DNA of 46,105 nucleotides, taken from a virus. Under the pieces are notes generated by a model that was not told the DNA's origin, did not search any database, and saw only the letters and a program-made list of their open reading frames with translations. The stretch spans positions 1 through 46,105 of the IMG/VR virus record IMGVR_UViG_3300009506_000057; one strand, 5' to 3'. Made by a program: the position numbers and the translations under genes. Of this stretch, positions 1 through 46,105 are shown one piece after another (position 1 is the stretch's first letter; the number at the start of each line of letters is the position of its first letter).

Positions 1-144
1 TTCGCGTCTGCTTTTGCTTTCTTCGCAAGTTCTTCGACGCCGTCAACGGTTGGAGGGGTCAAGTTCAGTTTCTTGATTTCCTGTGCCGTTGCTTCGCCAG
101 CGGGTTCGATAATATCGAAGAATCCGCTCACGTCTTCATTGTCG
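1..144. repeat. Left copy of 144-bp terminal direct repeat
   Basis: Bases 1-144 are identical to 45962-46105. The repeat lies inside a coding sequence that reads through without a break when the ends are joined. This is what a circularly permuted or circular assembly gives, and it means the unique genome is about 45,961 bp. A true short direct terminal repeat cannot be ruled out from sequence alone, but such ends usually lie between genes. Confidence 0.95.
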
Positions 145-227
145 GGAAAGTAGACAAACTCTCCCGCTTTTGCCCGTTGAGTAACGCCGTTGAAGCGTCG
201 CCCTTGTCTTACTTTGTACTTTTTCAC
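1..227 (-). CDS. Small structural-region protein (5' part; spans the junction)
   Basis: Starts with GTG at 227-225, preceded by a GAAGGAG Shine-Dalgarno site. Joined across the junction to 45913-45961 it gives 91 residues beginning MKKYKVRQGRRFNG. Residues 1-45 form a compact mixed-charge segment with GEFVYFPD, and the end is a low-complexity Ala/Lys/Glu/Asp tail (KAKADAKAEADAKAKAE), probably helical. It lies between the major capsid gene and the head-tail adaptor gene, so a small head or connector role is likely; I recognise no family. The stop overlaps the next start as TAATG, so the two are translationally coupled. Confidence 0.75.
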   Translation of the reverse strand, partial: MKKYKVRQGRRFNGVTQRAKAGEFVYFPDNEDVSGFFDIIEPAGEATAQEIKKLNLTPPTVDGVEELAKKAKADA

Positions 228-273
228 GAGAAACTCCTTCTCAGGTTTTCAATAACAAATGACAGTCGAAAGA

Positions 274-1287
274 CTACATACCCGTGATATGGCAGATGCC
301 GACCACGTCATTGTAATCTTCTTTGATACGAGGGGTCATTGCGTCCATGACGCGGAACTCAGTCAAGAACCCGCCTCGTTCTGTCCACTGAACGGTTACG
401 ATTCCCTGTGCAATCTCAAGGTCAATGACGTTTCGGGTCAGTTGAACCATGACGCCTTCGCCAGCGGTCAAGTTGAAAGAGCGCTTCAAAAAGGACAGTT
501 GCGGAATCGTGTTGAGCATGACCGTAAGTTCATTATTGTCATTGCTACCGTACTGATGGAGTGTCTCACCATACTGGGTGTTGGCTGCATAAAAGCCCCA
601 AGGACCTTCGAAGCCCAACCCCGCCATATAGTTTATAGCACCGACAAGAGTGTTGTAAGCATTTCCCGACGTGCCCCAGTCCCCACCGCCGAAGTTCGTT
701 GCGGTATCTGTGACGCGGTTCGGCTGACTGGTGTACCCGTAAATGGGATAACCCGAATAGATGTTGCCCGAGCCGTTGAACAAGATTTCTTCGTTCATGT
801 CGCGAACCTTCTTCGTTGCTTCGCGAACGTGGTCAACTTCGAGCATACCGCGACCGTTACGACTTGCCATCAAGTGACGTAAAGAGATACCGAAGTCTTT
901 GTGAATGATGGGCAGGGGAACGAACTTCTCGTCGTAGTCGACGCGGTCTTGTTGACCTTGAACAACTCCGTCCATGCTCATTTGAGCGGGCTCCATGTCA
1001 GAGATGACAGGATAACCAGACAGAATGACAGACAGGCTTGAGGGTTTGGTCAGACCTGCGGAGATTAGGTCATTGACACCCGTTAGCCCTGTGCGGAATG
1101 TTTCCATTACTGCATCGTCGATTTGCAACCACTCGTCGCGAGTGAGGGCGGCGTTCTGCACAAGCGGGTAAGCGCCACGCAGTTTATTAAGGGTGATATT
1201 GCCCTTCTCGTCGATGAATCGGTTGATGCCCCCACCTGGGGCTGACCCAAGAAAAGAGCGACCGTTTGAAACTTGTACCCTAGGCAT
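274..1287 (-). CDS. Major capsid protein (HK97-fold, encapsulin-like family)
   Basis: 337 residues, start ATG at 1287 with GGAGGTG upstream. The middle carries features shared with encapsulin-type shell proteins and related phage capsids: a segment around IPLPIIHKDFGISLRHL, then an EILFNGSGNIYSGYPIYGY loop region near residue 170, and a conserved C-terminal half ending in an aromatic- and acid-rich segment. Length and position, directly after the protease/scaffold and decoration genes and before the connectors, fit a major capsid protein. It would form the icosahedral shell. Family assignment is from pattern recognition; the capsid role is strongly supported by gene order. Confidence 0.85.
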   Translation of the reverse strand: MPRVQVSNGRSFLGSAPGGGINRFIDEKGNITLNKLRGAYPLVQNAALTRDEWLQIDDAVMETFRTGLTGVNDLISAGLTKPSSLSVILSGYPVISDMEPAQMSMDGVVQGQQDRVDYDEKFVPLPIIHKDFGISLRHLMASRNGRGMLEVDHVREATKKVRDMNEEILFNGSGNIYSGYPIYGYTSQPNRVTDTATNFGGGDWGTSGNAYNTLVGAINYMAGLGFEGPWGFYAANTQYGETLHQYGSNDNNELTVMLNTIPQLSFLKRSFNLTAGEGVMVQLTRNVIDLEIAQGIVTVQWTERGGFLTEFRVMDAMTPRIKEDYNDVVGICHITGM

Positions 1288-1733
1288 TATTGCACCTCCA
1301 CTAAAATTCGAACCGCCGTTCCCCCTGCGCCGTTATTCACGGCTTCCGCGGCACGAGCGACGACTTCGCCAGTTGTAACCGCTTGCAAAGCGCCCGCTCC
1401 ATCGCTCTCGAGAATTGCATCGAAAGCAACATTTTCGCCAGCAGACAACCAAGCGTAAATCTTAGCGCCACGCGGTGGGATTACCCAACTGACGGCGTCG
1501 CCATCATTTGCATAATCCGTATCAATGTCGCCACCAGTGAGCACTTGCAAGCGCTCATCGGCGAACATTCGTTGTGGCGAAGTATCGGCGGCGGTTGAGT
1601 TCGGGGCGACTTCGGTTGAAGATGCTCGTTCAATGAGCATCCCCGGGGTGATGTCGACGCCAGCGTCGAGAGCATCTTCGCCGAAGATGCACAGTTCTTC
1701 GCCAGTGACAACCACTTTTTTGATAGCCATCAT
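1287..1733 (-). CDS. Probable capsid decoration/cement protein
   Basis: 148 residues, ATG at 1733 overlapping the scaffold stop as ATGA, with AAGGATGG upstream. Rich in Ala, Val and Gly with short beta-like segments. The middle reads DAVSWVIPPRGAKIYAWLSAGENV, typical of small trimeric beta-rich decoration proteins, and the C-terminus ends in AVRILVEVQ. It sits between scaffold and major capsid genes, the usual place for a capsid-stabilising protein. Identification rests on composition and gene order, not on a named motif. Confidence 0.65.
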   Translation of the reverse strand: MMAIKKVVVTGEELCIFGEDALDAGVDITPGMLIERASSTEVAPNSTAADTSPQRMFADERLQVLTGGDIDTDYANDGDAVSWVIPPRGAKIYAWLSAGENVAFDAILESDGAGALQAVTTGEVVARAAEAVNNGAGGTAVRILVEVQ

Positions 1734-2290
1734 TCACCATCCTTTTTCTTGCCCCAGTTCAACATATCGGGAGCGGGAACATAAGCGTCCTTATCTTCTT
1801 GGTTCAGGACATGTGCACCCATACCCATAAAGTTGACCGATGGGATTGCGAACTGAGCCAGCTTTCGAAGTTCATCAAGAGACTTCTCTTTCAGTTCGTT
1901 CTCCGTATAGACAGACTGACCGCTTGCCTTCAATTGTGCAAGAATTGAAGCCTTTTCTTTGTCGGCTTCTGCTTGCATATTCACCGCGAGACTGGTAAAG
2001 GTCTGCAATCCTTTGAGCGTCTCGCGAAAGCCGTCAGCCCCGCCCATCTCAGATATAACATTCGCGAAGTCTTTCAACTCCTGCGGAACTTGTGGCGCGG
2101 GTGTTTGAACTTTCTTGTCGTCTTTCCCGTCGTCACTGTTTTGAGTGGGCGCGTTTAGGCGACTTAATTCTTCTTCTGACAGAAGCGAAGTGGGGTCAAA
2201 CTCCACAACCGCTTCGTCGTCTTCGTTCTCAGAGAACAAGCCGGGCAGAAGTTTCTTCAAGTCAGCCAACTTAAATTCACGTTTTGGCAT
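1730..2290 (-). CDS. Nested scaffold protein from an internal start
   Basis: An in-frame ATG at 2290 (residue 201 of the protease-scaffold gene) is preceded by AAAGGAGG five bases upstream, far better than anything at the full-length start. Translation from here gives 186 residues, MPKREFKLADLKKLLPGLFS onward: an acidic, coiled-coil-prone scaffold without the protease domain. This mirrors the lambda C/Nu3 arrangement, in which a nested start makes excess scaffold relative to protease. The initiation is inferred from sequence. Confidence 0.75.
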   Translation of the reverse strand: MPKREFKLADLKKLLPGLFSENEDDEAVVEFDPTSLLSEEELSRLNAPTQNSDDGKDDKKVQTPAPQVPQELKDFANVISEMGGADGFRETLKGLQTFTSLAVNMQAEADKEKASILAQLKASGQSVYTENELKEKSLDELRKLAQFAIPSVNFMGMGAHVLNQEDKDAYVPAPDMLNWGKKKDGE

Positions 2291-2890
2291 ATTTGCCTCC
2301 TTTTGGATGTGCTTGCCACATAAACAGTTTTGGGCTTGAGACTTGTTCATTCCAAGCCCGCACCCGTCGTCGATTGAACACGCCCCGCGGTCACTCAGCA
2401 GAATAGCGACATGGTCGGGGCGAATATTCCTATGGGTTACTTGATACTTTTTGCCGTTTATCTCCCCTTCTGTTATCTCAAACTCAGCCCAATATCCTGT
2501 ACTCACGTTGATTGGGTATCCGCTTCTAATGTTCTTCATGATGTCTCGCCCTGTGCTCGTCTTTTGTAGTTCTTTAACGATGAGCCAAAACTCGCCTTTT
2601 AATTTGCGGTCTTGTTCGTCCCATCGTGCATTGTAGAAAGTTCCTACGACTGGGACGTCGGGCTTCGGGGTGTTGATTGCGCTCGAGTGGTCAATCGAGA
2701 TGGGTCTTCCGTTCCACGCTTCGACAAAGTTGCTCATTTCTTCTTCGGGAACAAGAGCACCATTCATGACGACGTCGGCGGCGAGAATGACCCCCGGAAC
2801 TATCCAATAACGGATACCGTCGATAATTCGCTCTCGATAAAAGGGCGAATTCACTACGAACAGGTCGGATGTACTAGAGACAAATGGCAT
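1730..2890 (-). CDS. Prohead protease fused to scaffold (DUF2213-like)
   Basis: 386 residues. Residues 1-185 resemble the phage DUF2213 prohead protease family: SIDHSSA near 65, PVVGTFYNARW, and HRNIRPDHVAILLSDRGACS near 165-180 with the candidate catalytic His and Ser. Residues 200-386 are acidic and helix-rich (LSEEELSRL, long Gln/Glu/Lys segments), as in scaffolds. The start ATG at 2890 has no Shine-Dalgarno site: it directly follows the T-rich tail of a terminator hairpin, and an in-frame stop (TAA) lies eight codons upstream. A second ATG inside the gene has an excellent ribosome site (next entry). The protease probably matures the prohead and destroys the scaffold. Confidence 0.8.
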   Translation of the reverse strand: MPFVSSTSDLFVVNSPFYRERIIDGIRYWIVPGVILAADVVMNGALVPEEEMSNFVEAWNGRPISIDHSSAINTPKPDVPVVGTFYNARWDEQDRKLKGEFWLIVKELQKTSTGRDIMKNIRSGYPINVSTGYWAEFEITEGEINGKKYQVTHRNIRPDHVAILLSDRGACSIDDGCGLGMNKSQAQNCLCGKHIQKEANMPKREFKLADLKKLLPGLFSENEDDEAVVEFDPTSLLSEEELSRLNAPTQNSDDGKDDKKVQTPAPQVPQELKDFANVISEMGGADGFRETLKGLQTFTSLAVNMQAEADKEKASILAQLKASGQSVYTENELKEKSLDELRKLAQFAIPSVNFMGMGAHVLNQEDKDAYVPAPDMLNWGKKKDGE

Positions 2891-2892
2891 AT

Positions 2893-2931
2893 AAAAAAGG
2901 GGACGCCAAGCTTATTATCTTGCTTGGCGTC
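2893..2931 (-). terminator. Intrinsic terminator or attenuator before the capsid genes
   Basis: Perfect 10-bp stem GACGCCAAGC / GCTTGGCGTC (2931-2922 with 2911-2902), 10-base loop, then CCCCTTTTTT on the minus strand. The T-tract ends three bases before the protease ATG. It lies downstream of a promoter-like sequence at 2978-2949, so it could act as an attenuator rather than a simple operon end. Confidence 0.85.
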
Positions 2932-2948
2932 TCGCGCTCCTTATCCGC

Positions 2949-2978
2949 ATTGTAGCAAATAGGGAGTTACTTTGTCAA
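2949..2978 (-). promoter_or_regulatory. Sigma70-like promoter upstream of the capsid genes
   Basis: Consensus -35 TTGACA at 2978-2973 and -10 TACAAT at 2954-2949, 18-bp spacer, minus strand. The predicted start near 2942 is only about ten bases before the terminator hairpin. The context TTTGCTACAATG is repeated at 15810-15801, ahead of the late operon. Confidence 0.65.
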
Positions 2979-3295
2979 CTGTTCACCGCTACCATTCTCA
3001 TTCGGTGATAGAGAACTTGTAAGTCGCCCAAGTTGATTTCAGTCACTAAGTCACCGTCGATGTGGGTCGCGACGGTCGTCTCTGGATTGTATTCACAGAT
3101 AATCCGACCATCGAGGGCAATCAGTTGCTTTGTTTGTTCAATGTTCCGAAGTTGAATCACAGACTTTATGTTCCTTTTTCTGTGCTCGATTTGAAAAGCG
3201 ATAGGGTCGAACGTAAAGAGCAATTGCCCCCAAACATTGAGAACATAGAACAAGTGCGGTGCTTTCAGTTGGGACAGGTAAAATTGTGCCTTCAT
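2975..3295 (-). CDS. Hypothetical protein between minor head protein and protease
   Basis: 106 residues from ATG at 3295, which overlaps the upstream stop as ATGA; GGAGG lies 15 bases upstream. Sequence begins MKAQFYLSQLKAPHLFYVLN and contains mixed beta-like segments (LLFTFDPIAFQIEHRKR, GRIICEYNPET). No family recognised. Position within the head operon suggests a virion or assembly role, but it could equally be an accessory gene. Confidence 0.65.
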   Translation of the reverse strand: MKAQFYLSQLKAPHLFYVLNVWGQLLFTFDPIAFQIEHRKRNIKSVIQLRNIEQTKQLIALDGRIICEYNPETTVATHIDGDLVTEINLGDLQVLYHRMRMVAVNS

Positions 3296-3924
3296 AGTGT
3301 AAATTGGCCTCCGTATTCTATTGAGCAATGACAACCCCCATTGCAAGGAGTTTCCCCGATGGGTACAACTTCGTCGATAGTAACCCATCCCAGTTCTGCA
3401 AGTTCGACGCAACCCTCCAAGCCCCGAGATGTTCGACAATGTTCGGCTCGTCCTAGACGTCGTCTCCCCATTGAGTACCCTAATTCTTTGTGTTGAGTGA
3501 GACGCCAGTTCTCATAAAAGCGAGAGAGAGAGCGTCCGTATTGACCCGCCCTCCACATTCTTCTCATACCTTTACTTTTGCCCGACCTTACATCATTGAG
3601 AAAGTTGTCGAGAAACTTGTACTCGGCTTTTATCATTGCGCCGAAGCGACCCCACTTTGCGGGGGTCATGTTCGCGAACCCTCCCTCAGCGGCAACAATC
3701 GAAGCGCGGTAGGATAACCGAATCTCGACTTTCATTCGACGATACCATTGGTCGATGGTAATGTCCCCTGAGTTCAGAAGTCTTGTCAATTGTCTGAGGT
3801 CGCTTTGCACTCCGTTCGCAAGTCGGAAGATGTCATTCTTCACATATTGAGCGGGGACAAGTCTACCATTGGGATAACGGTATCTCATCGCTTCACTATC
3901 CCAAGACCAGTTTTTTGAGGGCAT
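3292..3924 (-). CDS. Minor head / head morphogenesis protein (SPP1 gp7-like)
   Basis: 210 residues, ATG at 3924. The N-terminal two thirds are basic and helical. The C-terminus has the Cys/His cluster typical of the Mu gpF / SPP1 gp7 family: GLEGCVELAELGWV, then VPIGETPCNGGCHCSIEYG. It lies just after portal, the expected place, where such proteins bind portal and sit inside the head. It is shorter than many family members, so it is probably the minimal domain. The upstream small gene ends two bases before its start region (TAAAATG). Confidence 0.8.
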   Translation of the reverse strand: MPSKNWSWDSEAMRYRYPNGRLVPAQYVKNDIFRLANGVQSDLRQLTRLLNSGDITIDQWYRRMKVEIRLSYRASIVAAEGGFANMTPAKWGRFGAMIKAEYKFLDNFLNDVRSGKSKGMRRMWRAGQYGRSLSRFYENWRLTQHKELGYSMGRRRLGRAEHCRTSRGLEGCVELAELGWVTIDEVVPIGETPCNGGCHCSIEYGGQFTL

Positions 3925-3925
3925 T

Positions 3926-4102
3926 TTACTCTCCGTTCACAATCTCAATGTCTGCGAGTAGTAATCCCTTCATCGTGCAAAACCTGTCCCAAAGCATGAG
4001 TACCCCCCGTCTTTCTTCCTCATTCGGCAAGTCGTCTGTCTCAACTGGGAGAAGAAAGTCGACCAACTCATTGTCGCTTTTTGGGGTTATTGGGGTTGTC
4101 AT
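3926..4102 (-). CDS. Small acidic protein overlapping the portal 3' end
   Basis: 58 residues, ATG at 4102, stop TAA at 3928. Begins MTTPITPKSDNELVDFLLPV and ends in LLLADIEIVNGE. It overlaps the last 35 bases of the portal gene in another frame and fills the otherwise empty gap before the minor head gene. Codon use and amino-acid composition look coding. There is a weak GGACGGA ribosome site. Unknown function; possibly a small head protein. Confidence 0.65.
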   Translation of the reverse strand: MTTPITPKSDNELVDFLLPVETDDLPNEEERRGVLMLWDRFCTMKGLLLADIEIVNGE

Positions 4103-5489
4103 TCTGTCCGTCCGTTGGTTCTTCTGGTGGGTTCAAGTTCATATCGGGCAAAAGAGTCGCTTTTGCCTTCGGAAAGAATATGTCGATAAATGTCTCGATG
4201 TCGATGACTTGCTCGAGCAAACCACCCGAGAGCGTGTTGATTAGATTCGCGACTTTCACCGCGAGCGTCGCCTTCTGCTCATCTGTCATCTGGAACAGTG
4301 AAGGCCATTCGGTCGTATATTCGCCGTTTGAAGGTTGCGGGAGAATACCCAGTTCCAAGAATCTCTCTACAACTGGAACAAGCATCCCATCGTCGGCATG
4401 CTTGTTCTGTCTCGTCGATATATAGGCCGCCAAGTTCTCATCGTCTTGAGTGCTCGCAAGTTCTCCCGCTTCGTTCCCTACCAATACTCTTTGTGGGACG
4501 CGTGAGCCAGTCGATAAAGACTTGATAATCATCGACCCCTGTTCTTTTGCAGATACAAGGTCGGCATCGAACTTCTCAGCCTTGACCCCAGTCAACTTCA
4601 AAAAGCGCTGGATGTTCTGCATGAAAGCGTTAATTTGGTCGTCAAGGTCTGTGAACTCTTGAGTTCCTTCGACTGGGAACTCTGCATCATCTTCGACTGT
4701 GAAGACCCACCCGGGGTTGACAAGTAACCAAAAAGCTTCGCTTGCCCCGCCCATGACTTTTTCCCAATCTAATAAGCGATTGAAGATTCTTTTCAAGCGC
4801 GGAGTTCCGTAGGTGCGAGAAGACGGGTTGCCCTCTTTGAAGTGAATCAGTCTTGACCAATGCACCTTTACTTCGCCGATGTCTTCATCAAAGGTTATCT
4901 TGTAATACAACGGAAGTCCATAGCGCGGGTCAGTCTGCGTCGTCTCAAGTTGAGCAATCTTCGCATTACCTTCGTTGTGTACTGAGATATAGCGCAACCC
5001 TTCGGCGCTCAACTTCGTGAGCGGTTGGTCGAACTGCCCGGGAGCTCCCAAGAATATCATCGAGTACCTTGAGATGGCATTGTAAATGTCTGCATTGTTC
5101 AAAGCGGTAATGAGTTTGAGTCTCTTGTTCAGGGCTTTCCAAGTTCTGAGAAAGTCGGTCAAGTCTTCGTCATTATCTGAGTCTGTTCGACTGTCACCGT
5201 CAATAAGAATAGGTTCATTTCTCCAAGTCTCGTCGGCGATGAAGTCTGCTATTGTGCTCGCCATCTCGTCTCGTTCGTACAGGTTGAGATAATCCTTGAA
5301 AGCAAGGTCTTTGGGATACCCAAACGATTTATAAGTGTCTCGCTCACCCTCATGGGTCATACCTATACCACTCATGAGAAGCGCTCGCTCTTGTGCTACC
5401 GAGAACATGTCAAGCGCTTTGTTCATCTTCATGACCAACTCGTCGCGAGTTTTGCTCTTTGTCTCGAGCGTCTCGTCTGTCATTACCAT
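4068..5489 (-). CDS. Portal protein
   Basis: 473 residues, start ATG at 5489 after GAGGAGG. Pattern matches DUF1073/phage portal proteins with an anti-CBASS-like early segment: LNLYERDEMASTIADFIADETWR near residue 70, SRYSMIFLGAPGQFDQPL, VHWSRLIHFKEGN near 210, a GTPRLKRIFNRLLDWEKVMGG helix, then IIKSLSTGSRVPQRVLVGNEAGELAS near 325. It forms the dodecameric DNA gate at the capsid vertex. Gene order terminase, portal, minor head is canonical. Confidence 0.9.
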   Translation of the reverse strand: MVMTDETLETKSKTRDELVMKMNKALDMFSVAQERALLMSGIGMTHEGERDTYKSFGYPKDLAFKDYLNLYERDEMASTIADFIADETWRNEPILIDGDSRTDSDNDEDLTDFLRTWKALNKRLKLITALNNADIYNAISRYSMIFLGAPGQFDQPLTKLSAEGLRYISVHNEGNAKIAQLETTQTDPRYGLPLYYKITFDEDIGEVKVHWSRLIHFKEGNPSSRTYGTPRLKRIFNRLLDWEKVMGGASEAFWLLVNPGWVFTVEDDAEFPVEGTQEFTDLDDQINAFMQNIQRFLKLTGVKAEKFDADLVSAKEQGSMIIKSLSTGSRVPQRVLVGNEAGELASTQDDENLAAYISTRQNKHADDGMLVPVVERFLELGILPQPSNGEYTTEWPSLFQMTDEQKATLAVKVANLINTLSGGLLEQVIDIETFIDIFFPKAKATLLPDMNLNPPEEPTDGQNDNPNNPKKRQ

Positions 5490-5492
5490 TTT

Positions 5493-6863
5493 CTACCTCC
5501 TCGGGACTATCCTTCTTTTCGGTGTTTGTGCTCTTACTGGGGACGAACCAAAAGTCCCCGCCTTTTTGTATTTTAGCACCAATTGAGTTCCCGCCCAAAC
5601 CATCGCGTCAAGTCTGTTCGGCGATGGGTCGCCCGGAACCCATAGGCAGAGTTCATCTTCAAGAGCATACAAGTTCCCTACAATATGTCCCCGCCCCTTC
5701 TCGAATACGGTGCTCACTGGGTCGGCGCGCGTCTGTTTGCCTCTACTCGCCCAAACAAGCTTGACCTTGACTCTTGGGTCTATCTGGTGAATGACTGTGC
5801 TCACCATCTCACCACCATTGTTCTTCTCTGCGACAATATAATCGGCTTCAATGTCATAATACAACTCGATTGCCTTTTGCGCCCATTGAGCGGGAGAACC
5901 CTGAATCGTCTCGTCTCTGAAAGCATAAAAATGCTTTTGGTCGCCTATCTTGCACATCCCCGCCCCAATGATACCCGCGTCGTCACCCGTAGACGTCGCA
6001 GACGGGTCAATCGCTACGACTACAACCGCAAAGTCTGGAAGTTTCTTGACCCTGAACTTCTCGAGAGTGTCTCTCGTCCACAATGCCCCGGGCGCTTCGT
6101 TGACATCTTCGGCAAGAACTTCTTGTCTGTATGATGTCTCTGAGATGTCGTCAACGATTTCGGCGAGCGCCTCTTCTGAGATGTAAGGGTTATCGTGGCT
6201 CGTAAAGTGAAAAGCAGCCCATCTCCCAGACTTGTCTTTCTTCGCTTTTTCGAACATCTTCGCGGCATACTGTGGGTCTTTGGCTCGCGACTTGTGGGCG
6301 AAGCGCAAAGATGGCGGGGTATAGATGAAGATTGCATCGCCGTTATTATCCATGAGCATGAGAGAGCCGACTTCGTCCCATGTGTTCTCTGTCATAAGTT
6401 GAAACTCATCGAGAATCAACACGTCGGCAAAGTCACCACGAAGCGTGTCGGCGTTCCATGCCGTTTTCGCTCTTATCCTGTTCTCAGTCCCGACGACTTC
6501 AATCACATGAGATGATTCATTCTTCTTGTACTTCCCGTGGTCGATACCGTCTTGTAATGCTTGCTTGACTTCATACCAAAACTTAGTGATTTGGTCAGAC
6601 GTCGGCGTCGCATAAAGAACCCTACGACCATCTAAGAAAGCTTCGACGGCAATGTCAGACGCGAGCACAGTCTTCCCGCCACGACGCCCCGCTCGTATCA
6701 TTTTCCGCTTCGCTCTGGACGCTTTTATCTCGACTTGTTTGTCGTGAAGTTCCCGTCTCTGGACAATAACGTTTGTATGAGCGGTAACGTTCGGGTCTGC
6801 GCCGTCTGCGATGATTTCAGAGAGAAAGTCTTCTAATATCTGCGGCGATTTGTCCGAGAACAT
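5493..6863 (-). CDS. terL: Terminase large subunit
   Basis: 456 residues. ATPase domain: Walker A GRRGGKT at residues 59-65, Walker B VLILDE ending at residue 153, and coupling motif near YTPPS at 181. The C-terminal RNase H-like nuclease domain begins at VVVVAIDPSATSTGDDAG, with the first metal-binding Asp near 286. It pumps DNA through the portal and cuts concatemers. It overlaps the small subunit gene by 47 bases and precedes portal by 3 bases. Confidence 0.95.
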   Translation of the reverse strand: MFSDKSPQILEDFLSEIIADGADPNVTAHTNVIVQRRELHDKQVEIKASRAKRKMIRAGRRGGKTVLASDIAVEAFLDGRRVLYATPTSDQITKFWYEVKQALQDGIDHGKYKKNESSHVIEVVGTENRIRAKTAWNADTLRGDFADVLILDEFQLMTENTWDEVGSLMLMDNNGDAIFIYTPPSLRFAHKSRAKDPQYAAKMFEKAKKDKSGRWAAFHFTSHDNPYISEEALAEIVDDISETSYRQEVLAEDVNEAPGALWTRDTLEKFRVKKLPDFAVVVVAIDPSATSTGDDAGIIGAGMCKIGDQKHFYAFRDETIQGSPAQWAQKAIELYYDIEADYIVAEKNNGGEMVSTVIHQIDPRVKVKLVWASRGKQTRADPVSTVFEKGRGHIVGNLYALEDELCLWVPGDPSPNRLDAMVWAGTQLVLKYKKAGTFGSSPVRAQTPKRRIVPRR

Positions 6864-7572
6864 TCTTGTCCTTTATTCTGTCTTTCATGATGTCCAAAAT
6901 ACGGTAAGCCCACGTCGTCGCTCTCTCTGCGGTAATCATCTGGTGCATGTCTGAGAGACGCTTGCCCTCAGTCGATACGAGACGACGTCGGTCTTCCATA
7001 ACGTTTTGTATCTCGTGCCACAAAGATATATTCCGATGTCCCCCCCTGATAACCCTGTTCATTTCTCGCATAGTGTCGGCGATTTGCCCTTGCAATCTTC
7101 GAAGAACCGCCTCGTCGATGCCAGCAACCGACGCTTGGTTTTGTAGGTCGTTGAACTGCTCCCACAGACGAAGAATTCGCCCCCAGTCTTCCATCCCACC
7201 GCCTGTGTTCAATTGCTCGAGAAGTTCTGAGAGACGAGCATCGAGAAGCGCAATCTCTCCGCGCATCTCGAGAAGGTCGGGGTCGCTTACCGCTTCGTTG
7301 TATCTGTCTCTCAGTCCTTCGGGAATATATCTCGAGTGCTTACCCGTCTTCCAGTGAGGGGACGCAATCCCTGCGGGGGTTAGTCCTCCGTGACTTCTGC
7401 ACCTTCCATTTTCCATCGGAGTGAACGAGCACGGTTGGGTATACTTCGACGAAGACGTCGCGGCGCCACAGATACCTAACTCTTTTCTCATTTCCAGCTT
7501 TTGAGAGTCGGTCATCTCTGTGAATACAAATTCGTGGTCATCGAGCCACTTTAGGACGTCGCTTTTCTTCAT
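6817..7572 (-). CDS. terS: Terminase small subunit
   Basis: 251 residues, ATG at 7572. Contains a Cys/His block PCSFTPMENGRCRSHGG followed by LTPAGIASPHWKTGKHSRY (residues 47-81), a pattern seen in phage small terminases, followed by long helices. It would recognise the packaging site and load the large subunit. The start has no clear Shine-Dalgarno site. A 12-bp direct repeat (ATGGGTTATTCG at 7571-7582 and 7588-7599) covers its start and the previous stop. Confidence 0.8.
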   Translation of the reverse strand: MKKSDVLKWLDDHEFVFTEMTDSQKLEMRKELGICGAATSSSKYTQPCSFTPMENGRCRSHGGLTPAGIASPHWKTGKHSRYIPEGLRDRYNEAVSDPDLLEMRGEIALLDARLSELLEQLNTGGGMEDWGRILRLWEQFNDLQNQASVAGIDEAVLRRLQGQIADTMREMNRVIRGGHRNISLWHEIQNVMEDRRRLVSTEGKRLSDMHQMITAERATTWAYRILDIMKDRIKDKNVLGQIAADIRRLSL

Positions 7573-7592
7573 GGGTTATTCGGCTTTATGGG

Positions 7593-8477
7593 TTATTCGT
7601 TGAAGTCTTTGTAAATCTTTTGAAGGACTTCGCTTTGAATATCTTTCTTTTTGACGAGGTCGACGCCGTACTCGTCGGAACTCTCTTTGAGTCTTAAGCC
7701 CTTCTTTTTGATGAGCGGGGTATCGAACGAGCGCCACTCATCTTTTATCTTGTGTTGTGCTCTGTCCCACCGTCTGACTGTCTCGACCAAATGAGGCCAG
7801 CGGGCTTCGAGTTCTCGAGACATCTTGGTTCTTCCATGTCCATGATAGAGGGCGTCTGTATTGCCCCCGCTCATCTTCATGGTCTGCTCTTTCTCAATCA
7901 AGAACGTATTAATCTCGACGGTGCAGTACCCTCCGCTCAACACTTGAAGACAAAGGTCGGTATCTTCGTTGTAAATGCCCCGCCAGTGGTACGGAAGTTC
8001 ATTCCAAAAGAGCGTCGCGGAATACACATGACAATTGAGAAAGAACGGGGGTATCTTGCTACGAGCGAAGCCCCGATAATTGAAGCCAGTAATCCCGATA
8101 TTCTCATAACGCTCCGTGAAGTCTTCCGCAACTCTCATCGCAGTTCCCGCAGGATACGGAATTCGCTTACCTTTATACAGTCGAATGATGCTTCGGATGT
8201 TGTCATCAAGTTGCCAATGTCTTTTGAAGCCCTGCTCTTGTGAGTGCTCGCGAATCCAGTTACGAGCGGGAACTACCGTCCCTTTGTCTCTGAACGGTAG
8301 CACCAAGACGCGCTCGTCGCCATAAGTTTTTGCGTAGTTCTCTGCCTCTTGCTTCTCTACGACAAGATGAAACGGCACTTCATCGCGGACAAGAAACTTT
8401 GCGGTAAGGCACTTATCCCACCGCCCCTTCGATGGAATATATACGGGATACTGGGGCATATTCTTAGTTTTGGTCAT
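7593..8477 (-). CDS. TET-associated-type glycosyltransferase, copy 2
   Basis: 294 residues, ATG at 8477 after AAGGATG. Features of the phage TAGT family: PVYIPSKGRWDKC at 11-23, HWQLDD at 87-92 (candidate metal and nucleotide-sugar binding) and NEDTDLCLQVL at 170-180. Members are predicted to transfer sugars to oxidised or hydroxymethylated pyrimidines in phage DNA. It is a clear paralogue of the gene just upstream (shared YIPSKGR, HWQ-DD, RYENI, NEDTD, and a similar C-terminus), but diverged. It overlaps that gene by 14 bases and sits directly before the terminase genes, consistent with modification before packaging. Substrate not determinable. Confidence 0.75.
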   Translation of the reverse strand: MTKTKNMPQYPVYIPSKGRWDKCLTAKFLVRDEVPFHLVVEKQEAENYAKTYGDERVLVLPFRDKGTVVPARNWIREHSQEQGFKRHWQLDDNIRSIIRLYKGKRIPYPAGTAMRVAEDFTERYENIGITGFNYRGFARSKIPPFFLNCHVYSATLFWNELPYHWRGIYNEDTDLCLQVLSGGYCTVEINTFLIEKEQTMKMSGGNTDALYHGHGRTKMSRELEARWPHLVETVRRWDRAQHKIKDEWRSFDTPLIKKKGLRLKESSDEYGVDLVKKKDIQSEVLQKIYKDFNE

Positions 8478-9321
8478 CGAGCATCCTTTTTAGGTGTTCG
8501 CTTTTCACTTCGCTTCGGGCAACCAACTCAGTGTCATACTTGTGAGACTTCTCAGTCTTGACCCCTTCTCTCTTTATCAGCCGTTGAGTGAAGCGCATCC
8601 ACACCCTATTGATTTGCGGTTCGACTCTCTCATGCGGGTCAATCTTCAAGAATGACCAGTTCCGAGCAAACTCAAGGTTGGTCTTATAAATGGTCTGTTC
8701 GTCTTTGTATATTGTCTCGGAGTTCCCGCCTTCTTTGCGAACGAACCCACCCTCGAATAAGAACATCTGTATAAGAACGGTGCACCAATAATCAGTCATC
8801 AAGACTTGGAGACTCATGTCTGTGTCTTCATTGCCTGAGCGCCAATTGAACGGGAGAGAAGAATCGACGAGCACGCACCCATATACATTCTTATTGAGAT
8901 TGAACGGCGCTTTCACCCCTGCCGTAAATGCCCTACTTTTCAACCCTGCGAGGGCAATGTTCTCGTATCGGTCGACAAAGTCTTCAATCGCAGAGAGAGC
9001 GACGTTCGCGGGATAATCTATCTTTTTCCCTTTGTGCAGTTTCAAAACTCCCTTTATGTCATCGTCGATTTGCCAGTGACGAAGTTCGCCTAAATTTTTC
9101 GAGTGCTTTTTGATTGCGTTTCTCGAGTATGCTATTCCCTTATCGTTCTCTGGTAGCATCAAGACCCACTCTTTGCCGAAACGCTCGATATACGCTTCGT
9201 AATCCTGCGGTTCGACCACAAGTTGGAAAGCGATATTCGCATCATGAAGAAAGACAGGGGTAATGCACGTCTCAGCCCTGCCCTTCGATGGAATGTAAAC
9301 TTTATACCGAGGAACTGTCAT
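8464..9321 (-). CDS. TET-associated-type glycosyltransferase, copy 1
   Basis: 285 residues from ATG at 9321, which overlaps the ParB-like gene by 4 bases. Motifs: KVYIPSKGRAETC at 7-19, RHWQIDDDIKG at 81-91, and GNEDTDMSLQVL near 163-174. These match the TAGT family of nucleotide-sugar-dependent DNA glycosyltransferases. A second, diverged copy follows immediately, so the two may act in sequence (first sugar, then extension) or on different bases. No oxidase, hydroxymethylase or DNA methylase that would supply the acceptor was recognised in the window. Confidence 0.75.
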   Translation of the reverse strand: MTVPRYKVYIPSKGRAETCITPVFLHDANIAFQLVVEPQDYEAYIERFGKEWVLMLPENDKGIAYSRNAIKKHSKNLGELRHWQIDDDIKGVLKLHKGKKIDYPANVALSAIEDFVDRYENIALAGLKSRAFTAGVKAPFNLNKNVYGCVLVDSSLPFNWRSGNEDTDMSLQVLMTDYWCTVLIQMFLFEGGFVRKEGGNSETIYKDEQTIYKTNLEFARNWSFLKIDPHERVEPQINRVWMRFTQRLIKREGVKTEKSHKYDTELVARSEVKSEHLKRMLDDQN

Positions 9322-10001
9322 TTCCCCTTCTCTCTGAATTCTATACTCGAGACATCGTCTTTCGGACGCGGGGGATACCACGTTGACTTCATAGAGTCGG
9401 TGATGTTGACCCCTATCAACTTTCCAAATGCTTCTCTGTCTTCTTCGCTTGCAAAGTTGACCGTAATCTTCCAAGGTTCTTCCATCGGCTCATAAGCGGG
9501 AAGTCCGACCCATTCTGCATAAGCGTCGAAGTCGTCGTCATCCCCCGGGGGTCGAGTGATAAAGACAAGATTGCTCAATCTCATGTCATCATATCCCGTT
9601 CCCTCGAGTTCGCCACTCTTGCGAATATCGACGAGAAGGGAGACAAGTTTTTGGTCGTCGATTATCCCCAGTTCTCCGATTTCATTATCTCCCGCAAGAA
9701 CCGCGAGCGCTTCGATTGAGTTCGGGTCAAGGTCAAGCACTCGAGCGGGAAGAACTTCAAGTCCCATCTGTTCGGCTGCAATGTGCACCCCATGACCACC
9801 AAGAAGCGTGAAGTCTTTCGCGAGCACCACATTCCTTGTGAACGTGTTCGACTTTATACTCGCCTTTATATGGTCGATTTGCTCTTGTGGGTGCTCTCGA
9901 TAGTTTCTCGGATGGGGCTTCATCTGCGAGACGGGTATCATCTGCACTTCGAACCGCGAGAGTTTCTCACGTAGTCGCTTATTAAGTTTTTTTGCGGTCA
10001 T
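9318..10001 (-). CDS. ParB-like protein linked to DNA modification
   Basis: 227 residues, ATG at 10001. Residues 20-140 resemble the ParB/Srx N-terminal domain: VSQMKPHPRNYREHPQEQI, TFTRNVVLAKDFTLLGGHG, then AVLAGDNEIGELGI. The last 50 residues (WKITVNFASEEDREAFGKLIG to KSTWYP) match a tail domain I associate with phage modification-related ParB/methylase proteins. Here it stands alone, with no methylase fused. It probably assists base modification or DNA marking rather than partitioning, since it heads a cassette with two glycosyltransferases and the terminase. Confidence 0.75.
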   Translation of the reverse strand: MTAKKLNKRLREKLSRFEVQMIPVSQMKPHPRNYREHPQEQIDHIKASIKSNTFTRNVVLAKDFTLLGGHGVHIAAEQMGLEVLPARVLDLDPNSIEALAVLAGDNEIGELGIIDDQKLVSLLVDIRKSGELEGTGYDDMRLSNLVFITRPPGDDDDFDAYAEWVGLPAYEPMEEPWKITVNFASEEDREAFGKLIGVNITDSMKSTWYPPRPKDDVSSIEFREKGK

Positions 10002-10026
10002 GCCGTCTTCGTCCTTTCGTTGCTTG

Positions 10027-10323
10027 TTATCCAGTTTTTTTGTCTCTCACGTGCCAAAACGTGTCCCCCGCCGCGATATAGTTCCCCGTAGTATACCAAT
10101 AGGCTGACCACTTCCCGACTGTGTCTGCAAGTTGGTCATAATAATATTCCCCTACCCCAGTCTTTGTAATTGGGTCAATACCATATTCGAACGTGTTCAC
10201 AGTCCCCGCGGGGTCTTTCACTTCGACCTTTACGACGTCGGGGTCTGTCTTGACGTCGTTCGCGTCTGTGAAGACAACGGATATCCGAATCTTTTCACCG
10301 ATGACATAGTCCGTACTAATCAT
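10027..10323 (-). CDS. Small beta-rich structural protein
   Basis: 98 residues, ATG at 10323 with GGAGGT five bases upstream, overlapping the repeat-fiber stop by 8 bases. Sequence has an immunoglobulin-like strand pattern (KIRISVVFTDANDVKTDPD, VEVKDPAGTVNTFEYG, WSAYWYTTGNYIAAGDTFWHV). It resembles small phage tail or fiber accessory proteins. Probable virion component; exact role unknown. Confidence 0.65.
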   Translation of the reverse strand: MISTDYVIGEKIRISVVFTDANDVKTDPDVVKVEVKDPAGTVNTFEYGIDPITKTGVGEYYYDQLADTVGKWSAYWYTTGNYIAAGDTFWHVRDKKTG

Positions 10324-12760
10324 TTCTGACCTCCGCGTTCCCTGTGCTTTCTCTGTTCACGGTTGCGCTCTCTGCAAGTTCAGTCTCAATCGTTGCTCTC
10401 GTCGCTCGACTTGTCGAAGACGAAGCCCACAGTTTGGTAATGATTGCTTGAAGCAAGACGACGGCAGGTTGCGCACCTACGGCAATTTGTCCAAGCGTCG
10501 CTTTGATTGCTATACCTAAAATGCTATAAACGAATGCCGTCTCTCCACTTGTGCTTATTGTACCAACATTCGCCGAGACGTTTATCGCCCCGGGGATGAT
10601 TGCGCTCGCGAATGACTGAGAAGCAATCACACCCACAGAAGCAGGGACAATCGAAGGCGCATAACTCGAGAGCATAACAGTATATCCAGCGCTTGCAATC
10701 ACTGAGACAGAAGCGCTCACTACTACCGCACCCGCGACGATACTCGAGTTCTGACCTTGTACAAGAATCGCGCCGACTGTACAGACAACCGTTATCCCTG
10801 TGAGATTGGAAACTCCCGCAGAATAGCCAGCGCTCGCAATGACTCCCACAGAGATTGAGACAGTCACCGCCCCACCTATCACGCTTGCAGACTGTCCACT
10901 CATAAGCATGACGCCCACAGTCGCGGTAATAATCATCTCGCCGGGGATTATCGTCACAGTGAAGCCAGCGCTCGCAATAATGCCGGCAGTTGTCGAGATT
11001 GCAATCGCACCCGCGACGACGTTCGCCGACTGTCCGGACGCAGATATTACCGCCACTTGTGCGGTGATGACTGTCTCTCCGCTTATGACGTTCGCCGTCT
11101 CGCCGTTCGAAGCAATCAGTCCAACCCCTGCGGGAACTGAGACGCTCCCGGGGATTATCGTCACAGTATGACCGCTCGAAGCAATCACCCCCGAACTTGT
11201 CGAGATTGTGACAATCACTCCCACGCTTGCAGAGTATCCACTTGAAGCAATCGAACCAACAGTCGCGGGAATAACTATTGAGACGACCACAGTCGCAGAG
11301 AAAGAACCCGAAGCAATTATCCCGACCGTAATCGAGACAATGACTTCCCCGGGAATGACGTTCGCAATCTCACCGCTCGAAGCGATAATCGCCACAGTCG
11401 CGACGATACTTACCCCACCAATCGAGACGCTCGCAGAGAAAGAACCCGAAGCGATTGTCCCTACTACGGCAGAGACAATGACTTCACCCGCGACGACATT
11501 CGCAGACTGTCCAGCGCTCGCAATCGCGCCCACAGTCGAAGGGATTGTGACTTCCCCGGGAATGATGCTTGCGGTCTCACCGTTCGAAGCCATTGCGCCC
11601 ACAGTCGCGGGAATGATTGCAATATTCGAGACGTTCGCAGACTGACCCGCAGAAGCAACCACGCCAGCACTCGCAGGAACAGTAACCGCGCCAGGCACGA
11701 CGCTCGCAGACTGACCCGATGAAGCAATCGCACCCACACCGCACGAGATAGTAACCCCCGTCGAGATTGTTATCTGTGGCGTGACTGTATAAGTATCAAG
11801 CACAGTTCCCCCAACCGTTACCCTGAACTTATACGCTTCGTTGTCAACAGCGGCGTCGGTCGCTTGAAGACTCCACTCGAGTTCTGTATACCCGTCTGTG
11901 GTAATGTCGACGGCGTCGGCGGGATTCTCATCGTCTTGAATTCGTCCAGCGTCAAAGTCGCCCGTCGTCTTTCCAGTGGGCGGGGTAAGTTGGGCGGTCG
12001 TGTTCTCACCATTCGCGGTGATGTAGGATGACAGTGAGACGATAATCTCATTCAAGATTGAGATACCCGCTCCAAGTCCAGCGCTCGCAATCACACCCGC
12101 AACCGCTGAGATAATCCTATCCACTACAAGCGAAGCAGAATAACCAGCGCTCGCAATTGTTCCCGCGTTCGCAGAGATTACGGTTTGAATGTCAACCGAA
12201 GCGCTTTGTCCAGCGCTTGCAATTGCACCGACTCCACAGTTGATTGTTACGGAAGACGGCGCGGTTATATTGATGGTTGGGGTTACTGTATAAGTGTTAA
12301 GCGGTGAGGCGCTTGCGTAAACTCTAAACCAAATATTCCCGCTGAAAGCCGTATCCGCTTGCAAACAAAACTCAAACTCACTGACCTGCGAGTTCAAAGC
12401 GGTTGGCGCACCAACACCGTTATCGTCGAAGTATCCTGCGACGAATGACCCTGAACTTATGACTTGAGACGTCGCGTCTCCATCGGTTATCGACTGACCG
12501 CTCGAGATGAGATTTACGCTCCCTCCGCTTGTGGGAACGGCTGAGTATCCCGAAGTCTCGGAGGTGGTCGAATAATAGAGAATATAAGTATTGTTCGAGT
12601 TTCTCGAGTTCGTCTCTGCAATGGTGAATCGAATTCTAAACTTTACCCCTCGCAACTGGTCAAAGTTCGTATTGAGCGCATGAGTGAACGTTCCAGAGTT
12701 CAGAACTACATCATCATCGCGTCCGCGGAAGTTTTGTTGAACAAGTACAGGACTAGCCAT
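10316..12760 (-). CDS. Repeat-rich tail fiber or adhesin
   Basis: 814 residues, ATG at 12760 with GGGAGGAC upstream. Residues 1-160 form a beta-sandwich-like head. From about 165 the protein is almost entirely tandem units of 22-24 residues of the form VG-IAS-GQSA-V-PG-V-I, about 23 in all, interrupted once near 235-325 by an inserted beta domain (DGYTELEWSLQATDAA). No Cys-rich or catalytic motif. The C-terminus is Ser/Thr/Ala/Arg-rich and likely helical. The repeats probably build a long beta-solenoid fiber. It is encoded ahead of terminase rather than after the tail genes. Confidence 0.75.
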   Translation of the reverse strand: MASPVLVQQNFRGRDDDVVLNSGTFTHALNTNFDQLRGVKFRIRFTIAETNSRNSNNTYILYYSTTSETSGYSAVPTSGGSVNLISSGQSITDGDATSQVISSGSFVAGYFDDNGVGAPTALNSQVSEFEFCLQADTAFSGNIWFRVYASASPLNTYTVTPTINITAPSSVTINCGVGAIASAGQSASVDIQTVISANAGTIASAGYSASLVVDRIISAVAGVIASAGLGAGISILNEIIVSLSSYITANGENTTAQLTPPTGKTTGDFDAGRIQDDENPADAVDITTDGYTELEWSLQATDAAVDNEAYKFRVTVGGTVLDTYTVTPQITISTGVTISCGVGAIASSGQSASVVPGAVTVPASAGVVASAGQSANVSNIAIIPATVGAMASNGETASIIPGEVTIPSTVGAIASAGQSANVVAGEVIVSAVVGTIASGSFSASVSIGGVSIVATVAIIASSGEIANVIPGEVIVSITVGIIASGSFSATVVVSIVIPATVGSIASSGYSASVGVIVTISTSSGVIASSGHTVTIIPGSVSVPAGVGLIASNGETANVISGETVITAQVAVISASGQSANVVAGAIAISTTAGIIASAGFTVTIIPGEMIITATVGVMLMSGQSASVIGGAVTVSISVGVIASAGYSAGVSNLTGITVVCTVGAILVQGQNSSIVAGAVVVSASVSVIASAGYTVMLSSYAPSIVPASVGVIASQSFASAIIPGAINVSANVGTISTSGETAFVYSILGIAIKATLGQIAVGAQPAVVLLQAIITKLWASSSTSRATRATIETELAESATVNRESTGNAEVRND

Positions 12761-13061
12761 CTTGTATGTCCTCCCTATCTTTCATCGCTCGAGCCATGAT
12801 TTCATTATATTTGGTATTCGAGACTTTTGTTCCTTCCAATGCGAACCCCATGTCTCGGCAGAAGTCAATCAAACCGAAGATGTCGACTTCGAACCAAACA
12901 TCGTCGCGTCTTATGTAAAAGTCGCCACCCGAAGTGATAATCCATCGACCTTGTTCGTCTTCTTGCAGTATAGCAATAACGCCCAAAGGTGATTCAGGCG
13001 CGGTCGTTACAATCCCATTCGAATAATAGAACTTTTTCAAGATGTCCCTGCGACTTTCCAC
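12753..13061 (-). CDS. Hypothetical protein between two adhesin genes
   Basis: 102 residues, GTG start at 13061, overlapping the propeller gene by 25 bases (a TTG at 13040 is an alternative start). N-terminus SRRDILKKFYYSNG, then WIITSGGDFYIRRDDVWFEVDIFGLIDFCRDMG, an acidic and aromatic segment I associate with conserved phage tail-region proteins. Likely a chaperone or adaptor for the neighbouring fiber proteins, by position only. Confidence 0.6.
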   Translation of the reverse strand: MESRRDILKKFYYSNGIVTTAPESPLGVIAILQEDEQGRWIITSGGDFYIRRDDVWFEVDIFGLIDFCRDMGFALEGTKVSNTKYNEIMARAMKDREDIQDG

Positions 13062-14800
13062 GCGCCGTCTTCATACGTTGACCGTGACACGGTCGCGGTT
13101 CTGAGAACAATCTTGCCGTCGTCTGCCCCCCCTGTTCCATCTAATTGAATCATCTCCCATAGGTTGCCATCAATAATGACGTTTATTCCGAAGTAACTTG
13201 TCCCCGGGGTGAACGTCTCAATCGAAGCGCTCAACGAATCAGGGCTCGCACCCTCAATCTCCCTCACGTCGACCAATGAGCCGTTTGACGAAAGATATAA
13301 ACCAAACTTCGTCTTACCGAGATAGTTTATCGCCCCAGTCCCGCGAAAAGTTCCACTATCCACAAGAGACATACTCATACTTGTCGGAGTACTTCCGTAA
13401 AGCAGACGCAAAGCCCCTGCCCCACCCGATAGAGGCCCGATAATGTAAACGTTCCATTGGGAATTGAAGTAAAAGCAAGCGAAGGGAACATACTCATCGC
13501 CTGAGACTTGATAAACGAGAGTATCATTCGACCACGTAAGCCCATCGGTTGAGTTCCGATAACGGATGTCAACATCGACGTTCCCCGGACTTGTATATCT
13601 CGACGCGGCATACCACATGTGCCAAATACCTGTTCTCTCGTCATAATAGACAGTGGGACGACTTGCGCCTTCTTCTGTCTCTGTGAAGCCCGTCGTCGTG
13701 TATTGAATGATTGGATTTGACCCGTACTTCGTCAATGAAGTGAGCGACGACCCAGTCGCTACCCCAATCGCCCTGAATTCTCCATTATCGGGAGTCGGAT
13801 TGTACTTCGCCCCAGTGTAGTAGAGATAATAGGTCGAACCAACCTTGATAACATTGCCGACATACGCCATCCACAAGACATCATCCCATGCACCCGACGC
13901 ACCCGGGGAAAGAATGACGGTGGGACTTCCCAAGTCCCCACTTGATAAGTGGTCGATGAGAGTATATCGTCTGAGATACTCGAGACGAAAAGCAGAAGAC
14001 GCAGGGTCGCCCGTAGCATTGACAAGAGTTCTGAGACGAAAGTTCTCGTTCTTAGGTTGGTCGATATTAGTGTCTTGAGACGCTTTCCAAGTGGCGGCGC
14101 TCTCTGACCCGTCGTCATTGCGAAAGCGAAAACCTTCTTGCTCGAGTGTTACCGCAGGTGCGGACGCGACATTGAGAACCACTCCCACTATCGCAGAATC
14201 AGACGTCACGTCCCAATTATATGTTGGCGTGGGTGTTGAATCGGGGGATGAATTGTAACCAGATGCAACCCCGCGAACATCGCTCCCTGTGTTGACTGAT
14301 TGAAGCAGGTTTGACAACTCAGACCCTACGGTTATTGTTGCGCTACTTCCTTCAACTGCGACGACTGAATAGACAAAGTCACCCGTATCTGGAGTTTCCG
14401 AGACAGTTACGGAAATGGTTTGCGTTCCCGTTGCCGTGTTTGTATAACGTGTTCCGTATGGCGTCGTTCCATCCAAGCCCGTTGATTCATCAACAATCCA
14501 CAAGCAATCAACGATTGAACCCGTCGAGGGCGTTGCGGTCAATGTCAATTGACCTGATGAAGGCGTTCCTGTTCCCGCCCACAATTGTGCCACCCTTCGT
14601 GAAGCATAAGGCAACTCTTGAATCAGTGTCCATGTCAACCCGCACCCTGAAACATTACTCGCCGACAATGTTGCGACTGTGTTCATCGCCCACACTACCC
14701 AAACAAAAACCACTCCCCCATTTGTTGGGGAGATGGAAGCGGTAGAGTTCGGGGACGCCCCGCCGTCCCCGCTTGTCAAATTGGCAAGGGCTATTGACAT
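13037..14800 (-). CDS. Receptor-binding protein with a predicted beta-propeller
   Basis: 587 residues, ATG at 14800, with no clear ribosome site, 4 bases after the upstream stop. Residues 1-210 form two Ig-like or lectin-like domains rich in Ser/Thr. Residues 215-275 hold a motif common in phage adhesins (EGFRFRNDDGSESAATW, ENFRLRTLVNATG). Residues 290-587 show repeated blade-like strands: VGNVIKVGSTYYLYYTGAKY, RPTVYYDERTGIWHMWYAA, and SQWNVYIIGPLSG. This is the pattern of five-bladed GH43/GH32-type propellers. It may bind or cleave a surface polysaccharide. Catalytic acids could not be assigned. Confidence 0.65.
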   Translation of the reverse strand: MSIALANLTSGDGGASPNSTASISPTNGGVVFVWVVWAMNTVATLSASNVSGCGLTWTLIQELPYASRRVAQLWAGTGTPSSGQLTLTATPSTGSIVDCLWIVDESTGLDGTTPYGTRYTNTATGTQTISVTVSETPDTGDFVYSVVAVEGSSATITVGSELSNLLQSVNTGSDVRGVASGYNSSPDSTPTPTYNWDVTSDSAIVGVVLNVASAPAVTLEQEGFRFRNDDGSESAATWKASQDTNIDQPKNENFRLRTLVNATGDPASSAFRLEYLRRYTLIDHLSSGDLGSPTVILSPGASGAWDDVLWMAYVGNVIKVGSTYYLYYTGAKYNPTPDNGEFRAIGVATGSSLTSLTKYGSNPIIQYTTTGFTETEEGASRPTVYYDERTGIWHMWYAASRYTSPGNVDVDIRYRNSTDGLTWSNDTLVYQVSGDEYVPFACFYFNSQWNVYIIGPLSGGAGALRLLYGSTPTSMSMSLVDSGTFRGTGAINYLGKTKFGLYLSSNGSLVDVREIEGASPDSLSASIETFTPGTSYFGINVIIDGNLWEMIQLDGTGGADDGKIVLRTATVSRSTYEDGAWKVAGTS

Positions 14801-14806
14801 CGAAGA

Positions 14807-15295
14807 CTATAAGCGGAAGGCGCTTGGTTTGAAAGGGTCTTCTTTTCTGATTCGGTTGATGTTCGTACCTACTTGCAGACGCAAAGCATGAGAGAACCAA
14901 CCCAAAGCGACTTCAAGAGCGTATCCACGCTCAATCATGTGAGTCACTTCTTCACGGGTTGACTTGTCGAAAGATTCGAGCACTTCGCCAACGACCCCAC
15001 CATTCTTCTTCACGACTGAAAAATAGGGCACGTTGGTGAATTCATCGCGGGGCTTCAAAGCGTCTTCCCAAGCTTGTTCGGGTAAGTTCCTTGCGGTCGC
15101 GAGTAAGATGTCTGCTCGAGCATTGCCCCCCCTGTCAGTGGGTGCGAGAATCTCACTGGGGTTATCCCCTTCGAAGACTACCTTCTTGATACGGTCAATC
15201 ATCGCGGGATATAGGTCAGAAGCCGAGAAAGAATAAACGGGAATTCCGTTCTCTGCCGACTTCTCATGCGGAATACTTAGAACGTCGAAGAACAT
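14807..15295 (-). CDS. Hypothetical late protein
   Basis: 162 residues, ATG at 15295 with AAAGGAG seven bases upstream. Mixed alpha/beta, neutral to acidic; begins MFFDVLSIPHEKSAENGIPV and ends EDPFKPSAFRL. No transmembrane segment and no motif recognised. It lies second in the late operon between two probable structural genes, so a virion protein is plausible. Confidence 0.65.
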   Translation of the reverse strand: MFFDVLSIPHEKSAENGIPVYSFSASDLYPAMIDRIKKVVFEGDNPSEILAPTDRGGNARADILLATARNLPEQAWEDALKPRDEFTNVPYFSVVKKNGGVVGEVLESFDKSTREEVTHMIERGYALEVALGWFSHALRLQVGTNINRIRKEDPFKPSAFRL

Positions 15296-15307
15296 AAAAA
15301 AACTCCT

Positions 15308-15763
15308 TTAGGTAAGTGACAGAATGGCGCTCGGTGAAGTTGACCACTGAACGGTATAGTTCCCGCCGTTCGTCGCAGTCGTACCCAGTAATACATAAGC
15401 GACCAACGGGTCAAGCGGGGATGAGGGTGTGTTGTTCCACAAAATACCGTGAGATGGGGTCGCGGGGGTAAGAGGTCCGAGACTTGTCCACGTGACGTCG
15501 TCGGCGTCGAATAACGCGCGGTCGTTCGTGTTGTCTTGTGTTACCGATGGGTTAGATAGTGTCTGCCCCCCTGCCGTGTAACCGCTTCCCGTACCGTACT
15601 CAGTCGAACTTACTCCCGTATCTGCCCACAATTGGTGAGCGTCAATGTCGGGCGTGTACCCTGTATGAAGGGTTAGGGTTATTGCATCATTCAAAAAGTC
15701 GTGAACCTTCTTGAATAACTGCTCTTTCAGGTCGTTATAAACCGTGATGTCGCCTTCGGGCAT
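15308..15763 (-). CDS. Probable virion protein, first gene of the late operon
   Basis: 151 residues from ATG at 15763 with AAGGAGG upstream. N-terminal helix (MPEGDITVYNDLKEQLFKK), then a beta-rich domain with DNTNDRALFDADDVTWTSLG and SSPLDPLVAYVLLG, ending NYTVQWSTSPSAILSLT. I associate the DADDVTW / PLVAYV pattern with small phage surface proteins of unknown function. It follows the terminator and -10 element at 15861-15802. Confidence 0.65.
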   Translation of the reverse strand: MPEGDITVYNDLKEQLFKKVHDFLNDAITLTLHTGYTPDIDAHQLWADTGVSSTEYGTGSGYTAGGQTLSNPSVTQDNTNDRALFDADDVTWTSLGPLTPATPSHGILWNNTPSSPLDPLVAYVLLGTTATNGGNYTVQWSTSPSAILSLT

Positions 15764-15801
15764 GGTAGCCTCCTTTATTTGTTCGAAGTAACGTCTCTGC
15801 C

Positions 15802-15830
15802 ATTGTAGCAAATTTTAGACCAAAAAAAAA
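15802..15830 (-). promoter_or_regulatory. Possible late promoter
   Basis: -10 TACAAT at 15807-15802 within TTTGCTACAATG, the same 12-base context as the promoter at 2978-2949. The -35 position falls in the T-tract of the preceding terminator, so the -35 match is poor (TTTTTT). It may need an activator. It would drive the late operon starting at 15763. Confidence 0.45.
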
Positions 15831-15861
15831 GGTTGAGACGATTCTCTCTCTCGTCTCTACC
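15822..15861 (-). terminator. Intrinsic terminator before the late operon
   Basis: Stem GGTAGAGACGA / TCGTCTCAACC (15861-15851 with 15841-15831, one A-A mismatch), 9-base loop, then CC and nine T residues on the minus strand. It ends the early operon that starts near 18.3 kb and separates it from the late genes. Confidence 0.85.
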
Positions 15862-15868
15862 TTTAGAA

Positions 15869-15882
15869 TGTCAAACTTTGAC
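15869..15882. promoter_or_regulatory. Palindromic operator-like site, copy 1
   Basis: TGTCAAACTTTGAC, a near-perfect inverted repeat (GTCAAA-N-TTTGAC). The same palindrome occurs at 17906-17920, 27416-27430 and 35052-35065. This copy lies just upstream of the terminator at the early/late boundary. Confidence 0.55.
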
Positions 15883-15884
15883 TC

Positions 15885-15953
15885 TCAGACGTTCGCTCTC
15901 TCGTGGGTTGCTATCAATACACCCACCGTCATGTAAAGTCTGTGAGAGTTCAT
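15885..15953 (-). CDS. Possible 22-residue peptide
   Basis: ATG at 15953 overlaps the stop of the preceding membrane peptide as ATGA and has GGGGGGAG five bases upstream. It encodes MNSHRLYMTVGVLIATHERA plus two more residues, then TGA. Too short to judge from composition; the coupling and ribosome site are the only support. Confidence 0.3.
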   Translation of the reverse strand: MNSHRLYMTVGVLIATHERANV

Positions 15954-16021
15954 TTTCTCCCCCCTGATTTGATGATAAGAAGAATCAAGAGACTGACCAA
16001 AATCGCTTTTAGGATTACCAT
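15950..16021 (-). CDS. 23-residue membrane peptide
   Basis: ATG at 16021 overlaps the last codons of the previous gene. The product MVILKAILVSLLILLIIKS plus a short GGRK tail is one hydrophobic helix with a basic end, typical of phage single-pass microproteins (lysis accessory or membrane anchor). Support is the coherent transmembrane sequence and tight coupling. Confidence 0.45.
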   Translation of the reverse strand: MVILKAILVSLLILLIIKSGGRK

Positions 16022-16368
16022 CTGTCTGCCCACTTTCCAAGAGACTCTTTGACTTTTTCTTCGTCGTCCATGCGCTCTCGCTCGCGACGTCTTTCGCCGT
16101 CTCTCATCATCTTTTCCCATCGGCGCTGGTCTTGTTCGAACTTCCGCGCTCGGGCAACTCGCTCTCTGAGTTCTTTTTCTGAGTCTTGCTCGAGCACGTC
16201 TTCGGGGTCTCCAACAATCGAGAACAGAAAGAACATAAATGCAATGATGCACACCAAGACCGCTTGACCTACTGTATAAATCTTTGCATCGCTTACCGCA
16301 GAATAAACGACGCTCCCCCCTGAGAGCGCCGAAACAACAAAGAACAGGATTCTCAATTTGAGTGGCAT
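16015..16368 (-). CDS. Two-helix membrane protein with a charged coiled-coil tail
   Basis: 117 residues. Two hydrophobic helices at about 5-22 and 32-50, then a highly charged helix (EKELRERVARARKFEQDQRRWEK onward) to the end, probably cytoplasmic. The architecture fits a membrane-anchored coiled coil; a spanin or inner-membrane lysis accessory is possible but unproven. Last large gene of the 18.3 kb operon. Confidence 0.65.
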   Translation of the reverse strand: MPLKLRILFFVVSALSGGSVVYSAVSDAKIYTVGQAVLVCIIAFMFFLFSIVGDPEDVLEQDSEKELRERVARARKFEQDQRRWEKMMRDGERRRERERMDDEEKVKESLGKWADRW

Positions 16369-16369
16369 G

Positions 16370-16828
16370 TTACTCCTCCACGAATGAACTCAGGTCTTGA
16401 GCGATGATTACTGTCTGAGAAGTTTCTACCGTTGCGAGTTCGTCGGGAATACTTCCAGCCTTTACCGCAGTTTCAAAAACCTTCTTGTTAAGTGAGAGCG
16501 CGGGAGTGAAGTTCCGCAAGCACCATTGTAAGGCATCTTTTTCGTTCGTGATTGTCACTGTGGTTCTTGAGCGAAAACCGTAGCCGTCAAACATCTTCCC
16601 ATTTTCGGGGTCGTATGTCGGCAAGATAATGTCTCGAAGTTCGCTCTCGAGTTCTGAGACTTTAGTCTTCGTCTGTGCTTGCTTGTTCAGGACTTCGATG
16701 TTCTCGGGTTGCGCCCAAAATTCTTGCTCGATATGTTGCTTCATCTTGTGGGCGGCGTCTGCTTCTGCTCGAGCGATAGCCAGTAACCCGAGTTTTGTCG
16801 TGATTTGCTTGCGAGTTTCTTCGTTCAT
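16370..16828 (-). CDS. Conserved phage early protein with coiled-coil N-terminus
   Basis: 152 residues, ATG at 16828 overlapping the upstream stop. Residues 1-75 are helical with heptad-like pattern. The C-terminal half reads GYGFRSRTTVTITNEKDALQWCLRNFTPALSLNKKVFETAVK and ends TVIIAQDLSSFVEE. I associate this layout (a WC-x-n-P-x2-LxL-x3-FE core and a final IA-DLS) with a widespread phage family of unknown function often encoded near recombination genes. Function not assigned. Confidence 0.65.
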   Translation of the reverse strand: MNEETRKQITTKLGLLAIARAEADAAHKMKQHIEQEFWAQPENIEVLNKQAQTKTKVSELESELRDIILPTYDPENGKMFDGYGFRSRTTVTITNEKDALQWCLRNFTPALSLNKKVFETAVKAGSIPDELATVETSQTVIIAQDLSSFVEE

Positions 16829-17121
16829 GAGTTTATCTCCTTTTCGATTTCTTCAATTGACATTCCGAGAACTTCGACGACTTCTTGGCTCGTCAAGATT
16901 GTAAAGAACATTACCCCGTCGATAATGGTCTGCATTTTATATGGGTAAAGCTTTCCGCCTTGACGGGATACTGTGTACACTCGCGACTCTGTGAGTTTCA
17001 CGAAAGCTTGAGTTCCCAATTGAACTTCATTCACGGCAATTCCGAGCAACCCATTCTTGCCATACAAGCGGGAAAAAGCCTTACATATAGCAACCGCTTC
17101 TTTGATTTCTTTCTCGTTCAT
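16825..17121 (-). CDS. Hypothetical early protein
   Basis: 98 residues, ATG at 17121 overlapping the previous stop as ATGA. Helical ends with a central beta segment (GIAVNEVQLGTQAFVKLTESRV, KLYPYKMQTIIDGVMFFTIL). No motif recognised. Part of the operon driven by the promoter near 18.34 kb. Confidence 0.65.
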   Translation of the reverse strand: MNEKEIKEAVAICKAFSRLYGKNGLLGIAVNEVQLGTQAFVKLTESRVYTVSRQGGKLYPYKMQTIIDGVMFFTILTSQEVVEVLGMSIEEIEKEINS

Positions 17122-17597
17122 TCAGCACCTTCTTTCTGCATCTCTGCGACTTGTTCGTCCCACACCTTTTCAGTCAAGTCGTGGTGCAGGGTGTTAAAGC
17201 ACTTCAATGACGCTTCGGGGTTAGCCCCCATATCGAAAGCGCTTTCAATCAACCTGCCGAATCTCTCATCATTCGAACTCGAATAGAATACGATTCTCTG
17301 TGTTGATTGTTGAGCGATGGGAGTTCGAAAAACAACTTCCGTCGAGATGTAATCTTGACTTGAAAGCGATACAATCCCGAGAGCGAGATTTCCCATAAAC
17401 TCGAATTCACGAACATACAATCGACGGCTTGTTTCCCAATGCCTCTGAACTGCTTCGATTGAATAGAAAGCGAACCCCGCCTCCATCATGACTTTTTCAA
17501 TCTTCAACTCATTCCGAAGGCATTGTTCGCGCCAAACTTCCGGGTCTTCTTGCGAATAGTTCAATCTTTGGTCAAGTGCAATCTTTGTCTCAATCAT
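17118..17597 (-). CDS. Hypothetical early protein
   Basis: 159 residues from the second of two adjacent ATGs (17600 and 17597); the second gives six-base spacing from AAGGAG. Helix-rich, with Trp and Glu/Gln-rich segments (EDPEVWREQCLRNELKIEKV, VQRHWETSRRLYVREFEFMG) and a beta segment (RIVFYSSSNDERFGRLIES). No family recognised. Confidence 0.65.
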   Translation of the reverse strand: MIETKIALDQRLNYSQEDPEVWREQCLRNELKIEKVMMEAGFAFYSIEAVQRHWETSRRLYVREFEFMGNLALGIVSLSSQDYISTEVVFRTPIAQQSTQRIVFYSSSNDERFGRLIESAFDMGANPEASLKCFNTLHHDLTEKVWDEQVAEMQKEGAE

Positions 17598-17612
17598 CAT
17601 ATTCTCCTTAAT

Positions 17613-17888
17613 TTAGAAATATAACAAAGCGGATAAGTTGCGAACAACTCTCGCGACCGCATTGTCGAAGACCATTTGTCGATAATGTACTGATTCGGGG
17701 AACTTGTCTTGATACTGTTCGCGTCGTGCTTTATAGGCGACTGGAACTAAAGTGTTGAAAGCTTGAGCGACTTGGTCGTCCAAGGCTGCCATCTCAGTTA
17801 CTTCATCGTAACTTTCGCGTGAGACTTCAAAAGTAACTTTTGGATAATCAACGTCGCAAGCGAACTCTCGTCGAATTAGTGTGCTCAT
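17613..17888 (-). CDS. Hypothetical early protein
   Basis: 91 residues from ATG at 17888 (ATG at 17891 also possible) after AAGGAG. Begins MSTLIRREFACDVDYPKVTF. Contains an acidic and aromatic helix-rich middle with repeated Tyr. An in-frame ATG at 17921-17919 lies inside the operator palindrome and would add MSNFDNTRRK, the same first six residues as the replication initiator, but it lacks a ribosome site. Confidence 0.6.
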   Translation of the reverse strand: MSTLIRREFACDVDYPKVTFEVSRESYDEVTEMAALDDQVAQAFNTLVPVAYKARREQYQDKFPESVHYRQMVFDNAVARVVRNLSALLYF

Positions 17889-17905
17889 CATTTTTCTCCT
17901 TGTGT

Positions 17906-17920
17906 TGTCAAAGTTTGACA
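17906..17920. promoter_or_regulatory. Palindromic operator-like site, copy 2
   Basis: TGTCAAAGTTTGACA, a perfect inverted repeat about 18 bases upstream of the gene start. On the minus strand it reads ATGTCAAACTTTGACAAC, identical over 18 bases to the start of the replication initiator gene at 27415. Confidence 0.6.
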
Positions 17921-17925
17921 TTTTA

Positions 17926-17946
17926 GGGGGGAGAAGTTCTCCCCCC
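17926..17946 (-). terminator. G/C-rich hairpin between two early genes
   Basis: GGGGGGAGAA / TTCTCCCCCC is a perfect inverted repeat around one central base, so as RNA it folds as an 8-bp stem with a 5-base loop. It is followed on the minus strand by TAAAAT rather than a T-tract. It could be a partial terminator or an RNA-processing site, 11 bases after the first gene of the operon. Confidence 0.5.
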
Positions 17947-17956
17947 CTGAGTTTCT

Positions 17957-18277
17957 CTACCAAGCGCCGACTTTTTGAGCGGCGAAAAAGTCTGCCATGT
18001 CGTCGATGATTGCATCTTCATCGTGAGCGACATAGTCGATAGTAATCTCGACGAAAGCGCGCCAAGTATCGAATTTGGGATAAGTGTTCATCTGCAAGGT
18101 TGCTGAATTTACTCGAACTTCTGTCACTTCGCGCCCTGCGAACACTTCAAGCGGGGTGTTCTGGAAAAACGAAGTCGTCGCGTTCAACTCAAGAGTTCGA
18201 ATGATTGTCTCAGACGAAGCGTTCTTGACTGTCTTCGCGAATGTTGCGATTTGATAAGTTGCTTTGATTTCTGACAT
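17957..18277 (-). CDS. Hypothetical protein, first gene of the 18.3 kb operon
   Basis: 106 residues, ATG at 18277 after GGAGATATAAA, about 40 bases from the predicted transcription start. Begins MSEIKATYQIATFAKTVKNA. Beta-rich with an acidic C-terminus (DYVAHDEDAIIDDMADFFA). First in a strongly promoted early operon and followed by a hairpin, so it is probably highly expressed: a candidate host-takeover protein. No family recognised. Confidence 0.65.
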   Translation of the reverse strand: MSEIKATYQIATFAKTVKNASSETIIRTLELNATTSFFQNTPLEVFAGREVTEVRVNSATLQMNTYPKFDTWRAFVEITIDYVAHDEDAIIDDMADFFAAQKVGAW

Positions 18278-18324
18278 TTTATATCTCCATTTGTAGACTT
18301 GATTGAGTATCAACTTACATATAA

Positions 18325-18353
18325 ATTATACTACATATTGTCGTAAATTGCAA
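18325..18353 (-). promoter_or_regulatory. Early promoter module, copy 1
   Basis: -35 TTGCAA at 18353-18348, 17-bp spacer, -10 TATAAT at 18330-18325. It lies within a roughly 60-bp block (18293-18360) almost identical to those at 24909-24975 and 35434-35496. The downstream leader GTTGATACTCAATCAAGTC is also conserved. Confidence 0.85.
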
Positions 18354-18364
18354 GCGATTTGAAG

Positions 18365-18394
18365 AAACTCCCCACACAGGTTTTATGTGGGGAG
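18365..18394 (-). terminator. Intrinsic terminator after the 380-residue gene
   Basis: CTCCCCACA / TGTGGGGAG stem of 9 bp (18394-18386 with 18376-18368), 9-base loop, then TTTCTTC on the minus strand. It lies between the stop at 18432 and the next promoter. Confidence 0.8.
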
Positions 18395-18431
18395 CGTCAA
18401 TTGCAGATGTAGTGTATCAGGTTTGGAATAC

Positions 18432-19574
18432 TCAAAGATTACGGTACGCTTTTACTGCTTCTCGAACGTAGAACCAAAAGTCCATGTCTTTTCTGAATAT
18501 CCCCGGGTCGGGTATCCCCTGCACCCTGTCACCCATGTAAAGACTTTGACCGTTCGTCTCGAGTGTCGCATAGCACCTATAATCGAGAGCGGTAGCATAC
18601 CAACCAGAGAGAAGACTTGCTCGAACAAGCATCTCATGGGCAAGATACCAGTATCTTGATTCTTGCTCTCTCACGAAGACTTTGCTACCAGAGAAGATGT
18701 AAGCATCGACGGTCATCGTCTTGCCCCCATACTGAGTGACAAGTTCACCGTCAACGATGAGCGAGTTCCCATAAAGGTGAAGTCTTGCGGGAAGGGTCGG
18801 GAATCTGCGAAGCAAATATCGTGGTTGGGAGACTGGGGTCTTCGATGGGTTCGCCCACCATTCTTTCATCTTGTTACCTATAAGCCCACCGTCCGAAACT
18901 GCCTGCACCCCTCGTCTACTTATCCATGTTCTGTTCTCGGGCTTCACTCTTTTGACGTTCTCGCGAGAAGTGAACAGGTGAGGATGAGTTTCCCAAGAGA
19001 TTGCACGACCGTCGACATAGAACGTGCCTTCAACTTCGACGGGCTGATTATAGTAGTCGAGCGTTTGGAGTATGTCATACTTCGTTCCCCCCTGTGTTAT
19101 TGTACCGACAACATTGTAAACTTGATTGCCTACGCCTCCGCACATCTGCTTTCGGTCTTTTTCGGGGTTGATTGAGCCATCATCAAGAAGTGAAGGAACC
19201 TCGCTCTCTTTGTCGTTCGTATCTTCCCACCCATCCCCGGGAGTTCCCTTCTGAGTATAGTTTCTCGCGCCGAGCGTAGAAAGTTGCCACTCGAGCCATG
19301 TCGTCATTCTCAAGTTAACAATGTGCTTCGGATTGTAGACTCTTCCGTCTTTCACTGGAAAGAACGGATAAGTCATATTGGTCTCGCCCAAACTCGTTCC
19401 CGACCTATAATCTTCGTCATAGTCGACAAGTTGAGCGGCAGGGATTTGACCATCTCCCGCATGCACCGTCCAGCACGAAGACGGGGGGTACTGTCTGACA
19501 GGCTGATTCTCGTCTGAGTGGTCGTATAATTGAAAGACGGTCTTATCAACTGGGGAGAACTTACGCGACGGCAT
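18432..19574 (-). CDS. Large hypothetical protein
   Basis: 380 residues, ATG at 19574 overlapping the upstream stop by 14 bases, with AGGATAG upstream. Tyr-, Trp- and Asp-rich without transmembrane segments. Notable stretches: SSCWTVHAGDGQIPAAQLVD near 32, LRMTTWLEWQLSTLGARNY near 88, SRRGVQAVSDGGLIGNKMKEW near 219, and EQESRYWYLAHEMLVRASLLSG near 305. I recognise no family. It pairs with the SH3-like gene before it, so a secreted or lysis-related enzyme is conceivable, but no catalytic motif is visible. Confidence 0.65.
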   Translation of the reverse strand: MPSRKFSPVDKTVFQLYDHSDENQPVRQYPPSSCWTVHAGDGQIPAAQLVDYDEDYRSGTSLGETNMTYPFFPVKDGRVYNPKHIVNLRMTTWLEWQLSTLGARNYTQKGTPGDGWEDTNDKESEVPSLLDDGSINPEKDRKQMCGGVGNQVYNVVGTITQGGTKYDILQTLDYYNQPVEVEGTFYVDGRAISWETHPHLFTSRENVKRVKPENRTWISRRGVQAVSDGGLIGNKMKEWWANPSKTPVSQPRYLLRRFPTLPARLHLYGNSLIVDGELVTQYGGKTMTVDAYIFSGSKVFVREQESRYWYLAHEMLVRASLLSGWYATALDYRCYATLETNGQSLYMGDRVQGIPDPGIFRKDMDFWFYVREAVKAYRNL

Positions 19575-19914
19575 TGGGTTCTATCCTGAATGTTGCATCT
19601 GTTATCAGGGTCGCTCGTTGACCGCTCTCAGTAAAGACGATTTCCATCGACCCCGCGGGGAACAGGATTGTATCGCCGTCAGTCGGCGGGGGTGGGGTTG
19701 TAGTCACTTGCTCAAAGTAATCTAAGGACGACCATACTTTCGGATACTCTGGATACTTCCAATGAGCGAACCAAATTCCATTCTTTTCAATATCACCAAT
19801 CTGAGTGACGACTTCTCCCTCATCAAGTCCGACTGTGAACTTCTTTCCGTTTGGGGCGTCGAAGACGGGCGCTCGGTTTTGGTCTACGGGTAGAACTACT
19901 CGCCAATCAGTCAT
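19561..19914 (-). CDS. SH3-like domain protein
   Basis: 117 residues from ATG at 19914, with GGAG six bases upstream. Residues 10-62 look like a bacterial SH3-type barrel: RAPVFDAPNGKKFTVGLDEG, VVTQIGDIEKNGIWFAHWKY, then VWSSLDYFEQV. A Thr/Pro linker follows and then a second beta segment. Such domains often bind cell wall or proteins. No signal peptide. The overlap with the next gene suggests they work together. Confidence 0.6.
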   Translation of the reverse strand: MTDWRVVLPVDQNRAPVFDAPNGKKFTVGLDEGEVVTQIGDIEKNGIWFAHWKYPEYPKVWSSLDYFEQVTTTPPPPTDGDTILFPAGSMEIVFTESGQRATLITDATFRIEPNAVA

Positions 19915-20058
19915 AATAAACTCCAAAATGGGATGGAACGGGGCGGGAGCGCAAACCTGGGAAGGAAAAAGACGCTCGGCGGGCTCATCCCAATAATAGT
20001 GGGGTAATTTTACGAGCAACATGCTCGGTCGTGCCGCCCCGCCCACGACGTCTTCATT
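19915..20058 (-). ncRNA. Structured intergenic or leader region
   Basis: 144 bases with no convincing gene. On the minus strand it contains several self-complementary segments: GTCGTG / CACGAC enclosing GGCGGGGCGG, CGAGCA / TGCTCG with a 3-base loop, and a possible outer helix GGGATG / CATCCC enclosing GAGCG / CGCTC. No T-tract follows. An open frame runs through it in frame with the next gene but lacks a ribosome site. It could be a terminator cluster, a regulatory leader or a small RNA. Confidence 0.4.
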
Positions 20059-20877
20059 TTACCAAAATGTGGGCTGAGAGATAACAAGAGTCTCGAGAAC
20101 TGGGAAGTCTCGCTCGCGTAGGTCTTCGGGGAAGTCTTGAAGACGTTCGCGTCTGCTTCTCTTGCCCCCTCCTTGCTTCATGAAGAATGGCACATCATTT
20201 CTGTGACAATAATCCTGAATTCGACGCGCCCATGCGAACTGAAATGGTCGGGCGCCACTCTCACCCCCTACGATTATCCAGTCGATAGGTCTATCATATC
20301 GGCGCGGATATGCTTTCTCAATGTCGATTGCTTCGACCATTGGTTCGATACTCAAGAATCTCATTCTTGAGTTTATCTTCATGAGTTCAGGTATTCTCGA
20401 TTGAGCACTTCTCTGGTCAGTGACGCTCGTTCCGATAACAAAGTTCGATGGGACGCCGTCCGGACGCTCAAAGAACTTTGCCATTCTGCGAACCCGCTTC
20501 GTGAGAAGCAGAAAGACGAAGGGTAAATCTTTCATCTGGTTGATAAATGGCTCGAGCCAATCAATGGACAATTGCTTCGTGAAGGTATCGCCCATGTCAT
20601 TGAGAAAGACAATTCTCGGAAAGCGAGAAGGTATCCACGTCTTTGAGTCTCTCACCTTATAGCGAAGGTCGCTCCACGAGAAAAGTTCTTTCATTCTATA
20701 AGGGAAGACTTTCACGTCTGCGAATGATGAAGGCCAATCTTTGCCAGCGAACGGACTCTCGACCATGTTTCCAGCATAGCAGACCTTGAAGTCTTTTCTC
20801 CACAATTCGCAACCGTCGCAACCCATCATAAGGTTGAACGTAGAATCACAATAAGGGATTGTAGTCTTCTCACTCAT
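20059..20877 (-). CDS. Phage Gp37/Gp68-like (DUF5131) protein, radical-SAM-related
   Basis: 272 residues from ATG at 20877, overlapping the previous gene by 8 bases. The N-terminal Cys cluster CDSTFNLMMGCDGCELW followed by KDFKVCYAGNM, then FPYRMKELF, IVFLNDMGDTF, FVFLLLTKRVRRM and SIEPMVEAID, matches the DUF5131 family. The order is Cys-rich motif, then MGD, then LLTKR, then SIEP. The C-terminal IDWIIVGGESGARPF is also characteristic. These are predicted Fe-S or radical SAM-related enzymes of unknown substrate, common in phages. Confidence 0.8.
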   Translation of the reverse strand: MSEKTTIPYCDSTFNLMMGCDGCELWRKDFKVCYAGNMVESPFAGKDWPSSFADVKVFPYRMKELFSWSDLRYKVRDSKTWIPSRFPRIVFLNDMGDTFTKQLSIDWLEPFINQMKDLPFVFLLLTKRVRRMAKFFERPDGVPSNFVIGTSVTDQRSAQSRIPELMKINSRMRFLSIEPMVEAIDIEKAYPRRYDRPIDWIIVGGESGARPFQFAWARRIQDYCHRNDVPFFMKQGGGKRSRRERLQDFPEDLRERDFPVLETLVISQPTFW

Positions 20878-21196
20878 TGTTTTTGTCCTCAAAAGGTAAC
20901 CAAAACATGTACCTAGCTTCATTGTCACCGAAATCCCTTCTATAATGTTTGAAACCTTGCAAAGCTATGAATGTCGTCAGCGATTGAATTTTTCTTAGGC
21001 AATTGTCGGTAACTTTGTTCACACCAAAAAAAGTAAACACAATAAAAAATCGTGGTGGGTAATTCAAAACATAATATTTAATTTTCATTTCGTGTTTATG
21101 TTTTGATGCAAACTCGATAATAGATTTTCTGCATTTGAAAGCAAGAAATTCGGTTCGTTCGTTTCGCGCTTCCCAATCGACCTGTTTTTTAGTCAT
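20870..21196 (-). CDS. Hypothetical protein, paralogue A (AT-rich)
   Basis: 108 residues, ATG at 21196 overlapping the upstream stop as ATGA. It shares NYPP-F-V-F-F-G---VTD--L and a final FGDNEARYMFWLPFE pattern with the protein at 21420-21740, so the two are diverged duplicates flanking one small gene. The DNA is clearly richer in A and T than its neighbours (AAA- and TTT-rich codons), as if recently acquired. No known family. Confidence 0.65.
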   Translation of the reverse strand: MTKKQVDWEARNERTEFLAFKCRKSIIEFASKHKHEMKIKYYVLNYPPRFFIVFTFFGVNKVTDNCLRKIQSLTTFIALQGFKHYRRDFGDNEARYMFWLPFEDKNNE

Positions 21197-21423
21197 TTTC
21201 CATACTCCTCAACATTCAACCCGTTGATTGTTTTGGGTAAAACTTCATGCGTCACACGATGAACGATTGCCATGTCCCCAATCCCCACAGGGACGAGAAC
21301 ATACTTCTCATGAAAAGCCCTGCCCCCATTGCTTCCAATCCTTCTCATGTGCTCGCGACCATACTTCGCGACAAGTGCTCGCCCACCCTTGCGAGCGTTC
21401 TCTCTTTTCTGTTCGTCTGTCAT
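21193..21423 (-). CDS. Small basic protein with Gly-Gly motifs
   Basis: 76 residues, ATG at 21423 coupled by ATGA overlaps on both sides. N-terminus DEQKRENARKGGRALVAKYG then MRRIGSNGGRAFHEKY: two RKGG / SNGG-type motifs reminiscent of KGG-repeat proteins. It may bind nucleic acid. It sits between the two paralogous genes. Confidence 0.6.
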   Translation of the reverse strand: MTDEQKRENARKGGRALVAKYGREHMRRIGSNGGRAFHEKYVLVPVGIGDMAIVHRVTHEVLPKTINGLNVEEYGK

Positions 21424-21740
21424 TTTTCACTCTCCATAGGTAACCAAAATTGATAAGAGACTTCGTTGCCGTCAATGAACTTTCTACTCTTTGAAAGCCC
21501 TTTGACGGCAATACGAGTAATAATCGGCTCAAGTCGATTGAGCATCGTATCCGTAACGCTCGAGTATCCATCGAACTTGAAAAAGACGCGGAACTTCGGA
21601 GGATAGTTCTCGAAGAACCACCACATTCTGAGTTCTCTGTCATACTCTCTCTTGAAGGTAAGAAGATAACCATTGAGCACCTTGATTATGGCTTTCGTCT
21701 TTTCTTCGCGTCTTTTCCACTCATCTTGTGAAAGTGTCAT
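21420..21740 (-). CDS. Hypothetical protein, paralogue B
   Basis: 106 residues, ATG at 21740. Helical N-terminus, then FFENYPPKFRVFFKFDGYSS, VTDTMLNRLEPIITRIAVKG and SYQFWLPMESEK. Shares its layout with 20870-21196. Unknown role; the three-gene block A, small basic protein, B looks like a small module. Confidence 0.65.
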   Translation of the reverse strand: MTLSQDEWKRREEKTKAIIKVLNGYLLTFKREYDRELRMWWFFENYPPKFRVFFKFDGYSSVTDTMLNRLEPIITRIAVKGLSKSRKFIDGNEVSYQFWLPMESEK

Positions 21741-21741
21741 C

Positions 21742-22620
21742 TTATAGTCCGTTCATCAAGTTTGACAGTTTGGCTTGATTCTCTCGTTCTTGTTCGATTG
21801 CTTCGCTCCAAGCGTCTTCGTCGATGTATGAGCGAATCTCCAACTCGACGAGGTCGGAGAGCCGTTGCGCTTTGATTGCATCGAGTTCCCAACTTTCATC
21901 GCCGAACTGCTCTTGATAAGACTGGAAGCGTGAATCTGTCTGCTTCGCAGGGTTCGGGGGTAACGCCCATCTCATAACTTGATTCATTGTGAGTGCTATT
22001 CTAACAAAGTCGATTGAATACTCGTTCTCAGAGAACATGTCGAGACGGTGCAAGATGTCTCTATCCATATCAAGCCCGCTCGGGTCATGGTCTCCAAGAT
22101 ATATCAAGATAATATCTTTGCCTTCGTCTGCTTTCTCTGCAAGTCTCACCGATACTTCGCGAAGCAATGAGACAGAAGCAAAACCACGATTCGCAGTAAA
22201 CGGGACGCGAAAGCGTCTGCAAATTGGCTCAACGATATTCGAGACGGCATCTTTCTCGCAGAATACTTCGACATAGTTCTTTTGACTTATCCAGTAATCT
22301 TCACGATACGAGCGGAAGGCCGCCGTTGCGATTTCACGAGGATTCTCCCAAGTCACAACCGCAATTGTCTCTCTCACTCTGTCTTCGATGGCATCCCAGT
22401 CGACAAGTCCCGCCCATCGTGCATCATTCAAGATGCTTGCCAGTCTGCGGTATTCTTTCATCTTGTTAGGAATAAGGTTCTCTGTCACCATCTGATAATA
22501 CAATTGGCGAAGCGTAAGTCTGTACCCAAGTTCTGTGTACTCTGCGATTACCTTGTTCGCGTTCTCAATCATTCTGAGACTTGAAGCTTGAAAGTTTTTA
22601 TCAATATAAGCGTATTTCAT
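21742..22620 (-). CDS. Stand-alone Spo11/Topo VI-A-like Toprim protein
   Basis: 292 residues from ATG at 22620. N-terminal winged-helix segment YRLTLRQLYYQMVTENLIPN (33-52) with paired Tyr41/42 at the place of the Spo11/Topo VI-A catalytic tyrosine. Then SILNDARWAGLVDWDAIEDR, and a Toprim fold: VEVFCEKDAVSN with Glu122 and IYLGDHDPSGLDM with Asp177/Asp179. No B subunit (GHKL ATPase) is encoded nearby. It resembles the reduced mini-A homologues reported from mobile elements. It may cut DNA or assist recombination or packaging. Confidence 0.75.
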   Translation of the reverse strand: MKYAYIDKNFQASSLRMIENANKVIAEYTELGYRLTLRQLYYQMVTENLIPNKMKEYRRLASILNDARWAGLVDWDAIEDRVRETIAVVTWENPREIATAAFRSYREDYWISQKNYVEVFCEKDAVSNIVEPICRRFRVPFTANRGFASVSLLREVSVRLAEKADEGKDIILIYLGDHDPSGLDMDRDILHRLDMFSENEYSIDFVRIALTMNQVMRWALPPNPAKQTDSRFQSYQEQFGDESWELDAIKAQRLSDLVELEIRSYIDEDAWSEAIEQERENQAKLSNLMNGL

Positions 22621-22912
22621 TTTTTGTATCCTTCCGAAGAAAAGTGGGGCAATCATTGTCGCGCCATTCTTCGCCTGTCATGCTTTCATCGCCGAAGTCG
22701 ACCCGAACAACATCAAGAGCAATCATTTCCATAAAATCGAGTGAGTGAAGTTTCTCAGTCGTCAAGTTCAGCCAACCGTCATCGGTATACAGGTATGCAA
22801 ATTCTTCACCTGTCTTCTCGTCAATGTCGACGACTACTCGAGCGCGGTAGATGATAGAGACGACTTTCATCTTCTCATCCTTGCTCGTCTTCGTCTGTTC
22901 GTCTGTTTGCAT
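22601..22912 (-). CDS. Hypothetical early protein
   Basis: 103 residues from ATG at 22912, with GGAG seven bases upstream. The beta-rich middle (MKVVSIIYRARVVVDIDEKT, AYLYTDDGWLNLTTEKLHSL) gives way to an acidic segment, then CPTFLRKDTKNEIRLY. It overlaps the genes on either side. No family recognised. Confidence 0.6.
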   Translation of the reverse strand: MQTDEQTKTSKDEKMKVVSIIYRARVVVDIDEKTGEEFAYLYTDDGWLNLTTEKLHSLDFMEMIALDVVRVDFGDESMTGEEWRDNDCPTFLRKDTKNEIRLY

Positions 22913-23207
22913 GTTGTTTCTCCATTTCTTTGTACCAATCGACGAAAGCCCATGCGCCACGCTTCATCTTTTGACGCTTCTGGTCAAATATCTTTATCGT
23001 TCGCTTTGTCGTGCCTGTCCCCACTATTCGCCAAGTTCCATAAGCGAGATGAAAGTTCACCATAGGCAACCCGTCTTCTCTGAACATCGCGAGCCGGTGC
23101 TCGTTCTGAACGGTAAATCTCCCGCCCATAAGTGAAGTAAGGACGCGGAGATTGCGCTTGTGCCAGTCTTCTTTTTTTGCTTTCTGCTCATCTGTCAAAA
23201 CGGTCAT
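22875..23207 (-). CDS. Hypothetical early protein
   Basis: 110 residues, ATG at 23207 after AAGGAGG. Basic N-terminal helix (TDEQKAKKEDWHKRNLRVL), a beta segment and a basic tail rich in Lys/Arg with a Gln/Glu/Asp end. Likely nucleic-acid associated by charge only. Confidence 0.6.
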   Translation of the reverse strand: MTVLTDEQKAKKEDWHKRNLRVLTSLMGGRFTVQNEHRLAMFREDGLPMVNFHLAYGTWRIVGTGTTKRTIKIFDQKRQKMKRGAWAFVDWYKEMEKQHANRRTDEDEQG

Positions 23208-23259
23208 GTAATCCTCCTTGAAAAGTGAAGGGCGGGGGTCGCCCCCCGCCCAGTCTGAT

Positions 23260-24378
23260 TTACTGTTCGACGTTCTCGAGTTCTTTCTCGCGAACGTTGA
23301 CGCCAACTCTGCGAGCGCGGTCGAAGATTGTTCCCTTCGCGGTGAGAAGTCTCCCCCCCAGTGTTTCCCACTTGATTGCTTCTTCCGAAGTTCCGTGAAC
23401 ATGATGGGCGGCGTAGGTGATGCCGTTCACTAATCCGGCAACTGTCTCTTGATTCTCTGTGCCTTTGATGACGGCTAGTTTCTCTTTTTCGCTCCATCCG
23501 TTCTCTTTTGCCATCCCGAGAAGAATGTCATCGAACGAGGGGAGTTTTTCTTCTTCTGCGACCAACATGCGCTTGAGAGCGTCACTCGACTTTCCGAAAG
23601 CGTTCAACATGTTTGCTTTGAACAGGATTCTCTTTGTCTCGATGTCGCCCTTGTGAAACTCTGAAAAGCCGTTCTGCTCGACGATAATCGAGTTCGTGCA
23701 GGAATGACGTTGGACACAGGGGAAGAATTTAATCTTGACGTTTCCGATTTCCCCGTTCCCGACGTAGAACCCAGTTCCGTAATTCCCGCCCCGTTCTGAG
23801 CGGTGCACGTTCGGGACAATAACTTTGACGTGTAGTTCGTCGGGAGTGACGAACGAGCGCACCAACTGACCTCGCTCGCGTAATACTTCACTGGCGGGGT
23901 CGTTTATCAAGTCGAGCAAAGTCTCGAGAATCTCGTCATTATCGAAGACGCCGTACCCTTCGGATAAGACGCTTCGAACATTACCGTCGAAGGTTCGAAC
24001 GAGCCACTTCTCTTTGCCCATCTTCGAGACGAAGCGCTTCATAAGTTCGGCGCGAATGTCGGGGTCAACTGCGTAAAGCAAGAAGTCGGCGGGAACTTGC
24101 TTCTTGTTGAAGATGGGCTTCATAACTTCTTTCCCCAGTTTTCCGCACATCTGACCGAACCCGTTCTCTGTCATGGGTAGCGGGTCGGGTTGAACATAAG
24201 CGACGTTTCCGAACAAGTTCGTCTCGGCAGGGGGAAGAACTGCTTCGCAAAGTTCGTTGAAGTCGATGTCTTGAGCGATGGTCATGTAATCAGACTTTTT
24301 GGTCTTCATCTCAAGTGCTTGATTGTACAGACTTTCGGCTTGCTCAAGAATGGTGGGGGTTTGGGTTTGGGTAGTCAT
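23260..24378 (-). CDS. DUF932-like protein
   Basis: 372 residues from ATG at 24378 after AAGGAG. The N-terminal segment is Thr/Gln-rich. The core has VRTFDGNVRSVLSEGYGVFDNDEILETLL near 155, then LRERGQLVRSFVTPDELHVKV and a His/Cys segment (FFPCVQRHSCTNSIIVEQNG). The arginine-SxxY-x-DN pattern is typical of phage/plasmid DUF932 proteins. They are often encoded with recombination or single-strand-annealing functions. The role is unknown. Confidence 0.65.
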   Translation of the reverse strand: MTTQTQTPTILEQAESLYNQALEMKTKKSDYMTIAQDIDFNELCEAVLPPAETNLFGNVAYVQPDPLPMTENGFGQMCGKLGKEVMKPIFNKKQVPADFLLYAVDPDIRAELMKRFVSKMGKEKWLVRTFDGNVRSVLSEGYGVFDNDEILETLLDLINDPASEVLRERGQLVRSFVTPDELHVKVIVPNVHRSERGGNYGTGFYVGNGEIGNVKIKFFPCVQRHSCTNSIIVEQNGFSEFHKGDIETKRILFKANMLNAFGKSSDALKRMLVAEEEKLPSFDDILLGMAKENGWSEKEKLAVIKGTENQETVAGLVNGITYAAHHVHGTSEEAIKWETLGGRLLTAKGTIFDRARRVGVNVREKELENVEQ

Positions 24379-24418
24379 CGGATATCTCCTTTTGATTTGG
24401 GTTTGGGTTGGGTTTGGG
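24355..24418 (+). other. G-tract cluster with quadruplex potential
   Basis: On the plus strand, four GGG tracts at 24399-24401, 24405-24407, 24410-24412 and 24416-24418 are separated by two or three bases, and three more follow toward 24355. The plus strand is the template strand for the minus-strand operon. The cluster spans the gap and the first codons of the DUF932-like gene. Confidence 0.6.
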
Positions 24419-24892
24419 TTACTGGCTGAGCCACTCGCGCCATTCTTCGGCGGTTCTGAAAATATGTGACTCTGTGACGTCATAGAACTTTCGCTCGAAC
24501 TCGTCGTCGACTTTCACAGTATAGGTCGGGAAGTCGGGATAACCGCGCTTGATAGTTTGAGCGACGATGACACAGTGAAAAGAAGCCCACAAATGAATGA
24601 TGACTTTTTCGCCAACATCAAATTTGTGGGTTCGCTTCGTGACTTTCTCTCGAGCGATTGCGAATTCTTCGGGATGACTTGTCGACCCTGCGAGCATTAC
24701 GTCGACCCCGTACATCTCGCAGACTTCAACACAGACGGGGCACTCGCAGAGTTCGCCGTCATCTTCGAACGAAAAACCGCAATTAGCGCAATCGACTTGA
24801 TTCTCGTCTTCGTCGATTCGAACTGCTTCGTCGCCTGAGATGTCAATCTCGACCATTTTTCGATTTACTCTGAGAACATTATCTTTCTTCAT
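24419..24892 (-). CDS. Zinc-ribbon protein with a C-terminal SH3-like domain
   Basis: 157 residues from ATG at 24892, with GGAGG five bases upstream. Cys motif DCANCGFSFEDDGELCECPV around 35-55 forms a probable zinc ribbon. The C-terminal third FDVGEKVIIHLWASFHCVIV then TYTVKVDDEFERKFYDVTES looks like a small barrel (SH3/Tudor type). First gene after early promoter copy 2, so expected to be well expressed. Function unknown. Confidence 0.6.
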   Translation of the reverse strand: MKKDNVLRVNRKMVEIDISGDEAVRIDEDENQVDCANCGFSFEDDGELCECPVCVEVCEMYGVDVMLAGSTSHPEEFAIAREKVTKRTHKFDVGEKVIIHLWASFHCVIVAQTIKRGYPDFPTYTVKVDDEFERKFYDVTESHIFRTAEEWREWLSQ

Positions 24893-24939
24893 TACTGCCT
24901 CCATTGTCAGACTTGATTGAGTATCAACTTACAATATAA

Positions 24940-24968
24940 ATTATACTACTCTTTCTTATAAATTGCAA
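24940..24968 (-). promoter_or_regulatory. Early promoter module, copy 2
   Basis: -35 TTGCAA at 24968-24963, 17-bp spacer, -10 TATAAT at 24945-24940, inside a block shared with copies 1 and 3. Between this promoter and the terminator at 25023-25050 is an intergenic gap without a gene. Confidence 0.85.
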
Positions 24969-25022
24969 GCGATTTTACCAACTTGCCTTATACGGTTTTT
25001 TTTGCTCATTGAATAATCTTCA

Positions 25023-25050
25023 AGAGAGAGTGGATTTCTCCGCTCTCTCT
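25023..25050 (-). terminator. Terminator hairpin after the directionality-factor-like gene
   Basis: A 12-bp stem (25050-25039 with 25034-25023, one G-T pair) with a four-base loop, seven bases after the stop codon. Followed on the minus strand by TTGAAGATTATT, a weak T-tract. It ends the 27.3 kb operon before promoter copy 2. Confidence 0.65.
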
Positions 25051-25056
25051 GCTAGT

Positions 25057-26466
25057 TTACTTGACGGGCAGTTCCTTTTGACCGCGCGTCTCGTTGATGT
25101 ATGCGAGCGCGTCGAGCGCTTCACGTTTACAATATTCGTTCGGAATGTCCCCGAACTTGTCGACTTCGAGCCAGTCGAGAAGACCGAGAATCTCGTTCGC
25201 TAAAATCGCTTTTGCAGACCCCTTGCCGAATATCCATGCCGTGAAGACATAGCGGTCTGTGTCTGACCCGCCGAAGATGTCATTCAAGTGTTTTGCTAAT
25301 ATCTTCGGTTTGTCAGTCGTCGCCTGTGTTTGGTTGCGCTTGTGGTGATTTGCAATCGCCGTTACCGCTTCTTTGAGCGCTTCGGGGCTGTACGGTCTGT
25401 CTTCACTGTCAACGTCTGAGACTTCGACGTCGAAGGGCTCGTACTCGCTTGCATCGAACGGCTTAAAAAAGTCTGAGTTTCCGACGTCTTCTGTCACTTC
25501 ATCGAGCGAGGCGGGTTCGTCGGACTGAGAAAAGTCTTCTTGTTTGTCGATGCCCGACTCTAATTGCATCATGAAGGGTGTGTCTTCATACATGGTCAAA
25601 AGATTCGTGACCGCGCTCGAGACTACCTTCGCTTCGATGTAATGCTTCTCAGACGTTCTCGTCTTGCCGTTCTCGTCTTCATATCGTGTGGTGACTGGGA
25701 CGCGGGTAAGAGTGAGCGGAATTGTATTCGCGGGTTGTTGGGTGTGCATCGACGCTTGGTTGATGAGTTCTACCGCGCTATAAATCGAACTTATGTCACT
25801 CCAAGCACCAGTGAAGACCATCCACGTGGCAGCCTGTTTGAGTTCTGGAATGACGATGTTCAACCGACCGACTGGCTTGAACGTGATTGGGTCGCTCTTT
25901 GTTCGCGTCTCACCGATGACCATATTTTCTTCGTATGGAAGAACACCCCCGATGGCAATCTCTTTGACAAGCGACCCCGCGACTGAGTTCGGGTTCGATG
26001 AATGTCGAATGACCATTCCGCGACGAATTAGCACTTCTGTGGTCATAGTGTCATAAAGGTATGTGACAATACGCTCATCGGACTGGGCGACTTTTTGATT
26101 CGCGACGTAGGCTTCTAGCCAAAACGAGAAAGCGTCATGAGCATTCGGATACGGAAGGAAAGCGTTCAACATCGTGATTTTATCCGAACCGTAAAGCGAA
26201 TAAATTCGCTCCAATAGTTCGTGTTGATACTTGTACTCGGTCTTTTCCTGCTCGACAAGCGCCTCTTTGTCATTGCTTGAGACATACTTCCCACGAAGCG
26301 GGTCAACACTGAACACGAACCAAGGGCGTTCAATCGGTCGCATGACAACCTCGCCGTTGCGCTTCACGGGCTTACCGTCTTTGACGACGGGAACTTGTTC
26401 ACCTTTGCGAATTGACCCCAGTCGGGGAAACCGCAACCCTCTGTCTTGAATACCATAGATAGGCAT
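25057..26466 (-). CDS. Recombination directionality factor-like (Gp3-like) protein
   Basis: 469 residues, ATG at 26466 after AAAGGAG. The start MPIYGIQDRGLRFPRLGSIRK and the internal GRLNIVIPELKQAATWMVFT followed by WSDISSIYSAVEL resemble the phiC31 Gp3-like family, which controls serine-integrase direction. The C-terminal half is acidic (about 320-385), then holds a helical DUF-like segment (KPKILAKHLNDIFGGSD). No integrase was found, so it may act on a host or prophage integrase, or have another role such as single-strand DNA handling. Family assignment is moderate. Confidence 0.5.
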   Translation of the reverse strand: MPIYGIQDRGLRFPRLGSIRKGEQVPVVKDGKPVKRNGEVVMRPIERPWFVFSVDPLRGKYVSSNDKEALVEQEKTEYKYQHELLERIYSLYGSDKITMLNAFLPYPNAHDAFSFWLEAYVANQKVAQSDERIVTYLYDTMTTEVLIRRGMVIRHSSNPNSVAGSLVKEIAIGGVLPYEENMVIGETRTKSDPITFKPVGRLNIVIPELKQAATWMVFTGAWSDISSIYSAVELINQASMHTQQPANTIPLTLTRVPVTTRYEDENGKTRTSEKHYIEAKVVSSAVTNLLTMYEDTPFMMQLESGIDKQEDFSQSDEPASLDEVTEDVGNSDFFKPFDASEYEPFDVEVSDVDSEDRPYSPEALKEAVTAIANHHKRNQTQATTDKPKILAKHLNDIFGGSDTDRYVFTAWIFGKGSAKAILANEILGLLDWLEVDKFGDIPNEYCKREALDALAYINETRGQKELPVK

Positions 26467-26511
26467 CTTTTTCTCCTTTACTCTTTGAGTAGTTTTGATT
26501 GAGTTTGAATT

Positions 26512-27024
26512 TTAGAACCCTAATGCTTCGAGATTGTCCGCTTCGCTCCTTTCCCCTCGGGGTCTGTGCTTTGCTATGCCGAGCGCCTCTGAAAGCGACA
26601 AATAAGAGAGACCATAATCTTCATAGTCTTTTCGTCGACAATAGCCCACGTACCCCGGGGACACGTAGCCCTGTGTTTCTTCAAGGCAATTTGTACATAT
26701 CACATAGTACATGTGAATGACTTCGCCCTCGATTTCATTACCTTCTGAATCGAGAACGGGAACGTTCACGTCTTTTACTGTGAACGAATAACCCCAACAA
26801 TTCGAGCAACTTCGGTCGCCCGAGATTGTCACTTCCATCATCTGTCTTGACATCGGTTCGACTTTGTATAGCGGTCTAAACCAGTCGTCTTCGAGTGCTT
26901 CATGACAAAGAGGACAAGTCAACATAGGCGGGAGTTCCCCTTCGCGGTCAAAGCGATGGTGATACCCGTCTTCGCCTAAGTGAACTATCTCTCCGCATAT
27001 ATGTCTCTTTGGAACTGTTCGCAT
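26512..27024 (-). CDS. Cys-rich multi-zinc-ribbon protein
   Basis: 170 residues, ATG at 27024 with GGAG upstream. Three CxxC pairs: LTCPLCHEAL (near 36), SCSNCWGYSF (near 77) and VICTNCLEE (near 112), plus HICGE and YCRR singles. Suggests two zinc ribbons with a beta linker. It may bind nucleic acid or host proteins. Second gene of the operon starting at 27301. Confidence 0.65.
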   Translation of the reverse strand: MRTVPKRHICGEIVHLGEDGYHHRFDREGELPPMLTCPLCHEALEDDWFRPLYKVEPMSRQMMEVTISGDRSCSNCWGYSFTVKDVNVPVLDSEGNEIEGEVIHMYYVICTNCLEETQGYVSPGYVGYCRRKDYEDYGLSYLSLSEALGIAKHRPRGERSEADNLEALGF

Positions 27025-27058
27025 TCAATTCTCCATGAATCGACTTACTTTTGAGTGG

Positions 27059-27301
27059 TTATGATTCTTCGACCCTTACGAAGTTCCCGTCGTCGGGGAC
27101 TTCATAGCCGATTTGCTCAAGAAACTTACGAACCGCAGTTCGACAAAAGTCTGAGTAACTATTGAAGCCCTTATCCGCAACTGCTTTCGCTACAATGTCT
27201 TTTTCTTCTTGATACAACTGGGTCGGGGGCAACTTTGCACTAAACTTCTTCCGAAGCGTCTTCGTTCGCTTCACTCTTACCACGTTGAATGTCTCGCTCA
27301 T
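27059..27301 (-). CDS. Small protein, possibly DNA-binding
   Basis: 80 residues. Of two ATGs, 27301 is preferred because it lies at normal distance from AAGGAG; the earlier ATG at 27307 overlaps the site. Basic N-terminus (VVRVKRTKTLRKKFSAKLPP), then FNSYSDFCRTAVRKFLEQIG, a helix-turn-helix- or ribbon-helix-helix-like ending. First gene on the minus side of the divergent promoters, a typical place for a regulator, but no motif is conclusive. Confidence 0.55.
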   Translation of the reverse strand: MSETFNVVRVKRTKTLRKKFSAKLPPTQLYQEEKDIVAKAVADKGFNSYSDFCRTAVRKFLEQIGYEVPDDGNFVRVEES

Positions 27302-27328
27302 TGTCATCTCCTTATGTAATTTATTCTG

Positions 27329-27356
27329 ATTGTATCATAAATCTCTCGGTTTGCAA
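27329..27356 (-). promoter_or_regulatory. Leftward divergent promoter
   Basis: -35 TTGCAA at 27356-27351, 16-bp spacer, -10 TACAAT at 27334-27329. The -35 lies in the palindrome TTTGCAAA (27350-27357), which also serves the rightward promoter. Confidence 0.7.
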
Positions 27357-27379
27357 ATATAAATTATATGTGATAAGAT
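27351..27379 (+). promoter_or_regulatory. Rightward divergent promoter
   Basis: -35 TTGCAA at 27351-27356, 17-bp spacer, -10 TAAGAT at 27374-27379, minor mismatch. It shares its -35 with the leftward promoter, so only one polymerase can bind at a time. It drives the replication operon starting at 27415. Confidence 0.7.
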
Positions 27380-27414
27380 TGCCATACATCTAAACATGGA
27401 GAAAGGAACATAAG

Positions 27415-28338
27415 ATGTCAAACTTTGACAACGGTGAAGAACTGCGGTCAGAACTTCTCCCGAATACTTTTCCCCTTCCAAACTGGGTAATTGATAAAGG
27501 TATTTGGGCGTTGCTTGATGACAAGGAACGAGTTTGTTATGTTATCGTGGTTCGAAAAACACTGGGATGGTGGAAGCGTGCCGACAGAATATCGAAGACT
27601 CAACTCGTCGAACTGTCTGGGCTTTCACCGAAGGCAGTCACCGACGCAATGAGAAACTTAGTTCAATTCGGACTTGTTCTCAGAGTATCGGAGAACAATA
27701 CAGACAATGAAGGCATAGAATGGGGTTATCAGCCGAACCATAGTCTTGTACAAGTGAACGAACTTCTCGAGCGCTACGAGAACAAGTCGAAAGTCAACAA
27801 AGAACGAGCACGAAAAATGAGAGAATGGCAGGGGGGTATGTCCGACACACCCCCATTGTCAGACACAGGGGCGGGGGGTATGTCAGACAACGAACACAAA
27901 ACCAGTAAAACCAATAATTCGGGTTCAAAAGAAGAACCCTCACAGACGAAGCCCAAGACGAAGAAAAAGAGCGCGTCACGTGTTGTCTCAGTTCCCGATG
28001 ACTGGATGCCCCAGTATAAAGCTTTTTGTCAGGGCTTCGGACGTGAAGCGCTCGACCAAAGAGAATTGAAGTTCTGGCTATTCGGCTCAAGTGCTCAACG
28101 AGGTGGGGCGAAGGGTATAAGACATTATTACCTTGCACAGATAACCCCCGATGAAATAGAACGAGCATGGGTCAAAGTAAACAAGATGAAAGAGATAACC
28201 ATCTCAAATCCCAACTCTCTTTTTGCGTTCGCTCAAGATGTACACAGAAAAGCACCGTCGAAGAATGACGAGAGCGAGAGCGAATCAGTAAGAGAGAGAA
28301 TAAAGAAAGCGAAGGAAAAAGCCAATGCACAAGCCTAA
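27415..28338 (+). CDS. Replication initiator (lambda O-like)
   Basis: 307 residues, ATG at 27415 with GGAG / AAGGA sites upstream. The N-terminal winged helix LPNTFPLPNWVIDKGIW then VIVVRKTLGWWKRADRISKTQLVELSGL (15-75) matches the O-type replication N-terminal domain. A linker of about 50 residues (130-190) encodes GGMSDTPPLSDTGAGGMSDN, and its DNA contains direct repeats (see iterons). The C-terminal domain is likely for helicase loader contact. It is followed by a DnaC-like gene, the lambda O-P order. Initiates replication at an origin probably inside its own gene. Confidence 0.8.
   Translation: MSNFDNGEELRSELLPNTFPLPNWVIDKGIWALLDDKERVCYVIVVRKTLGWWKRADRISKTQLVELSGLSPKAVTDAMRNLVQFGLVLRVSENNTDNEGIEWGYQPNHSLVQVNELLERYENKSKVNKERARKMREWQGGMSDTPPLSDTGAGGMSDNEHKTSKTNNSGSKEEPSQTKPKTKKKSASRVVSVPDDWMPQYKAFCQGFGREALDQRELKFWLFGSSAQRGGAKGIRHYYLAQITPDEIERAWVKVNKMKEITISNPNSLFAFAQDVHRKAPSKNDESESESVRERIKKAKEKANAQA
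27416..27430. promoter_or_regulatory. Palindromic operator-like site, copy 3
   Basis: TGTCAAACTTTGACA overlapping codons 1-5 of the initiator gene, about 35 bases downstream of the predicted transcription start. It would suit a repressor blocking early transcription. Confidence 0.6.
27839..27889 (+). repeat. Iteron-like repeats inside the initiator gene (candidate origin)
   Basis: Three copies of TGTC-N-GACA: TGTCCGACA at 27839-27847 and TGTCAGACA at 27857-27865 and 27881-27889. Two lie next to GGGGGGTA runs. The following 50 bases are A-rich. Lambda and relatives also carry iterons within O followed by an A-rich unwinding zone. Confidence 0.55.
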
Positions 28339-29107
28339 AAGAATCAACGAAGTGAACTTGAGCGTCGATAAAGATGCCGGCATCCAGCCAGTATCGACGT
28401 TCCCGTCTTACTGTGTCCCGAACTGCGATACTTGCAACGGTACGGGATACGTCTATGCCAACGTGCCCGAGACTCATCGAAAGCATGGGAAACTCTTACC
28501 CTGCCCGAACTTGCCCGTCGAGAGCACACTTCTGGATTACTGCGGAGTCTCTACTTACGAGCGAGAGCGCTTGAACTGGTCATCTATCTTATACGACATG
28601 GACGAGACTTTGACAGAAGCCGTCGAAGCAATCAAGGCGATGATTGAGAAGCGTTCGGGAGTCGTGTACTTGTACGGGGGGAGCGGTTTGGGGAAGTCGC
28701 TCATCTTGAAGATTGCAACGGTCGAAGTTCTGAGACTACATCAAGGCATGTGGGCGCAATATGTCCACATGACACGAATACTGGATAGGTTGCGCATGGC
28801 GTTCGATGGGGAAACTCCAAACAGGGCAATTGAGAACATGGAGAAGGATTACCAAATGTTCGACTTGCTTTGCATCGACGAACTTGGAAAAGAGCGTGAT
28901 ACACAGTTCGGGAAAGAACGGCAATTCATCTTGCTAGATAAACGGTACGAGGCGGCGATTGAACGAAAAGAAAAGTATATGACCATCATCGCAAGCAACT
29001 TGTTACCTAGTGAACTGCCCTCCGCAACCAAATCAAGACTATGGGACGCAAGATGCACCCATATCGAGATGCAGGGCGACGATTATCGTCTCGGCGCGGA
29101 CGTGTAA
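28325..29107 (+). CDS. Helicase loader, DnaC-like AAA+ ATPase
   Basis: 260 residues, ATG at 28325 overlapping the initiator by 14 bases, with AAGGAAAAA upstream. Possible zinc-binding C30, C34, C37 and C60 in the N-terminus. Walker A GGSGLGKS at 118-125, Walker B LLCIDE ending at Glu186, and sensor segment TIIASNLLPSEL. Loads host DnaB-type helicase at the origin with the O-like protein. No helicase gene is present in the window, consistent with host use. Confidence 0.85.
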   Translation: MHKPKRINEVNLSVDKDAGIQPVSTFPSYCVPNCDTCNGTGYVYANVPETHRKHGKLLPCPNLPVESTLLDYCGVSTYERERLNWSSILYDMDETLTEAVEAIKAMIEKRSGVVYLYGGSGLGKSLILKIATVEVLRLHQGMWAQYVHMTRILDRLRMAFDGETPNRAIENMEKDYQMFDLLCIDELGKERDTQFGKERQFILLDKRYEAAIERKEKYMTIIASNLLPSELPSATKSRLWDARCTHIEMQGDDYRLGADV

Positions 29108-29108
29108 C

Positions 29109-29291
29109 ATGAGCGCCTTGTTCGAAGTTTTCCGCGAGTATGTCCAGAGCGGGGGCGACATTGAAGTCGCTTCTCAAGCCGTTACCGAACTAATCAACCT
29201 TCAACCGCTGAAAGAAAAGATATTTCTGGTAAGTAAATTGTCCCAACTTTTGATTGACGAGATGGAAGAAAGAGAGAAAAACGATGCCTAA
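29109..29291 (+). CDS. Small acidic helical protein
   Basis: 60 residues, ATG at 29109 two bases after the loader stop. Sequence MSALFEVFREYVQSGGDIEV onward is helical and acidic, ending EMEEREKNDA. Coupled to the next gene by an 8-base overlap. Function unknown; its place suggests a replication accessory role. Confidence 0.6.
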   Translation: MSALFEVFREYVQSGGDIEVASQAVTELINLQPLKEKIFLVSKLSQLLIDEMEEREKNDA

Positions 29292-29823
29292 AATGATGAG
29301 TTTTGCATTGACCACTACCGCGATGTACTTAGGAAGAAAGTATGTCACTCGACGAACGGGTTGGAACTTCGCGAAGCCCGACGACGTTTATACCGCAGTT
29401 GAAAAAGCGCAAGGATTGAAAAAGGGTCAACACGTAAAGAAGATTGGGGATATCCGAATCGTTACCACTGAGAAGACAAACCTCGGCGCTTTGATTGTCG
29501 ATAAACCCTACGGCTATCGTGAAGTCATTCTCGAAGGATTCTCGGGCATGACCCCATCCGAGTTCTGCGATTTGTTTCAAGAGCACAATTCCAAAATCAC
29601 TTACCACACGAAGATAAACCGAATTCAATTCGTGCCCCTGTATTCTATTCCCGACAACTGGGTTTGCCCTGAGTGCGGTTATCAGTACGAGCACCGTCTC
29701 TTTGTGTCTGTGCTTTTCAATATGGAGTGCCATCGTTGTCTGAGAACAACCTTCGCAGACTTCACACCCGAAGCGAAAGACGAGAAGCCGTTCCCCTTCG
29801 TCGCGAACAGGTGGGCGCTTTGA
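29284..29823 (+). CDS. ASCH-domain protein with C-terminal zinc ribbon
   Basis: 179 residues from ATG at 29284. Residues 1-120 resemble ASCH-domain phage proteins: MMSFALTTTAMYLGRKYVTRR, then AVEKAQGLKKGQHVKKIGDI, then GFSGMTPSEFCDLFQEHN. ASCH domains bind RNA or modified nucleobases. The last 50 residues add CPECGYQYEH and CHRCLRTTF, a zinc ribbon. The fusion may give nucleic-acid specificity. An in-frame ATG three codons later is an alternative start. Confidence 0.7.
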   Translation: MPKMMSFALTTTAMYLGRKYVTRRTGWNFAKPDDVYTAVEKAQGLKKGQHVKKIGDIRIVTTEKTNLGALIVDKPYGYREVILEGFSGMTPSEFCDLFQEHNSKITYHTKINRIQFVPLYSIPDNWVCPECGYQYEHRLFVSVLFNMECHRCLRTTFADFTPEAKDEKPFPFVANRWAL

Positions 29824-30011
29824 GACAAAGCACCGCCGAGAAACTCATAAGAAAGTGTGTTGACGAGTACATAAAAAAAAGATTGGCGTTCGATGCTAAT
29901 CTCTTTGAAAAGGGAATGAGTTATACACCTCATTCTGAGAAGTGCTTCAAAGAGAAGCAGAGAATCGAACAAGCGTGGGAGACTCTCACAGAAAAAGCGA
30001 AAGCGCGGTGA
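29811..30011 (+). CDS. Small basic protein ending the replication operon
   Basis: 66 residues from GTG at 29811; TTG at 29820 is an alternative that overlaps the upstream stop as TTGA. Sequence STAEKLIRKCVDEYIKKRLA onward is helical and basic, with a Cys in CFKEKQRIEQAW. Its stop codon lies within a terminator stem. Unknown function. Confidence 0.55.
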   Translation: MGALRQSTAEKLIRKCVDEYIKKRLAFDANLFEKGMSYTPHSEKCFKEKQRIEQAWETLTEKAKAR

Positions 30012-30029
30012 TGGAGGCACCGCGCTTTC
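30001..30029. terminator. Terminator hairpin between convergent operons
   Basis: Perfect 11-bp stem AAAGCGCGGTG / CACCGCGCTTT (30001-30011 with 30019-30029) and a 7-base loop. The stop codon of the plus-strand gene lies in its left arm. There is only a short T-tract. It separates the plus operon from the minus-strand gene ending at 30077. Confidence 0.75.
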
Positions 30030-30076
30030 ATTTGGCATAATGAGGGGGAGAACATGCCGATGACTTTTTCAGTATA

Positions 30077-30427
30077 TCATAAGTCGATTCGGTTTTCCAG
30101 ACAGTACAAGAGTTCCTTTGTGCTCATCGACTGAATAGACTTGGGCGCTCTCTGCTTTCTTTTCTTCAAGTTACTTCTGTTAAGTAACTGCTTTTGAAAA
30201 AGCGCCTTCGTCGGCCATTCGTTGAGCGGGACGAGCAACTTCTCGAGATGAGCGGGGACAGACGGAAGATATTTCCCACCTGAGTTTGCAATGCGATTGA
30301 GCGTACCGAAGGGTATCTCATCGTCGAAGAATTCTTGAGCGACTTCTCGCCAGCCCTGCCCATGTTCGTGCTTGTGAGCATAAGCGGTTTTAAGAGCATC
30401 GGCAAGTTGATTTCTGTACTTGGTCAT
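30077..30427 (-). CDS. Hypothetical protein, possible HTH
   Basis: 116 residues, ATG at 30427 with GGAG upstream. N-terminal helices YRNQLADALKTAYAHKHEHG, then WREVAQEFFDDEIPFGTLNRIANSGG, which reads like a helix-turn-helix. The tail KKRKQRAPKSIQSMSTKELLY is basic. Last gene of the 35.4 kb operon. Possibly a DNA-binding regulator; low certainty. Confidence 0.6.
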   Translation of the reverse strand: MTKYRNQLADALKTAYAHKHEHGQGWREVAQEFFDDEIPFGTLNRIANSGGKYLPSVPAHLEKLLVPLNEWPTKALFQKQLLNRSNLKKRKQRAPKSIQSMSTKELLYCLENRIDL

Positions 30428-30428
30428 T

Positions 30429-31085
30429 TTATCTCTCCGTCTTGTAAGTTTGTATATCAACAATTTGCGGAACTCGCTTTTCGTCTTTGAGCAAGTCCGA
30501 CCACATTCGCTTGAGATTATATAGGGTCGTGCTCGACGCCCACAGGTATGAGTGACTACCCTTCGAACTTTCAGGGATAATCATTCTCATGTCGAGAAGT
30601 TCTCTCACTATATCTTCCCACTGGTCACGCTTGAGAATAAAAGTCTCTTGTCGAAACTCTGCTTCTCCGTACCAGTATCGAAGCGGTACGACTTGGTCGC
30701 GTGTTGACCGCTCGAGAAAAACCGCAAGATGCTTCACTTCTGCGACCTCGCAATCGCCGAACAGAAGCAGGGGGGAAATGTTCTCAGTCCCACCGAACTT
30801 CGCTCGTATCTTCGGGAACTTGATACCGAACATCGCAAAGCGGTAATTGTCCAGCTTCGAGAAAGCTTCGGCAGCCCCCCTCATTGCATCCCAGTTCTCG
30901 TTTACTTTGTCGAACCACATAAGAGCGCTTATGAATATCGCAAGCAATACGCAGACGACAAAGAGCACGACGAAGACGACCCAACCGCGTTTCCATATCG
31001 AAGCGATTGCGCCGAAGATTGTCGCGAGCATAAGAAAGACAATCACATGACCAGCATGAGGGGTGTACTTTGTGAACGAGAACAT
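30429..31085 (-). CDS. Membrane-anchored hypothetical protein
   Basis: 218 residues from ATG at 31085, sharing one base with the stop of the small gene before it (TAATG). Two transmembrane helices (about 14-31 and 35-55: VVFVVLFVVCVLLAIFISAL), then a cytoplasmic domain of 150 residues with a winged-helix-like C-terminus (ILKRDQWEDIVRELLDMRMI). It may be a host-membrane-associated early protein. No family recognised. Confidence 0.65.
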   Translation of the reverse strand: MFSFTKYTPHAGHVIVFLMLATIFGAIASIWKRGWVVFVVLFVVCVLLAIFISALMWFDKVNENWDAMRGAAEAFSKLDNYRFAMFGIKFPKIRAKFGGTENISPLLLFGDCEVAEVKHLAVFLERSTRDQVVPLRYWYGEAEFRQETFILKRDQWEDIVRELLDMRMIIPESSKGSHSYLWASSTTLYNLKRMWSDLLKDEKRVPQIVDIQTYKTER

Positions 31086-31186
31086 TATTCTCCCGGGGGT
31101 CGCTTGTAGAATATAACCATGCCTAAAATTGCGATAGCGAGAACTAACCCTGATACGGCAATTCCTAAAATTGTTGAAGTGTCCAT
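31085..31186 (-). CDS. 33-residue single-pass membrane protein
   Basis: ATG at 31186, stop TAA overlapping the next ATG. Encodes MDTSTILGIAVSGLVLAIAI then LGMVIFYKRPPGE: one transmembrane helix with a basic end. Its coherent composition and exact TAATG coupling to the following membrane protein support it. Confidence 0.6.
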   Translation of the reverse strand: MDTSTILGIAVSGLVLAIAILGMVIFYKRPPGE

Positions 31187-31213
31187 TATCTCTACTTTCC
31201 ACAGAAAAAGCGT

Positions 31214-31240
31214 GGTGGGGGTGCTTTTTGCCCCCCTCCC
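31214..31240 (-). terminator. G/C hairpin in the intergenic gap
   Basis: The minus strand reads GGGAGGGGGGC, AAAAA, then GCACCCCCACC, an imperfect hairpin, followed after four bases by CTTTTTC. It lies in the roughly 100-base gap before the 33-residue gene. It may be a weak terminator or leader hairpin. Confidence 0.4.
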
Positions 31241-31288
31241 TGCTTCTTTTCTCGGTGGGGGAGTGGTTGTTACTGCTTTTTGGTCTTC

Positions 31289-31507
31289 TCAGTGACGTAG
31301 TTTATTTAGGTCGATAAAGCCCAAAAAAAAACATTGGGCGAGCAAGAAGCAAAGTAGGAACAAGATTGCGTCTGCCTGAGATGCCGAAAAAGAGAGATAG
31401 GCATTACCGTTCTCGCGGAACTGCACCCCCTGATAAGTAAACCATCCCAAGAGAGCAACATTCGCAAGAACGAGAACAAACCGAAGGGTAAACCATAATA
31501 CGTTCAT
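31289..31507 (-). CDS. Two-helix membrane protein
   Basis: 72 residues from ATG at 31507, overlapping the previous stop as ATGA. Two hydrophobic helices (about 2-22 and 45-65) with short polar loops and C-terminal DLNKLRH. Small early membrane protein of unknown role. Confidence 0.6.
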   Translation of the reverse strand: MNVLWFTLRFVLVLANVALLGWFTYQGVQFRENGNAYLSFSASQADAILFLLCFLLAQCFFLGFIDLNKLRH

Positions 31508-32274
31508 TTTAGAAACTCCTTGCCTTCTTCTTTCCAAATCTCGAAGCGCTTTATCTTTTTGTCAGACCAACCGAACGGCGCTTTACGCTTCAAGACGACG
31601 TCCCGCATCCAGTCCTCAAAGTCTGCGATTTGCTCGTTCGCTGGCTTCGCGGGGTTATATAGTGCTTCCATCTGATTGACGGTAAGGGGTCGATTCGAGT
31701 GCTCTCTCTCATTTATACAAGCGTCGAGCGCTTGAGCGGGGTCGTCGACGAGGTCGTCTCTGTACAGTCGTCGAGCCGTCTCAAAGTGAGACATTGTCAA
31801 ACCTATATTGTGCCAATACGAGAGCGCTTGATTCGTATACCCTCGAATGGCTTCGACCCAGTACCGAACCGTTCTCGGGGTTCTTCCGCGGAGTGCATAA
31901 GTCGCTACCTCATAATACACCCTTTGTGCTTCGATGTCTGAGTTCAGGTCAATATAGTCTCGAACCGACATCGCTATCTTTAGAGTGCTCAATTCAATTT
32001 TATCTCCCTCTGTCTTCACTCGAAGCAAGAAAGCAGACGAACAATAGGTCAACTCGATTTCATCTTCTGCAATCTCTCCATTTACAAAAGCCCTGCTTTG
32101 TTCTGAGTTTATACACGTTGAGAACTGACATTCTTCGGGGATAGCCCCGCACTCCGGACACCACTTGTCGGCAATAATGTTGTGCTTGACCCGCAATTGT
32201 TCTCCCAAGTCGAGCACTTTCTTTATGCTTTCATCATTCAAAACTACCGTTCCAACTCTTGTTGAACTTTTCAT
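31504..32274 (-). CDS. Hypothetical protein with Cys motif
   Basis: 256 residues, ATG at 32274, overlapping the nuclease-like gene by 41 bases. A Cys motif KWCPECGAIPEECQFSTC lies near residues 36-54. The helical core includes RTPRTVRYWVEAIRGYTNQA, and the C-terminus is basic (WSDKKIKRFEIWKEEGKEF). It might be a DNA- or RNA-binding early protein. No family recognised. Confidence 0.6.
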   Translation of the reverse strand: MKSSTRVGTVVLNDESIKKVLDLGEQLRVKHNIIADKWCPECGAIPEECQFSTCINSEQSRAFVNGEIAEDEIELTYCSSAFLLRVKTEGDKIELSTLKIAMSVRDYIDLNSDIEAQRVYYEVATYALRGRTPRTVRYWVEAIRGYTNQALSYWHNIGLTMSHFETARRLYRDDLVDDPAQALDACINEREHSNRPLTVNQMEALYNPAKPANEQIADFEDWMRDVVLKRKAPFGWSDKKIKRFEIWKEEGKEFLK

Positions 32275-32776
32275 CTTCGGACATCTCCTTCAATTTTGGA
32301 AAGAATAAATCGAGATATGGCTCATCAAGACCGACCTTGTCTTCGACATACAAGACGAAGGCGACTGTCTCGAGAATATGAACCCATACACCTTCTTCAT
32401 TGTGAACAATGAACTTAATCATCGGTGAGTGGAGAATGAATTGACGCTCGCCTTCTTTGAGCATGTTCCAATAATATTCGCGGTCTGAAAGTTCCCGCTT
32501 GAAACTCCCGGGGTTATCTGTCTCTTTTTCCTTCGGGCGCTCTTGTTTCACTTCAAAAGCAATCGTCAACCATGACACAGAGACTAACCAATCGACCATC
32601 TCACCGCCCATCTTGCTTGTATCATACGCAGAAACAGACAACCCCCGAACGTGACCGCTCCAAACGCCGAAGTCGTCTTGAGAGAACCCGCCCCCCCAGT
32701 TCTTGAGCGCTCTTGATATTATTTGATGATTCTTGTCGGGTCGTGCTCGTCTGTACGGTCGATAAGACTTAGCCAT
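32234..32776 (-). CDS. Putative nuclease of the restriction-endonuclease fold
   Basis: 180 residues, ATG at 32776 with GGAG upstream. Order of features: KNHQIISRALKNWGGGFSQD, MVDWLVSVSWLTIAFEVKQE with Asp and Glu-Val-Lys (PD-ExK-like), then REYYWNMLKEGERQFILHSP. This layout is like VRR-NUC and Holliday-junction-resolvase-like enzymes. The pattern is suggestive, not conclusive. It follows its own promoter and a structured leader. Confidence 0.5.
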   Translation of the reverse strand: MAKSYRPYRRARPDKNHQIISRALKNWGGGFSQDDFGVWSGHVRGLSVSAYDTSKMGGEMVDWLVSVSWLTIAFEVKQERPKEKETDNPGSFKRELSDREYYWNMLKEGERQFILHSPMIKFIVHNEEGVWVHILETVAFVLYVEDKVGLDEPYLDLFFPKLKEMSEDEKFNKSWNGSFE

Positions 32777-32896
32777 TCACTGTCTCCATAAACAACCCCC
32801 CGCCCATTAGGGCGATGGGCGGGGGTATTCTCGGTTCGTTGTGGCAATGTCTTCCACCCACCGAGAGTCGAATTCAAAGGACATTGCTTGATATGT
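32777..32896 (-). ncRNA. Structured leader with a possible pseudoknot
   Basis: Sequence between the predicted start near 32896 and the gene at 32776. Two helices interleave: TCTCGG 32829-32834 with CCGAGA 32861-32866, and GCAATGTC 32844-32851 with GACATTGC 32880-32887, the order of an H-type pseudoknot. A strong 11-bp hairpin (32797-32825) follows, before GGAG and ATG. It could act as a regulatory leader. Confidence 0.5.
32797..32825 (-). terminator. Strong hairpin within the leader
   Basis: CCCCCGCCCAT / ATGGGCGGGGG, 11 bp with a 7-base loop, followed on the minus strand by GTTGTTTAT. It may terminate transcripts from the upstream promoter, or block or expose the ribosome site. Confidence 0.6.
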
Positions 32897-32902
32897 AGTT
32901 CT

Positions 32903-32931
32903 ATTTTACATCATTTACTGAGTGGGTGCAA
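32903..32931 (-). promoter_or_regulatory. Promoter before the nuclease-like gene
   Basis: -35 TTGCAC at 32931-32926, 17-bp spacer, -10 TAAAAT at 32908-32903. One mismatch in the -35 and one in the -10. It starts just after the stop of the upstream gene. Confidence 0.6.
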
Positions 32932-32936
32932 GTCGT

Positions 32937-33545
32937 TTACTTCGGCATGAAAAAGATTTCACCCGGGGCGAACTCAAGCCCGACAATCTTCCCGCCGATT
33001 GTATCTTTCAAGTGCTCGAGATACCAACTTATCTGACCCATCTTGTCACCAGAACTTACCGCACTTTGAACAGTCTCGGGAACATACCCCGATTCGGTAA
33101 GTGGAGCGTATGCGGTTTTTAGGTGAGTGTTGAAGTTCTCGCTCTGCTTCACAAAGCGATTTATACGAGCGACAATCACGTCGTATAAAGTTTTGGTCGT
33201 TCTGTCCCAACACAGAAGATGCAAGTTCCACGAGCCAAACTCAGAGAAGGCCGCGACGTTTCCGTTCTGCGATAGGCATCTCATCGCCGCGTTAGATGTT
33301 GGATGAGCGGTCGCGTGACTTCCAGTTACAAAGACATCGACTTGGTACATCGTCACTGACCCCGCACCCCATAACGCGAGCATCTCATCCTCCGAGAGCG
33401 TCGGGTCATTGTTCGGCATTGCTTGCTCTGGTATCGAGAGAGTGACTTCTCGACCCATCAAAGGCGCTACGGTCATCGACAAAGCAATCGTGAGTATCCC
33501 GAGAGCAAGAGCGAGCGTTCCTATTTTAGTCATTGAGTTTTCCAT
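32937..33545 (-). CDS. Hypothetical protein with N-terminal membrane segment
   Basis: 202 residues from ATG at 33545, chosen over 33551 because of spacing from GGAG. The N-terminal hydrophobic stretch (about 6-28: IGTLALALGILTIALSMTVA) is a signal anchor or signal peptide. The rest is soluble with NLHLLCWDRTTKTLYDVIVA and IVARINRF in the middle, and an aromatic C-terminus. The exported domain is unknown. It is a candidate envelope- or lysis-related protein but has no recognised motif. Confidence 0.6.
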   Translation of the reverse strand: MENSMTKIGTLALALGILTIALSMTVAPLMGREVTLSIPEQAMPNNDPTLSEDEMLALWGAGSVTMYQVDVFVTGSHATAHPTSNAAMRCLSQNGNVAAFSEFGSWNLHLLCWDRTTKTLYDVIVARINRFVKQSENFNTHLKTAYAPLTESGYVPETVQSAVSSGDKMGQISWYLEHLKDTIGGKIVGLEFAPGEIFFMPK

Positions 33546-33581
33546 TATCATTCTCCATTTGTAAAGTCTTGTTTGGTATTA

Positions 33582-33601
33582 CCAGTCCCCGCGGGGACTG
33601 G
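33582..33601. terminator. Perfect palindrome between two genes
   Basis: CCAGTCCCCGCGGGGACTGG, a 20-base perfect palindrome. Followed by CTTTTCG on the plus strand and by TAATACC on the minus strand. Likely a hairpin of the intergenic leader; terminator strength is doubtful. Confidence 0.45.
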
Positions 33602-33614
33602 CTTTTCGAAGTGC

Positions 33615-33806
33615 TCATCTGTCAGAAGAATCACCTCCTTCCCTGTCTTCGGAACGTCGCTTTCTGTTCTTGATTTCCTTGTCTGACTTTCGCGACGTCT
33701 CGATTATACGCTCGGTATTGTCTGCGATTTGCTTCAAGCGTTCTGCCATCTCTCCGCGAGCGTCAACTTCTTTTTGAAAGCGTTCGAATTCTTCTCTCTG
33801 ATTCAT
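33615..33806 (-). CDS. Small charged coiled-coil protein
   Basis: 63 residues, ATG at 33806 with AGGA upstream. FERFQKEVDARGEMAERLKQ then IADNTERIIETSRKSDKEIK is strongly helical, ending with a charged tail. Probably a small early accessory protein. Confidence 0.55.
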   Translation of the reverse strand: MNQREEFERFQKEVDARGEMAERLKQIADNTERIIETSRKSDKEIKNRKRRSEDREGGDSSDR

Positions 33807-33810
33807 GTCT

Positions 33811-34044
33811 TCATCCTATCTGCATAATGCCGTCGCAATGTGAACAGTGATAATGATGCTTATAACAATCTTCGCATGTACCGTCTTTACAAAAGCGACC
33901 GAAGTCGGGGTCTTCACACTTGCACCAATTGAAGTTTGGGTCAGGCTTGAGAAGTTCTTCGTCGACGAACATCGTCACAGGTTCTTCCGCGACAAACTTT
34001 CCGTCTTTATAAATCATGGGTCTGACTGTGATTTGTTTCTTCAT
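33811..34044 (-). CDS. Small Cys-rich protein
   Basis: 77 residues from ATG at 34044, one base after the upstream stop, with AAGG before it. C-terminal Cys/His segment WCKCEDPDFGRFCKDGTCED then CYKHHYHCSHCDGIMQIG: a likely zinc-binding domain. Unknown function. Confidence 0.6.
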   Translation of the reverse strand: MKKQITVRPMIYKDGKFVAEEPVTMFVDEELLKPDPNFNWCKCEDPDFGRFCKDGTCEDCYKHHYHCSHCDGIMQIG

Positions 34045-34045
34045 G

Positions 34046-34300
34046 TCAACCTTCAATCCTGTACACATGATGACCGTCTGCCCCAGTTCGAACGATTCTC
34101 GCTTTGCCGTTCATGTGCAGAGAGTCGAGCACGTCTGAAAAGAGATGCCAGTCTTCGTCAATTCCCCACATTGTCTTCGCGAATCTCATCGCTTCGATTG
34201 AGTCAAACTCTCTGCCCCTCTGTGACATAAATAGAGAGACGAGCATTCGGAAAAATGCTCTCTCGTCTTGCCCTTTGTAAATGTTCTCATGTTTCCGCAT
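34046..34300 (-). CDS. Hypothetical early protein
   Basis: 84 residues, ATG at 34300 sharing a base with the upstream stop (TAATG). Reads MRKHENIYKGQDERAFFRML then a helical acidic middle and RIVRTGADGHHVYRIEG. Winged-helix-like C-terminal hairpin is possible. Confidence 0.6.
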   Translation of the reverse strand: MRKHENIYKGQDERAFFRMLVSLFMSQRGREFDSIEAMRFAKTMWGIDEDWHLFSDVLDSLHMNGKARIVRTGADGHHVYRIEG

Positions 34301-34569
34301 TATCCACACTCCACATAGTTTTGATGAACAATCAGAATATTACCGTCACGCTCGAAAGCATAATACCCCTTACGAGCGAAGTCGCCGCCAATCGTGCTCT
34401 TGTACTGAGGCCCACAACCGATTATCCCGAGTGGGTCGATTCTCACGTCTTCGGCAAAAAACAAGTGCTCTTTTTTTGTCTTGCCTCGCTTGAAGTTCTG
34501 CGAGTACCACTCTTTGCCGTCTTCAATCGAGAGAGCGGGGGTCTGTGGTTTTACTAGAAAAGAAATCAT
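34300..34569 (-). CDS. Hypothetical early protein
   Basis: 89 residues, ATG at 34569. Contains WYSQNFKRGKTKKEHLFFAE and GGDFARKGYYAFERDGNILI with Tyr- and Gly-rich beta segments. Tight spacing with neighbours shows operon membership. No family recognised. Confidence 0.55.
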   Translation of the reverse strand: MISFLVKPQTPALSIEDGKEWYSQNFKRGKTKKEHLFFAEDVRIDPLGIIGCGPQYKSTIGGDFARKGYYAFERDGNILIVHQNYVECG

Positions 34570-34571
34570 TT

Positions 34572-34820
34572 TTATTCTCCATTCTTTTTATCTGAGTACA
34601 CGTATGAGTCTGGGTCAATCATTACATCGAGCGCACCCCATAGGGCATGTGCAGTTTCTATGACGTCGTCAATCTCGCTCTTGAAGTCAAAGTAATCCGC
34701 ATCATCTGGGCAGGGGGCTTCGCGTTCTTGAGTAATGAGAATCTCCGAAAGCGCTTGAGCGCTTTGGAGTTTCAAGATGATTTTATCGAGCGTTTTTTGT
34801 TGTTTCTGATAGTGAGTCAT
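34572..34820 (-). CDS. Hypothetical early protein
   Basis: 82 residues, ATG at 34820 after GGAGG. Helical N-terminus (QKQQKTLDKIILKLQSAQAL) and an acidic C-terminal half (DDADYFDFKSEIDDVIE). An acidic small phage protein of this type could mimic DNA, but nothing beyond charge supports that. Confidence 0.55.
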   Translation of the reverse strand: MTHYQKQQKTLDKIILKLQSAQALSEILITQEREAPCPDDADYFDFKSEIDDVIETAHALWGALDVMIDPDSYVYSDKKNGE

Positions 34821-34832
34821 TGTATCCTCCGT

Positions 34833-35039
34833 TTAGCGGTCGTATAGAATATCGAGTTCTGTTTCAATCATGGAAATGACGTTGAAGTCTTCGAACGAAG
34901 TATCGGCTTCGACCCCGTTGATAATCCCCGCGCCTTCGCCCGTCGTGTAGTGTTTCCAATAATTGACTTGTTCAGTCTTGGTCAAGTTCTTCCAGTACTT
35001 CTGTGCTTCTGCGTATTGTTGGGGGGTGAACTTTTTCAT
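34833..35039 (-). CDS. Hypothetical early protein
   Basis: 68 residues from ATG at 35039, after GGAGG. Begins MKKFTPQQYAEAQKYWKNLT and has an acidic C-terminus with SMIETELDILYDR. Directly downstream of an operator-like palindrome. Confidence 0.6.
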   Translation of the reverse strand: MKKFTPQQYAEAQKYWKNLTKTEQVNYWKHYTTGEGAGIINGVEADTSFEDFNVISMIETELDILYDR

Positions 35040-35051
35040 CGTGTCCTCCGT

Positions 35052-35065
35052 TGTCAAAGTTTGAC
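35052..35065. promoter_or_regulatory. Palindromic operator-like site, copy 4
   Basis: TGTCAAAGTTTGAC, between two early genes, about 12 bases from the next start codon. On the minus strand GTCAAACTTTGACAACGG matches the initiator-gene copy over 18 bases. Confidence 0.55.
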
Positions 35066-35068
35066 TTT

Positions 35069-35419
35069 TTACAAATTTGAGAGAAGTTCTAAAATCTTCG
35101 AGTCACGTAGACTTACCGCAAGTTCTCGATTTGAGCGAGGGGGGTAGTTGATACTTCGTTCAATTGATTCGCGTTCGTCGTCGAGTGAGTAGAACATTCT
35201 TCGCCCAATCTTCAATACGCAAGTCGCGAAGTTTTGATGTAATATGCTCATCGTGTTTGTGTCAATGTAGACCTTGCCGTCATACTTCAAAACATGACAA
35301 GCGTTCCGAAAGCGAGAGAACTCATCGCTCTCTGAGATTGTAACTTCGTCCGCGAGTTTCTCATCGCTTATGTGAGCGCTTGCTCGATGTAAATTGAGTT
35401 CGAATAATTGTGCTTTCAT
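35069..35419 (-). CDS. Hypothetical protein, first gene of the 35.4 kb operon
   Basis: 116 residues from ATG at 35419, with GGAGG before it, about 45 bases from the predicted transcription start. Begins MKAQLFELNLHRASAHISDE and has a basic-acidic helical C-terminus (ERSINYPPRSNRELAVSLRD). First gene after early promoter copy 3, so probably among the first expressed. Function unknown. Confidence 0.65.
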   Translation of the reverse strand: MKAQLFELNLHRASAHISDEKLADEVTISESDEFSRFRNACHVLKYDGKVYIDTNTMSILHQNFATCVLKIGRRMFYSLDDERESIERSINYPPRSNRELAVSLRDSKILELLSNL

Positions 35420-35466
35420 TTCTGCCTCCATTTGTAGACTTGATTGAGTATCGACTTACTATATAA

Positions 35467-35495
35467 ATTATACTACACGTTGTCATAAATTGCAA
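35467..35495 (-). promoter_or_regulatory. Early promoter module, copy 3
   Basis: -35 TTGCAA at 35495-35490, 17-bp spacer, -10 TATAAT at 35472-35467, in a block shared with copies 1 and 2. The leader differs by one base (GTCGATACTCAATCAAGTC). Confidence 0.85.
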
Positions 35496-35533
35496 GTACA
35501 AAAAGATGCTTACCAAAACCCTAATTATCTTGT

Positions 35534-35552
35534 CTGTCACAGACCGTGACAG
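35534..35552. other. Hairpin in the late/early junction
   Basis: CTGTCAC / GTGACAG, 7 bp with a 5-base loop. Between 35496 and 35711 no gene is supported; the stretch holds this hairpin, a GC palindrome near 35563-35575, the bidirectional terminator, a GCGTG/CACGC inverted repeat near 35636 and an AT-rich segment near 35688-35705. Confidence 0.5.
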
Positions 35553-35593
35553 TCTCAGGACGAGCGCGGCGCGCTTCGTGGTACATCTATATC

Positions 35594-35627
35594 AAAACGA
35601 CCCCAGTCGGTGTACTGGGGTCGTTTT
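35594..35627. terminator. Bidirectional terminator ending the late operon
   Basis: 14-bp perfect stem AAAACGACCCCAGT / ACTGGGGTCGTTTT with a six-base loop, T-rich on both strands (six T on the plus side, four T on the minus side). It lies after the last late gene, at 35712, and before early promoter copy 3. Confidence 0.9.
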
Positions 35628-35711
35628 TTGCGAAAGCGTGTCACGCTCGAAAAGCGCCGTTATCTGCTCTCATACACCTTCCGCTATAAAAATATTATAT
35701 TGATATTCGAA

Positions 35712-36149
35712 TCAACGTCTCTCCCCAGTGAGACGGGCACTCACGCTCGAGTAGGTGCGGGACAGTTGACGCCCTACTTTGAAGAACCCTACCACGATGA
35801 GAATCTCGAGAATGATTGAGAGCGCAAGATTGCCAACTCCCTCCCAGTTCGGGGGTATCAAGTTCAGGTAGTCTTGAATAACGCCCAAGATAGTGACAGA
35901 CAGAAAAGCGCCGACCTCATCGACATACTGACCCAAGAACTTCTCGAGCCACGGAACGGCGGTGAATAACTGAGTAAACAACCACGCAACTCCCGCCATT
36001 ATCAAACCCGTGATTATGGTTTGCAACTGCTCGGGAAGTTGCACGACGCTTTGGATAACGCCCTGAGCCGACTGACCACCTAACAGAAGAAAAGCGAACA
36101 AGCCGACCACGACAAGAGACGAGACAATAACAAGGTTTTTGTTTTTCAT
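35712..36149 (-). CDS. Holin-like membrane protein
   Basis: 145 residues, ATG at 36149 after AAAAGGAG. Hydrophobic segments at about 6-24, 44-62 and 107-121, with an amphipathic segment near 80-100, then a basic C-terminus (RQLSRTYSSVSARLTGERR). Last gene of the late operon and the place for lysis genes, with its own promoter. Holin role is inferred from topology and position. Confidence 0.6.
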   Translation of the reverse strand: MKNKNLVIVSSLVVVGLFAFLLLGGQSAQGVIQSVVQLPEQLQTIITGLIMAGVAWLFTQLFTAVPWLEKFLGQYVDEVGAFLSVTILGVIQDYLNLIPPNWEGVGNLALSIILEILIVVGFFKVGRQLSRTYSSVSARLTGERR

Positions 36150-36172
36150 GAGAATCTCCTTTTCTATAAATT

Positions 36173-36201
36173 ATTGTACTGGCTTATGTAATGTTTGGCA
36201 A
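36173..36201 (-). promoter_or_regulatory. Promoter for the holin-like gene
   Basis: -35 TTGCCA at 36201-36196, 17-bp spacer, -10 TACAAT at 36178-36173. It overlaps the end of the preceding gene and could give extra late expression of the lysis gene. Confidence 0.65.
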
Positions 36202-36456
36202 GACGGCTGTCAAGAACCACAAGATAAGTCCCGCCGATACTGTCATAATGATGCCGACGCCGATATTTGCGATTGTCTTCAAGAGCGCCTTCATCTCGAG
36301 AAACTCGTTCCATAAATCGACGTGAGACTCACCTATCATCTTTATCATGTCGCGAGACTGTACTTCTGTGAGTGGGTCTCCGTTCATCCCCTTTAGTTTG
36401 TTTTTCAGGTTTTCGACCCTGAATGGAAGTTTTTCTTTTTCTGCCACGATGTTCAT
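36184..36456 (-). CDS. Coiled-coil protein with a C-terminal membrane helix
   Basis: 90 residues from ATG at 36456; GTG at 36447 is an alternative with better spacing from GGAGG. Helical charged N-terminus, then one hydrophobic helix at about 65-85 (IGVGIIMTVSAGLILWFLTA). This layout fits a holin partner, antiholin or spanin-like protein in the lysis block. Confidence 0.55.
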   Translation of the reverse strand: MNIVAEKEKLPFRVENLKNKLKGMNGDPLTEVQSRDMIKMIGESHVDLWNEFLEMKALLKTIANIGVGIIMTVSAGLILWFLTAVLPNIT

Positions 36457-36490
36457 GCCTCCAAGACGATATTACCCTTCGCAGGTTATG

Positions 36491-37132
36491 TCAGTACATT
36501 ATCCCGCGAAGAACCTTCTTACTGGGTTCTATTTCTATTCCTGACCCTGTGACTTGTGGAGTTCCAAATGCGCTCGATATAACAGACGTAAATCCTGTCA
36601 CGTTCAATTTATATCCACAATACATATCAAGATAACTCGAACCGTCGTCCATTCGAACATTTCTCAAAACCCCGTCAAGGTTAGATGCCTGCGCATCTGC
36701 GTTCGTGTTCCTTTGTTGAGCGGCGGTTACTATTGTAATCGAATTGACGTTCAATCCAGACATGACCAAATTTACGGGGGTATAGTCATAAGCATGAGAG
36801 ATGTTCCCAAAGTTTCCAACCTGTTTCACTCGTCCCAAAGACACAAGCACGAATTGATAAAATCCATTTGTTACCGCCGCCCATGTGAAGTTGTGACTTC
36901 CAGCGGGCGCGTTCAAAAGTCCGTAGTATTTCACGTCTGCCTGAGAGGGAGTATAAGCATCTAATAAAGTGAAGTTTTGCCCGTTGTATTGTGGAACCGC
37001 TCCGGGCATAAGTCCCCCAACAGCCGCACAAAGTAACAAACTTTTTGGGAAATCGCTATGTGAAAACGCAAAGGTAAGCGCCGTCCCACCCTGCTTTGTT
37101 GTACCGCCATAATTACCAAGTAATACGCTCAT
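36491..37132 (-). CDS. Tail tip or receptor-binding protein
   Basis: 213 residues from ATG at 37132, which shares a base with the upstream stop (TAATG); a longer frame upstream is just the overlap. Reads MSVLLGNYGGTTKQGGTALT and continues with Gly/Ser-rich beta segments and LVSLGRVKQVGNFGNISHAY. Likely virion surface protein by position after the tail tip genes. No family recognised. Confidence 0.6.
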   Translation of the reverse strand: MSVLLGNYGGTTKQGGTALTFAFSHSDFPKSLLLCAAVGGLMPGAVPQYNGQNFTLLDAYTPSQADVKYYGLLNAPAGSHNFTWAAVTNGFYQFVLVSLGRVKQVGNFGNISHAYDYTPVNLVMSGLNVNSITIVTAAQQRNTNADAQASNLDGVLRNVRMDDGSSYLDMYCGYKLNVTGFTSVISSAFGTPQVTGSGIEIEPSKKVLRGIMY

Positions 37133-38001
37133 TAGCCATGCCTCGCTACTACGACGACCCATTGAAGACCCTTCGCACCAGTTCCAGCGGTGACACATTG
37201 CAAGCGCAACTTATCCCCTGTTCGAAGTTCTGTCAAAGAAGCATTAAGGTCGTTTTGACTTGTCGCGTCCCATGAGTTCTCGTCGCTCGCGTCGATGTAA
37301 ATGTCGGTTGTACTGTGAAGCGATGTTCCATTCTTTTTCATCCTAAATCGAGACTGGGTCGAGCCAGCCGCGCCGGGGGTAGAGACATTGGTCAACTTGA
37401 CTACATAGCGGTCGAGTTCAGGGGGAACAGTATAAGAATAACTTTCTACGGGGTCGGCTACGGCAATCGCCGTATCATTATCGAGAAGCGGGAAAAGTAT
37501 AGTTCTTTGGTCGAACCCGCCATCGTTGAAGATACGCTCATCCGTAATGTTGCTTGCGTTTATAACTGAGACGTTCGCACCCACGTAAACTTGTGCAAGT
37601 TGCATCTCATAAACGCCTGTGGTTGTCTGAGTGAGTGACGGAGCGACTGGGGACGCCGCAGGTGTTCCCGTCAAGACGGCTAGTGTTATCGTGTTTGCTG
37701 CCCTGTCAAGCTTCAAGACGACGCGGTCGATTCTCGGGTTCGTTGCATCTGCGGTCGAGATTGACTTCGTAACTTCTGCATCGGTGTTATAGAAAAAGCC
37801 ATCAACGAAAGCGGAGCCCGTCTTCACGTAAACTTCGAGCGCCGAACCGTCCGCATAGACTTCGAGAAGATTTAGGTCGAATGTTGAGTTCCTTGCTCGG
37901 ATAACCCCAGTTGATAAGAGATGTCTCATCATCGTTCCCCATTGTGCTTCGTAAACTGAAGACCCTGCGCCAGCATCGAAAGGGAAATAAGTCTCTGTCA
38001 T
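37132..38001 (-). CDS. Baseplate upper / tail tip protein
   Basis: 289 residues, ATG at 38001 with AAGG upstream. N-terminal VYEAQWGTMMRHLLSTGVIR, then EVYADGSALEVYVKTGSAFV, FYNTDAEVTKSISTADATNP and PRIDRVVLKLDRAANTITLA: the pattern of phage upper-baseplate or minor tail proteins. The C-terminal half is beta-rich. Likely connects the tail tip to the receptor-binding protein. Confidence 0.7.
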   Translation of the reverse strand: MTETYFPFDAGAGSSVYEAQWGTMMRHLLSTGVIRARNSTFDLNLLEVYADGSALEVYVKTGSAFVDGFFYNTDAEVTKSISTADATNPRIDRVVLKLDRAANTITLAVLTGTPAASPVAPSLTQTTTGVYEMQLAQVYVGANVSVINASNITDERIFNDGGFDQRTILFPLLDNDTAIAVADPVESYSYTVPPELDRYVVKLTNVSTPGAAGSTQSRFRMKKNGTSLHSTTDIYIDASDENSWDATSQNDLNASLTELRTGDKLRLQCVTAGTGAKGLQWVVVVARHG

Positions 38002-38005
38002 TTTT

Positions 38006-39139
38006 CTACCTTCTTTCTAACAAGTTGAGTCTCTTGGCGAGGGCGTTCGTTCTCGCGTATATGTTCGCCGCCTGCCCGTTACTTCCGCGACTTCCAGCCG
38101 TCCCAATCACGGGAACGATTTGCTCTTGAGCGCCCTTTGTTATTGTAATGGAGATTTCCCTTACCACGTCTTGAATCGTCTGAGAAGGGATAACCACTGT
38201 CACTTTATCGCCGAGTTCATAGTCTGTGCCAAAAGCCATTGATTGAAGTTCAATCGGCCATATCTCGACCGAGACGTTCTCGGAGAATGTCAAGAGTTTT
38301 GCGTTCGCCGCTTCTGTCAGTTGCGTGGTATCGCCAGCGTTTCGGTAGTCGTAAAAGTATTCTAGCCGACCATAGTTTGTGATTGAAGTAGAGTCGTTGA
38401 CGACGACGAAAGCACGAGACGTGAGTTCTCCGCTCCCCCCTGCGACAATATAGTTTGCATCTGGAAAAGCCACCCTTCGTTTATATCGTGTCAAGTTGCC
38501 GAGTTCTTTTGAGAACTTGACGCTCCCCGTCTTGTCGCTCGGCAAATATGGGGTGAAGACGAAGTCTTGGTCAAAGTAGAAGCCAATATCCCCACCCTTC
38601 AAGGCGATTTCTTGACAGAGTTCCAACATCTGCTCAAAGCGTGCTCTCTGAGTGAATGAAGACCCTATCCCAAGTTTAGTATCGACGCTCAATCCAGAGA
38701 CGCGCCTCGTCGCTTGAGCGTTCGCTCCCAAGTTATAATCGACATAGTCAATTAACAAGTCTCCCGCATACCCAGTCCGACTGTCATAAGCTTGAGTCGT
38801 GAATGGAGGCCCAGCGGGGTCACAAAAAGCGAGACGCGCCTTCAACCAAAAGGATTTATCTGCACCCCAACAGGTGACGATTTGAGTCTTCTCCCCGTCG
38901 TCTTCATCGAAGCCCAAGAAAAGACCTTGAAACAGAAAAGACCCGTTCCGCATGACTTCAATCCCACCACCAAACTCGAGAAGCCCTGAATCGACGAGCG
39001 AGATTGGAGCATCGAAAGCGAATGTTCCAACATCGTTGAAGCGAAGGGTCATGTCCAGTTTTTCCCAACTCTCGACATACCCAACACGGGTAAGCGTAGA
39101 GTCTAAAATGAAGATTTGGTAGTCCTTATACTCAGTCAT
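38006..39139 (-). CDS. Gp37-like tail protein (siphovirus ReqiPepy6 type)
   Basis: 377 residues, ATG at 39139 directly after the Dit stop (TAGATG). N-terminal IFILDSTLTRVGYVESWEKL and RFNDVGTFAFDAPISLVDSG match the ReqiPepy6 Gp37-like family. The middle has GDLLIDYVDYNLGANAQATR, then RFEQMLELCQEIALKGGDIG. The end has a VTVVIPSQTIQDVVREISIT segment. Such proteins form the tail hub. The stop-start joint has no ribosome site, so translation is coupled. Confidence 0.75.
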   Translation of the reverse strand: MTEYKDYQIFILDSTLTRVGYVESWEKLDMTLRFNDVGTFAFDAPISLVDSGLLEFGGGIEVMRNGSFLFQGLFLGFDEDDGEKTQIVTCWGADKSFWLKARLAFCDPAGPPFTTQAYDSRTGYAGDLLIDYVDYNLGANAQATRRVSGLSVDTKLGIGSSFTQRARFEQMLELCQEIALKGGDIGFYFDQDFVFTPYLPSDKTGSVKFSKELGNLTRYKRRVAFPDANYIVAGGSGELTSRAFVVVNDSTSITNYGRLEYFYDYRNAGDTTQLTEAANAKLLTFSENVSVEIWPIELQSMAFGTDYELGDKVTVVIPSQTIQDVVREISITITKGAQEQIVPVIGTAGSRGSNGQAANIYARTNALAKRLNLLERR

Positions 39140-40009
39140 CTATACACTATTATAGGGGGGGTAAAATTCTACTTCCGCGAGCGTCGCCCCAGTTGCGCCC
39201 GTTAATTGAAGCGTTACACTGTTATTCCCGACGACAAAAGGCCAAAGCGTCGACGTGTTGTCGATTTCATCGAAGACGCTCACCCCGTCGACTTCTGCGG
39301 TCTTGAAGCCCGGGCGAGTATCAATAATCAAATGCTCACCCGCAGAGATTGAAGTCGTCGACATGTCAAGCCTATATCCAGTCGTGTTGTTTATCAGGGC
39401 GATATCCGACCCCGGACCTGTTATGTCCCAAATAGGCCAAGCGGGGGCGTCCCCGGGGTTGTTGATTGTCGCACCCCCTGAAAGACCATCGGGCGAGACG
39501 ACAAGCGGAAAGAACGGGAAGAAAGCAGAAGGGGCAGAGACTCCATAACTTGCGGTAGTCGGAGATTGCGGATACCAATAGGGGTCATACGCTTTGAACT
39601 GAATAACAACTTGAGTTCCCTTTGCGCCGAATAACCTGTTCTGAGAACTGTCATCAAAGATTGCCGACATTCTGCACGAGAGTTCTCGTATTGTTCCGTT
39701 CGGTCTTGTGTATCTCAGAGTACCGTCTCCGTTGACTGGGTCAAGATACTTCGCGAGATAGGCCATTCGGTCGAGAAAGTCATTGCGGTTATTACCGAGC
39801 ACGAAGACGGGAACTTCCAAGATTCTCGGCTTCACTTGAATTCCCGATATATAAGCCCCCGCGACGAAGGGCGTCTCACGCTCGATGATTGCGAACGGAG
39901 TTCCATGAAAACCCGACTTTCCACGAATCACCCAGTAATGAACTTGGTCAGTGAAGTTTATAGTCGCTCCGAGTGGAGATACAAATTCGATTGACTGGGT
40001 ACTAGCCAT
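39140..40009 (-). CDS. Distal tail protein (Dit)
   Basis: 289 residues, ATG at 40009 with GGAG seven bases upstream, overlapping the tape measure stop by 8 bases. Typical Dit features: N-terminal beta barrel (IRGKSGFHGTPFAIIERETP), then IQVKPRILEVPVFVLGNNRN, RMAYLAKYLDPVNGDGTLRY, and a galectin-like C-terminal domain. It follows the tape measure gene. Confidence 0.75.
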   Translation of the reverse strand: MASTQSIEFVSPLGATINFTDQVHYWVIRGKSGFHGTPFAIIERETPFVAGAYISGIQVKPRILEVPVFVLGNNRNDFLDRMAYLAKYLDPVNGDGTLRYTRPNGTIRELSCRMSAIFDDSSQNRLFGAKGTQVVIQFKAYDPYWYPQSPTTASYGVSAPSAFFPFFPLVVSPDGLSGGATINNPGDAPAWPIWDITGPGSDIALINNTTGYRLDMSTTSISAGEHLIIDTRPGFKTAEVDGVSVFDEIDNTSTLWPFVVGNNSVTLQLTGATGATLAEVEFYPPYNSV

Positions 40010-42692
40010 TTAGAATCTCCTGTCTTCGTTGAATGAGCGCTAATTGTTCAGGGTCGAGCGTAGTATCTGCGAACTGGAACGAATTATTATAGTTCGTGGT
40101 TGCGCCAGTCGACGCAAGTCTCTCGACGCTTCCCAGTCGAGCAAGTGAAGTCTCGAGCGACGGGAGCGAGGTGTTCGCAAGTTGGTCAACCGCTGAGACG
40201 ATACCGCGCATACCTATCTCAAAGGGAGTGGGAGAACCCGGGGTAAAGATTGCGGGAACTTTCAAAGCATCAAAAGCACGTTGAAGCGCTTTCACTTGTC
40301 CGACCACATCGCCCACCGCACCCGCCAACGTGTTGAAAGCGCTCGCGAGTTTCACAGTCAAAAACGATACAAGCCGATGACCCTCAGCCTGTACATTTCT
40401 CATGTGGTTGATAAAGATACTCAGACTCAAGAGCGCCGCCTTTAGAGGCCCTGCGGTGAAGTTCATCATCGCGGTAGTCATTGCTTCGAACATTGCGAGC
40501 CACATAGTTTGAGTCATCGTAATGAAGTTTACAAAGTTTGCTTGCAATGCCGTGAACATCTGAGTCAATAATGTTATGAACATCGTCGCGGGGTCTGTGA
40601 GCAATTGCAAGAACTGGGTAAAGACAGTTTGGAACATGGTTATCCCGCCCTGAATGAGTCCCAGTAAGTCTGGAAAACCACCACTGAATATGCTCTTAAT
40701 ACCGTTCATGATGTCGGGGACGATTGAATGCCCGACGAGCGTATTATATAAGTTTGTAAAGAACTGAGTAAACCCGTCGACGAAGCCCGTCACAAAACCA
40801 ATAATCGCATCGAACGCCGCGGAGAACCCAGTCTTCAAATTCTCCCAAAGAGCGGTTGCAGTTGTGAGCACACCTTCTTTCCACGCTTCCCAACCTTGTT
40901 GTATCAAGTCACTATTGCCTGTGAAGATGCCGACAATGATGTTGAAAGCCCCAGTCATTCCCGTAATAATGCCCGACCACATTTGAGCGAGTCCATCTGC
41001 TATTGACTGGATATGCCCCAAAAACCCTGTGACGGCGGTTGCGATGCCATTCACAAGCCCAATGACTACTCCGAGTATAAAGAGAATGACTCCCGCAATA
41101 ATCTCACCCGCCCCAATGAGCAATCCGACAAGTACCGTCCCAATAACTTGTAAGACTGGCTGAATTGCCGTCCACAATTCTTGTAACTGGGGAATGAGCG
41201 GGGCAAATGCTTCTTGCACGACAAGGAACGAAGTTCGAAGCGCATTCCACAACTCGGAGAACGTTACGCCCAAGAATCCGAATATCGACGACAAGAAACT
41301 TCCTACCGTTCTCATCTGCGTCATGAAGTTTGCCCAAACGCCCTTTATCGTCTCCCACCACCCTAAGATGACATCCCTCATCCCGCCCCAGTTTTGAGTC
41401 CATGCGAAGTACAGGGCAGCCCCCGCCGCTATTAATAGAGTGATAAGAGCAACGGGCGCCATAAGAGCGGTGACAATACTTGTAACAATTCCAACGACCA
41501 CCGTTACCAGTGTTGGGGTAGCAATCGCAAGTAAGGCGAGTTTGAGTTCTTCCCAATTGTCCTTCGCCCATTGAACCGCATCTCCAATACCCATCAAGAT
41601 GGTAATTGTATTTTGGGATACACCCAACCTTTCAAGCAGACCTTCAACGTCTCCCGTTTGTTGAAAGATGCTCAATGCTAGCCCAAGACGATTTATGCCG
41701 TCGACGAGATTGTCGACGAACTCCTTCGGGTTTACGTCGAAGTTTACAAACTTGGCGAGCGTCTCGCCCAAATAAGAGAGCGCATCTTGAAGGTCAGGGC
41801 GAAGCAGTTCATCGAGCACGTCGGCTAACCCGCCCGAGATTTTATCGAGCGTAGGCAAGACGACGCCAGCACCCACGTTCGCTTGTATAAAATCTTTAAT
41901 GTTCGACGTTATACCTTGCCACGTTCGGGACATTCGTTGCGCCGCGTTCCCGAAGTCTCGCTCGACCATCTCGACGAAAGTCGAGATAAACAAATCCACT
42001 CCCTCGGTCGATTTCTGCATCTTTTCTTTGAACTTGGTCAAGTCCATGTTTGTCATCCCGAGTTTATCTTGCATCTCTGCGAGAACGTCATTCACTGGGA
42101 CAAGAGCACCACGAGCCAAGTCTCGAAGTTCTGTGCCTGTTATCTTTCCCGCCGCCTTCATCTGACCGAAGTTGTAAATGATTCTTTGAAGTACATCGTC
42201 TGTTAAACCCATGCCAGCGGTGAAGTTCCCCGCCGCGACTGTTAGACGTTTTGCTTGGTCAGTCGCGAAGCCCATTGCCATTGCCGTTGAAAGTGTGTTC
42301 TGTAAACTCTCAACGGTGAAGGGCGTCGTCACCGCGATTTGTTTCACCCAGTTGACAAGGTCTTTTGCGGGTTGTACTGCTTTAACAAGAGCGTCTTTGA
42401 ATTCAATCGTCCCCTCTGACATACGAAAGATTTCTCTCGCCGTCAATCCCTCAAGTTGGATTTGAAGCATTTGGAAGCGAGAAGCAGCCTTGAAGACTTC
42501 ATCGCCGACGCTCTTGATTGCCGCCACAAGTCTCATGACAACATTCGCAATGATAAACCCTACCGCGTTCTCCCATATTCTGCGGAACGAAGACATAAAC
42601 CCTTGCGTATTACCCAAAGCGCGGTTGAGTCCGTCTTTCAAACCTTGAGCGTCGAACCCGCTCTCAAGCGTCGCTTTTCCTAGACTAGCCAT
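40002..42692 (-). CDS. Tape measure protein
   Basis: 896 residues, ATG at 42692. Early region has the tape-measure pattern FMSSFRRIWENAVGFIIANV, then FKDALVKAVQPAKDLVNWVK, VAAGNFTAGMGLTDDVLQRI and KITGTELRDLARGALVPVND. Several hydrophobic segments near 390-430 and 520-560, then long helical spans. It sets tail length; the size suggests a tail near 130 nm by the usual 0.15 nm per residue rule. It follows the chaperone pair. Confidence 0.9.
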   Translation of the reverse strand: MASLGKATLESGFDAQGLKDGLNRALGNTQGFMSSFRRIWENAVGFIIANVVMRLVAAIKSVGDEVFKAASRFQMLQIQLEGLTAREIFRMSEGTIEFKDALVKAVQPAKDLVNWVKQIAVTTPFTVESLQNTLSTAMAMGFATDQAKRLTVAAGNFTAGMGLTDDVLQRIIYNFGQMKAAGKITGTELRDLARGALVPVNDVLAEMQDKLGMTNMDLTKFKEKMQKSTEGVDLFISTFVEMVERDFGNAAQRMSRTWQGITSNIKDFIQANVGAGVVLPTLDKISGGLADVLDELLRPDLQDALSYLGETLAKFVNFDVNPKEFVDNLVDGINRLGLALSIFQQTGDVEGLLERLGVSQNTITILMGIGDAVQWAKDNWEELKLALLAIATPTLVTVVVGIVTSIVTALMAPVALITLLIAAGAALYFAWTQNWGGMRDVILGWWETIKGVWANFMTQMRTVGSFLSSIFGFLGVTFSELWNALRTSFLVVQEAFAPLIPQLQELWTAIQPVLQVIGTVLVGLLIGAGEIIAGVILFILGVVIGLVNGIATAVTGFLGHIQSIADGLAQMWSGIITGMTGAFNIIVGIFTGNSDLIQQGWEAWKEGVLTTATALWENLKTGFSAAFDAIIGFVTGFVDGFTQFFTNLYNTLVGHSIVPDIMNGIKSIFSGGFPDLLGLIQGGITMFQTVFTQFLQLLTDPATMFITLLTQMFTALQANFVNFITMTQTMWLAMFEAMTTAMMNFTAGPLKAALLSLSIFINHMRNVQAEGHRLVSFLTVKLASAFNTLAGAVGDVVGQVKALQRAFDALKVPAIFTPGSPTPFEIGMRGIVSAVDQLANTSLPSLETSLARLGSVERLASTGATTNYNNSFQFADTTLDPEQLALIQRRQEILNG

Positions 42693-43484
42693 GTTTGATA
42701 CCCTGCGAGTTTAGCCATTGAATGAATTCCGATTTCTCGTCCTCGAGCATATCGTCGAAGTTGATTCTCTCTCGCCTTTCGTCTTTCTTCACTGTATAGC
42801 GAGAGTGCATAATGATTCTCTTGCGACGGTTGACAAACTTTCTCCAAGCAGACTTCAACTTCCCTGCCCCCTTCTTGTCGGTCGTTCGTGTGAATGTTCC
42901 GACAATCTCTGCAAGGCGAAGGTCTTCTTTTGCTTGAAGGGCGGGAATGTTCTCTATCAACTCATTGAGCAACCATTGAGGGTAATCGGGAATCTCGACC
43001 GGATTTATACCTGAATAGTTATAGGCAAGAATTGAGATTATCTCTCCCGCCCTTGCCTGTTTCCTTTTTTTGCATCACCCAAAAAGTTCGACTTGTTTGA
43101 CCACCAAATGATAATTTGACTTTTCTTGCCGTAAGAGTATTCCGAGATTTGCGCTTCTGTCATGTCGGGAAGAATCATCTGCATGAAAGCACCCATATAC
43201 CTATCAAGTCTCTGCGCCGTGTTGTCGTCGTCGGGGTGCTTTTCAAGGACGTCTGTATTCTTCTCAATCAGTTTCCCCAGTTTACTCAATCGAGCATACT
43301 CCTTCGGAGAGAAGTTCGAAGCGTCCGCGAAGTCTATAAACTTTCCGTCTGTCACTTCAAAGCGAATCGCTTCGGATGGTGCAAGGTCAGAAAGTCGAAG
43401 AACGTTCTCGTCTTCGTCGTCTGTCAATTCGTCGAGTTCGTCGAATTCGTCAAGGTCAATTGTATTGCCGTCTTTTGCGGTCAT
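42685..43484 (-). CDS. Tail chaperone fusion made by -1 frameshift
   Basis: Zero-frame codons from 43484 end at AAA 43067-43065; slipping back one base continues in the -1 frame without a stop to 42685. The fusion is 140 + 126 = 266 residues. The downstream frame has no proper start of its own (only TTG at 42972), and its first codons encode a sensible linker (NYSGINPVEIPDYPQWLL), as expected for the G-T type frameshift in long-tailed phages. Confidence 0.85.
43038..43484 (-). CDS. Tail assembly chaperone, zero-frame product
   Basis: 148 residues, ATG at 43484 after AAGGA. Acidic N-terminus (DLDEFDELDELTDDEDENVL) and helical core, ending NFLGDAKKGNRQGRER. It overlaps a -1 frameshift site near its end. 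Such proteins bind the tape measure during tail assembly. Confidence 0.85.
   Translation of the reverse strand: MTAKDGNTIDLDEFDELDELTDDEDENVLRLSDLAPSEAIRFEVTDGKFIDFADASNFSPKEYARLSKLGKLIEKNTDVLEKHPDDDNTAQRLDRYMGAFMQMILPDMTEAQISEYSYGKKSQIIIWWSNKSNFLGDAKKGNRQGRER
43065..43071 (-). promoter_or_regulatory. -1 frameshift slippery site
   Basis: A-AAA-AAA (seven A) followed by G on the minus strand, in the frame required for tandem slippage, eight codons before the zero-frame stop. This is a standard slippery heptamer. A downstream stimulatory structure was not established. Confidence 0.85.
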
Positions 43485-43524
43485 TGGTTAGTCCTTTACT
43501 GTCTAGCAGTTTTTTTTTGTTTTT

Positions 43525-44097
43525 TTATGCGGTCTGAGCCGTCAACCATCCAAACTCATTACCTGCGGTTTGTGTATCATCCGCGATAACATGAAACTCG
43601 ATTTCAATCCCTGCGCCCTCATCTTTCATGAATGAGACTTCGGGTTCTCCGTCAAAGTAACCGCGCGGAATGTAGAATTGAGCGGGAAAATCCCCATAGG
43701 GAGAGTGGGCTTCACCGCGAAGAAGCATTGCATAAGCAGGGGGGTTGTAATCACGCTTCAAGCCTATTGTCTTTACTGCGGGAGGCCCTGCGTCTGTGAC
43801 TACGTTCGCGACGTCGTGAAATATTTGTGCCATGTTCTCGAGCGTAAGCCCGACAATGGTCGTTGTCACGACGATGTCGTCTTCGGGGCGAACACCTTTT
43901 ACCGCCCCTGTGTGGTCATCGTCTCTGAGATACTCAATCGAGCCTTGATAACCCATTGTTTGCCCGCCATCGGTCGGACCGAACACCGCCCAGTTTCCTG
44001 ACGGTGCAGTATCGACCGCGGGTTCTGTTTCTCCGTCTGGTGCAATGTAGACGGCTAGAGGCCCAATCAGTCGGTCGAAGGGTGCTACGTTTGGCAT
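43525..44097 (-). CDS. Major tail (tube) protein
   Basis: 190 residues, ATG at 44097 with AGGAGG five bases upstream, the best ribosome site in the tail block. Sequence has FDRLIGPLAVYIAPDGETEP, NWAVFGPTDGGQTMGYQGSI, VRPEDDIVVTTTIVGLTLEN and AYAMLLRGEAHSPYGDFPAQ: tube-protein-like beta folds. It precedes the chaperone pair. Confidence 0.85.
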   Translation of the reverse strand: MPNVAPFDRLIGPLAVYIAPDGETEPAVDTAPSGNWAVFGPTDGGQTMGYQGSIEYLRDDDHTGAVKGVRPEDDIVVTTTIVGLTLENMAQIFHDVANVVTDAGPPAVKTIGLKRDYNPPAYAMLLRGEAHSPYGDFPAQFYIPRGYFDGEPEVSFMKDEGAGIEIEFHVIADDTQTAGNEFGWLTAQTA

Positions 44098-44106
44098 AAG
44101 TGCCTC

Positions 44107-44547
44107 CTATACTTCTTGATTCTCTCCGACTAAACAGTTCAGAAAGAACATAACTTGTGGATAATTCGTGCTTTCGTCAAGCAACTCGGTCGGCTGGCTC
44201 TCGAGTGACAAAGAGAGAAGTAAGTTCCCATTGACCACTGTTCTCTGTGTATCTCTGACAATTCGAACAACTTCTCCGTACACCTCATAAGCCTTACCGT
44301 AGTTTCTAGCCCATGCTATACACTCAAGATTCGCGGGTTGTTCTCTGACATACTTCTGAGAAGTACCCCCGCTTCCGCGAACAGTAAGAGCGGGGTCGTC
44401 GATTGACCAATCATTCGCAGACAATGAAGCGTCGGTCGTGAATCTATGTCTTACACCTATCTGCGAGTTTATGAGCGACAAGAGCGTCGCGTCGAGACTG
44501 AGATAGGCGATTGCCACTTCAACAGGGGAAACATAGTAATCAACCAT
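44107..44547 (-). CDS. Tail terminator-like protein
   Basis: 146 residues, ATG at 44547. VSPVEVAIAYLSLDATLLSL, GTSQKYVREQPANLECIAWA and YEVYGEVVRIVRDTQRTVVN have the alpha/beta layout of tail terminators. Position between the connector protein and the tail tube supports this. Confidence 0.7.
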   Translation of the reverse strand: MVDYYVSPVEVAIAYLSLDATLLSLINSQIGVRHRFTTDASLSANDWSIDDPALTVRGSGGTSQKYVREQPANLECIAWARNYGKAYEVYGEVVRIVRDTQRTVVNGNLLLSLSLESQPTELLDESTNYPQVMFFLNCLVGENQEV

Positions 44548-44550
44548 TAG

Positions 44551-45003
44551 TCAATCAAACTTCAATCGCCAGCGATTTATAACAAGTGTGTAAAAGTTCT
44601 TGAGTGCATCTTCGAAGGCTATTCTCAAGAATGGGTCATGTTTCTGATGGTAATAGATTGTATATTCTTGACCACAACCCAACTCGAGAGCATATACTTC
44701 TCCGCGAACAATCTCGGGCAACAAGTAACGGTGGGGTATACCGGGGGCGCTTGGCGAAGCGGGAACGTGCTCATTCCAGTTATACCCGGGCTTCGCGACG
44801 TGCGTTCGGCGCTTCATCGTTCCAGTGTCATAACCGTGTCCGGGGACAAGTCTTGCTCGAGCGTTCAACCCTGCTTGGTACATGAGTTCCGCTTGAGTGT
44901 GAATGGCGAGGTCGACGGCGTCTGAATAGACTTTATCTCCCTGCCAATTCAAGCGGTAAGCAGTTCGCCCGGGAAGTCTTCTAGGACTTGGCGCTCGCGC
45001 CAC
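44551..45003 (-). CDS. Head-tail connector / tail completion protein (HK97 gp10-like)
   Basis: 150 residues from GTG at 45003, 11 bases after AAGGA; a TTG at 45054 is a longer alternative inside the upstream gene. Features: SDAVDLAIHTQAELMYQAGL, GHGYDTGTMKRRTHV, and EYTIYYHQKHDPFLRIAFED near the end, a gp10-like pattern (Y-x-TG-x2-R, then a final P-F-x-F-L type segment). Confidence 0.7.
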   Translation of the reverse strand: MARAPSPRRLPGRTAYRLNWQGDKVYSDAVDLAIHTQAELMYQAGLNARARLVPGHGYDTGTMKRRTHVAKPGYNWNEHVPASPSAPGIPHRYLLPEIVRGEVYALELGCGQEYTIYYHQKHDPFLRIAFEDALKNFYTLVINRWRLKFD

Positions 45004-45190
45004 TGGGCGGGGTATCCTTATAAGTTTCCAAGAACCGATTTGCGACCCCAACAATCGAACTTCGTTCTCGTCTTGCGGTCTTGGTCAACTCTTTGAAAGC
45101 GTCGGAGTTCGTGTCAAGCACGAGAACGATTCTCTCGCTCACTCCTTCACCGCTTCTTGTGTAAATCGTTCTTTTTTTGTTCTGAGCCAT
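44981..45190 (-). CDS. Small connector-region protein
   Basis: 69 residues, ATG at 45190 with AAGGAG eight bases upstream. Basic N-terminus (AQNKKRTIYTRSGEGVSERI), helical centre (AFKELTKTARRERSSIVGVA), overlapping the next gene. Unknown role in the connector block. Confidence 0.65.
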   Translation of the reverse strand: MAQNKKRTIYTRSGEGVSERIVLVLDTNSDAFKELTKTARRERSSIVGVANRFLETYKDTPPSGASAKS

Positions 45191-45191
45191 T

Positions 45192-45539
45192 CTACAAACT
45201 CCTTGCCGTTACCACCACATGAGTTCGTCCTCTGAATCCGTTGACGTTCTCATAAGATGCTTCGACGATAAACTTTTTTGAAGACGCGGACTCGCCGTTC
45301 TGAAACTCGAGTTCGGTGATTTGGTCGCCCTTCTGCACGTCTGTTCCTATCGGAAAGAAAAACTTTTCTTCTGCGACCGTGACGAGTTCGGCTGACATGG
45401 GGTCGACCTGCTTGTGCTCTGACCGAATGTACTTGCAAGGGATATTCGTTGTCGGTGTGTCAAAGTCCGTTGGGAGTTCATTGAGCGCATTGGCGACTCC
45501 CGTAGGCTTCGCAACCGAGCAAGTAAAATCGAATATCAT
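45192..45539 (-). CDS. Head-closure-like protein
   Basis: 115 residues, ATG at 45539 overlapping the previous stop as ATGA. Strand pattern TTNIPCKYIRSEHKQVDPMS, EKFFFPIGTDVQKGDQITEL, KKFIVEASYENVNGFRGRTH suggests a beta-barrel head-closure or stopper protein. Order after the adaptor supports it. Confidence 0.65.
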   Translation of the reverse strand: MIFDFTCSVAKPTGVANALNELPTDFDTPTTNIPCKYIRSEHKQVDPMSAELVTVAEEKFFFPIGTDVQKGDQITELEFQNGESASSKKFIVEASYENVNGFRGRTHVVVTARSL

Positions 45540-45913
45540 CGCGAGCGCAAGTCGAAGGCAGACATCTTCGCCCTTTGCTTTCCGAGACTTTCGAGCGTCC
45601 CGTTCGTATCAAGCAAGAGGGCGTTTTGCCCATAGAAGGTACTTCTCAAACCCTCCCCCGTCTTTCCCATGACCTTGTAAGAGTAGTCCGTCATACGTTC
45701 ACTTTCTACACGTGGCGAAGCCACAGAAGCAAGATGGGAAATGAGAAATAAGGCAATCGCTCTCGAGCGGTCATCTGAGTAGTCTACATCCGCGAATATC
45801 TCATTGAATAAAATTGTTCCAGTTTCAATGAAAGCGGTAAGGCTTGTCTCGTCGAGCGTGGTCGGGAAAATTGCCTTTATCTCATCTGGGGTGATGTTTG
45901 ATACGGTCGCCAT
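45536..45913 (-). CDS. Head-tail adaptor (DUF4054-like)
   Basis: 125 residues, ATG at 45913 overlapping the upstream stop (TAATG). DEIKAIFPTTLDETSLTAFI then FADVDYSDDRSRAIALFLIS HLASV (split here for length) is the helical pattern of gp6/DUF4054 adaptors, which sit below the portal. Followed by the closure protein. Confidence 0.75.
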   Translation of the reverse strand: MATVSNITPDEIKAIFPTTLDETSLTAFIETGTILFNEIFADVDYSDDRSRAIALFLISHLASVASPRVESERMTDYSYKVMGKTGEGLRSTFYGQNALLLDTNGTLESLGKQRAKMSAFDLRSR

Positions 45914-46105
45914 TACTTAGACTTTACGTTCTCTGCTTTCGCTTTCGCGTCTGCTTCTGCTTTCGCGTCTGCTTTTGCTTTCTTCGCAAGTTCTTCGACG
46001 CCGTCAACGGTTGGAGGGGTCAAGTTCAGTTTCTTGATTTCCTGTGCCGTTGCTTCGCCAGCGGGTTCGATAATATCGAAGAATCCGCTCACGTCTTCAT
46101 TGTCG
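45913..46105 (-). CDS. Small structural-region protein (3' part; spans the junction)
   Basis: This is the C-terminal part of the 91-residue gene that begins at 227. It covers the repeated segment and ends in an Ala/Lys-rich tail with TAA at 45915-45913. The final A of the stop is the first base of the next ATG (TAATG). It is the same gene as the entry at 1-227, not a second copy. Confidence 0.75.
   Translation of the reverse strand, partial: DNEDVSGFFDIIEPAGEATAQEIKKLNLTPPTVDGVEELAKKAKADAKAEADAKAKAENVKSK
45962..46105. repeat. Right copy of 144-bp terminal direct repeat
   Basis: Exact copy of bases 1-144. It contains the 3' half of the 91-residue gene that spans the junction. Its presence marks the contig as circularly closed. 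Confidence 0.95.

Follow-up and report, generated by a model that had tools for sequence, protein, structure and literature searches.

Complete absence of GATC from the genome of an uncultured siphovirus-like virus, achieved by synonymous codon choice and best explained by restriction-site elimination

The window analysed here, that is, the whole stretch of DNA, is one uncultured virus record of 46,105 bases. It encodes a siphovirus-type structural set (terminase, portal and tape measure) in a coherent gene order; the virus is a tailed, siphovirus-like one. The main features are as follows.

1..144, terminal direct repeat, left copy, exactly identical to the right copy
4068..5489, minus strand, portal protein
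5493..6863, minus strand, terminase large subunit (top isolate match Methanosarcina virus MetMV, 57% over 80%)
7593..8477, minus strand, TAGT-family glycosyltransferase 1 (PF20691, 163 bits)
8464..9321, minus strand, TAGT-family glycosyltransferase 2 (PF20691, 119 bits)
9318..10001, minus strand, ParB-N-like protein (DNA-methyltransferase-family matches confined to its ParB-like N-terminal part)
27415..29107, plus strand, replication initiator O-like protein and DnaC-like helicase loader (two genes)
40002..42692, minus strand, tape measure protein (PF20155)
45962..46105, terminal direct repeat, right copy, exactly identical to the left copy

The exact terminal direct repeat of 144 bases indicates that the contig is probably a complete genome, with no GATC concealed at the junction. 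The listed open reading frame of the second TAGT gene begins at 9474 with TTG, a likelier start being the ATG near 9321. The lifestyle is probably non-temperate; a search of the genome with one model, Phage_integrase, detected no tyrosine integrase. Three further genes deserve mention. An 814-residue protein (10316-12760, minus strand) consists mostly of degenerate repeats of the IASAGxSASV type, has no match in Pfam or PHROG, and is possibly a virion decoration or adhesin. A DUF5131 (PF07505) protein at 20059-20928 (minus strand) also matches the PADLOC candidate-defence models PDC-M30B/M41B, with related matches in two of the comparison contigs described below (L103 and L097). Finally, a DUF4231/SLATT-like membrane protein (30429-31202, minus strand) weakly matches the 2TM effector domains associated with SMODS/SLOG.

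An earlier note on this DNA had reported that GATC was missing from the whole genome, where about 180 copies would be expected from composition. A script count bore this out: there are 0 copies in 46,105 bases, against 178 expected by base composition. Comparison with a second-order Markov model, the check proposed in that note, gave an expectation of 161. In coding DNA, 200 synonymous-codon shuffles over 56 ORFs (40.9 kb) predicted 142 ± 10 copies, again with none observed (z = -13.7). Taking eliminated sites to be those with an observed/expected ratio below 0.1 and an expected count above 15 (after the CB < 0.1 threshold of PMC6286503), GATC is eliminated under both models (0/161 Markov, 0/142 codon shuffle).

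The manner of this loss is clearly visible in the codons. Isoleucine following a codon that ends in G is encoded by ATC at 0 of 209 positions, all of them being ATT or ATA, as compared with 308 of 604 in other contexts. Similarly, aspartate preceding a codon that starts with C is never GAT (GAC at 120 of 120 positions), as compared with 271 GAT codons of 705 elsewhere. Junctions of the form NGA|TCN, in which a glycine or arginine codon ending in GA precedes a TCN serine codon, number zero. Silent replacement can thus be seen in every reading frame, and dipeptide frequencies are near expectation; synonymous codon choice alone accounts for the absence of GATC. Moreover, the outer-position single-base neighbours of the word are evenly raised (AATC/GATT 1.31, CATC/GATG 1.32, TATC/GATA 1.33). 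Such an even enrichment, which is not limited to the C-to-T product, speaks against any one route of mutation and indicates that selection acted on the DNA word itself. The purely synonymous nature of the change and its specificity to codon context lend strong support to selection against GATC.

No other four-base palindrome has been lost completely, yet GATC is one of a dozen restriction-type words that the genome avoids. The earlier note had stated that other four-base palindromes occur, AGCT and GGCC among them. These two are indeed present, but strongly depleted (AGCT, 19 observed and 137 expected over the whole genome; GGCC, 18/73). Depletion extends to TTAA (28/109) and CCGG (41/113). 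CATG, TCGA, TGCA, ACGT, TATA and GCGC are normal by the same measure. The codon-shuffle test in coding DNA gave a similar picture for AGCT (19/134), TTAA (25/132), GGCC (16/78) and CCGG (39/112), and added GGNCC (9/80, including GGWCC, counted as GGACC, at 4/48), CCWGG (3/46), GCWGC (9/41), CTCTTC (2/28), CTGAAG (1/22), CTGGAG (1/18) and ATCGAT (0/14). The Markov test concurs on GATC, AGCT, TTAA, GGCC, CCAGG, GGACC, CTCTTC, CTGAAG and ATCGAT. In all, about eleven further Type II (or IIS/IIG) recognition words are depleted approximately 3- to 22-fold or absent, in keeping with selection by several Type II restriction systems. CTAG is moderately low in coding DNA (22 vs 53 expected by codon shuffle), CATG, CGCG, TGCA, GCGC, CTNAG and GTNAC lie at 0.9 to 1.1 of the codon-shuffle expectation, and TCGA is in excess. 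The non-restriction words CCTC and AGGA are likewise low under the codon-shuffle null, which means that a low count does not always mark a restriction site, and other preferences in the sequence may lie behind part of the wider list. Two of the avoided words, CTGAAG and CTGGAG, are sites of Type IIG enzymes. Across viruses, Type IIG enzymes show no general site avoidance (PMC6286503).

The same script was applied to control genomes. Neither lambda nor Methanosarcina virus MetMV has a strongly depleted 4-mer. T7 resembles the present virus in that GATC is nearly gone (6/143), and CCWGG and CTGAAG are avoided (CCAGG 2/59, CTGAAG 1/21). Halorubrum virus Hardycor1, whose portal is a distant match to that of this virus, also avoids many restriction words, and its list of depleted words is the longer one (CTAG, AGCT, TGCA, CTCGAG, GACGTC and GGCGCC are all 0); it differs in that GATC is outside its strongly depleted 4-mers. 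The controls therefore place the avoidance seen here as strong but inside the known range. Complete loss of GATC has itself been described before. Staphylococcus phage K and fRuSau02 are large, strictly lytic myoviruses with a known host carrying Sau3AI-type enzymes. In these Twort-like phages GATC is completely missing, which has been attributed to host restriction enzymes (PMC5618024); here, by contrast, many other words are avoided too. GATC is also absent from the unrelated haloviruses SH1, PH1 and HHIV-2, in which CTAG is absent or rare (PMC3622292) and not, as here, merely moderately low.

These results are best explained by a model in which the virus escaped Type II restriction through elimination of recognition sites, a reading that we consider very probable. 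In such a scheme, repeated infections of hosts with GATC-cutting enzymes (of the DpnII/Sau3AI/MboI type, possibly methyl-dependent ones too) would have led to the cutting of GATC-bearing genomes, finally leaving only GATC-free ones, and the remaining avoided words would bear witness to other enzymes, encountered more rarely or at a later time. The earlier note had ascribed the loss to selection by restriction or by a methyl-directed system. The selection is strongly supported by the codon-context-specific silent change. The agent, like the particular enzymes and host behind the loss, is inferred; restriction is the most economical one because avoidance extends to many more Type II words. By extension, the usual hosts would be expected to carry GATC-cutting enzymes. 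In a survey of almost 4,000 viruses, about one tenth showed near-complete site elimination, which mainly concerned phages that are non-temperate and sites of orthodox Type II systems (PMC6286503).

For GATC itself, the results do not directly distinguish restriction from methyl-directed mismatch repair. A host using GATC in methyl-directed processes (Dam/MutH/SeqA) might have favoured its loss, since a virus without the word would evade mismatch repair and nicking by MutH; the same has been proposed for phiX174 and for enterobacterial phages. The phiX174 genome contains no GATC, and reintroduced sites cut its mutation rate eightfold (PMC5014478); T7, as noted above, is also poor in the word. 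However, the phiX174 study found that GATC avoidance may not be driven by mutation rate alone, a search of the present genome for a Dam-type gene found none, and the avoidance of GGNCC, AGCT, TTAA, GGCC, GCWGC and CCGG would be left unexplained. Since this virus, in contrast to phiX174 with its literature link to Dam/MutH, additionally avoids many four-base Type II words, we regard a methyl-directed origin as unlikely. Less likely still is methyl-dependent restriction by a DpnI-like enzyme cutting Gm6ATC, encountered in alternative hosts or in a DpnI-positive host after a Dam-positive one. GATC is under-represented in every one of 46 phages with a host carrying Type IIM GATC enzymes (PMC6286503), and a methyl-dependent GATC enzyme of Haloferax volcanii has been cited for the GATC-free haloviruses (PMC3622292), but the idea accounts for GATC alone and requires methylated viral DNA, whereas a search of the genome gave no adenine methyltransferase. 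A mutation bias or the chemistry of hypermodification, such as deamination of a modified cytosine in GATC, could be entertained in a genome with two TAGT glycosyltransferases, but is already contradicted by the equal rise of the outer neighbours beyond the C-to-T product, by the loss of cytosine-free TTAA and by the failure to find a cytosine modification pathway, and has next to no likelihood. Equally negligible is the possibility that the absence is artefactual, arising in assembly or from a library prepared with a GATC cutter: although the record comes from an uncultured virus, its gene order is coherent and its terminal repeat exact, and library bias could merely select GATC-free molecules, not produce codon-context replacement at 329 Ile/Asp positions.

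The relatives of the virus were also examined. The first 25 kb have no near DNA relative among 50,697 phage records, and no portal relatives were found in viral contigs. The terminase, 57% identical to that of the archaeal virus MetMV, resembles those on contigs in metagenome-assembled genomes (MAGs) of Chloroflexi, Desulfobacterota-type bacteria, Acidobacteria and Methanoperedens, which suggests that it belongs to a wide-ranging packaging module. Terminases roughly 42-60% identical to it occur in MAGs of many bacteria, mostly from sediment or groundwater. Spacer-like host matches gave nothing usable in 15 genomes with related terminases and about 400 genomes from each of four phyla (approximately 1,600), a search that used a 20-kb part of the window with few candidates scored per genome and cannot exclude a host. 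A lone 37-base match of 89% identity was treated as chance, because the surrounding 2 kb examined held no repeat array. These searches yielded neither a host nor a GATC-specific enzyme. The list of avoided words could help to pair the virus with a host through the latter's restriction or methylation repertoire. The finding is real and clean, with restriction-site elimination quantified in full for an uncultured virus, and is a further instance of a known, well-described viral escape from DNA-cutting host enzymes.

The earlier note had joined the loss of GATC to predicted DNA glycosylation genes. The genes themselves were confirmed, with both TAGT matches above the PF20691 cut-off, but the proposed link is unsupported, and site elimination and glycosyltransferases can now be separated. 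The two adjacent genes (7593-9321, minus strand) form a 'solitary TAGT' pair, with no recognisable alpha- or beta-glucosyltransferase partner or hydroxymethylase. In T6, TAGT adds a second glucose onto cytosine that carries one already; what solitary TAGTs do has been left open (PMC13216743). The genome has no match to thymidylate-synthase-fold hydroxymethylases (PF00303) or C5-methyltransferases (PF00145), for both of which the positive control worked, nor to TET/JBP (PF12851), and no N6/N4- or D12-type methyltransferase was found in it; the ParB-like gene is not counted as a methyltransferase, since it matches such families only through its N-terminal part. Among 45 TAGT records, TET/JBP gave one match only. 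Furthermore, cytosine-free TTAA and cytosine-rich CCGG, GGCC and CCWGG are avoided alike, which would be unexpected in a genome protected by glycosylated cytosine. GATC is at normal levels on contigs that share the ParB-TAGT-TerL order and come from Chloroflexi and Acidobacteria MAGs (L084, 100 observed and 92 expected; L103, 74 and 83). Across related loci, two TAGT matches were present in 21 of 80 and a ParB-like neighbour in 37. A tie between TAGT and GATC loss was rejected, since, of the 62 TAGT-bearing contigs that were long enough, 6 had GATC below 0.1 of expectation, close to the one tenth reported for viruses generally. The DNA of this virus may be glycosylated, but this fails to account for the avoidance pattern, and the glycosyltransferases would be a separate matter from the loss of GATC. 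A further reading is improbable, in which a host guild's restriction enzymes could be read off from the avoided dozen and site elimination might moreover be combined with a TAGT-based modification of some base, shielding certain words only (the unavoided ones, such as TCGA, GCGC, CATG and TGCA). We know of no description of a strategy divided in this way between elimination and word-limited modification.

Other TAGT-bearing contigs have eliminated CTAG, CATG or GTAC instead. In L078, L079 and L075 there are 0 copies of GTAC and 0 to 1 of GATC, and L082 has neither CATG nor CCGG; in these four contigs of uncultured viruses, too, a palindrome has disappeared completely.
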